Shown here: positions 1 through 64,000 of the stretch, one piece after another
Position numbering within the stretch: position 1 is the first letter of the stretch
Layout of the letters: each line of letters starts with the position of its first letter
NCBI RefSeq assembly: GCF_024713975.1
Contig: NC_091107.1
Span: 14,435,501-14,499,500, forward strand
DNA length: 64,000 nucleotides
Origin: Paralichthys olivaceus
Taxonomy: Eukaryota; Chordata; Actinopteri; Pleuronectiformes; Paralichthyidae
Reading direction: 5' to 3'
Position numbers and translations under genes: made by a program
The notes under the pieces: model-generated
Told to the model about the DNA's origin: nothing
Database searches by the model: none
Seen by the model: only the letters and a program-made list of their open reading frames with translations

Positions 1-577
1 GTAAAATGGTAACGTATAACATTTCAACTAAGCTTGAACCAGCTCATTTTGTTATGAAATGCTTTCTTTTTGGAATTGAACTTAAAATCTTAGAAAACCC
101 AATGAACTTCAATGAATCTAACTTTTCTTGAAACAATGCAACACACTGTTACATTCTGAAAGGGCAAAAACACAGTTACTAGTCCAACTATAAATTAAAA
201 ATCTGTCTGTCTATCTGTCCTTAAACTCAAAAGGTGGGACATGCAATTAACCTTAAGTCATGCAAGTAGGGGTTAGGTTACTTTGTGAAAAGTATGTTTT
301 CACTTCCTTCTTGTTAGGGACCCAAAATGATGGTCTGCTTCTGTCAAACATGTTTCATATGAACCACAAATCCCATTTGGAAGCAAACATGAGTGAAAAC
401 AAAGTACTTTGAGTCAAGACAGAAATGTAGATGTTTTTACTTCATATATAAAAGATGATGGGATGCCAATAAAATAGTGGCAGATTTGTAGTTTTAGTTG
501 AAAGTAAAATGATCTTCTGATGAATCATACAACTTTAAGTAAAAGAATACAAACAAGAAAAGTTGTTCAATGTAATG

Positions 578-583
578 TTTTAT
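578..583 (-). terminator. Poly(A) signal of defensin copy 1
   Basis: AATAAA on the minus strand, about 120 bp past the stop codon of the defensin. It recurs at the same offset in all units. The equivalent signal sits in homologous sequence downstream of the diverged defensin (40158-40163). Confidence 0.6.
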
Positions 584-702
584 TCAACCATTGGAGCTGC
601 ATTCAAATCAGCAACACGTCAGCCAAAGCAAATCCTCCACAACGATGTCTTCTGTCTGTCCCATCATCTGTGATGCTTGGCAAGTCTTGTATCTTGGCTG
701 AA

Positions 703-1135
703 TTATGGTTTGGTTATGCAACATACAGTTCTGAAAAAGAAACAATACATACTTTAATTCCACCGGCAAATAAATAGACAATATTTACTCACATGCTGCA
801 TCTAAGCATCTGAACTTACGAACTCTCTGCGGAACAGCCGAGAGCTCCAATAGAGAATTCTGTTGAGAGGCAACTGTCTTTACAGACTCCCTGTATGGTG
901 GAGCAATCCAACTTAGGTCGGTCTGGCTTAGGTTGGTCTGCTTCATTCTCTGCAACTGAAAACAAAGAGAAACGTTATGTATGTTTTTGTTCAAATCCTT
1001 TCGTTGTCAATTAAAAAAAATAACTGTAAAAATGTGCAGATATGAGCTGCAAAAACATGCAGAGATGTATCAATACTCACCAAAAACAAGCAAGACAACG
1101 ACCAGCGCCAAAACAGCCACACGATAACGAGACAT
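703..1135 (-). CDS. Beta-defensin, tandem copy 1 (3 exons)
   Basis: A secreted host-defence peptide gene, read from the minus strand as exon 1 1081-1135, exon 2 820-955 and exon 3 703-730. Introns are GT-AG (donors GTGAGT and GTAAGT; acceptors follow TTTTCAG and TTTTTCAG) with phases 1 and 2. The product is 72 residues. Residues 1-18 plus V-A form a hydrophobic signal peptide beginning MSRYRVAV. An acidic/proline prosegment follows, with the five-residue motif D-[QR]-P-K-x twice. Six cysteines lie at 36, 43, 47, 59, 67 and 68 (C-X6-C-X3-C-X11-C-X7-CC), which is the beta-defensin pattern. The GVC, CL-TE, G-LGC and CC landmarks match the canonical teleost defensin at 40374-41299. A TATA-like box lies at 1195-1202 and a poly(A) signal at 578-583. 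Unusually, the mature part is net acidic (about -2). Splicing is inferred from sequence, not from transcripts. Confidence 0.9.
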
Positions 1136-1194
1136 TGTTGGGTCTGAAACTGCGTCTTTCTCCAAAACGATGTTTAGACCCAGGATGGTTTGTC

Positions 1195-1232
1195 TTATTT
1201 ATCTGCTCACCTCTGAGGAGGGGAGGAGTGAA
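1195..1232 (-). promoter_or_regulatory. Putative defensin core promoter (unit 1)
   Basis: On the minus strand an AT-rich TATA-like element, ATAAATAA (1195-1202), lies about 60 bp upstream of the start codon. Just above it is a pyrimidine-rich block, TTCACTCCTCCCCTC (1218-1232). All 15 bases of that block also occur upstream of the diverged defensin (41364-41378), although the surrounding sequence has drifted, which suggests functional constraint. The same arrangement recurs in every unit at this offset. No specific transcription factor is assigned. Confidence 0.5.
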
Positions 1233-2370
1233 ATAGGAGATATAGGAGGAAATGGGTTGGTCTCTAATTTATTTTCAGCAGTTAGTATAATTCATATTTC
1301 AAGCTGGTTCTCCTGGGGCTGTGTTTGTCAACTACCTGATGATGGAAAATTGGAGGTTTGCCTGTCCAAACCTGCCTCTTGGTTTTAAATCTATCTAGCG
1401 ATTGTGTATTTCAAATCAAACGTTTTTGTTGAAATATTGCAATGTTCTTCAATTCTCAAAGTATATGTGTATAGTCTACCACAGAGATGATAGAAGACAT
1501 TTCATTCAGTTTTACTTTACATGCAAGGACAATTTCTTCACTTTACTTTTGCCTCTCAGTGTTGAAGAAAACATGGTATTTGAGCAACAAAGAAAATAAT
1601 AAACCAAGACTGGACTTGTGTCAGAACCAAAAACTACATTCACAAGGCCCTACAGAAATAGGGTTTTCAGGACCAGAAGTGTTTATGCTTAAGGACATTT
1701 CATCTCATATCCAAGACATTCAAGAAAGGTGAAACTTTGTCAAGTATCTACAACCAAGTCCAGTTGTCATCGCTGGAACCAGTTTTGGATAAACGTGACC
1801 TAGATAACTAAGAATCTTCACAGACGACTATGTCAACCTGCCCTGAGCATATAGAAATATACGTTTTAGGTTCATTAACTATCTGTTTACCTTTCAAAAA
1901 GCCCCTCCCCTCACCAAAATCCAACAGAGTTTTATAATAGCAGTGGAAGATGTCATTCTGTGTATTAATATGATAATGACATATTGAATATTTACCATGG
2001 GAACAGGGTCAAACTCGACCCACCACGTTTGAAGTCAATTTGGATGAGCAGCTTTCCAGAAGATTCCATGACAGACAGATGGTGTTTCTGCCATGTCATT
2101 GTCTTTTTTAGTCGGTTCAAAATGTGCCTGTTGGTTTGTGTGGCATTATTTCAAAAGAAATCCATAAGATTTTTAAAAGACATTTTGTGTACAATTAGCA
2201 TGTTACACCACGACAACACGTTCAAACATCGTGGACCTCGAAATAAAATGACAATCATTGCATCTGATGGGAACATTTTGTGACGTTGGCATGATGCGAT
2301 GGTGTCAATAGAAGCGGATGGTGTATTGATGTGTAGCCATTAAGTGGCGCGACACCACCAAAACTCCCTT

Positions 2371-2577
2371 TCACTTACATAAATACATATTCTCACCAAA
2401 GGTGCCAATGATTGATCCCTGTGGGACACCACAAGTCAGGGGGACCCCAGAAGATGAGGCATTACCCATAACTATTACGACAGTTCTGCATGATGAATCA
2501 GATTTAAATGAGTCCAGAGCATTTTACCTGACGCCAACCCACTTTTCAAGAAGATCTAGTAGGATAGACTGATCCAT
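2371..2577 (-). pseudogene. LINE reverse-transcriptase fragment (unit 1)
   Basis: Read on the minus strand, one frame gives LLDLLEKWVGV, then an in-frame stop, then a stretch with SSSGVPLTCGVPQGSIIGT. The GVPQGS-x-[LI]-G motif and its flanks are characteristic of the reverse transcriptase of fish non-LTR retrotransposons of the L2/Rex1 type. The catalytic YADD segment is absent, so this is a dead fragment of about 70 codons. It sits 1.2-1.4 kb upstream of the defensin of its unit. The same piece recurs in each unit, for example at 4987-5193, 12973-13179, 15589-15795 and 39118-39298 (cut short), so it was amplified with the unit rather than inserted repeatedly. Confidence 0.75.
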
Positions 2578-3318
2578 GGGTATCAGAATGGAGCTCTGGG
2601 TATGCTTTTTTGTATCGTAAAATGGTAACGTATAACATTTCAACTAAGCTTGAACCAGCTCATTTTGTTATGAAATGCTTTCTTTTTGGAATTGAACTTA
2701 AAATCTTAGAAAACCCAATGAACTTCAATGAATCTAACTTTTCTTGAAACAATGCAACACACTGTTACATTCTGAAAGGGCAAAAACACAGTTACTAGTC
2801 CAACTATAAATTAAAAATCTGTCTGTCTATCTGTCCTTAAACTCAAAAGGTGGGACATGCAATTAACCTTAAGTCATGCAAGTAGGGGTTAGGTTACTTT
2901 GTGAAAAGTATGTTTTCACTTCCTTCTTGTTAGGGACCCAAAATGATGGTCTGCTTCTGTCAAACATGTTTCATATGAACCACAAATCCCATTTGGAAGC
3001 AAACATGAGTGAAAACAAAGTACTTTGAGTCAAGACAGAAATGTAGATGTTTTTACTTCATATATAAAAGATGATGGGATGCCAATAAAATAGTGGCAGA
3101 TTTGTAGTTTTAGTTGAAAGTAAAATGATCTTCTGATGAATCATACAACTTTAAGTAAAAGAATACAAACAAGAAAAGTTGTTCAATGTAATGTTTTATT
3201 CAACCATTGGAGCTGCATTCAAATCAGCAACACGTCAGCCAAAGCAAATCCTCCACAACGATGTCTTCTGTCTGTCCCATCATCTGTGATGCTTGGCAAG
3301 TCTTGTATCTTGGCTGAA

Positions 3319-3751
3319 TTATGGTTTGGTTATGCAACATACAGTTCTGAAAAAGAAACAATACATACTTTAATTCCACCGGCAAATAAATAGACAATAT
3401 TTACTCACATGCTGCATCTAAGCATCTGAACTTACGAACTCTCTGCGGAACAGCCGAGAGCTCCAATAGAGAATTCTGTTGAGAGGCAACTGTCTTTACA
3501 GACTCCCTGTATGGTGGAGCAATCCAACTTAGGTCGGTCTGGCTTAGGTTGGTCTGCTTCATTCTCTGCAACTGAAAACAAAGAGAAACGTTATGTATGT
3601 TTTTGTTCAAATCCTTTCGTTGTCAATTAAAAAAAATAACTGTAAAAATGTGCAGATATGAGCTGCAAAAACATGCAGAGATGTATCAATACTCACCAAA
3701 AACAAGCAAGACAACGACCAGCGCCAAAACAGCCACACGATAACGAGACAT
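3319..3751 (-). CDS. Beta-defensin, tandem copy 2
   Basis: Exons at 3697-3751, 3436-3571 and 3319-3346. Exons, splice sites and the predicted 72-residue product are the same as in copy 1. Units 1 and 2 share noncoding variants not seen in units 3-13 (for example in the 3' flank near 3054 and 3087), so they form their own subclass. Confidence 0.88.
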
Positions 3752-5934
3752 TGTTGGGTCTGAAACTGCGTCTTTCTCCAAAACGATGTTTAGACCCAGG
3801 ATGGTTTGTCTTATTTATCTGCTCACCTCTGAGGAGGGGAGGAGTGAAATAGGAGATATAGGAGGAAATGGGTTGGTCTCTAATTTATTTTCAGCAGTTA
3901 GTATAATTCATATTTCAAGCTGGTTCTCCTGGGGCTGTGTTTGTCAACTACCTGATGATGGAAAATTGGAGGTTTGCCTGTCCAAACCTGCCTCTTGGTT
4001 TTAAATCTATCTAGCGATTGTGTATTTCAAATCAAACGTTTTTGTTGAAATATTGCAATGTTCTTCAATTCTCAAAGTATATGTGTATAGTCTACCACAG
4101 AGATGATAGAAGACATTTCATTCAGTTTTACTTTACATGCAAGGACAATTTCTTCACTTTACTTTTGCCTCTCAGTGTTGAAGAAAACATGGTATTTGAG
4201 CAACAAAGAAAATAATAAACCAAGACTGGACTTGTGTCAGAACCAAAAACTACATTCACAAGGCCCTACAGAAATAGGGTTTTCAGGACCAGAAGTGTTT
4301 ATGCTTAAGGACATTTCATCTCATATCCAAGACATTCAAGAAAGGTGAAACTTTGTCAAGTATCTACAACCAAGTCCAGTTGTCATCGCTGGAACCAGTT
4401 TTGGATAAACGTGACCTAGATAACTAAGAATCTTCACAGACGACTATGTCAACCTGCCCTGAGCATATAGAAATATACGTTTTAGGTTCATTAACTATCT
4501 GTTTACCTTTCAAAAAGCCCCTCCCCTCACCAAAATCCAACAGAGTTTTATAATAGCAGTGGAAGATGTCATTCTGTGTATTAATATGATAATGACATAT
4601 TGAATATTTACCATGGGAACAGGGTCAAACTCGACCCACCACGTTTGAAGTCAATTTGGATGAGCAGCTTTCCAGAAGATTCCATGACAGACAGATGGTG
4701 TTTCTGCCATGTCATTGTCTTTTTTAGTCGGTTCAAAATGTGCCTGTTGGTTTGTGTGGCATTATTTCAAAAGAAATCCATAAGATTTTTAAAAGACATT
4801 TTGTGTACAATTAGCATGTTACACCACGACAACACGTTCAAACATCGTGGACCTCGAAATAAAATGACAATCATTGCATCTGATGGGAACATTTTGTGAC
4901 GTTGGCATGATGCGATGGTGTCAATAGAAGCGGATGGTGTATTGATGTGTAGCCATTAAGTGGCGCGACACCACCAAAACTCCCTTTCACTTACATAAAT
5001 ACATATTCTCACCAAAGGTGCCAATGATTGATCCCTGTGGGACACCACAAGTCAGGGGGACCCCAGAAGATGAGGCATTACCCATAACTATTACGACAGT
5101 TCTGCATGATGAATCAGATTTAAATGAGTCCAGAGCATTTTACCTGACGCCAACCCACTTTTCAAGAAGATCTAGTAGGATAGACTGATCCATGGGTATC
5201 AGAATGGAGCTCTGGGTATGCTTTTTTGTATCGTAAAATGGTAACGTATAACATTTCAACTAAGCTTGAACCAGCTCATTTTGTTATGAAATGCTTTCTT
5301 TTTGGAATTGAACTTAAAATCTTAGAAAACCCAATGAACTTCAATGAATCTAACTTTTCTTGAAACAATGCAACACACTGTTACATTCTGAAAGGGCAAA
5401 AACACAGTTACTAGTCCAACTATAAATTAAAAATCTGTCTGTCTATCTGTCCTTAAACTCAAAAGGTGGGACATGCAATTAACCTTAAGTCATGCAAGTA
5501 GGGGTTAGGTTACTTTGTGAAAAGTATGTTTTCACTTCCTTCTTGTTAGGGACCCAAAATGATGGTCTGCTTCTGTCAAACATGTTTCATATGAACCACA
5601 AATCCCATTTGGAAGCAAACATGAGTGAAAACAAAGTACTTTGAGTCAAGACAGAAATGTAGATGTTTTCACTTCATATATAAAAGATGATGGGATGCCA
5701 ATCAAATAGTGGCAGATTTGTAGTTTTAGTTGAAAGTAAAATGATCTTCTGATGAATCATACAACTTTAAGTAAAAGAATACAAACAAGAAAAGTTGTTC
5801 AATGTAATGTTTTATTCAACCATTGGAGCTGCATTCAAATCAGCAACACGTCAGCCAAAGCAAATCCTCCACAACGATGTCTTCTGTCTGTCCCATCATC
5901 TGTGATGCTTGGCAAGTCTTGTATCTTGGCTGAA

Positions 5935-6367
5935 TTATGGTTTGGTTATGCAACATACAGTTCTGAAAAAGAAACAATACATACTTTAATTCCACCGGCA
6001 AATAAATAGACAATATTTACTCACATGCTGCATCTAAGCATCTGAACTTACGAACTCTCTGCAGAACAGCCAAGAGCTCCAATAGAGAATTCTGTTGAGA
6101 GGCAACTGTCTTTACAGACTCCCTGTATGGTGGAGCAATCCAACTTAGGTCGGTCTGGCTTAGGTTGGTCTGCTTCATTCTCTGCAACTGAAAACAAAGA
6201 GAAACGTTATGTATGTTTTTGTTCAAATCCTTTCGTTGTCAATTAAAAAAAATAACTGTAAAAATGTGCAGATATGAGCTGCAAAAACATGCAGAGATGT
6301 ATCAATACTCACCAAAAACAAGCAAGACAACGACCAGCGCCAAAACAGCCACACGATAACGAGACAT
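5935..6367 (-). CDS. Beta-defensin, tandem copy 3 (retroelement upstream)
   Basis: Exons at 6313-6367, 6052-6187 and 5935-5962. The 72-residue product is identical to copy 1. Two synonymous third-base changes lie around the fourth cysteine (LGCS codons), shared with copies 4 and 12. This copy is intact, but a 5.4-kb Gypsy element is inserted about 380 bp upstream of its start codon, in the opposite orientation. The proximal promoter (TATA-like box and conserved block, about 6427-6464) is kept, while anything further upstream is now displaced by 5.4 kb. Confidence 0.88.
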
Positions 6368-6739
6368 TGTTGGGTCTGAAACTGCGTCTTTCTCCAAAAC
6401 GATGTTTAGACCCAGGATGGTTTGTCTTATTTATCTGCTCACCTCTGAGGAGGGGAGGAGTGAAATAGGAGATATAGGAGGAAATGGGTTGGTCTCTAAT
6501 TTATTTTCAGCAGTTAGTATAATTCATATTTCAAGCTGGTTCTCCTGGGGCTGTGTTTGTCAACTACCTGATGATGGAAAATTGGAGGTTTGCCTGTCCA
6601 AACCTGCCTCTTGGTTTTAAATCTATCTAGCGATTGTGTATTTCAAATCAAACGTTTTTGTTGAAATATTGCAATGTTCTTCAATTCTCAAAGTATATGT
6701 GTATAGTCTACCACAGAGATGATAGAAGACATTTCATTC

Positions 6740-6745
6740 AGTTTT
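6740..6745. repeat. Left target-site duplication
   Basis: AGTTTT directly before the 5' LTR. It is repeated at 12110-12115 directly after the 3' LTR and present once at the matching site of the uninterrupted units. Confidence 0.85.
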
Positions 6746-7222
6746 TGTGATGATTCTGTTGGTGTTTTGTTGTGGTGTCTCTCCCTCTCCCCTTTTCTGT
6801 TTTTTCTCAGCGCAGGTTGTGTGTGTGGCAAGGGGGCGTGGCTGGTTCCTGGCTGCAGCGACGAGGCGCACCTGATCTCTATCACCTCATCATCCCCTCA
6901 ATAAAAGCCTGGTCCTGACTCCACTCCTGTGCCAGATTATTCCGTCCCGTCCGGTATCTTCATGTGCTATCGATGTCCTCGACTCCCGTGTTCGTTTTCA
7001 TGGATTTTCACTAACCCTCGTATCTCCTTCCTTCCACCCAGCCTTTCCGTGCGCCTCGCTGCTCCTCCATTCATCCTCGTCTCACCCTGGATCTTCGAGC
7101 CAGCCTGCACCCTGCCACCCCAGCCTGCTCCTGTTTTGTGTTCGTATAAATAAACTCTGTTAAACCGCAAAACCTCCTGTCCGCGTCTGCTTTGGGGTCC
7201 AACTCAAGAACTAAGCCTAACA
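6746..7222 (+). repeat. 5' LTR of the chromovirus
   Basis: 477 bp, TGTGATG...CTAACA, matching 11633-12109. It contains an AATAAA-type signal near 6899 and a TATA-like GTATAAATAA near 7144. No convincing primer-binding site was identified directly behind it. Confidence 0.95.
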
Positions 7223-7239
7223 GAATAATCTGGCCAAAA

Positions 7240-8316
7240 ATGGACCCCGCGGATGCGGAAAAATTCAGACTGGCTCTCTCGTCCCAAGGAACTCGTGTTG
7301 GGCAGCACGAGAGAGCCCTGAACGAGGTTATGGAGACTCTACAGAACCTTACCTCCAACGTGGCACTGATCGGTGGCCGCATGGAACAGCTCACTACTCA
7401 CCTCTCCACGCTGACGACTCCGGCGCTCGCTCCCGCTCCAGCTCCAGTTCCAGCATCTCCACCAGCAGCTTCTCCGGTCACTCTTCCCACACAGCCCCGG
7501 GAACCATTCATCCCCACACCCGCCAGGTTTGCAGGGCAGTTAGGCTCAGGTAGACAATTCCTCCATCAGTGCAGCCTCGTATTCGATCAGCAGCCGTTAA
7601 CATACTCCACAGACAAGTCGCGGATTGCCTTCGTCATGAGTTTATTGTCGGAGAGAGCCGCGGCTTGGGCTGTTGCCATTTCCCACAGTAATTCGCCGAT
7701 TTGTTTTTCTTTTTCCTCTTTTACCGAGGAATTCCTAAAAGTTTTTGATCACCCTCTGCGTAGTAAGGAGGCCAGTAGCCGGCTCCTTTCTCTTTGTCAG
7801 GGAGAGAAATCCGTGGCGGACCACTCGATCGACTTCCGCATTCTAGCTATCGATAGCGGCTGGGACGAGCGAGCGCTTCAAGGGGTTTTTCTCCGGGGAT
7901 TAAGGGACGAGCTGAGGGATGAGCTGGCCGCTCGTGACGAGACGACCTCTCTAGACGATTTGATCTCGCTTGCTATACGTCTAGATAATCGTCTCCGCGA
8001 GCGGCGCAGGGAGAGATCAGGTAGGGCGAGCCATACCCCTCCCGTGATGCGGACAAGGAGCCCTCACCATCGGGGGCTTGCGCCCTCTCCGCTGCCACCG
8101 TCCTCCTCCGACAGGATTCCTCCTGGTTCTACACCTGCTCTCCTCGACATCGAGGAACCAATGCACCTGGGGAGGACGAAACTCACACCTACGGAGCGTC
8201 AACGTCGCCATCTCCGTGGACTCTGCCTTTACTGTGGCCTGGACGGTCATCGGATTACACTCTGCCCATCTCGGCCAAAAGGGGGGGCTCACCAGCCACA
8301 AGAGGAGCACTGGTGA
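7240..8316 (+). CDS. Gag polyprotein of the chromovirus
   Basis: The retrotransposon capsid protein, about 358 residues from the ATG at 7240 (product begins MDPADAEKF). This ATG is preferred because the one further upstream at 7192 lies inside the LTR. An N-terminal helical part is followed by a proline/alanine-rich linker and a capsid-like region (roughly residues 95-255) typical of Gypsy gag in fish. A CCHC zinc knuckle, C-X2-C-X4-H-X4-C, lies near residues 329-342 and binds the element's RNA. The frame ends at TGA 8314-8316, overlapping pol in the -1 frame. A run of four A and seven G at 8277-8287 is a candidate slip site. The frame shows no breaks. Confidence 0.93.
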
Positions 8317-11300
8317 GCCATTCTGCTGTTGTTTCGTCTCCTCCTCGCCTGACTCTGCAAGGTACTGTGTCTTGGGATCAGACCTCCCTTCCGTTGTCTA
8401 TTTTAGTTGATTCTGGGGCAGATGACAATTTTATTGACTCCGAACTGGTTACCCAGTCTAAAATTCCCTCTCAGCTCCTGCCGCAGCCTAAGAGGGTGTT
8501 CGCCCTGGATGGTAGACTCCTAGCTAAGGTTACTCATCGCACTATTCCCATTTCCCTTCAGCTCTCCGGAAATCATCACGAAGCAATATCTTTTTACGTT
8601 ATCCCATCTCCTGTTTCCCCAGTAGTTTTAGGTCTCCCTTGGTTAAAACTTCACAATCCTCACATTGACTGGTCCTCCTCCTCCATCACTAATTGGAGTT
8701 TGTTTTGTCATTCCCACTGCCTACACTCCGCCGTTCCTTCCACTCTGACTACCGCACCTTCTCCACCCACGCCGGTGGATCTCAGTTTTGTTCCGGCAGA
8801 ATATCATCACCTCCAGGAAGTATTCAGTAAGGAGTTAGCAGTAGCTCTTCCTCCCCATAGACCTTATGACTGCAGTATTGATCTGCTACCTGGCGCCCCC
8901 TTTCCTTCCAGCAAAATGTATAATTTATCTAGACCGGAGAGAGAGGCCATGGAGACCTATATCACAGACTCATTGGCTACAGGACTTATTCGTCCTTCTT
9001 CTTCACCATTGGGGGCAGGGTTTTTTTTTGTGGAGAAGAAGGACAAATCACTTCGCCCGTGCATTGATTTTAGGGGCCTCAATGATATCACGGTTAAGAA
9101 CAAGTATCCCCTCCCACTCATTGACTCAGCCTTCGGTCCCCTGCACAAGGCCACTATATTCTCCAAGTTGGACCTTCGCAACGCTTACCACTTAGTGAGA
9201 ATTAGAGAGGGGGACGAGTGGAAGACGGGGTTTAACACTCCCCTGGGACACTTTGAGTATTTGGTCATGCCTTTCGGCCTCACTAATGCCCCTGCCGTTT
9301 TTCAGACTCTCATAAATGATGTGTTGAGAGATATGCTTAACAGTTTTGTGTTTGTTTACCTTGATGACATTCTGATTTTCTCACGTTCTACCCAGGAGCA
9401 TATTCAACATGTGAACATTGTACTGAAAAGACTCCTGGAAAACAGACTATATGTCAAAGCGGAGAAATGTATTTTTCATGTGTCCTCTGTGAGCTTCTTG
9501 GGATTTATTGTGGAGAAAGGGCAAATCAAGACCGACCCTGCCAAGGTTAAGGCAGTGGCCGAATGGCCCACTCCTACATCAAGGAAGCAACTACAGAGAT
9601 TTCTCGGGTTTGCCAATTTTTATCGTAGGTTTATCCGAGACTACAGCCGAGTTGCTACACCCCTCACCAGGCTCACATCGGTTAAGGTTCCTTTTGTATG
9701 GTCACAGGCAGCCGAGGTGGCGTTCTCCAGACTCAAAGTACTATTTTCCTCTGCTCCTGTATTAATTCACCCGGATCCTGCTCTCCAGTTCATTGTGGAG
9801 GTGGATGCTTCCGACTCCGGGGTGGGGGCCGTGCTCTCTCAGCGCACTACCTCGGACCTGAAGCAGCACCCTTGTGCCTTTTTCTCCCGCCAGCTTTCCC
9901 CAGCGGAAAAAAACTATGATGTGGGGAACCGGGAGCTGTTGGCGGTCGTCCTGGCCCTGCAGGAATGGAGGCACTGGCTTGAGGGTTCTACTCACCCGTT
10001 TATTGTTTGGTCCGACCACAAGAACCTGTCATACCTGCGCACTGCCCGCAGGCTCAACTCGCGCCAGGCTCGGTGGGCGTTGTTCCTCGGGCGGTTCGAC
10101 TTCACCCTTACCTACCGTCCGGGGTCGAGGAACATAAAGCCCGATGCTCTGTCACGTCAGTTTGCCCCTCCGGTGGAGGACACGTCTGGGAGCACCATAC
10201 TGCCATCTTCCTGTGTGGTGGGAGCAGCAGGATGGGAGATTGAAGGTGTGGTCCAGGGGGCCCAGAGGGATCAGCCTGTCCCAGAAGGATGTCCACCAAA
10301 CAGGTTGTTTGTTCCCCCGTCTGTCAGATCTCCAGTCCTTCAGTGGGGACATTCGTCCCAGATCTCCTGTCATCCTGGATGTCGCCGTACCCTGAACCTG
10401 CTGCAGCAACGCTTCTGGTGGCCCTCCATGGCGACAGATACCAAGGCGTTTGTCGCCGCCTGTTCTGTCTGCGCCCGGAGCAAGGCGTCTCATCAGGCTC
10501 CTGCGGGATTGCTGCGCCCCCTGCCCATCCCTCACCGCCCTTGGTCGCATATAGCGGTGGACTTTATCACAGGTCTACCCCCCTCTGGAGGGAACACTGT
10601 CATCCTGACCGTGGTGGACCGCTTTTCCAAATCAGCTCATTTTATTCCGCTCTCGAAGCTTCCATCCGCCCTCGAGACCGCCAACCTACTGGTCACCCAT
10701 GTGTTCCGGATACATGGCATCCCCGTGGACATCGTGTCGGACAGGGGGCCACAGTTCTCAGCCAGGACCTGGAAGGCGTTTTGCCAGGCGTTGGGGGCAT
10801 CGGCCAGCCTATCGTCTGGATACCATCCACAGACCAACGGCCAGACAGAACGGGCCAACCAGGATCTGGGGGCGGCCCTGCGCTGTGTGACAGCACAACA
10901 CCCGGCTTCCTGGGCCATCCACCTTCCCTGGGTTGAATATGCCCACAACTCCCTGGTCTGCTCTGCCACAGGGATGTCTCCCTTCATGGCTGCCAATGGC
11001 TTCCAGCCTCCACTCTTCCCAGCCCAGGAGACTGACGTGGCGGTTCCATCCGTCCAGGCACACCTCCGACGTGCTCGTCGGGTCTGGCGCGAGGCTCGGG
11101 CAGCACTCATCCGCACCACCGCCCGCAATCAGCGATTGGCCGATCGACATCGCACCCCTGCTCCTGTGTACCTGCCAGGTCAAAAGGTCTGGTTGTCGTC
11201 GCGGGATCTACCCCTCCAGACGGAGTCCCGAAAGCTGACCCCCAGGTACATTGGACCGTATGAGGTCGATCGGGTCATTAACCCATGTGTAGTGAGACTC

Positions 11301-11621
11301 AAGCTTCCCCCTTCATTAAGGATCCACCCTGCTTTCCACGTCTCTCTCCTCAAGCCAGTGTCCTCTAGCCCTCTAAGCCCTCCGGCCGAGCCCCCTCCAC
11401 CCACCCTGGTAATAGACAACCATCCGGCCTACACGGTAAGGGCGGTTTTGGATGTACGTCGGCGAGGGCGGGGCTACCAATATCTGGTGGATTGGGTGGG
11501 TTATGGGCCAGAGGAACGTCAATGGGTTTCCCGGTCTTTTATTCTTGACCCCACTATCCTCACTGACTTTTACTCTCGTTTCCCGGACAAGCCTGGTAGA
11601 CCGCCAAGAGGCGGTTCTTGA
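8313..11621 (+). CDS. Pol polyprotein of the chromovirus
   Basis: About 1,102 codons in the -1 frame relative to gag. There is no ATG at the junction and the frame is open upstream of the gag stop, so it is probably made by ribosomal frameshifting. Domains in order: aspartic protease with DSGADD at 33-38; reverse transcriptase with YLDD at 349-352; RNase H with its first catalytic Asp near 498; integrase with an H2C2-type zinc region and catalytic D750, D810 and E846 (D-X59-D-X35-E); and a C-terminal chromodomain around 1025-1080 (YLVDWVGYG), which in this family steers integration to certain chromatin. All the catalytic residues listed are present and the frame is uninterrupted, so the element may be competent. 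It ends directly before the polypurine tract. Confidence 0.95.
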
Positions 11622-11632
11622 GGGGGGGGTAC

Positions 11633-12109
11633 TGTGATGATTCTGTTGGTGTTTTGTTGTGGTGTCTCTCCCTCTCCCCTTTTCTGTTTTTTCTCAGCGC
11701 AGGTTGTGTGTGTGGCAAGGGGGCGTGGCTGGTTCCTGGCTGCAGCGACGAGGCGCACCTGATCTCTATCACCTCATCATCCCCTCAATAAAAGCCTGGT
11801 CCTGACTCCACTCCTGTGCCAGATTATTCCGTCCCGTCCGGTATCTTCATGTGCTATCGATGTCCTCGACTCCCGTGTTCGTTTTCATGGATTTTCACTA
11901 ACCCTCGTATCTCCTTCCTTCCACCCAGCCTTTCCGTGCGCCTCGCTGCTCCTCCATTCATCCTCGTCTCACCCTGGATCTTCGAGCCAGCCTGCACCCT
12001 GCCACCCCAGCCTGCTCCTGTTTTGTGTTCGTATAAATAAACTCTGTTAAACCGCAAAACCTCCTGTCCGCGTCTGCTTTGGGGTCCAACTCAAGAACTA
12101 AGCCTAACA
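11633..12109 (+). repeat. 3' LTR of the chromovirus
   Basis: 477 bp, the same length as the 5' LTR and with no difference I can see. It is preceded by a polypurine tract (11620-11629) and followed by the duplicated AGTTTT, after which the array unit resumes exactly where it was broken. Confidence 0.95.
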
Positions 12110-13920
12110 AGTTTTACTTTACATGCAAGGACAATTTCTTCACTTTACTTTTGCCTCTCAGTGTTGAAGAAAACATGGTATTTGAGCAACAAAGAAAATA
12201 ATAAACCAAGACTGGACTTGTGTCAGAACCAAAAACTACATTCACAAGGCCCTACAGAAATAGGGTTTTCAGGACCAGAAGTGTTTATGCTTAAGGACAT
12301 TTCATCTCATATCCAAGACATTCAAGAAAGGTGAAACTTTGTCAAGTATCTACAACCAAGTCCAGTTGTCATCGCTGGAACCAGTTTTGGATAAACGTGA
12401 CCTAGATAACTAAGAATCTTCACAGACGACTATGTCAACCTGCCCTGAGCATATAGAAATATACGTTTTAGGTTCATTAACTATCTGTTTACCTTTCAAA
12501 AAGCCCCTCCCCTCACCAGAATCCAACAGAGTTTTATAGTAGCAGTGGAAGATGTCATTCTGTGTATTAATATGATAATGACATATTGAATATTTACCAT
12601 GGGAACAGGGTCAAACTCGACCCACCACGTTTGAAGTCAATTTGGATGAGCAGCTTTCCAGAAGATTCCATGACAGACAGATGGTGTTTCTGCCATGTCA
12701 TTGTCTTTTTTAGTCATTTCAAAATGTGCCTGTTGGTTTGTGTGGCATTATTTCAAAAGAAATCCATAAGATTTTTAAAAGACATTTTGTGTACAATTAG
12801 CATGTTACACCACGACAACACGTTCAAACATCGTGGACCTCGAAATAAAATGACAATCATTGCATCTGATGGGAACATTTTGTGACGTTGGCATGATGCG
12901 ATGGTGTCAATAGAAGCGGATGGTGTATTGATGTGTAGCCATTAAGTGGCGCGACACCACCAAAACTCCCTTTCACTTACATAAATACATATTCTCACCA
13001 AAGGTGCCAATGATTGATCCCTGTGGGACACCACAAGTCAGGGGGACCCCAGAAGATGAGGCATTACCCATAACTATTACGACAGTTCTGCATGATGAAT
13101 CAGATTTAAATGAGTCCAGAGCATTTTACCTGACGCCAACCCACTTTTCAAGAAGATCTAGTAGGATAGACTGATCCATGGGTATCAGAATGGAGCTCTG
13201 GGTATGCTTTTTTGTATCGTAAAATGGTAACGTATAACATTTCAACTAAGCTTGAACCAGCTCATTTTGTTATGAAATGCTTTCTTTTTGGAATTGAACT
13301 TAAAATCTTAGAAAACCCAATGAACTTCAATGAATCTAACTTTTCTTGAAACAATGCAACACACTGTTACATTCTGAAAGGGCAAAAACACAGTTACTAG
13401 TCCAACTATAAATTAAAAATCTGTCTGTCTATCTGTCCTTAAACTCAAAAGGTGGGACATGCAATTAACCTTAAGTCATGCAAGTAGGGGTTAGGTTACT
13501 TTGTGAAAAGTATGTTTTCACTTCCTTCTTGTTAGGGACCCAAAATGATGGTCTGCTTCTGTCAAACATGTTTCATATGAACCACAAATCCCATTTGGAA
13601 GCAAACATGAGTGAAAACAAAGTACTTTGAGTCAAGACAGAAATGTAGATGTTTTCACTTCATATATAAAAGATGATGGGATGCCAATCAAATAGTGGCA
13701 GATTTGTAGTTTTAGTTGAAAGTAAAATGATCTTCTGATGAATCATACAACTTTAAGTAAAAGAATACAAACAAGAAAAGTTGTTCAATGTAATGTTTTA
13801 TTCAACCATTGGAGCTGCATTCAAATCAGCAACACGTCAGCCAAAGCAAATCCTCCACAACGATGTCTTCTGTCTGTCCCATCATCTGTGATGCTTGGCA
13901 AGTCTTGTATCTTGGCTGAA

Positions 13921-14353
13921 TTATGGTTTGGTTATGCAACATACAGTTCTGAAAAAGAAACAATACATACTTTAATTCCACCGGCAAATAAATAGACAAT
14001 ATTTACTCACATGCTGCATCTAAGCATCTGAACTTACGAACTCTCTGCAGAACAGCCAAGAGCTCCAATAGAGAATTCTGTTGAGAGGCAACTGTCTTTA
14101 CAGACTCCCTGTATGGTGGAGCAATCCAACTTAGGTCGGTCTGGCTTAGGTTGGTCTGCTTCATTCTCTGCAACTGAAAACAAAGAGAAACGTTATGTAT
14201 GTTTTTGTTCAAATCCTTTCGTTGTCAATTAAAAAAAATAACTGTAAAAATGTGCAGATATGAGCTGCAAAAACATGCAGAGATGTATCAATACTCACCA
14301 AAAACAAGCAAGACAACGACCAGCGCCAAAACAGCCACACGATAACGAGACAT
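13921..14353 (-). CDS. Beta-defensin, tandem copy 4
   Basis: Exons at 14299-14353, 14038-14173 and 13921-13948. The product is identical to copy 1. It carries the same two synonymous changes near the fourth cysteine as copies 3 and 12. The unit is otherwise of the majority subclass (units 3-11). Confidence 0.88.
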
Positions 14354-16536
14354 TGTTGGGTCTGAAACTGCGTCTTTCTCCAAAACGATGTTTAGACCCA
14401 GGATGGTTTGTCTTATTTATCTGCTCACCTCTGAGGAGGGGAGGAGTGAAATAGGAGATATAGGAGGAAATGGGTTGGTCTCTAATTTATTTTCAGCAGT
14501 TAGTATAATTCATATTTCAAGCTGGTTCTCCTGGGGCTGTGTTTGTCAACTACCTGATGATGGAAAATTGGAGGTTTGCCTGTCCAAACCTGCCTCTTGG
14601 TTTTAAATCTATCTAGCGATTGTGTATTTCAAATCAAACGTTTTTGTTGAAATATTGCAATGTTCTTCAATTCTCAAAGTATATGTGTATAGTCTACCAC
14701 AGAGATGATAGAAGACATTTCATTCAGTTTTACTTTACATGCAAGGACAATTTCTTCACTTTACTTTTGCCTCTCAGTGTTGAAGAAAACATGGTATTTG
14801 AGCAACAAAGAAAATAATAAACCAAGACTGGACTTGTGTCAGAACCAAAAACTACATTCACAAGGCCCTACAGAAATAGGGTTTTCAGGACCAGAAGTGT
14901 TTATGCTTAAGGACATTTCATCTCATATCCAAGACATTCAAGAAAGGTGAAACTTTGTCAAGTATCTACAACCAAGTCCAGTTGTCATCGCTGGAACCAG
15001 TTTTGGATAAACGTGACCTAGATAACTAAGAATCTTCACAGACGACTATGTCAACCTGCCCTGAGCATATAGAAATATACGTTTTAGGTTCATTAACTAT
15101 CTGTTTACCTTTCAAAAAGCCCCTCCCCTCACCAGAATCCAACAGAGTTTTATAGTAGCAGTGGAAGATGTCATTCTGTGTATTAATATGATAATGACAT
15201 ATTGAATATTTACCATGGGAACAGGGTCAAACTCGACCCACCACGTTTGAAGTCAATTTGGATGAGCAGCTTTCCAGAAGATTCCATGACAGACAGATGG
15301 TGTTTCTGCCATGTCATTGTCTTTTTTAGTCATTTCAAAATGTGCCTGTTGGTTTGTGTGGCATTATTTCAAAAGAAATCCATAAGATTTTTAAAAGACA
15401 TTTTGTGTACAATTAGCATGTTACACCACGACAACACGTTCAAACATCGTGGACCTCGAAATAAAATGACAATCATTGCATCTGATGGGAACATTTTGTG
15501 ACGTTGGCATGATGCGATGGTGTCAATAGAAGCGGATGGTGTATTGATGTGTAGCCATTAAGTGGCGCGACACCACCAAAACTCCCTTTCACTTACATAA
15601 ATACATATTCTCACCAAAGGTGCCAATGATTGATCCCTGTGGGACACCACAAGTCAGGGGGACCCCAGAAGATGAGGCATTACCCATAACTATTACGACA
15701 GTTCTGCATGATGAATCAGATTTAAATGAGTCCAGAGCATTTTACCTGACGCCAACCCACTTTTCAAGAAGATCTAGTAGGATAGACTGATCCATGGGTA
15801 TCAGAATGGAGCTCTGGGTATGCTTTTTTGTATCGTAAAATGGTAACGTATAACATTTCAACTAAGCTTGAACCAGCTCATTTTGTTATGAAATGCTTTC
15901 TTTTTGGAATTGAACTTAAAATCTTAGAAAACCCAATGAACTTCAATGAATCTAACTTTTCTTGAAACAATGCAACACACTGTTACATTCTGAAAGGGCA
16001 AAAACACAGTTACTAGTCCAACTATAAATTAAAAATCTGTCTGTCTATCTGTCCTTAAACTCAAAAGGTGGGACATGCAATTAACCTTAAGTCATGCAAG
16101 TAGGGGTTAGGTTACTTTGTGAAAAGTATGTTTTCACTTCCTTCTTGTTAGGGACCCAAAATGATGGTCTGCTTCTGTCAAACATGTTTCATATGAACCA
16201 CAAATCCCATTTGGAAGCAAACATGAGTGAAAACAAAGTACTTTGAGTCAAGACAGAAATGTAGATGTTTTCACTTCATATATAAAAGATGATGGGATGC
16301 CAATCAAATAGTGGCAGATTTGTAGTTTTAGTTGAAAGTAAAATGATCTTCTGATGAATCATACAACTTTAAGTAAAAGAATACAAACAAGAAAAGTTGT
16401 TCAATGTAATGTTTTATTCAACCATTGGAGCTGCATTCAAATCAGCAACACGTCAGCCAAAGCAAATCCTCCACAACGATGTCTTCTGTCTGTCCCATCA
16501 TCTGTGATGCTTGGCAAGTCTTGTATCTTGGCTGAA

Positions 16537-16969
16537 TTATGGTTTGGTTATGCAACATACAGTTCTGAAAAAGAAACAATACATACTTTAATTCCACCGG
16601 CAAATAAATAGACAATATTTACTCACATGCTGCATCTAAGCATCTGAACTTACGAACTCTCTGCGGAACAGCCGAGAGCTCCAATAGAGAATTCTGTTGA
16701 GAGGCAACTGTCTTTACAGACTCCCTGTATGGTGGAGCAATCCAACTTAGGTCGGTCTGGCTTAGGTTGGTCTGCTTCATTCTCTGCAACTGAAAACAAA
16801 GAGAAACGTTATGTATGTTTTTGTTCAAATCCTTTCGTTGTCAATTAAAAAAAATAACTGTAAAAATGTGCAGATATGAGCTGCAAAAACATGCAGAGAT
16901 GTATCAATACTCACCAAAAACAAGCAAGACAACGACCAGCGCCAAAACAGCCACACGATAACGAGACAT
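16537..16969 (-). CDS. Beta-defensin, tandem copy 5
   Basis: Exons at 16915-16969, 16654-16789 and 16537-16564. The predicted 72-residue product is identical to copy 1, with all six cysteines and all splice sites kept. Confidence 0.88.
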
Positions 16970-19152
16970 TGTTGGGTCTGAAACTGCGTCTTTCTCCAAA
17001 ACGATGTTTAGACCCAGGATGGTTTGTCTTATTTATCTGCTCACCTCTGAGGAGGGGAGGAGTGAAATAGGAGATATAGGAGGAAATGGGTTGGTCTCTA
17101 ATTTATTTTCAGCAGTTAGTATAATTCATATTTCAAGCTGGTTCTCCTGGGGCTGTGTTTGTCAACTACCTGATGATGGAAAATTGGAGGTTTGCCTGTC
17201 CAAACCTGCCTCTTGGTTTTAAATCTATCTAGCGATTGTGTATTTCAAATCAAACGTTTTTGTTGAAATATTGCAATGTTCTTCAATTCTCAAAGTATAT
17301 GTGTATAGTCTACCACAGAGATGATAGAAGACATTTCATTCAGTTTTACTTTACATGCAAGGACAATTTCTTCACTTTACTTTTGCCTCTCAGTGTTGAA
17401 GAAAACATGGTATTTGAGCAACAAAGAAAATAATAAACCAAGACTGGACTTGTGTCAGAACCAAAAACTACATTCACAAGGCCCTACAGAAATAGGGTTT
17501 TCAGGACCAGAAGTGTTTATGCTTAAGGACATTTCATCTCATATCCAAGACATTCAAGAAAGGTGAAACTTTGTCAAGTATCTACAACCAAGTCCAGTTG
17601 TCATCGCTGGAACCAGTTTTGGATAAACGTGACCTAGATAACTAAGAATCTTCACAGACGACTATGTCAACCTGCCCTGAGCATATAGAAATATACGTTT
17701 TAGGTTCATTAACTATCTGTTTACCTTTCAAAAAGCCCCTCCCCTCACCAGAATCCAACAGAGTTTTATAGTAGCAGTGGAAGATGTCATTCTGTGTATT
17801 AATATGATAATGACATATTGAATATTTACCATGGGAACAGGGTCAAACTCGACCCACCACGTTTGAAGTCAATTTGGATGAGCAGCTTTCCAGAAGATTC
17901 CATGACAGACAGATGGTGTTTCTGCCATGTCATTGTCTTTTTTAGTCATTTCAAAATGTGCCTGTTGGTTTGTGTGGCATTATTTCAAAAGAAATCCATA
18001 AGATTTTTAAAAGACATTTTGTGTACAATTAGCATGTTACACCACGACAACACGTTCAAACATCGTGGACCTCGAAATAAAATGACAATCATTGCATCTG
18101 ATGGGAACATTTTGTGACGTTGGCATGATGCGATGGTGTCAATAGAAGCGGATGGTGTATTGATGTGTAGCCATTAAGTGGCGCGACACCACCAAAACTC
18201 CCTTTCACTTACATAAATACATATTCTCACCAAAGGTGCCAATGATTGATCCCTGTGGGACACCACAAGTCAGGGGGACCCCAGAAGATGAGGCATTACC
18301 CATAACTATTACGACAGTTCTGCATGATGAATCAGATTTAAATGAGTCCAGAGCATTTTACCTGACGCCAACCCACTTTTCAAGAAGATCTAGTAGGATA
18401 GACTGATCCATGGGTATCAGAATGGAGCTCTGGGTATGCTTTTTTGTATCGTAAAATGGTAACGTATAACATTTCAACTAAGCTTGAACCAGCTCATTTT
18501 GTTATGAAATGCTTTCTTTTTGGAATTGAACTTAAAATCTTAGAAAACCCAATGAACTTCAATGAATCTAACTTTTCTTGAAACAATGCAACACACTGTT
18601 ACATTCTGAAAGGGCAAAAACACAGTTACTAGTCCAACTATAAATTAAAAATCTGTCTGTCTATCTGTCCTTAAACTCAAAAGGTGGGACATGCAATTAA
18701 CCTTAAGTCATGCAAGTAGGGGTTAGGTTACTTTGTGAAAAGTATGTTTTCACTTCCTTCTTGTTAGGGACCCAAAATGATGGTCTGCTTCTGTCAAACA
18801 TGTTTCATATGAACCACAAATCCCATTTGGAAGCAAACATGAGTGAAAACAAAGTACTTTGAGTCAAGACAGAAATGTAGATGTTTTCACTTCATATATA
18901 AAAGATGATGGGATGCCAATCAAATAGTGGCAGATTTGTAGTTTTAGTTGAAAGTAAAATGATCTTCTGATGAATCATACAACTTTAAGTAAAAGAATAC
19001 AAACAAGAAAAGTTGTTCAATGTAATGTTTTATTCAACCATTGGAGCTGCATTCAAATCAGCAACACGTCAGCCAAAGCAAATCCTCCACAACGATGTCT
19101 TCTGTCTGTCCCATCATCTGTGATGCTTGGCAAGTCTTGTATCTTGGCTGAA

Positions 19153-19585
19153 TTATGGTTTGGTTATGCAACATACAGTTCTGAAAAAGAAACAATACAT
19201 ACTTTAATTCCACCGGCAAATAAATAGACAATATTTACTCACATGCTGCATCTAAGCATCTGAACTTACGAACTCTCTGCGGAACAGCCGAGAGCTCCAA
19301 TAGAGAATTCTGTTGAGAGGCAACTGTCTTTACAGACTCCCTGTATGGTGGAGCAATCCAACTTAGGTCGGTCTGGCTTAGGTTGGTCTGCTTCATTCTC
19401 TGCAACTGAAAACAAAGAGAAACGTTATGTATGTTTTTGTTCAAATCCTTTCGTTGTCAATTAAAAAAAATAACTGTAAAAATGTGCAGATATGAGCTGC
19501 AAAAACATGCAGAGATGTATCAATACTCACCAAAAACAAGCAAGACAACGACCAGCGCCAAAACAGCCACACGATAACGAGACAT
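19153..19585 (-). CDS. Beta-defensin, tandem copy 6
   Basis: Exons at 19531-19585, 19270-19405 and 19153-19180. No exon difference from copy 5 is visible, and the product is identical to copy 1. Confidence 0.88.
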
Positions 19586-21768
19586 TGTTGGGTCTGAAAC
19601 TGCGTCTTTCTCCAAAACGATGTTTAGACCCAGGATGGTTTGTCTTATTTATCTGCTCACCTCTGAGGAGGGGAGGAGTGAAATAGGAGATATAGGAGGA
19701 AATGGGTTGGTCTCTAATTTATTTTCAGCAGTTAGTATAATTCATATTTCAAGCTGGTTCTCCTGGGGCTGTGTTTGTCAACTACCTGATGATGGAAAAT
19801 TGGAGGTTTGCCTGTCCAAACCTGCCTCTTGGTTTTAAATCTATCTAGCGATTGTGTATTTCAAATCAAACGTTTTTGTTGAAATATTGCAATGTTCTTC
19901 AATTCTCAAAGTATATGTGTATAGTCTACCACAGAGATGATAGAAGACATTTCATTCAGTTTTACTTTACATGCAAGGACAATTTCTTCACTTTACTTTT
20001 GCCTCTCAGTGTTGAAGAAAACATGGTATTTGAGCAACAAAGAAAATAATAAACCAAGACTGGACTTGTGTCAGAACCAAAAACTACATTCACAAGGCCC
20101 TACAGAAATAGGGTTTTCAGGACCAGAAGTGTTTATGCTTAAGGACATTTCATCTCATATCCAAGACATTCAAGAAAGGTGAAACTTTGTCAAGTATCTA
20201 CAACCAAGTCCAGTTGTCATCGCTGGAACCAGTTTTGGATAAACGTGACCTAGATAACTAAGAATCTTCACAGACGACTATGTCAACCTGCCCTGAGCAT
20301 ATAGAAATATACGTTTTAGGTTCATTAACTATCTGTTTACCTTTCAAAAAGCCCCTCCCCTCACCAGAATCCAACAGAGTTTTATAGTAGCAGTGGAAGA
20401 TGTCATTCTGTGTATTAATATGATAATGACATATTGAATATTTACCATGGGAACAGGGTCAAACTCGACCCACCACGTTTGAAGTCAATTTGGATGAGCA
20501 GCTTTCCAGAAGATTCCATGACAGACAGATGGTGTTTCTGCCATGTCATTGTCTTTTTTAGTCATTTCAAAATGTGCCTGTTGGTTTGTGTGGCATTATT
20601 TCAAAAGAAATCCATAAGATTTTTAAAAGACATTTTGTGTACAATTAGCATGTTACACCACGACAACACGTTCAAACATCGTGGACCTCGAAATAAAATG
20701 ACAATCATTGCATCTGATGGGAACATTTTGTGACGTTGGCATGATGCGATGGTGTCAATAGAAGCGGATGGTGTATTGATGTGTAGCCATTAAGTGGCGC
20801 GACACCACCAAAACTCCCTTTCACTTACATAAATACATATTCTCACCAAAGGTGCCAATGATTGATCCCTGTGGGACACCACAAGTCAGGGGGACCCCAG
20901 AAGATGAGGCATTACCCATAACTATTACGACAGTTCTGCATGATGAATCAGATTTAAATGAGTCCAGAGCATTTTACCTGACGCCAACCCACTTTTCAAG
21001 AAGATCTAGTAGGATAGACTGATCCATGGGTATCAGAATGGAGCTCTGGGTATGCTTTTTTGTATCGTAAAATGGTAACGTATAACATTTCAACTAAGCT
21101 TGAACCAGCTCATTTTGTTATGAAATGCTTTCTTTTTGGAATTGAACTTAAAATCTTAGAAAACCCAATGAACTTCAATGAATCTAACTTTTCTTGAAAC
21201 AATGCAACACACTGTTACATTCTGAAAGGGCAAAAACACAGTTACTAGTCCAACTATAAATTAAAAATCTGTCTGTCTATCTGTCCTTAAACTCAAAAGG
21301 TGGGACATGCAATTAACCTTAAGTCATGCAAGTAGGGGTTAGGTTACTTTGTGAAAAGTATGTTTTCACTTCCTTCTTGTTAGGGACCCAAAATGATGGT
21401 CTGCTTCTGTCAAACATGTTTCATATGAACCACAAATCCCATTTGGAAGCAAACATGAGTGAAAACAAAGTACTTTGAGTCAAGACAGAAATGTAGATGT
21501 TTTCACTTCATATATAAAAGATGATGGGATGCCAATCAAATAGTGGCAGATTTGTAGTTTTAGTTGAAAGTAAAATGATCTTCTGATGAATCATACAACT
21601 TTAAGTAAAAGAATACAAACAAGAAAAGTTGTTCAATGTAATGTTTTATTCAACCATTGGAGCTGCATTCAAATCAGCAACACGTCAGCCAAAGCAAATC
21701 CTCCACAACGATGTCTTCTGTCTGTCCCATCATCTGTGATGCTTGGCAAGTCTTGTATCTTGGCTGAA

Positions 21769-22201
21769 TTATGGTTTGGTTATGCAACATACAGTTCTGA
21801 AAAAGAAACAATACATACTTTAATTCCACCGGCAAATAAATAGACAATATTTACTCACATGCTGCATCTAAGCATCTGAACTTACGAACTCTCTGCGGAA
21901 CAGCCGAGAGCTCCAATAGAGAATTCTGTTGAGAGGCAACTGTCTTTACAGACTCCCTGTATGGTGGAGCAATCCAACTTAGGTCGGTCTGGCTTAGGTT
22001 GGTCTGCTTCATTCTCTGCAACTGAAAACAAAGAGAAACGTTATGTATGTTTTTGTTCAAATCCTTTCGTTGTCAATTAAAAAAAATAACTGTAAAAATG
22101 TGCAGATATGAGCTGCAAAAACATGCAGAGATGTATCAATACTCACCAAAAACAAGCAAGACAACGACCAGCGCCAAAACAGCCACACGATAACGAGACA
22201 T
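21769..22201 (-). CDS. Beta-defensin, tandem copy 7
   Basis: Exons at 22147-22201, 21886-22021 and 21769-21796. The frame and splice sites are intact and the product is identical to copy 1. Confidence 0.88.
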
Positions 22202-24384
22202 TGTTGGGTCTGAAACTGCGTCTTTCTCCAAAACGATGTTTAGACCCAGGATGGTTTGTCTTATTTATCTGCTCACCTCTGAGGAGGGGAGGAGTGAAAT
22301 AGGAGATATAGGAGGAAATGGGTTGGTCTCTAATTTATTTTCAGCAGTTAGTATAATTCATATTTCAAGCTGGTTCTCCTGGGGCTGTGTTTGTCAACTA
22401 CCTGATGATGGAAAATTGGAGGTTTGCCTGTCCAAACCTGCCTCTTGGTTTTAAATCTATCTAGCGATTGTGTATTTCAAATCAAACGTTTTTGTTGAAA
22501 TATTGCAATGTTCTTCAATTCTCAAAGTATATGTGTATAGTCTACCACAGAGATGATAGAAGACATTTCATTCAGTTTTACTTTACATGCAAGGACAATT
22601 TCTTCACTTTACTTTTGCCTCTCAGTGTTGAAGAAAACATGGTATTTGAGCAACAAAGAAAATAATAAACCAAGACTGGACTTGTGTCAGAACCAAAAAC
22701 TACATTCACAAGGCCCTACAGAAATAGGGTTTTCAGGACCAGAAGTGTTTATGCTTAAGGACATTTCATCTCATATCCAAGACATTCAAGAAAGGTGAAA
22801 CTTTGTCAAGTATCTACAACCAAGTCCAGTTGTCATCGCTGGAACCAGTTTTGGATAAACGTGACCTAGATAACTAAGAATCTTCACAGACGACTATGTC
22901 AACCTGCCCTGAGCATATAGAAATATACGTTTTAGGTTCATTAACTATCTGTTTACCTTTCAAAAAGCCCCTCCCCTCACCAGAATCCAACAGAGTTTTA
23001 TAGTAGCAGTGGAAGATGTCATTCTGTGTATTAATATGATAATGACATATTGAATATTTACCATGGGAACAGGGTCAAACTCGACCCACCACGTTTGAAG
23101 TCAATTTGGATGAGCAGCTTTCCAGAAGATTCCATGACAGACAGATGGTGTTTCTGCCATGTCATTGTCTTTTTTAGTCATTTCAAAATGTGCCTGTTGG
23201 TTTGTGTGGCATTATTTCAAAAGAAATCCATAAGATTTTTAAAAGACATTTTGTGTACAATTAGCATGTTACACCACGACAACACGTTCAAACATCGTGG
23301 ACCTCGAAATAAAATGACAATCATTGCATCTGATGGGAACATTTTGTGACGTTGGCATGATGCGATGGTGTCAATAGAAGCGGATGGTGTATTGATGTGT
23401 AGCCATTAAGTGGCGCGACACCACCAAAACTCCCTTTCACTTACATAAATACATATTCTCACCAAAGGTGCCAATGATTGATCCCTGTGGGACACCACAA
23501 GTCAGGGGGACCCCAGAAGATGAGGCATTACCCATAACTATTACGACAGTTCTGCATGATGAATCAGATTTAAATGAGTCCAGAGCATTTTACCTGACGC
23601 CAACCCACTTTTCAAGAAGATCTAGTAGGATAGACTGATCCATGGGTATCAGAATGGAGCTCTGGGTATGCTTTTTTGTATCGTAAAATGGTAACGTATA
23701 ACATTTCAACTAAGCTTGAACCAGCTCATTTTGTTATGAAATGCTTTCTTTTTGGAATTGAACTTAAAATCTTAGAAAACCCAATGAACTTCAATGAATC
23801 TAACTTTTCTTGAAACAATGCAACACACTGTTACATTCTGAAAGGGCAAAAACACAGTTACTAGTCCAACTATAAATTAAAAATCTGTCTGTCTATCTGT
23901 CCTTAAACTCAAAAGGTGGGACATGCAATTAACCTTAAGTCATGCAAGTAGGGGTTAGGTTACTTTGTGAAAAGTATGTTTTCACTTCCTTCTTGTTAGG
24001 GACCCAAAATGATGGTCTGCTTCTGTCAAACATGTTTCATATGAACCACAAATCCCATTTGGAAGCAAACATGAGTGAAAACAAAGTACTTTGAGTCAAG
24101 ACAGAAATGTAGATGTTTTCACTTCATATATAAAAGATGATGGGATGCCAATCAAATAGTGGCAGATTTGTAGTTTTAGTTGAAAGTAAAATGATCTTCT
24201 GATGAATCATACAACTTTAAGTAAAAGAATACAAACAAGAAAAGTTGTTCAATGTAATGTTTTATTCAACCATTGGAGCTGCATTCAAATCAGCAACACG
24301 TCAGCCAAAGCAAATCCTCCACAACGATGTCTTCTGTCTGTCCCATCATCTGTGATGCTTGGCAAGTCTTGTATCTTGGCTGAA

Positions 24385-24817
24385 TTATGGTTTGGTTATG
24401 CAACATACAGTTCTGAAAAAGAAACAATACATACTTTAATTCCACCGGCAAATAAATAGACAATATTTACTCACATGCTGCATCTAAGCATCTGAACTTA
24501 CGAACTCTCTGCGGAACAGCCGAGAGCTCCAATAGAGAATTCTGTTGAGAGGCAACTGTCTTTACAGACTCCCTGTATGGTGGAGCAATCCAACTTAGGT
24601 CGGTCTGGCTTAGGTTGGTCTGCTTCATTCTCTGCAACTGAAAACAAAGAGAAACGTTATGTATGTTTTTGTTCAAATCCTTTCGTTGTCAATTAAAAAA
24701 AATAACTGTAAAAATGTGCAGATATGAGCTGCAAAAACATGCAGAGATGTATCAATACTCACCAAAAACAAGCAAGACAACGACCAGCGCCAAAACAGCC
24801 ACACGATAACGAGACAT
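24385..24817 (-). CDS. Beta-defensin, tandem copy 8
   Basis: Exons at 24763-24817, 24502-24637 and 24385-24412. The frame and splice sites are intact and the product is identical to copy 1. Confidence 0.88.
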
Positions 24818-27000
24818 TGTTGGGTCTGAAACTGCGTCTTTCTCCAAAACGATGTTTAGACCCAGGATGGTTTGTCTTATTTATCTGCTCACCTCTGAGG
24901 AGGGGAGGAGTGAAATAGGAGATATAGGAGGAAATGGGTTGGTCTCTAATTTATTTTCAGCAGTTAGTATAATTCATATTTCAAGCTGGTTCTCCTGGGG
25001 CTGTGTTTGTCAACTACCTGATGATGGAAAATTGGAGGTTTGCCTGTCCAAACCTGCCTCTTGGTTTTAAATCTATCTAGCGATTGTGTATTTCAAATCA
25101 AACGTTTTTGTTGAAATATTGCAATGTTCTTCAATTCTCAAAGTATATGTGTATAGTCTACCACAGAGATGATAGAAGACATTTCATTCAGTTTTACTTT
25201 ACATGCAAGGACAATTTCTTCACTTTACTTTTGCCTCTCAGTGTTGAAGAAAACATGGTATTTGAGCAACAAAGAAAATAATAAACCAAGACTGGACTTG
25301 TGTCAGAACCAAAAACTACATTCACAAGGCCCTACAGAAATAGGGTTTTCAGGACCAGAAGTGTTTATGCTTAAGGACATTTCATCTCATATCCAAGACA
25401 TTCAAGAAAGGTGAAACTTTGTCAAGTATCTACAACCAAGTCCAGTTGTCATCGCTGGAACCAGTTTTGGATAAACGTGACCTAGATAACTAAGAATCTT
25501 CACAGACGACTATGTCAACCTGCCCTGAGCATATAGAAATATACGTTTTAGGTTCATTAACTATCTGTTTACCTTTCAAAAAGCCCCTCCCCTCACCAGA
25601 ATCCAACAGAGTTTTATAGTAGCAGTGGAAGATGTCATTCTGTGTATTAATATGATAATGACATATTGAATATTTACCATGGGAACAGGGTCAAACTCGA
25701 CCCACCACGTTTGAAGTCAATTTGGATGAGCAGCTTTCCAGAAGATTCCATGACAGACAGATGGTGTTTCTGCCATGTCATTGTCTTTTTTAGTCATTTC
25801 AAAATGTGCCTGTTGGTTTGTGTGGCATTATTTCAAAAGAAATCCATAAGATTTTTAAAAGACATTTTGTGTACAATTAGCATGTTACACCACGACAACA
25901 CGTTCAAACATCGTGGACCTCGAAATAAAATGACAATCATTGCATCTGATGGGAACATTTTGTGACGTTGGCATGATGCGATGGTGTCAATAGAAGCGGA
26001 TGGTGTATTGATGTGTAGCCATTAAGTGGCGCGACACCACCAAAACTCCCTTTCACTTACATAAATACATATTCTCACCAAAGGTGCCAATGATTGATCC
26101 CTGTGGGACACCACAAGTCAGGGGGACCCCAGAAGATGAGGCATTACCCATAACTATTACGACAGTTCTGCATGATGAATCAGATTTAAATGAGTCCAGA
26201 GCATTTTACCTGACGCCAACCCACTTTTCAAGAAGATCTAGTAGGATAGACTGATCCATGGGTATCAGAATGGAGCTCTGGGTATGCTTTTTTGTATCGT
26301 AAAATGGTAACGTATAACATTTCAACTAAGCTTGAACCAGCTCATTTTGTTATGAAATGCTTTCTTTTTGGAATTGAACTTAAAATCTTAGAAAACCCAA
26401 TGAACTTCAATGAATCTAACTTTTCTTGAAACAATGCAACACACTGTTACATTCTGAAAGGGCAAAAACACAGTTACTAGTCCAACTATAAATTAAAAAT
26501 CTGTCTGTCTATCTGTCCTTAAACTCAAAAGGTGGGACATGCAATTAACCTTAAGTCATGCAAGTAGGGGTTAGGTTACTTTGTGAAAAGTATGTTTTCA
26601 CTTCCTTCTTGTTAGGGACCCAAAATGATGGTCTGCTTCTGTCAAACATGTTTCATATGAACCACAAATCCCATTTGGAAGCAAACATGAGTGAAAACAA
26701 AGTACTTTGAGTCAAGACAGAAATGTAGATGTTTTCACTTCATATATAAAAGATGATGGGATGCCAATCAAATAGTGGCAGATTTGTAGTTTTAGTTGAA
26801 AGTAAAATGATCTTCTGATGAATCATACAACTTTAAGTAAAAGAATACAAACAAGAAAAGTTGTTCAATGTAATGTTTTATTCAACCATTGGAGCTGCAT
26901 TCAAATCAGCAACACGTCAGCCAAAGCAAATCCTCCACAACGATGTCTTCTGTCTGTCCCATCATCTGTGATGCTTGGCAAGTCTTGTATCTTGGCTGAA

Positions 27001-27433
27001 TTATGGTTTGGTTATGCAACATACAGTTCTGAAAAAGAAACAATACATACTTTAATTCCACCGGCAAATAAATAGACAATATTTACTCACATGCTGCATC
27101 TAAGCATCTGAACTTACGAACTCTCTGCGGAACAGCCGAGAGCTCCAATAGAGAATTCTGTTGAGAGGCAACTGTCTTTACAGACTCCCTGTATGGTGGA
27201 GCAATCCAACTTAGGTCGGTCTGGCTTAGGTTGGTCTGCTTCATTCTCTGCAACTGAAAACAAAGAGAAACGTTATGTATGTTTTTGTTCAAATCCTTTC
27301 GTTGTCAATTAAAAAAAATAACTGTAAAAATGTGCAGATATGAGCTGCAAAAACATGCAGAGATGTATCAATACTCACCAAAAACAAGCAAGACAACGAC
27401 CAGCGCCAAAACAGCCACACGATAACGAGACAT
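27001..27433 (-). CDS. Beta-defensin, tandem copy 9
   Basis: Exons at 27379-27433, 27118-27253 and 27001-27028. The frame and splice sites are intact and the product is identical to copy 1. Confidence 0.88.
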
Positions 27434-29616
27434 TGTTGGGTCTGAAACTGCGTCTTTCTCCAAAACGATGTTTAGACCCAGGATGGTTTGTCTTATTTAT
27501 CTGCTCACCTCTGAGGAGGGGAGGAGTGAAATAGGAGATATAGGAGGAAATGGGTTGGTCTCTAATTTATTTTCAGCAGTTAGTATAATTCATATTTCAA
27601 GCTGGTTCTCCTGGGGCTGTGTTTGTCAACTACCTGATGATGGAAAATTGGAGGTTTGCCTGTCCAAACCTGCCTCTTGGTTTTAAATCTATCTAGCGAT
27701 TGTGTATTTCAAATCAAACGTTTTTGTTGAAATATTGCAATGTTCTTCAATTCTCAAAGTATATGTGTATAGTCTACCACAGAGATGATAGAAGACATTT
27801 CATTCAGTTTTACTTTACATGCAAGGACAATTTCTTCACTTTACTTTTGCCTCTCAGTGTTGAAGAAAACATGGTATTTGAGCAACAAAGAAAATAATAA
27901 ACCAAGACTGGACTTGTGTCAGAACCAAAAACTACATTCACAAGGCCCTACAGAAATAGGGTTTTCAGGACCAGAAGTGTTTATGCTTAAGGACATTTCA
28001 TCTCATATCCAAGACATTCAAGAAAGGTGAAACTTTGTCAAGTATCTACAACCAAGTCCAGTTGTCATCGCTGGAACCAGTTTTGGATAAACGTGACCTA
28101 GATAACTAAGAATCTTCACAGACGACTATGTCAACCTGCCCTGAGCATATAGAAATATACGTTTTAGGTTCATTAACTATCTGTTTACCTTTCAAAAAGC
28201 CCCTCCCCTCACCAGAATCCAACAGAGTTTTATAGTAGCAGTGGAAGATGTCATTCTGTGTATTAATATGATAATGACATATTGAATATTTACCATGGGA
28301 ACAGGGTCAAACTCGACCCACCACGTTTGAAGTCAATTTGGATGAGCAGCTTTCCAGAAGATTCCATGACAGACAGATGGTGTTTCTGCCATGTCATTGT
28401 CTTTTTTAGTCATTTCAAAATGTGCCTGTTGGTTTGTGTGGCATTATTTCAAAAGAAATCCATAAGATTTTTAAAAGACATTTTGTGTACAATTAGCATG
28501 TTACACCACGACAACACGTTCAAACATCGTGGACCTCGAAATAAAATGACAATCATTGCATCTGATGGGAACATTTTGTGACGTTGGCATGATGCGATGG
28601 TGTCAATAGAAGCGGATGGTGTATTGATGTGTAGCCATTAAGTGGCGCGACACCACCAAAACTCCCTTTCACTTACATAAATACATATTCTCACCAAAGG
28701 TGCCAATGATTGATCCCTGTGGGACACCACAAGTCAGGGGGACCCCAGAAGATGAGGCATTACCCATAACTATTACGACAGTTCTGCATGATGAATCAGA
28801 TTTAAATGAGTCCAGAGCATTTTACCTGACGCCAACCCACTTTTCAAGAAGATCTAGTAGGATAGACTGATCCATGGGTATCAGAATGGAGCTCTGGGTA
28901 TGCTTTTTTGTATCGTAAAATGGTAACGTATAACATTTCAACTAAGCTTGAACCAGCTCATTTTGTTATGAAATGCTTTCTTTTTGGAATTGAACTTAAA
29001 ATCTTAGAAAACCCAATGAACTTCAATGAATCTAACTTTTCTTGAAACAATGCAACACACTGTTACATTCTGAAAGGGCAAAAACACAGTTACTAGTCCA
29101 ACTATAAATTAAAAATCTGTCTGTCTATCTGTCCTTAAACTCAAAAGGTGGGACATGCAATTAACCTTAAGTCATGCAAGTAGGGGTTAGGTTACTTTGT
29201 GAAAAGTATGTTTTCACTTCCTTCTTGTTAGGGACCCAAAATGATGGTCTGCTTCTGTCAAACATGTTTCATATGAACCACAAATCCCATTTGGAAGCAA
29301 ACATGAGTGAAAACAAAGTACTTTGAGTCAAGACAGAAATGTAGATGTTTTCACTTCATATATAAAAGATGATGGGATGCCAATCAAATAGTGGCAGATT
29401 TGTAGTTTTAGTTGAAAGTAAAATGATCTTCTGATGAATCATACAACTTTAAGTAAAAGAATACAAACAAGAAAAGTTGTTCAATGTAATGTTTTATTCA
29501 ACCATTGGAGCTGCATTCAAATCAGCAACACGTCAGCCAAAGCAAATCCTCCACAACGATGTCTTTTGTCTGTCCCATCATCTGTGATGCTTGGCAAGTC
29601 TTGTATCTTGGCTGAA

Positions 29617-30049
29617 TTATGGTTTGGTTATGCAACATACAGTTCTGAAAAAGAAACAATACATACTTTAATTCCACCGGCAAATAAATAGACAATATTT
29701 ACTCACATGCTGCATCTAAGCATCTGAACTTACGAACTCTCTGCGGAACAGCCGAGAGCTCCAATAGAGAATTCTGTTGAGAGGCAACTGTCTTTACAGA
29801 CTCCCTGTATGGTGGAGCAATCCAACTTAGGTCGGTCTGGCTTAGGTTGGTCTGCTTCATTCTCTGCAACTGAAAACAAAGAGAAACGTTATGTATGTTT
29901 TTGTTCAAATCCTTTCGTTGTCAATTAAAAAAAATAACTGTAAAAATGTGCAGATATGAGCTGCAAAAACATGCAGAGATGTATCAATACTCACCAAAAA
30001 CAAGCAAGACAACGACCAGCGCCAAAACAGCCACACGATAACGAGACAT
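29617..30049 (-). CDS. Beta-defensin, tandem copy 10
   Basis: Exons at 29995-30049, 29734-29869 and 29617-29644. The product is identical to copy 1. The 3' untranslated region has a C-to-T change (plus strand, near 29566) shared only with copy 11, so these neighbours descend from one duplication or conversion event. Confidence 0.88.
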
Positions 30050-32232
30050 TGTTGGGTCTGAAACTGCGTCTTTCTCCAAAACGATGTTTAGACCCAGGAT
30101 GGTTTGTCTTATTTATCTGCTCACCTCTGAGGAGGGGAGGAGTGAAATAGGAGATATAGGAGGAAATGGGTTGGTCTCTAATTTATTTTCAGCAGTTAGT
30201 ATAATTCATATTTCAAGCTGGTTCTCCTGGGGCTGTGTTTGTCAACTACCTGATGATGGAAAATTGGAGGTTTGCCTGTCCAAACCTGCCTCTTGGTTTT
30301 AAATCTATCTAGCGATTGTGTATTTCAAATCAAACGTTTTTGTTGAAATATTGCAATGTTCTTCAATTCTCAAAGTATATGTGTATAGTCTACCACAGAG
30401 ATGATAGAAGACATTTCATTCAGTTTTACTTTACATGCAAGGACAATTTCTTCACTTTACTTTTGCCTCTCAGTGTTGAAGAAAACATGGTATTTGAGCA
30501 ACAAAGAAAATAATAAACCAAGACTGGACTTGTGTCAGAACCAAAAACTACATTCACAAGGCCCTACAGAAATAGGGTTTTCAGGACCAGAAGTGTTTAT
30601 GCTTAAGGACATTTCATCTCATATCCAAGACATTCAAGAAAGGTGAAACTTTGTCAAGTATCTACAACCAAGTCCAGTTGTCATCGCTGGAACCAGTTTT
30701 GGATAAACGTGACCTAGATAACTAAGAATCTTCACAGACGACTATGTCAACCTGCCCTGAGCATATAGAAATATACGTTTTAGGTTCATTAACTATCTGT
30801 TTACCTTTCAAAAAGCCCCTCCCCTCACCAGAATCCAACAGAGTTTTATAGTAGCAGTGGAAGATGTCATTCTGTGTATTAATATGATAATGACATATTG
30901 AATATTTACCATGGGAACAGGGTCAAACTCGACCCACCACGTTTGAAGTCAATTTGGATGAGCAGCTTTCCAGAAGATTCCATGACAGACAGATGGTGTT
31001 TCTGCCATGTCATTGTCTTTTTTAGTCATTTCAAAATGTGCCTGTTGGTTTGTGTGGCATTATTTCAAAAGAAATCCATAAGATTTTTAAAAGACATTTT
31101 GTGTACAATTAGCATGTTACACCACGACAACACGTTCAAACATCGTGGACCTCGAAATAAAATGACAATCATTGCATCTGATGGGAACATTTTGTGACGT
31201 TGGCATGATGCGATGGTGTCAATAGAAGCGGATGGTGTATTGATGTGTAGCCATTAAGTGGCGCGACACCACCAAAACTCCCTTTCACTTACATAAATAC
31301 ATATTCTCACCAAAGGTGCCAATGATTGATCCCTGTGGGACACCACAAGTCAGGGGGACCCCAGAAGATGAGGCATTACCCATAACTATTACGACAGTTC
31401 TGCATGATGAATCAGATTTAAATGAGTCCAGAGCATTTTACCTGACGCCAACCCACTTTTCAAGAAGATCTAGTAGGATAGACTGATCCATGGGTATCAG
31501 AATGGAGCTCTGGGTATGCTTTTTTGTATCGTAAAATGGTAACGTATAACATTTCAACTAAGCTTGAACCAGCTCATTTTGTTATGAAATGCTTTCTTTT
31601 TGGAATTGAACTTAAAATCTTAGAAAACCCAATGAACTTCAATGAATCTAACTTTTCTTGAAACAATGCAACACACTGTTACATTCTGAAAGGGCAAAAA
31701 CACAGTTACTAGTCCAACTATAAATTAAAAATCTGTCTGTCTATCTGTCCTTAAACTCAAAAGGTGGGACATGCAATTAACCTTAAGTCATGCAAGTAGG
31801 GGTTAGGTTACTTTGTGAAAAGTATGTTTTCACTTCCTTCTTGTTAGGGACCCAAAATGATGGTCTGCTTCTGTCAAACATGTTTCATATGAACCACAAA
31901 TCCCATTTGGAAGCAAACATGAGTGAAAACAAAGTACTTTGAGTCAAGACAGAAATGTAGATGTTTTCACTTCATATATAAAAGATGATGGGATGCCAAT
32001 CAAATAGTGGCAGATTTGTAGTTTTAGTTGAAAGTAAAATGATCTTCTGATGAATCATACAACTTTAAGTAAAAGAATACAAACAAGAAAAGTTGTTCAA
32101 TGTAATGTTTTATTCAACCATTGGAGCTGCATTCAAATCAGCAACACGTCAGCCAAAGCAAATCCTCCACAACGATGTCTTTTGTCTGTCCCATCATCTG
32201 TGATGCTTGGCAAGTCTTGTATCTTGGCTGAA

Positions 32233-32665
32233 TTATGGTTTGGTTATGCAACATACAGTTCTGAAAAAGAAACAATACATACTTTAATTCCACCGGCAAA
32301 TAAATAGACAATATTTACTCACATGCTGCATCTAAGCATCTGAACTTACGAACTCTCTGCGGAACAGCCGAGAGCTCCAATAGAGAATTCTGTTGAGAGG
32401 CAACTGTCTTTACAGACTCCCTGTATGGTGGAGCAATCCAACTTAGGTCGGTCTGGCTTAGGTTGGTCTGCTTCATTCTCTGCAACTGAAAACAAAGAGA
32501 AACGTTATGTATGTTTTTGTTCAAATCCTTTCGTTGTCAATTAAAAAAAATAACTGTAAAAATGTGCAGATATGAGCTGCAAAAACATGCAGAGATGTAT
32601 CAATACTCACCAAAAACAAGCAAGACAACGACCAGCGCCAAAACAGCCACACGATAACGAGACAT
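32233..32665 (-). CDS. Beta-defensin, tandem copy 11
   Basis: Exons at 32611-32665, 32350-32485 and 32233-32260. The product is identical to copy 1. It shares the private 3' untranslated variant of copy 10 (near 32182). Confidence 0.88.
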
Positions 32666-34848
32666 TGTTGGGTCTGAAACTGCGTCTTTCTCCAAAACGA
32701 TGTTTAGACCCAGGATGGTTTGTCTTATTTATCTGCTCACCTCTGAGGAGGGGAGGAGTGAAATAGGAGATATAGGAGGAAATGGGTTGGTCTCTAATTT
32801 ATTTTCAGCAGTTAGTATAATTCATATTTCAAGCTGGTTCTCCTGGGGCTGTGTTTGTCAACTACCTGATGATGGAAAATTGGAGGTTTGCCTGTCCAAA
32901 CCTGCCTCTTGGTTTTAAATCTATCTAGCGATTGTGTATTTCAAATCAAACGTTTTTGTTGAAATATTGCAATGTTCTTCAATTCTCAAAGTATATGTGT
33001 ATAGTCTACCACAGAGATGATAGAAGACATTTCATTCAGTTTTACTTTACATGCAAGGACAATTTCTTCACTTTACTTTTGCCTCTCAGTGTTGAAGAAA
33101 ACATGGTATTTGAGCAACAAAGAAAATAATAAACCAAGACTGGACTTGTGTCAGAACCAAAAACTACATTCACAAGGCCCTACAGAAATAGGGTTTTCAG
33201 GACCAGAAGTGTTTATGCTTAAGGACATTTCATCTCATATCCAAGACATTCAAGAAAGGTGAAACTTTGTCAAGTATCTACAACCAAGTCCAGTTGTCAT
33301 CGCTGGAACCAGTTTTGGATAAACGTGACCTAGATAACTAAGAATCTTCACAGACGACTATGTCAACCTGCCCTGAGCATATAGAAATATACGTTTTAGG
33401 TTCATTAACTATCTGTTTACCTTTCAAAAAGCCCCTCCCCTCACCAGAATCCAACAGAGTTTTATAGTAGCAGTGGAAGATGTCATTCTGTGTATTAATA
33501 TGATAATGACATATTGAATATTTACCATGGGAACAGGGTCAAACTCGACCCACCACGTTTGAAGTCAATTTGGATGAGCAGCTTTCCAGAAGATTCCATG
33601 ACAGACAGATGGTGTTTCTGCCATGTCATTGTCTTTTTTAGTCATTTCAAAATGTGCCTGTTGGTTTGTGTGGCATTATTTCAAAAGAAATCCATAAGAT
33701 TTTTAAAAGACATTTTGTGTACAATTAGCATGTTACACCACGACAACACGTTCAAACATCGTGGACCTCGAAATAAAATGACAATCATTGCATCTGATGG
33801 GAACATTTTGTGACGTTGGCATGATGCGATGGTGTCAATAGAAGCGGATGGTGTATTGATGTGTAGCCATTAAGTGGCGCGACACCACCAAAACTCCCTT
33901 TCACTTACATAAATACATATTCTCACCAAAGGTGCCAATGATTGATCCCTGTGGGACACCACAAGTCAGGGGGACCCCAGAAGATGAGGCATTACCCATA
34001 ACTATTACGACAGTTCTGCATGATGAATCAGATTTAAATGAGTCCAGAGCATTTTACCTGACGCCAACCCACTTTTCAAGAAGATCTAGTAGGATAGACT
34101 GATCCATGGGTATCAGAATGGAGCTCTGGGTATGCTTTTTTGTATCGTAAAATGGTAACGTATAACATTTCAACTAAGCTTGAACCAGCTCATTTTGTTA
34201 TGAAATGCTTTCTTTTTGGAATTGAACTTAAAATCTTAGAAAACCCAATGAACTTCAATGAATCTAACTTTTCTTGAAACAATGCAACACACTGTTACAT
34301 TCTGAAAGGGCAAAAACACAGTTACTAGTCCAACTATAAATTAAAAATCTGTCTGTCTATCTGTCCTTAAACTCAAAAGGTGGGACATGCAATTAACCTT
34401 AAGTCATGCAAGTAGGGGTTAGGTTACTTTGTGAAAAGTATGTTTTCACTTCCTTCTTGTTAGGGACCCAAAATGATGGTCTGCTTCTGTCAAACATGTT
34501 TCATATGAACCACAAATCCCATTTGGAAGCAAACATGAGTGAAAACAAAGTACTTTGAGTCAAGACAGAAATGTAGATGTTTTCACTTCATATATAAAAG
34601 ATGATGGGATGCCAATCAAATAGTGGCAGATTTGTAGTTTTAGTTGAAAGTAAAATGATCTTCTGATGAATCATACAACTTTAAGTAAAAGAATACAAAC
34701 AAGAAAAGTTGTTCAATGTAATGTTTTATTCAACCATTGGAGCTGCATTCAAATCAGCAACACGTCAGCCAAAGCAAATCCTCCACAACGATGTCTTCTG
34801 TCTGTCCCATCATCTGTGATGCTTGGCAAGTCTTGTATCTTGGCTGAA

Positions 34849-35297
34849 TTATGGTTTGGTTACGCAACATACAGTTCTGAAAAAGAAACAATACATACTT
34901 TAATTCCACCGGCAAATAAATAGACAATATTTACTCACATGCTGCATCTAAGCATCTGAACTTACGAACTCTCTGCAGAACAGCCAAGAGCTCCAATAGA
35001 GAATTCTGTTGAGAGGCAACTGTCTTTACAGACTCCCTGTATGGTGGAGCAATCTGCCTTAGGTCGGTCTGGCTTAGGTCGGTCTGCCTTAGGTCGATCT
35101 GCTTCATTCTCTGCAACTGAAAACAAAGAGAAACGTTATGTATGTTTTTGTTCAAATCCTTTCGTTGTCAATTAAAAAAAAATAACTGTAAAAATGTGCA
35201 GATATGAGCTGCAAAAACATGCAGAGATGTATCAATACTCACCAAAAACAAGCAAGACAACGACCAGCGCCAAAACAGCCACACGATAACGAGACAT
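34849..35297 (-). CDS. Beta-defensin, tandem copy 12 (long prosegment)
   Basis: Exons at 35243-35297, 34966-35116 and 34849-34876. The product is 77 residues. Exon 2 is 15 bp longer than in copies 1-11, giving three instead of two D-[QR]-P-K-x units in the prosegment, with several substitutions there (for example DRPKA). An Ile-to-Val change lies just after the final CC pair. All six cysteines and splice sites are kept. It shares the two synonymous changes of copies 3 and 4. Its unit is among the more diverged, near the right edge of the array. Confidence 0.88.
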
Positions 35298-37469
35298 TGT
35301 TGGGTCTGAAACTGCGTCTTTCTCCAAAACGATGTTTAGACCCAGGATGGTTTGTCTTATTTATCTGCTCACCTCTGAGGAGGGGAGGAGTGAAATAGGA
35401 GATATAGGAGGAAATGGGTTGGTCTCTAATTTATTTTCAGCAGTTAGTATAATTCATATTTCAAGCTGGTTCTCCTGGGGCTGTGTTTGTCAACTACCTG
35501 ATGATGGAAAATTGGAGGTTTGCCTGTCCAAACCTGCCTCTTGGTTTTAAATCTATCTAGCGTTTTTGTATTTCAAATCAAACGTTTTTGTTGAAATATT
35601 GCAATGTTCTTCAATTCTCAAAGTATATGTGTATAGTCTACCACAGAGATGATAGAAGACATTTCATTCAGTTTTACTTTACATGCAAGGACAATTTCTT
35701 CACTTTACTTTTGCCTCTCAGTGTTGAAGAAAACATGGTATTTGAGCAACAAAGAAAATGATAAACCAAGACTGGACTTGTGTCAGAACCAAAAACTACA
35801 TTCACAAGGCCCTACAGAAATAGGGTTTTCAGGACCAGAAGTGTTTATGCTTAAGGACATTTCATCTCATATCCAAGACATTCAAGAAAGGTGAAACTTT
35901 GTCGAGTATCTACAACCAAGTCCAGTTGCCATCGCTGGAGCCAGTTAACGTGACCTAGATAACTGAGAATCTTCACAGACGACTATGTCAACCTGCCCTG
36001 AGCATATAGAAATATACGTTTTAGGTTCATTAACTATGTGTTAACCTTTCAAAAAGCCCCTCCCCTCACCAGAATCCAACAGAGTTTTATAATAGCAGTG
36101 GAAGATGTCATTCTGTGTAATAATATGATAACGACATATTGAATATTTACCATGGGAACAGGGTCAAACTCGACCCACCACGTTTGAAGTCAATTTGGAT
36201 GAGCAGCTTTCCAGAAGATTCCATGACAGATGGTGTTTCTGCCATGTCATTGTCTTTTTTAGTCAGTTCAAAATGTGCCTGTTGGTTTGTGTGGCATTAT
36301 TTCAAAAGAAATCCATAAGATTTTTAAAAGACATTTTGTGTACAATTAGCATGTTACACCACGACAACACGTTCAAACATCGTGGACCTCGAAATAAAAT
36401 GACAATCATTGCATCTGATGGGAACATTTTGTGATGTTGGCATGATGCGATGGTGTCAGTAGAAGCGGATGGTGTATTGATGTGTAGCCATTAAGTGGCG
36501 CGACACCACCAAAACTCCCTTTCACTTACATAAATACATATTCTCACCAAAGGTGCCAATGATTGATCCCTGTGGGACACCACAAGTCAGGGGGACCCCA
36601 GAAGATGAGGCATTACCCATAACTATTACGACAGTTCTGCATGATGAATCAGATTTAAATGAGTCCAGAGCATTTTACCTGACGCCAACCCACTTTTCAA
36701 GAAGATCTAGTAGGATAGACTGATCCATGGGTATCAGAATGGAGCTCTGGGTATGCTTTTTTGTATCGTAAAATGGTAACGTATAACATTTCAACTAAGC
36801 TTGAACCAGCTCATTTTGTTATGAAATGCTTTCTTTTTGGAATTGAACTTAAAATCTTAGAAAACCCAATGAACTTCAATGAATCTAACTTTTCTTGAAA
36901 CAATGCAACACACTGTTACATTCTGAAAGGGCAAAAACACAGTTACTAGTCCAACTATAAATTAAAAATCTGTCTGTCTATCTGTCCTTAAACTCAAAAG
37001 GTGGGACATGCAATTAACCTTAAGTCATGCAAGTAGGGGTTAGGTTACTTTGTGAAAAGTATGTTTTCACTTCCTTCTTGTTAGGGACCCAAAATGATGG
37101 TCTGCTTCTGTCAAACATGTTTCATATGAACCACAAATCCCATTTGGAAGCAAACATGAGTGAAAACAAAGTACTTTGAGTCAAGACAGAAATGTAGATG
37201 TTTTCACTTCATATATAAAAGATGATGGGATGCCAATCAAATAGTGGCAGATTTGTAGTTTTAGTTGAAAGTAAAATGATCTTCTGATGAATCATACAAC
37301 TTTAAGTAAAAGAATACAAACAAGAAAAGTTGTTCAATGTAATGTTTTATTCAACCATTGGAGCTGCATTCAAATCAGCAACACGTCAGCCAAAGCAAAT
37401 CCTCCACAACGATGTCTTCTGTCTGTCCCATCATCTGTGATGCTTGGCAAGTCTTGTATCTTGGCTGAA

Positions 37470-37887
37470 TTATGGTTTGGTTATGCAACATACAGTTCTG
37501 AAAAAGAAACAATACATACTTTAATTCCACCGGCAAATAAATAGACAATATTTACTCACATGCTGCATCTAAGCATCTGAACTTACGAACTCTCTGCGGA
37601 ACAGCCGAGAGCTCCAATAGAGAATTCTGTTGAGAGGCAACTGTCTTTACAGACTCCCTGTATGGTGGAGCAATCCAACTTAGGTTGGTCTGCTTCATTC
37701 TCTGCAACTGAAAACAAAGAGAAACGTTATGTATGTTTTTGTTCAAATCCTTTCGTTGTCAATTAAAAAAAATAACTGTAAAAATGTGCAGATATGAGCT
37801 GCAAAAACATGCAGAGATGTATCAATACTCACCAAAAACAAGCAAGACAACGACCAGCGCCAAAACAGCCACACGATAACGAGACAT
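37470..37887 (-). CDS. Beta-defensin, tandem copy 13 (short prosegment)
   Basis: Exons at 37833-37887, 37587-37707 and 37470-37497. The product is 67 residues. Exon 2 is 15 bp shorter than in copies 1-11, so only one D-Q-P-K-L unit separates the signal-peptide region from the first cysteine. The mature six-cysteine part is identical to copy 1. One G is missing in the 5' untranslated region next to the start codon (near 37892), which does not touch the frame. This is the last regular unit of the array. Confidence 0.88.
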
Positions 37888-40157
37888 TGTTGGTCTGAAA
37901 CTGCGTCTTTCTCCAAAACGATGTTTAGACCCAGGATGGTTTGTCTTATTTATCTGCTCACCTCTGAGGAGGGGAGGAGTGAAATAGGAGATATAGGAGG
38001 AAATGGGTTGGTCTCTAATTTATTTTCAGCAGTTAGTATAATTCATATTTCAAGCTGGTTCTCCTGGGGCTGTGTTTGTCAACTACCTGATGATGGAAAA
38101 TTGGAGGTTTGCCTGTCCAAACCTGCCTCTTGGTTTTAAATCTATCTAGCGATTGTGTATTTCAAATCAAACGTTTTTGTTGAAATATTGCAATGTTCTT
38201 CAATTCTCAAAGTATATGTGTATAGTCTACCACAGAGATGATAGAAGACATTTCATTCAGTTTTACTTTACATGCAAGGACAATTTCTTCACTTTACTTT
38301 TGCCTCTCAGTGTTGAAGAAAACATGGTATTTGAGCAACAAAGAAAATAATAAACCAAGACTGGACTTGTGTCAGAACCAAAAACTACATTCACAAGGCC
38401 CTACAGAAATAGGGTTTTCAGGACCAGAAGTGTTTATGCTTAAGGACATTTCATCTCATATCCAAGACATTCAAGAAAGGTGAAACTTTGTCAAGTATCT
38501 ACAACCAAGTCCAGTTGCCATCGCTGGAGCCAGTTAACGTGACCTAGATAACTGAGAATCTTCACAGACGACTATGTCAACCTGCCCTGAGCATATAGAA
38601 ATATACGTTTTAGGTTCATTAACTATGTGTTAACCTTTCAAAAAGCCCCTCCCCTCACCAGAATCCAACTGACAGAGTTTTATAGTAGCAGTGGAAGATG
38701 TCATTCTGTGTAATAATATGATAATGACATATTGAATATTTACCATGGGAACAGGGTCAAACTCGACCCACCACGTTTGAAGTCAATTTGGATGAGCAGC
38801 TGTCCAGAAGATTCCATGACAGACAGATGGTGTTTCTGCCATGTCATTGTCTTTTTTAGTCAGTTCAAAATGTGCCTGTTGGTTTGTGTGGCATTATTTC
38901 AAAAGAAATCCATAAGATTTTTAAAAGACATTTTGTGTACAATTAGCATGTTACACCACGACAACACGTTCAGACATCGTGGACCTCGAAATAAAATGAC
39001 AATCATTGCATCTGATGGGAACATTTTGTGACGTTGGCATGATGCGATGGTGTCTATAGAGGCGGACAGTGTATTGATGTTGTCCATTAAGTGGCGCGAC
39101 ACCACCAAAACTCCCTTTCACTTACATAAATACATATTCTCACCAAAGGTGCCAATGATTGATCCCTGTGGGACACCACAAGTCAGGGGGACCCCAGAAG
39201 ATGAGGCATTACCCATAACTATTACGACAGTTCTGCATGATGAATCAGATTTAAATGAGTCCACAGCATTTTACCTGATGCCAGCCCACTTTTCAAGGAG
39301 CCCCTCCCATCACCCTTCTCCCTTCACAGCTACTGGTCTCATACGTGGAATCCAACTGACAGTTGGTAATATAGTGCCAATGGAACATTTTAATCTCTTT
39401 ATGAATATGATAACTGTACTGATTATTTACCATGGGAACAGGGTAAAACTTACAAATTGTCTCGTTCTGTCTCTGTCTCTCTGTTTTTATATTTTCTCAA
39501 TAACCGACCATTCTACCGACTTCAAATTTGGTAGGTGTGTTGCTGAGGATCCTGGGGAAGGTTATTGTTGACTGTGAAGTATTCTTACATAAATGCAGGG
39601 TTAGGGTTAAAGGTTGGGGTTTCCAGAAGCACTCGGCTGCACCTCCAAGGGTCCTCAGCTTCATTGACCCCTGAGGTTTGAAGTCAACATGATGAGCAGT
39701 TGTATCAGCATCAGCAATTCCTCCATTTCAGTATATTGTTTTCACCTTTTCAATATGTCCGTGGTGGTGTGTGGAATTTTCCTAAATAAATCTACTATCT
39801 TTAGTTTATTAGGTTGTTATGTGTGTAAGTTTTATAACGAGGGTGGCCTCGATAAATAAATATGGCATGTCAAGAGGAAATTAGCTGGTTTGAACTTGGC
39901 TAAAATACGATGAGGTCAAAATTTGAAAATACAAAGAAGCATAATCAAAGCTCCCATAATAACCATGATCTAGATACAATGCAAGCAAATGATTTAATGA
40001 TTTAAGTTTGGGTGTGAGTCAGTGAAATTGATCAGAGGCTATGAGATATCAACCAAGCAGTGTCAGAGCTATAGATTAAGATACCAGTCAAACTACATTT
40101 TGACAAATAGTCCAAAGTTACATGAAAAAATTGTTACAAAGATGTTTGATGTAACGT

Positions 40158-40163
40158 TTTATT
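40158..40163 (-). terminator. Poly(A) signal of the canonical defensin
   Basis: AATAAA on the minus strand, about 210 bp past the stop codon. The flanking sequence (GTAACGTTTTATTCCA, plus strand) is homologous to the poly(A) region of the array units. Confidence 0.55.
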
Positions 40164-40373
40164 CCATCTCAGCCATTTTTGTTAAAATAACCCAAAAAGT
40201 AGTTAATTCTACATCCTAACATTCACAGGGTTAAAAGACAAATGTGAACCTCCATAACAATGTCTTCTGTCTGTCTTATCTTTGATGATGCTCGACAAGT
40301 CTTATAGTGACTGAATGATATTCTTCATGACTGCAGTGACAGATCAGACTTGTCTTCTCATGTCATTCAGCTG

Positions 40374-41299
40374 TCATAGAAAATGAGACACGCAACACCT
40401 AGAAATAAAAGAAAAAATAAACAATGTTTGAATAAATTCCACTCACAAATACATATACAGAATGTATTCATATGCTGCATCGGGATATCTGAACTTACAA
40501 AAAGCCTTTCCCACAGCCCAGGGGTCCAAAGAACAGTTCTGTTGGGAGGCAAACCTTCCTACACACTCCACTTAGACTGGGGCAAGACCATGGAAAGGAT
40601 GCAGCCTCATTCTCTGCTACTGTAACCACATATGGGAAACAGCCACCATGTTTAAGCAGTTTCATTCAGAAAGCACATGTCAAACACAGAGGTAGATTTT
40701 AGGTGCTTTACAGGGATACTTAAAAGAAAAACGATCAATTTTAAAGGAAAAAGCACAGTTTAAAACTATTTCCAAGCTAAATGAAAGAGATTAAAAAGAG
40801 AAAATAAAGGGAGTAAAATAATACAAATAAAATTAATAGAACTGTGTGAAACAATAAAATAGAAATAGAATAAAATACAATAATGGTAAGACTGTGTACA
40901 ATAGCTTAGGTAAAGGCGCTTGTGAATAAAAAAATCTATCTGGTTTTAAAAACTGCAATGGATGGGGCATTTAGATTTAAATTTGACTTGGGTACCACTA
41001 GCAGACCACCCCCTAAGTGATGTCAGAGGTCTCACAGGGTGGTATTGGACTAACTGTCTGTTAGGTGTTTGGGAGCAGTACCATTATAAGATTTTAAAAC
41101 AAACAAACAAACAAATAAAATCAATCCTGTCACATGATGACATGTGATTTAGAGATTTGAGAACACAGGCAACATGGGCTGTCTTTTTACATTTGATTAA
41201 AGGTTAAAATTAGAAAATAACTGCATCAACAAATCAAGACTTACCATTCAGCAGTAAGACAACAAAAAGCACAAAAACCACCACACGATAGCAAGACAT
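40374..41299 (-). CDS. Canonical teleost beta-defensin
   Basis: Exons at 41245-41299, 40499-40619 and 40374-40398 on the minus strand, with GT-AG introns in phases 1 and 2, exactly as in the array copies (exon 1 is 55 bp in both). The product is 66 residues: signal peptide from MSCYRVVV, a short V-A-E-N-E-A prosegment, then a mature part starting near SFPWSC. Cysteines lie at 31, 38, 42, 54, 60 and 61 (C-X6-C-X3-C-X11-C-X5-CC). The blocks LSGVCRKVCLPTE, FFGPLGCGKG and the end CCVSHFL are hallmarks of the widely conserved fish beta-defensin 1 type, a cationic (about +2) antimicrobial peptide secreted by skin, gut and other tissues. Intron 1 is 625 bp against 125 bp in the array copies because of an inserted interspersed repeat. 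The gene symbol is by family resemblance; nomenclature differs between species. Confidence 0.92.
40690..41190 (+). repeat. Interspersed repeat inside defensin intron 1
   Basis: An A-rich first half, then a stretch around 40960-41110 (rich in phrases such as TCAGAGGTCT and GGGAGCAGTACCATTATAAGATTTTAAAAC) that resembles a common teleost interspersed repeat. It ends in an AAAC-type tail. It accounts for most of the 500 bp by which this intron exceeds its array counterpart. Family assignment is from memory and boundaries are approximate. Confidence 0.4.
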
Positions 41300-41363
41300 C
41301 GTTGCGTCTGAAAGTGCTGCTCCGAAATGAGGATTTGGCCGAGGACTTTTTGTAATTTGGTCA

Positions 41364-41378
41364 GAGGGGAGGAGTGAA
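41364..41378 (-). promoter_or_regulatory. Conserved promoter block of the canonical defensin
   Basis: Fifteen bases, TTCACTCCTCCCCTC on the minus strand, starting 65 bp upstream of the start codon. They are identical to the block at 1218-1232 and its array copies, although the sequence on either side differs. Confidence 0.5.
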
Positions 41379-41399
41379 TATAATAGGAAACATCACACT

Positions 41400-44395
41400 G
41401 GTCACTAGGGTCTATATTACAGAGTTATTATCGTCTGTGAGAGAACATGCTTTTCTAAATCACATTTAAGAAAACAGCATTACTGAGCCCAGCTTGTGCT
41501 GTGAATGTTGTCATGAGGCGAACATGCTCTTTGCAGCTAATTTAAAACACATGCACATCCTTAATGCTAACTGCTCCCTGGGACTGAGGCCATAAGCATA
41601 GTGGGCAGCTTTTTCTACATTAAGCAGCATGTTCTCTATCGGATCTCAGCAACAGTAGGCTTCTCGCCTACTCAATATTACAACATATTATTGCTTCCTG
41701 GGTTGTGTAATTGATTGAGTATTTGGATTTGTGTTATGTAAATTACTAGTTTTGTGGTAGAGTTGTTAGTGAGAAGCAGTTTTGTCAGTCTTCATCTGGG
41801 CACCTGGCAGAAACATCCAAGACAAATTATTCTCAGGTGACTGTCCTAACATATGAGGAGTAAGACTAACTGAGTCCCTGGCATTCCTTCTTTGAAAACA
41901 AATGTATTTAATTAACTACATATATTTTGTTTTCTATCTCTCTGGCTAGAGAGAGAAAGAGAGGCTTGTAAAAGCAGCACCAGCGCCAGTTTGAATCCTT
42001 TGACCAGTCTAACTATACCACACTATGCCTTATATGCCTAAGGAAGCTAAAGGTCAAATGTCAAGGTCACAATGGTCTCATGTTCCTGTAAATGTGATAT
42101 ATCAGGACTACCTGTAGGAAATGTCATTACATGTGGTACAATTCACTTGTTTAGCATTCTGAATGTAATATCTCAGGAACACCTAAACATAATTCTTTCA
42201 AATTTGTTTTTACTTTAGTAAAATGTCTGAGTTCTCCCTCAACACTCAACAAAAGCCACTGCCACATTATTATCACTTACTTTTTGAGTATATAACCTAA
42301 TTTGCATTAGCATATTGATTAAGTGGGAGACAACTGTTGACATAGCCACAGCAGTCCGCACTATATATTGGCCCCCAATGAGTCTGCTAACTTGAGGGCT
42401 GTGGCCAGTGATTAGAAGAGGACTTATAAACAACATGTCCAACCCTACAACAGACAGCCAAAGAGACATCAGAATGCCAAATTCGAGACCTGCTGAAGTA
42501 GAGGAAGATGTATTGCGGATGAGAGGACCAAGACCAGCTTTACACACTGACTCATCATTTTAATTGTTGTTAAAAGACACTCTAAACTTGTGGAGCTGTA
42601 TTTGAATGGAGTTGTACATCATTTGTAAAACACTAGTCCACAATTCCAGGTGGGATTAGATACCTTGCCATAAGTCCCGCGAGTTTCTACGGTATAGAAA
42701 TGTAAAGCATAAAAATAATTCTCTCATAAAGTCTTAGTTCGTTCTCTTAAGAAATCAATAGAAAACAGTACATCCGCCCTACTTGCTTAATTTACTCCCT
42801 TTGTGCCCAATGTTATGATGGGGTTGTGGACTCACACACAAGCAGTACAACAGCTCTGGCTTCTCTGGTGTTTCCACAAAACATTCTCCGCAGCAGCTTC
42901 AGCCAGTAGTTCTCCTCTCTTCCAGGGGAGAACAGGGGAACACTTCCTGTTTGTGTTTATTCGTGCATTACACACAATTAACCCGAATAAACATAAATTA
43001 TTCCGCAGCGTATTTGGGTTATATCAACTTCAATTGTTCTCATGTAAACAGAGGGCTACTACTAAACTCCATGAGTCCTATTCATTCATTCAATTCAAGT
43101 CAATTCTTCATGGGTTGCATAGATCACAAAGGCCAAACTGAAATGAGAGGATCTGCCTAACAACAGAGCTGCAGTTGGACATGACAAGTGGGTTTTAATG
43201 CCCCTTGGTTTTGTAACACATGTTCCATTAGCTGTTTTAGGAAGTTATTACCGCTTTGAAAAACGGTTCATCACTGAAGCACAATAAATCCTGGAGAGGT
43301 TGGGCTGGAGAAGATCCACCCGTTTGACCATTTGTTTCTCAAGGATGAAAGGACTTATTTGTCAGCCACAATTGAAGGAGCCTACAAAATGAAACTTCCT
43401 ATTTACAGTCTGAAGGATGCAGCCCATAAGATTGAAACACACCTTTTATGTGAAATAAAATAAAACAGTGGCTGTCTTAAAGAATTGTAAATGTTGATGA
43501 AATACAAACAAAGGTCTACTGTAAGTATGGTTGGTTGGTAGGTGGAGACCAGTTAGATCACTTACACAGAAATAAACACCTGAACTCATTATTGCTTTGA
43601 ATTTGGACGCAGTTTCGTCATAGTTACATTAGGATTCTCCAAAGGGAGGTCATTACTGTTTTCATATGCCTCTATTCTCCAGGTGCTGTCCAGACTGGTC
43701 TCAGTAATGACAGAACAGTGGTGTCTAATTGCTTTCTAGAGGAATTGAAACATAATGAGGAGCAATGACCTCTAATGAGAGTGTTTATCCATTTATGGTT
43801 GGTTATTAGCATTGAAAGTTTTCCAACGCCTGAACAGTGGTAGTTCTTGCTTGTAACCACAAACTGTTGACACATAAATACAGGAAGTAGCATTTAAATT
43901 CACAGTACATTATTTACTGATTTCCTTGACTATTAGAGGGCACGTGGAAAGGTTCAAGAAAAATGTAATGTTTAGAACATGTCAGACGAAGGTTAAAAGT
44001 CCAGTGTTTAAGATTTAGGTGAAAGGGAACTATTGGCAGAAATTTAATGTAGAATAATCCTCATGATGTTTTCACTAGTTCGTTTCATCTAAATTGTATG
44101 AATTGTAGTTTTCTTGGGGAAAAGAAAATGCCCTTTCTATTTAAATACTTTATATAGAATGTACATCAGTCCAAACTGGACAAACACCTTTTGAGTTTTT
44201 ATGACAACTGAAGCTACCGCAGGTTCTTTTTCATGTTTGGAAGGAGAGGGTGAGGTGAGGGGTGTTCAGCTACAACATGCAATTTCAACACTAGATATCA
44301 CAAAATTCTACACACTGTACCTTTAAAGTCTTAACACAAGTTGCTGATATTCAGGATTGCAATACGCTCTCCTAAATGACTATTAACCACTAAGG
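41400..44395. other. Intergenic stretch without a recognisable gene
   Basis: AT-rich sequence upstream of the canonical defensin. I find no open frame with recognisable domains and no convincing exon. The few open frames over 60 codons here (for example 42239-42547 minus and 42803-43141 plus) lack family motifs and look like chance. Confidence 0.5.
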
Positions 44396-44470
44396 CAGTT
44401 TTCTGGACTTCAAGTATCTATGATCAAGTCCAGTTGCCCTTTATTGAACCATTTTTGGATTGGATTTTGT
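44396..44470. repeat. Relic of the defensin repeat unit
   Basis: The stretch from CAAGTATCTA through AAGTCCAGTTG to TTTTTGGAT aligns with unit positions of about 1742-1790, at roughly 75-80 percent identity over about 50 bp by eye. Another short similarity (AAGTCATGCATGTAG, near 44590) recalls unit positions of about 255-270. These suggest that a decayed unit once lay here, beyond the canonical defensin. Confidence 0.45.
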
Positions 44471-45312
44471 TTTATTCCGGTTGCAGTTAAGTCCAGGTTA
44501 CAAAAATATTTATAGTGTAAGCTAAATAAGACACGCAACAACCAGAAGTTCCGAAATTCTGGTCTATGTCAGAATGGATGTGATATTTAAGTCATGCATG
44601 TAGTTTAAAGTGCATGTGAAGAATGAGGCAAGGGATTTCTAAGTGAGAACAGTACAATCATCATATGCAATGCTTTTATAGTGGTAAAAATACTATATAA
44701 TGAATACTCATCATTCATGTCTTGTATGTCCCCTTCACAAAGCAGGTGTCTAAATCAATGTGAGTAAATTGTCTTTTCCTCACCAAACACTTTTTTATTG
44801 TGAAGAAGAGGGATTTAACTTTGGTATCCGTGGCAACAAGTAACACATTCATGAAAAACACACCTTGGCTGGGGACATCGGTGCACCACTGGCCAAACAG
44901 CAATGTTAAAAGGCCACCTACCGTGGAGCGACAGACTTCCACTGCATGAAGAGGAAGGAGATCACAGGGGCAACTGAAGCCTCTACCAGTTCCTGAATGT
45001 GAGTTTATGAATCAGTAGTTTTGACAGATATCTCTGTATTTAATTTGTTTAATATTTTTCTGCAACATAGATTCAAATGTTTTGTAAAACCCTAAACTTT
45101 GTCATAAATTATTGGTCACTCACTTATAATATATTTTAAGCTATGAATTTACCCTATTAGTATCTTATATTTCTACATTCATAAAACTTGAATCTTCCCT
45201 TTTCTTATGTGTGTGTTCTAACCATATTACAAAATGTATATGATGCCTTTGTCTTTTGGAGAGAAAGAATTTGTTAAAATGCAATATTTTCTTTTCAGAG
45301 TTCAACTGAAAG

Positions 45313-46281
45313 ATGTACAACGAGACAACACTAACATTCACAATGACTGCATATGCTGTCATGGAAAACTACAAGTACTGGATGTTTATTCTATTCCTCC
45401 TGATTTATCTCACTATTATCTTTTTGAACGTACTGCTCATTACTGTCATAAGCCAAAACAAAGAGTTGCATCAGCCCATGAATGTGTTCCCTTGTATATT
45501 ATCCATCAATGAAATATATGGCAGCACCGCGTTGTTACCCACAATAATGGCTGTGCTCTTATCTGAGACACATGAAATAACCATAAAGTGGTGCATCGCT
45601 CAAGTCTATTTCTTGCACACATATGCATGTGCTGAATTTTGCATTTTAGCTGCTATGGGATACGACAGGTTTGTTGCCATCTGTAACCCACTGCATTACC
45701 ACAGCATCATATCTAATTCAAAGGCAGGCAAGCTTGCTGTATTAGCAGGCATATACCCAGCTGTTGTGTTTGGAGGTTTCTACTCACTGACCATACGGCT
45801 GAGATTCTGTGGGAAAGTGCTGCCGAAACTGTACTGTGTGAACATGGAACTGGTCAAAAACTCCTGTTCGCCTCCACCGTACATAAGCATTGTGGGACTT
45901 GTACTTATTATGTTTACTGTTTTGCCCCAGATCATGATGATAGTTTTCTCTTATGCACAAATTTCAAGAGTGTGTCGGAAGTTGTCGAGACAATCTCAGC
46001 GCAACGCTTTCAAAACATGCCTCCCACATTTATTATCGTTGACAAACTACACCATCGCCTCCTTATTTGAAATTGTCCAATCCAGATTTAACATGAGTCA
46101 TTTAGCTGTTGAGGCACGCATCTTCCTGTCTTTGTACTTTGTTATCCTTCCACCCATTACCAACCCCATGCTGTATGGGCTCGGTACTCAAATGGTCAGA
46201 GTTACTCTACTGAAACTGTTTTTTAGGTATAAGATGCTGCCGACACTGTTAGCAAAGGCAGTGACTATAGCTTCTGTATAG
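45313..46281 (+). CDS. Odorant receptor (fish type I OR), copy A
   Basis: A seven-transmembrane G-protein-coupled receptor of olfactory neurons, 322 residues in a single coding exon as usual for the family. There is an N-terminal glycosylation site N3-E-T. TM1 carries N39. The LHQPMN motif after TM1 is at 52-57 (usually LHxPMY). The conserved TM3 cysteine is C94 and MGYDRFVAIC spans 115-124. The K-x-C-x-PH segment precedes TM6, and the TM7 motif is NPMLY from N284. A TTTTCAG splice-acceptor-like site lies just upstream of the ATG, consistent with a noncoding 5' exon. The segment LYCVNMELVKNSC in the second loop and the overall style resemble the delta group of fish ORs; that subgroup call is tentative. 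The frame is intact, and a related copy lies 4.6 kb downstream on the same strand. Confidence 0.95.
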   Translation: MYNETTLTFTMTAYAVMENYKYWMFILFLLIYLTIIFLNVLLITVISQNKELHQPMNVFPCILSINEIYGSTALLPTIMAVLLSETHEITIKWCIAQVYFLHTYACAEFCILAAMGYDRFVAICNPLHYHSIISNSKAGKLAVLAGIYPAVVFGGFYSLTIRLRFCGKVLPKLYCVNMELVKNSCSPPPYISIVGLVLIMFTVLPQIMMIVFSYAQISRVCRKLSRQSQRNAFKTCLPHLLSLTNYTIASLFEIVQSRFNMSHLAVEARIFLSLYFVILPPITNPMLYGLGTQMVRVTLLKLFFRYKMLPTLLAKAVTIASV

Positions 46282-48012
46282 ACTATTACCTCTTTCTTTT
46301 CTATGATAATTTAGGGTTTGTATCGAAATTATAATAAATTATAGTAATAGTAGTAATATGTGCTATATTGTCATTTAAAGCTATGGTTTTAATGTGAAAG
46401 TGGAAAACAAAAATGCATATTTCAAATATGAACATGATGGTATTGCTTAACATAATGATTCATGAATCTAATGTATGTAACAAGTATAAAGGCATGAAAT
46501 ATACTTTTCACTGTAGGTGATTGTATTTACTCACATTTAATGAATAAGAGTGATGTTGCATTTTAGTTATCAGTCACTGTATGAGTACTTGTTTTGGTTA
46601 TATGTATTGCATGATCAAAATATAATTGATAAAAGGTACTTTGTCAAAATATGACAGTTGTAACAAGTGACCGCAAATGCTCCTGACTTTTTTTCTCCAC
46701 CCTCTTTTAGTTCACTGTGTAACCTCCCTCCACTTTTCACTTTTTTCAAGGTTTATATTATGGAATCAACTAGTTATTATACCAACAATAATACATGTGG
46801 GAAGCAATTATTTGTCCTATGTACCTGAAATAAATGTTATGTATTCTAATTTGTGACTTTGTTTGATTAGTATTTAAACCATACCATGAATACATGATTT
46901 AAATTAAAAAAATTATTGTTTGAACAGACAGTTTTTCAATTCACATTTGATACATGCGTAACCTATATGATCACCCGTCACATCCCAGTGAAATGATATC
47001 TTGGTCGACCAAACAACTGTTAATCCTTTAAAACACATTTTATACATGTATATAAATCATATCAGCTCATTTTAACACTCTGAATTACAAAGCATGGAAA
47101 CATCCTCTCTCAAGCTCTGTGGTGCATGAAAAACACAGAGTCACACACTGTTGGTAACAGTTACAGCTAAGTTTGTTATACATACATCGTAAAACATCTG
47201 TAGAAACATCTGCAGCAGCTGTCTCAGATGACACACTTACACACTGAGGGAAAGGCTTGTGCACAATTCCTGAAAAGTATGTGACGTTATTCACTTTATT
47301 AAATAATTAAAGAAGCAACAATGAACAGAATTATCAAATATTCAGACATATAGGACATGTCACTGAAATAAAAAAAAAACATAAGCAGCATTGGGTGGGA
47401 TTCAAAGGGAATCAATTATTTATCTTAACAACTGAGTAGGTAATGAATGTCTACAATCAAAGTACTAACAATTATATTTGATTGGAATCAAACACAAGGT
47501 TTCATTTAATTTAAAGTTGAACCCAGAATAAAGAAAACAAAAAGATGAAGGAGAATGAGATTAATTTGAAAATGAAGCTTGACTGATGAAATAAAAATGG
47601 AGGGGTCAGAGAGTGAGGTGGATGTCATCTCTCTGATTTAAAAGGGTTGGTGTTGACCAGTGTCTCCTGCAGCACAGGATCATGACAGGGCCCAAAAGTG
47701 ACACAGCTGAATGTGTGAGCGCATTAAACTTTGAACAAAGAACTCAATGCGAGTCATTAAGGTGACACTGAAACAATTAGGTTAATACCTTGTCCTAGTT
47801 TACAGGGTGTGTACATAGGCCTAACATAGATTTTGTTTATTCACAGACAGTATAATATACAGTATACTCTAAAGGATAAGGCGTGTGACAGCACTAACTT
47901 CTTAAATTGATCTGGCCATTTGTTTTACAGTTTTTGGTATATTTGTCATTTTGTATTCTTTGGTGGGATTTTGGCGAGTTAATTAGCAACTAATTATTAG
48001 TTATCAGTTAAT
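46282..48012. other. Intergenic region downstream of receptor A
   Basis: AT-rich sequence with no recognisable gene, RNA or dense repeat. A TTTATTAAATAATTAAA-rich segment near 47297 is low-complexity only. Confidence 0.45.
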
Positions 48013-48147
48013 AATAAGATAAGATAAGATAGACTTTATTCATCCCACACTGGGGAAATTTGGACATTACAGCCGAGGAAGAACATTAAGATAGAGAAAA
48101 AAATTAAATTAAATTAAAAATAATAAAATAAGTATAAAAATATACAT

Positions 48148-48179
<32 letters not shown>

Positions 48180-48330
48180 TAAAGAAAAATGTAAACACTA
48201 TACATGGATACTGGAAATTCACAGTGATATTGCACATAATCTTAGACTTGACTCCAAACCAAAGCGTATGCAGGCTTTTAGCATCTGTAAAAAGCAGCAA
48301 ATTACAGAAATTCCTGGTGTAATGGTTATC
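48013..48330 (-). repeat. Interspersed repeat with LINE/SINE-type tail
   Basis: Starts with GATAAGATAAGATAGACTTT, followed by ATTCATCCCACACTGGGGAAATTT. Read on the minus strand this is the very common fish 3' tail (GGGAAATT...AATAAAGTCTATCTTATC). It runs into low-complexity sequence with a TA and GA microsatellite at 48145-48182. The right boundary is uncertain. Confidence 0.5.
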
Positions 48331-49636
48331 ATACCATATCATATAAGAATGAATACACACAGTACTAACTTTGCTAATATCACAACAAATATTAAACCTA
48401 AGCCCCTGTGAGCAAATATGTGGAGGCCTTTACAATGTGACTAAGAATATATTACAGTGTCCCTGACAAATCAAAACACACTATGACAAATAAGAAAACA
48501 AAACAAATCGCAAATGGCACAAATTAAAAAAAGGTAGACAGGTAGTGTGAGGATGCAAGTGGAAAAGTCAAAGTGACAAGTGTATTCTGGTTATTGCAAA
48601 TGTTTTATAGATATTACACATGTGGATGTAAATAAGTTAACTTTGTTTTGTTATGTGAACGTTGCTATGGAATTTTCCTAGACACTGTCTCTTGTCCTCT
48701 CTGGGGCATAGTGCAACAGGCTGTTGTGTTTGGGAAGTGCGAGAGCGTGGCGAAGGTCAAAGGCTTCACTCCCTAGACATCACAGATATGAGACTGCGTA
48801 AGCAGGCACTACTGTCTCCATAACTAGAAAATACATTTGATTGTTTAGGAACAAGCAGACCCATAGATTAAATGATCTGTTGGGGTTTAAAGTGTGACTG
48901 CAGGAAAGCAGACTTCAGAATATGAGAGAGCATCATGCACAGATGTGGTGTGGATGATTTTTGATTTTATCCTTGACCATTGATCAGCAGATTTTCCACA
49001 ACAAACATTTTTGTTGTCATTTTTTGTTTGTCTCATTTAGCGAGGGAGACCAGGAGGCAGCTAAATGTATAAATATGCTCATTAGCGGTCTGTGTATGAC
49101 ATCCCCTTGGAAGCAATTAGGATGTGCTTCAAAATGACAGTGAGACCAAAGTTGACCCACGCACAATACCTGGAGAATAAATTAACTTGGTGTTAATATG
49201 ATGAAACGCAAGTGTAACCCGTATACACTTGTGTTTAATTGCGTATTAGGTTATTATGAATATTGTTTGCATATAAGATCGATTTAAAAAGATAATCGAA
49301 GAAATTCAAAGTGAAGGGACCCTATCTGAGCGGGGTCAATAAAAGAATCTTAATAATTAAAACAGGAGTTATGTGATATGCCAGTTTCAGCTATAACATG
49401 AAAGGGATAACACTCCAGTTTACAGACACACACTTAACATGATTTCATATATGATTCCTTTCGTAGCGGTTCAGCTGTGTATAGTTTGAAAAAATACCCC
49501 TGACCTCTTTACACTCCCCGATCTCTCAGATCCTCTGATCGCTCGCCCCTGGCAGCTCCTCGGTCGAGGCTGAAGTGGTGAACAGTCAGTCTTTTACAGT
49601 AAACTACTCCCCATTTGTTGATACATTTAAAATCAA
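48331..49636. other. Intergenic region, no gene seen
   Basis: Nothing recognisable on either strand: no long open frame, conserved exon or RNA gene. Confidence 0.4.
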
Positions 49637-49850
49637 ACTCAATTAATCAAATAAAACTTTATTTGTATCACCAAATCTCAAATCCCAATTTGCCTCATAA
49701 GACTTAACAAGGTGAGATTTCCTCTGCCTTTAACCCTCAACAAGAGTAAGGAAACAACAATTAACAGCGGGAAAAAATGTAAAAACCTCAGAGAGAGCTG
49801 CAAGTTAATGATCCTTCTCCCTCAAATATGCGTGGAACATATCACATAAA
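49637..49850. repeat. Teleost interspersed repeat, older copy
   Basis: The stretch with CTTTATTTGTATCACC, CTTAACAAGGTGAGATTTCC and TTAACCCTCAACAAGAGTAA is a diverged copy of the element at 52485-52710. The two share landmark phrases in the same order and orientation. Confidence 0.65.
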
Positions 49851-50924
49851 AACTATATTTACAAGATTCATGAGAGACATAAATTCAGTTGTATCGATAT
49901 ATAAATTGTAATTTAATCTTGGTATTGCCAGTAATAGTAGTATATGTAATAGACATATTGTATATGCAAGCATTCTAGTTGTAATCATAATCAACGATTA
50001 TCAACTGATACTGCGATCCATTGTCGATGATTCACAGGAGATTTAAGACTTAAAACTTAAGACCCTTATTTTCCCACACGCATTTGTGTGTGCTACAGTT
50101 GTTTTTATTCATTTCATCATTTTTATCCTATCTTATATTTTATTTCACCCTTTGTTGCAGCTTCAGGCAGCGTCTATGACCATTATAACTTCAGTGTTGA
50201 TCATATAAACAGAACTGCAGCCATTGTACAATTCAGTAGGTCACAGATTGGGAATATCACCTCTGGGTGTCAGGCCCATGTGTATAGATGTCTGTGTGAA
50301 ACACTGAGGATTGGGAATATTTAACATGCATTGTAGTTGCATGTTATATATTCAATATAATCCATTTGCAGTATAGTGCCAGCTTCCTAAGTGTAAAGGC
50401 AAACTGATGCAAAGTCAAAAACAGACTCCTCTCCTCTGTGTTTTGTAAAATCTATAGTTTCACTGAATAAAGAGGAAAATACTCTTTACAATATATAATC
50501 AAACAATAATTAAATAACAGTGTAAAGATAAATCAAGATACTTATACATGTATTCCTTAATAAACATAGAGATTTCAGTAAGTTGTTCTTACCCTAACCT
50601 AAACCTTGTACATCACGCTCAATTGACCTGCAGTGTACATTTAAGCATAAACGATTGGAACTAACCTTAACATAATCACTATCTAATAAAATATATGGGT
50701 CAGTTAATTGCTTTGCAGTGAAGAATAAGATTCATGCATGCAACACCCTCATTAAGTACAATAGTGAAGAGTAAGGATTTGACGAATGATCACCTGACTT
50801 AATTCCATAGGGGAAGAAGAGTAAAGGGTAAAAGGCTGCTTGCAACAGTTAGACACAGATGGGTGGGGGTCAGTGTACATAGTGCAACACTCTGCAGTAG
50901 ATTCTGTATTCTGAGTTTGTAAGA

Positions 50925-51866
50925 ATGACGAATTTCTCTGAAGTGACGTCTTTCCTTCTATCTGATTACTATGGCATGAAGGACCTGAAGCTGCTGTACT
51001 TCTGCATTTTCCTGATTTTATACATAACTATTATTGTTGAAAATGTTGCATTGATTAGACTTGTCTATCGTGAAAAGCACCTGCATGAGCCGATGTATTT
51101 GCTGCTGTGTAACCTGGCTGTGAATGGATTGTATGGAGGCACCGCTCTGCTGCCGGCAGTGCTGAGCATCATGCTGTCACACTCCTATGAGATATCTCTG
51201 TCGCTGTGTCAGACACAGATCTACGCCGTTCACTCATTTGTCATCATTGAATTCACAATTCTCGCTGTGATGAGTTATGACAGATATGTGGCCATTTGTT
51301 ACCCGCTGCCATATCATGCGATCATGTCACAGAGACTTGTGAAACTCATCATTTTCATGTGGCTGTACCCCTTGCTGGCATTTTTAATTGTTTTCATTTT
51401 CACTCTTCAGCTGAGGTTTTGTAAGAGAACCATTGAGAAGTTGTACTGTGTTAACTACCCTCTGGTGAAACTTGCCTGCACAGATACTTCTGTTATTAAC
51501 ATAATTGGCCTATTATCTGTAGGTGTCTGTGCATTACCACAGCTAATCATGATCTTTTATTCATATGTACACATCCTAAGAATATGTGCGCTTTCATTCA
51601 GCAAATCTGGTTTCAAAGCCTTAAAGACTTGCATGCCGCACCTACTAGCAATCGCTAACTTCACCATCGGGTGTTTTTTTGAAATAGCACAAAGTCGATT
51701 CAACACTAGTAACCTGCTTTACGGAATAAAGTTGTTTTTATCATTGTACTTTTTGATATTCCCACCCATCCTTAATCCAGCAATCTATGGTTTGGGTATC
51801 AAAGGCATAAGAGTGCAACTGTTTAAGCATTTCAGCAGAAAAAGTAGGCAAGTGCGAATGATGTAA
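50925..51866 (+). CDS. Odorant receptor (fish type I OR), copy B
   Basis: A seven-transmembrane odorant receptor of 313 residues in one coding exon. Glycosylation site N3-F-S; TM1 N40; LHEPMY at 53-58; TM3 cysteine C95; MSYDRYVAIC at 116-125; KTCMPHLLAI before TM6; NPAIY from N284. It has the same segment as copy A in the second extracellular loop (LYCVNYPLVKLACTDTS) and clearly belongs to the same subfamily, so the pair is a tandem duplication. The frame is intact with a basic C-terminal tail, consistent with a working receptor. The ATG at 50925 is chosen because it gives the standard N-terminus with a glycosylation site. Fish delta-type assignment is likely but not certain. Confidence 0.95.
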   Translation: MTNFSEVTSFLLSDYYGMKDLKLLYFCIFLILYITIIVENVALIRLVYREKHLHEPMYLLLCNLAVNGLYGGTALLPAVLSIMLSHSYEISLSLCQTQIYAVHSFVIIEFTILAVMSYDRYVAICYPLPYHAIMSQRLVKLIIFMWLYPLLAFLIVFIFTLQLRFCKRTIEKLYCVNYPLVKLACTDTSVINIIGLLSVGVCALPQLIMIFYSYVHILRICALSFSKSGFKALKTCMPHLLAIANFTIGCFFEIAQSRFNTSNLLYGIKLFLSLYFLIFPPILNPAIYGLGIKGIRVQLFKHFSRKSRQVRMM

Positions 51867-52484
51867 TGCCAAGAGGGCTGTTGTTATTGTAAAAGAGCCT
51901 CCTGCTTGGTGCCAGGAATACTGAGGCCTCTGGTGAAGAAACATGACAGTCGTAATCTCCTGCTGTTTAATCGGATTTGCAAAAGCAGACCTGCCGATGC
52001 ACAGAAACATGTGGACTGTTTCTAATGCATGTCATGCCTCTCGGAATTACCACAGCATCAGCAGGCTGTAGCTCAGGCTTTGTGCATGTACAGTAATTGA
52101 ATGTCTTATCTTCCACGGACCATGAGTTATAACGCAGTAATGCTGTAAACACATACTGTCTCACCTGTCTTGATGTAAATATACAATATAGGCCTGTAGC
52201 AGTGAAATGTTAAAACACATCTTTGTCTTTCACACATTGTCCTGTCTGTAAAAAAGCCACTGTTTGTTTACTTGTCTTGGTTGATGCAGTGTTTCAGTTA
52301 AGAATAAAAGTGGTGATGGAAATCTAAAGTCTCTTTTTTAGGAGTTAGGATCATAAATGATGGAGAGGGGGGTGAAAAGAGGGGGAAAATCATTTCCAGT
52401 GTAAAAGATTAACAAACAAATATTAGTTTGGTGTTCAGTATTTTATGTGTAAATGAATCAATATGATTATTAACAAATTCAATC

Positions 52485-52710
52485 AATCAATCAAATTTTA
52501 TTTGTATAGCCCATATTCACAAATCACAATTTGTCTCATAGGGCTTAACAAGGTGTGACATCTTCTGCACTTAACCCTCAACAAGAGTAAAGAAAAACTA
52601 CCATAAATAAAACCTGTTAACGGGGGAAAAAACATAGAAACTTTAGAGAGAAACAAATGTGAAGGGTCCCTCTCCCAGGACAGACAGAAGAGCAATAGAT
52701 GCCATGTGTA
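52485..52710. repeat. Teleost interspersed repeat, better-preserved copy
   Basis: Begins with a CAATCAATCAATC run, then TTTTATTTGTATAGCCCATA, CTCATAGGGCTTAACAAGG, CCCTCAACAAGAGTAAAG and GGTCCCTCTCCCAGGACAGA. I recognise it as a family widespread in fish genomes. It is the same family as 49637-49850. Confidence 0.7.
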
Positions 52711-52867
52711 ACTGAGAACTAAATCAATAATTAACAGTAATTACAACATTGATCAGAAGAAACAAATTAAATACAAAAAATGATTTACCCATACACACTG
52801 TCATGCAAATGCACATACATTATATATACACTCATTTGCGTGAGTGTGTGGTGTAGATATTACTTAT

Positions 52868-53060
52868 GTTGGGTACTTGTCTTTCTTATGGGGACAGAAA
52901 GCAAGTCCCCATAACAAAAGACCTTTTCATATTTGAATGAAGATATGTTTTAGGTTTAGGGTCAGACAAGTAGTAACTATGGTTAATGTTAGAGTCTTCA
53001 GGGGACAATGTAATGAAGTCATGGAGACCCATCTGTGTGTGTGTGTGTGTGTGTGTGTTG
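52868..53060. repeat. Interspersed repeat ending in a TG microsatellite
   Basis: Contains GGGGACAGAAAGCAAGTCCC, a TTTAGGTTTAGGGT segment and CATGGAGACCCATC, then a TG dinucleotide run at 53034-53058. This arrangement is a common fish repeat. The element around 61980-62195 looks like a relative. Confidence 0.55.
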
Positions 53061-54736
53061 CACCTTAAATATTCGCACTGCCAGTTTCTGACAGGAAGCT
53101 CCACTCACCGCTGTTTCTCTGAGCAGGCACATTTCTTGCATTAAGGACACTGCTCTTGTGTGCCCTCCTCCACCACAGCTGCAGTCTCCTGCGTGATAGT
53201 TGGGTTCTTGGTCTTGCAACCCTTGAATGGAGGTTATATAATCGCTGTAGACTGTAGATAAAATTCATCAAGAGCTACAACATATGTGAAGTAACAAACT
53301 ACATCACTGGAAATGTTACACACATAAAGAGTCTGCTACCCATGGCTGAGTATCTGACTGACTCATCTGGCACAAATCATTCGCTGCTAAGCCAAATCTC
53401 AGGCCATTTTTAGTTCAGTTGAGAAAGTTAGAAGATTAACGATACATTTTAAACGTTTCATAACCATCAAGACTGAAGGTCAAGTATTGTTTAATACGTT
53501 ATATGACAGTTCAGTGTACAGCAGATCTTCTGTTACTCAAGAGCAACATGAACAAGTCGATACTGCTTTCAAATTCACGTTCTCCCTACGGCACTAAGAA
53601 ACTATTAGTTCATGATAAAACTCTGATAGAACAGGAACATTAAATAAAAAACTTTCAATGTAATTAACTGGGTTGTCCTGGCTCTCTAATATATTCTCTC
53701 TGGAGATATAATCTACATATATTATTGGAGACTGTATAATCCATAAACTATGCAACATACATTTAAATGCAGTTGGTCTATCTTGCCATCAGCACCATAG
53801 TGTGTGCAGACACTTTGACTAATGACATGGGATTAACTGTCATTTTGTGGTATTCAAACCTTAAGCACACTTGCTATTATCTTTAACGCTGTTCTCTAAT
53901 GTCACTACATTAATACAGTTACTATTCAGCAATGAGTGATATTTTTATAATAAAGTAAATAGACGGTAGATGACTTTAAAGCATTACTATCATTATGTAT
54001 GTTTGTACTGTATAGTGTCTGCGCTCATGGCTTTGCTGCTTGATGCAGAGGCCAGTAAAGAGGCTTCACTGCCCTCTTGTGGTGACAATGTATGAGATTG
54101 TGCTCCGTGTGTTTTGGACTATGTTGGTCTTTCCAAGATTGTGCACTGACACAAAGATTCAAACAAAATAATAAACTGAGGAGAAAAAATAAGAATTAAA
54201 ATGATACTAATACATAATATGAGGTATATATGTCCTTTTTCTTGAAAATGAAAGGAATCTAAATCCTAAATTTACTTCTGTCTATCTATCTATCCGTCTC
54301 TCTATCTATCTGTCTATCTAGCTATCCATTCATATATCCATTTCTGTAACCACAATCTCCTGCTGTCATAAGGAAGTAACTGAACTATACTAAGCTTCTG
54401 TTAAAAAACAACAAACATTTAGAATAGCAAGATTTTACCTGCTGGATTTGTTGTTTCAGTCTAAATGTCAACTGTAAATATCTTATAGGATATTAATATA
54501 CGTTGATGTGTTGATAATCTACTTTGGGCTGACTCAGTGCAGGTGTCAGAGGACTGCTGCAAGTTCCTCGTGGCTTCAGAACCACACCACTCTTTTCACA
54601 GTTAAAATACCAACATTGGACATATTTATTTCTACTTCACCTTTACAAGCTTATTCTGTTTTTGAGATTCGTTTTTTCACACCCTAGTGTGTGTTTGCAC
54701 TAGCTCCCCTGTGTAATTATATTAATTATCACTTAC
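53061..54736. other. Noncoding stretch with a TCTA microsatellite
   Basis: No gene recognised. A TCTA/TCTG tetranucleotide microsatellite lies at 54279-54328. A weak exon-like stretch near 53110-53215 (minus) is discussed under rejected items. Confidence 0.45.
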
Positions 54737-54841
54737 CATATCCGATGGTCTCCTATCTCCTAAGACGGCCTGAGGCTTGTACAAACCAGGAATATGTGTT
54801 TTCTGTTTGCATCTTATCATCATCCTGTTAGGACAGTACAT
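54737..54841 (-). other. Orphan exon-like segment
   Basis: On the minus strand a stop-free 105-bp segment (35 codons, beginning MYCPNRMMIRC) is bounded by a CCAGCAG acceptor and a perfect GTAAGT donor, in phase 0 at both ends. Its frame fits directly after the last cnksr2 exon found (56082-56281). However, the sequence does not resemble the known CNKSR2 C-terminal region, and I recognise no family. It may be an alternative exon, part of another gene, or chance. Confidence 0.25.
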
Positions 54842-55420
54842 CTGCTGGAGGGAGGAGAATGTAAAAATAAAACATGTAACAGTGTGTCTTGTGTGTGCCC
54901 GTGTCATACTTTATTTAATAAAAAAGAGAAACGGAGCTACAATGTGGCACACTTGAGAAATGTCAGTCAATTGGCATGGTAATGTGTTTTAGTTATACAA
55001 AGCATGCTTGTACATTAAACACTCAATAAATACAGTTCTTCCTCTTTCTGTGGGGAACACTTCAAAAAAAGAACCTCTCTGGGGGCAAATTGTAAAATAA
55101 GTCTTAGAAACACAATGTGGTAGAGGGGTGGACTCACTGAGAAATACAAAACCGTTTTACAAACAATCAGGTAGACGGCATGCATACAAAAATAGACAAC
55201 TATTCTCATCATTCCTTTGAAATTTACAAGACTATTTCATTATTGCCTAGCATTTTATTTTTGTGCCCTTGTTTGGAGGAAGAGCTTCCTATCTTCATCA
55301 TCCCTTGTCTTTCTTTGAGAAGTACAACGTACATTCACAACCACTGAGGCACAGAACTTGTTTTACTATTTGTATACTGTAAGTACCCCAAGTCACTGTT
55401 GCTGTAGTAATGTAATATTA

Positions 55421-55468
55421 CACATATACACACATATATATATGTGTATATATATGTGTGTGTGTTTA
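55421..55468. repeat. TA/TG/CA microsatellite
   Basis: An alternating purine-pyrimidine run of CA, TA and TG steps, partly self-complementary. Confidence 0.7.
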
Positions 55469-56015
55469 ACACCCTGTAAACCCATGGAACAAACGTACCC
55501 AATATTCATACACACATGCATAACAAAATTTTGTGTACATCCAATAGCTTTGTTATCAATTCCTCTGTCAAAGCCTTTCAGAGCAGCTGTACACGACTCC
55601 CCTGCATGTTGTTGCAGTGAAGGGAGGTGGCCATGCATGTGAGCGATGAATTACAAAGCTCTCCGACAAATCTCAAAGAGGACACAAAGTGCTTAAATGC
55701 CAGTCAGAAACCTTGATGAGCCCACAAATTCAGTCTGTCAAGCCAGACATCTTATTTTGCCTTCTAGTGACAGCCCTCATCTTGAAAACGGCGAGGTCAG
55801 ACGGAGCTCCTGCGCAGTAAGTAAAAGGAGAACAGATGGACAGGTCAAGCAGGGAAAAAGATTTTTGGTGCCTTTTTATCTCCAGCGAAGGAATGCTGGC
55901 TGTGTGAGGCATTTGATCCTGACAGGTTACCCTAAAAAACCCAAGGATCGGTTTGTGTCTTGAAGAGGGACATTCTGCAATTAAAATGGAGTAACTGATT
56001 AGGCAAATACAAAAC

Positions 56016-56046
<31 letters not shown>
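56016..56046. repeat. TA microsatellite
   Basis: About 15 TA dinucleotides with a single interruption, within the cnksr2 intron just downstream of its last recognised exon. Confidence 0.7.
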
Positions 56047-56078
56047 ATAAGAATATAAATGCTTTAAACATGTAGTTA

Positions 56079-63769
<7,691 letters not shown>

Positions 63770-64000
63770 CTGCAGGGACAAAACAGAAGCAAACGCACTC
63801 AGCTCGGCTCTGCACAGACTTTATGAAATATAAAATACACTTTGAAAATATGTCATATCAATATCAAGTATTTTGTACAGTTCTGCTGCACACAAATGAA
63901 CTGATAAAACTATGTAACTCCCGTCTGCCTTCGATCAGATAATAACATTTCAAAAGACTTCCTTTACAACATTAAAAGGCGTTAAAAAGTCTACAGAGGA

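Follow-up and report, generated by a model that had tools for sequence, protein, structure and literature searches.

A probable type-1 beta-defensin cluster in Paralichthys olivaceus, with a tandem array of acidic defensin genes beside a classical gene

Fish are said to carry few beta-defensin genes. For the olive flounder, Paralichthys olivaceus, five beta-defensins are given in PMC4690011, and seven are given for salmon in PMC8231796. The flounder peptide, fBDI, is traced to Nam et al. 2010 in the papers that cite it, a cDNA of a 77-aa form has been cloned from head kidney (PMC8698591), and PMC11541337 takes the entries D2WPC8 and D2WPC9 as flounder beta-defensins 1 and 2. Olive flounder is named as the exception to the cationic beta-defensins (PMC8231796, PMC3978493); PMC8231796 sets P. 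olivaceus apart from other flatfish, and in PMC11541337 the flounder sequences belong to type 1 but form an independent branch of it.

We have examined a window of 64,000 nucleotides of P. olivaceus (contig NC_091107.1, positions 14,435,501 to 14,499,500) together with the adjoining assembly, and find 19 beta-defensin genes within 59 kb, all on the same strand. From right to left, the locus consists of a gene of classical type (DB1), 16 tandem array units, and two diverged paralogues, A and B. Fourteen of these genes lie in the window, 13 of them in the array. A preliminary description of the window had reported at least 13 minus-strand genes, and 13 intact three-exon genes are indeed present within 1-39,297, but the fourteenth gene, the classical type-1 gene at 40374-41299, had been overlooked. 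We conclude with good confidence that the locus is a type-1 beta-defensin cluster of P. olivaceus, composed of a classical DB1, an acidic fBDI array with a nearly identical centre, and two diverged paralogues. The features of the window are as follows.

1..39297: tandem array, 13 units with a period of about 2,616 bp, from self-BLAST and unit alignment; three more units lie left of the window
703..1135, minus strand: unit 1 gene, 72 aa, beta-defensin I-3; exons 1081-1135, 820-955, 703-730
3319..3751, minus strand: unit 2 gene, 72 aa
5935..6367, minus strand: unit 3 gene, 72 aa; an LTR element lies upstream of the gene within the unit
6746..12109, plus strand: Ty3-type LTR retrotransposon inserted in unit 3; LTRs 6746-7222 and 11633-12109
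13921..14353, minus strand: unit 4 gene, 72 aa
16537..16969, minus strand: unit 5 gene, 72 aa
19153..19585, minus strand: unit 6 gene, 72 aa
21769..22201, minus strand: unit 7 gene, 72 aa
24385..24817, minus strand: unit 8 gene, 72 aa
27001..27433, minus strand: unit 9 gene, 72 aa
29617..30049, minus strand: unit 10 gene, 72 aa
32233..32665, minus strand: unit 11 gene, 72 aa
34849..35297, minus strand: unit 12 gene, 77 aa, three 5-aa propiece repeats; exons 35243-35297, 34966-35116, 34849-34876
35053..35102, minus strand: 15-bp in-frame exon-2 repeat coding for the propiece, in its longest window version (unit 12); copy number varies by unit
37470..37887, minus strand: unit 13 gene, 67 aa, one 5-aa propiece repeat, array end; exons 37833-37887, 37587-37707, 37470-37497
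40374..41299, minus strand: DB1, classical fish type-1 beta-defensin, 66 aa; exons 41245-41299, 40499-40619, 40374-40398

The array genes have three exons and two introns, with the cysteines divided between exons 2 and 3. No window unit shares its 5′ region or its poly(A) signal with another, the latter being an AATAAA about 120 bp beyond the stop codon (13 of 13). The claimed period of 2,616 bp is reproduced, and in all 13 copies the gene retains its ATG and stop codon, the splice sites that were searched for and six cysteines following the signal, as had been stated. A published cDNA of a 77-aa form (PMC8698591) is indirect support for a spliced transcript. The exon sizes of 55, 136 and 28 bp proposed earlier hold for 11 of the 13 genes but not for units 12 and 13, whose second exons are 151 bp and 121 bp; the near-identity of the copies similarly applies to units 1-11 but not to units 12 and 13, which differ from the others by 18-24 aligned bases and small indels. 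The 39-kb array is a tandem row of 13 units, as described, but it is not continuous, as unit 3 is split by the LTR element, and its last unit stops at 39,297 after 2,550 of the 2,616 unit bases. The upstream 300 bp show no differences among units 1-11; that of unit 13 has 200 mismatches in an ungapped comparison, where the gapped unit alignment has one deleted base. In the 500 bp upstream of unit 1 and DB1, a simple scan for motifs found no NF-kB or TATA matches. Searches for RNA genes in the window gave no Rfam matches at the gathering threshold and no tRNAs with ARAGORN under the bacterial code, and a candidate LINE remnant had no Pfam match. The element in unit 3 is 5.36 kb long, is flanked by AGTTTT on either side, has two LTRs of 477 bp with no differences between them (0/477), and contains gag, protease, reverse transcriptase, RNase H, integrase and chromo domains.

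The 72-, 77- and 67-aa products of the window are identical over their full length (100%) to P. olivaceus database entries, the named UniProt matches being D2WPD0 (beta-defensin I-3, the 72-aa form), D2WPC8 (beta-defensin I-1, the 67-aa form) and A0A977TNT3. This identity rules out a new peptide family, and the genes that had been called hidden do not encode novel peptides; the array peptides were already known, and what appears to be new is how large the gene row is and how it is composed. In each product a signal peptide, assigned by likeness, is followed by a repeat propiece and a six-cysteine domain, with the order C..C..C..C..CC after the signal in all 13 window array genes. The earlier beta-defensin reading is further supported by the cysteines, which do not vary among the 23 fish proteins (of 39 fetched) in an alignment with type-1 beta-defensins, and by the adjoining classical gene of similar structure. 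Against the Pfam profile PF13841, the array peptides score 21.2-21.7 bits, just under the cut-off of 22.2 (E ∼3e-4), and DB1 scores just over it (22.6 bits). There was no NCBIfam match, a PDB sequence search with the array peptide gave a weak match only, to alpha-defensin 6 at E 1.9, and the AlphaFold model is weak (pLDDT 72, pTM 0.38), with defensin matches of low Z (≤3.2). The mature part is acidic (pI 4.32, charge -2.3) and so lacks the cationic character of typical beta-defensins, and the array peptide has SAESSTV between Cys4 and Cys5 and no CPRRYK-like motif of the kind described for fish type-2/3 beta-defensins in PMC8231796. A tree of 27 rows (26 of 52 fetched proteins, picked for spread, plus DB1, and without A and B) places the flounder array rows on one branch (100/100) of 1.24 changes per column whose attachment point is not resolved; because the relatives were gathered with DB1 and array queries, the tree has no type-2 outgroup.

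About 2.5 kb separate DB1 from the array gene nearest to it, the last one. The DB1 exon sizes of 55, 121 and 25 bp are also those given for sea bass DB1 (PMC8231796), and its top database match is from Pleuronectes platessa (92%). The mature part has a pI of 8.35 and a charge of +1.8, and its PDB sequence matches are weak (helianthamide, E 0.094; crotamine, E 0.96).

The array had been predicted to continue past the left window edge, and the assembly bears this out with three further intact units, giving 16 in total. The leftmost unit, which begins near contig position 14,427,735, is partial, yet its gene is intact. Each of the three left products is one residue off the nearest of the 72-, 77- and 67-aa entries. 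Beyond them lie the two diverged but intact relatives, of which B scores 18.8 bits and A 10.8 bits against PF13841 (cut-off 22.2); neither was present in the protein database searched. The six-cysteine order is present in the three left units, A, B and DB1. Comparison of unit 1 with A shows nonsynonymous changes in the mature part at 37.7 of 101 sites, versus 26 of 230 in intron 2 and the 3′ flank (Fisher p = 7.7e-8). Because the mature region has diverged so much more than the second intron and 3′ flank, the sequences suggest that the mature part of A is under diversifying selection. Nonsynonymous versus synonymous change alone gives p = 0.038 for this pair and is not significant for unit 1 and B (0.39) or A and B (0.28). 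Divergence between unit 1 and A is low in exon 1 and intron 1, which could be due to gene conversion, and this would muddy the neutral yardstick.

Units 1-11 form a core with at most 8 differences per ∼2,616 bases, and units 5-9 are identical across 2,616 bp. Pairwise differences are 0-8 among units 1-11 as against 19-46 for pairs that include an edge unit, and nine sequence classes can be told apart among the 16 units. All four gametes are present in 22 of 105 column pairs from 15 informative columns, and these violations suggest that the units exchange sequence with each other. The recent amplification or ongoing homogenisation proposed in the preliminary description is supported by the unit alignment, the pairwise differences and the four-gamete violations. 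Unequal crossing-over and gene conversion would hold the central units nearly identical, and the edge units, above all A and B, would escape and drift away.

Product lengths among the 16 units are 72 aa in 12, 77 aa in three and 67 aa in one, reflecting a propiece of two, three or one 5-residue repeats according to copy. PMC8698591 terms its 77-aa cDNA a new spliced isoform, and the length variants might accordingly be splice products of one gene, but we reject this as highly improbable, since the additional 15 bp form an unbroken part of exon 2, and do so in genomic copies that are separate. Unit 12, moreover, encodes a 77-aa database entry letter for letter, and the inner reverse primer of PMC8698591 matches unit 12 exactly and alone among the 13 window units, as well as two of the three left units, one likewise a 77-aa copy. 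As the 15-bp coding repeat gives three lengths, the published form is more likely a separate gene copy. The outer reverse primer has two mismatches to all 13 window units; the pI of 4.8 and 13.25 kDa given there for the 77-aa product do not fit the 7.55 and 8.2 kDa computed for unit 12, and of the propiece pI values of 8.75 and 8.59 in PMC8116387 the computed array propieces reproduce only 8.59. That the copy number is an artefact, with one or a few real units multiplied by the assembler, also seems improbable, if less extremely so. In favour of such an error, the identity of units 5-9 makes the exact number of these units uncheckable from sequence; a DNA search of the whole genome, in which 10 of 12 candidates were scored, omitted the array itself, so it gives no independent count, and copies elsewhere in the genome cannot be excluded by that search. 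The nine sequence classes, the private 5.4-kb insertion in one unit, and the different diverged units at the two array ends, which enter unlike flanks on a 24.35-Mb contig, all speak for real copies, as do the absence of any N in the window or in the 40 kb to its left and the five beta-defensins already in print for the species (PMC4690011).

From published work (PMC8698591), the flounder peptide would be secreted or released on extracellular traps, inhibiting bacteria and attracting leukocytes; the acidic mature part would stay masked by the basic propiece until the latter is cleaved off, and many copies would increase peptide output. Alternatively, most copies are passengers, recently amplified by repeat recombination and silent or redundant, with no role in dosage. 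The intact frames of units 1-11 tell little of selection, because these units are near-identical, and in one unit a large insertion lies upstream of the gene. We nonetheless consider this explanation rather unlikely, as intact genes are found in the edge units and in the more diverged A and B as well (19 of 19 across the cluster), the protein database already lists the peptides of units 12 and 13 for the species, and the cloned head-kidney cDNA is of unit-12 length (PMC8698591). Returning to an array that serves output, we tentatively suggest a defensin factory running at two speeds, in which recombination would keep an identical acidic-defensin centre for output, positive selection would diversify the mature peptide of edge units that escape, as A and B would have done, and the 15-bp coding repeat would tune propiece length and charge by copy. 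If this is true, copy number would vary from fish to fish, with a possible bearing on disease resistance in a farmed species.

The expansion is, as had been claimed, a striking one, with 16 array copies and 19 cluster genes exceeding the five given for this species (PMC4690011) and the seven for salmon (PMC8231796). Given the small number of beta-defensins that fish are said to have, an array this large allows the dosage, copy-number variation and concerted evolution of a fish immune gene to be put to the test in a farmed species. Because fBDI entries served as the flounder sequences in the comparisons of fish defensins cited here (PMC11541337, PMC8231796), those comparisons may have contrasted a paralogue, the classical DB1 being retained beside the array in this fish.

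The closest known system is fBDI itself, whose entries have amino acids identical to all three window products, with lengths of 67-77 aa, a propiece of 5-15 aa and an acidic mature part (PMC8231796, PMC3978493). Whereas five isoforms or genes of fBDI have been known, the assembly has 16 genes in tandem, mapped here with their unit structure, edges, retrotransposon and neighbours, so that a peptide known in five 'isoforms' becomes a mapped multigene array and its length forms are explained as gene copies. The array shares three exons, six cysteines and a similar signal with fish type-1 DB1, but differs in mature pI (4.32 versus 8.35), in its repeat propiece and in a Cys4-Cys5 gap of seven rather than five residues. 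Fish hepcidin expansions are likewise local duplications of small antimicrobial-peptide genes, although of another peptide family and with fewer copies (up to eight or nine cited). As in the copy-number-variable clusters of mammals (human 8p23.1, cattle and pig), beta-defensin genes are amplified in repeats, but the flounder unit spans 2.6 kb and holds a single gene, whereas the human block contains six (PMC3263423).

Self-comparison gives a period of 2,616 bp across the left part of the window, and the last unit stops at 39,297. The preliminary description had read this region as a beta-defensin array of at least 13 near-identical spliced genes, and that reading is correct: with each copy located, all 13 genes lie on the minus strand and have start, splice sites and stop intact. 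The proposed exon sizes (55, 136 and 28 bp) hold for 11 of them, which encode the same 72-aa precursor, but not for units 12 and 13, where exon 2 is 151 and 121 bp and the products are 77 and 67 aa; a 15-bp in-frame repeat is the source of the length difference. The break-off point of the last unit, at unit position 2550, falls within a decayed frame at about 2340-2600 (minus strand) that is present in each full unit; the frame has no Pfam match, but its motif resembles that of a LINE reverse-transcriptase remnant. A short dispersed repeat at 1724-1904 is the sole part matched by six of ten genome matches to the unit (contigs 3, 9, 11, 14 and 15).

The window was placed at 14435501-14499500 of contig 15 (C15) in the 25-contig, 588-Mb assembly, where three further units lie to its left with all genes intact (77, 72 and 77 aa, left to right). 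The array thus continues past the left edge, as had been supposed, and in this assembly contains 16 genes. Three other beta-defensin genes flank it:

C15:14417976-14418380, gene B, outside the window, left of the array; diverged, intact, 63 aa, GT-AG splice sites, six cysteines
C15:14422954-14423365, gene A, outside the window, left of the array; diverged, intact, 67 aa, GT-AG splice sites, six cysteines
40374-41299, classical fish type-1 gene DB1, right of the array; best match 92% identical, from Pleuronectes platessa

Together these make 19 beta-defensin genes on one strand, from C15:14417976 to about 14476799; apart from the left units, A and B, no match below E 0.1 to the peptides of the array or DB1 turned up when the 40 kb to the left were searched by tblastn. 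Directly beyond the array end, 39378-39450 resembles unit positions 1941-2015 (80%), and is perhaps an older duplication edge between the array and DB1. Two intact single-exon olfactory-receptor genes adjoin the cluster at 45313-46281 and 50925-51866 (plus strand; Pfam 7tm_4, E 1e-45 and 2e-42; mutual identity 45%). Exon-like frames at 59064-63348 (minus strand) perhaps belong to one multi-exon gene, presumably of CNK/IPCEF1 type; 63127-63348 matches the start of a PH domain, with IPCEF1 the best PDB sequence match (E 1.7e-12), and the three other frames have no Pfam match. Degenerate, contig-internal telomere-like CCCTAA repeats lie at 62013-62088.

The suggestion of recent amplification or ongoing homogenisation is supported by the differences among units. 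Pairs within the core (units 1-11) differ at 0-8 positions, and in aligned bases units 1 and 2, 3 and 4 (outside an insertion), 5 to 9, and 10 and 11 are identical; pairs including an edge unit (the three left units, 12 or 13) show 19-46 differences in the 16-unit alignment and 18-26 in the 13-unit alignment. Identical neighbours, a homogeneous centre and edges diverged on both sides are the pattern that unequal crossing-over yields. Sequence has probably also been exchanged between units, because all four combinations occur in 22 of the 105 pairs from 15 informative two-state columns, repeated mutation being the other reading of such columns. The insertion in unit 3 postdates the last event that made units 3 and 4 identical:

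6746-12109, LTR element splitting unit 3; 477-bp LTRs with 0 differences, AGTTTT on both sides

Frame pieces within it match Ty3 capsid, protease, reverse transcriptase, RNase H, integrase and chromo domains.

Unit 1 and gene A differ at 18/300 positions upstream, 1/55 in exon 1, 1/125 in intron 1, 35/121 in exon 2, 11/81 in intron 2, 8/28 in exon 3 and 15/149 in the 3′ flank. The 5′ half has likely undergone gene conversion. In the mature part dN is 0.516 and dS 0.220; nonsynonymous differences are in excess of those at synonymous sites (p = 0.038), in intron 2 (p = 2.0e-4) and in intron 2 and the 3′ flank combined (p = 7.7e-8). Nonsynonymous change again exceeds that of intron 2 between unit 1 and B (p = 0.027) and between A and B (p = 2.4e-4), the excess over synonymous sites being not significant in either pair (0.39 and 0.28); the equally diverged 3′ flank against B (55/131 from unit 1, 65/131 from A) speaks against selection in these comparisons. 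With rounded counts, non-independent pairs, seven tests and the likely 5′ conversion, the signal of diversifying selection on the mature part is suggestive. Between an array gene and DB1 the mature part has dN 0.660 and dS 0.750. The flounder array peptides form a single branch in a 27-row tree (support 100/100, length 1.24), and DB1 groups with P. platessa at weak support (83/84).

The array peptide is already known. A protein database search with it (11 candidates, 3 matches at E ≤1) returned P. olivaceus beta-defensin I-3, 100% identical over its length, and two further P. olivaceus entries identical to the products of units 12 and 13. Genes A and B seem absent from that database, since they have signal-peptide words in common with the query yet are outside its three matches, and no further P. 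olivaceus name occurs among the matches listed in another protein search; nor is the species among the names listed for the 36 matches of DB1, whose rows are 90% clusters. The original work on the flounder peptide is reportedly that of Nam et al. in 2010.

In the open-licence papers searched, neither the size nor the make-up of this locus appears to have been reported, and their available text contains no statement of a tandem array of comparable size; that of PMC4690011 counts five olive flounder beta-defensins. The text available from PMC8698591 describes a 77-aa form cloned from head kidney, with antibacterial activity, chemotaxis and phagocytosis and located on extracellular traps. Comparing its four gene primers with the 13 window units and three left units, we find the outer forward primer exact in 12 of 13 window units, with a deletion at the site in unit 13, and the inner forward primer matching all 13. 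The inner reverse primer is exact in one window unit and two left units and has one mismatch in the other 12 and one; the outer reverse primer has two mismatches in every window unit and one or two in the left units. Peptide identities and primer matches thus place the window in olive flounder or an extremely close fish. The figures for the 77-aa form in that text (pI 4.8, 13.25 kDa) disagree with those computed for unit 12 (7.55, 8.2 kDa). An acidic mature part neutralised by basic pro-regions is described in the portion available of PMC8116387; the computed pI of the array mature part, 4.32, agrees with the published figure, and that of the propiece, 8.59, is one of two published values.
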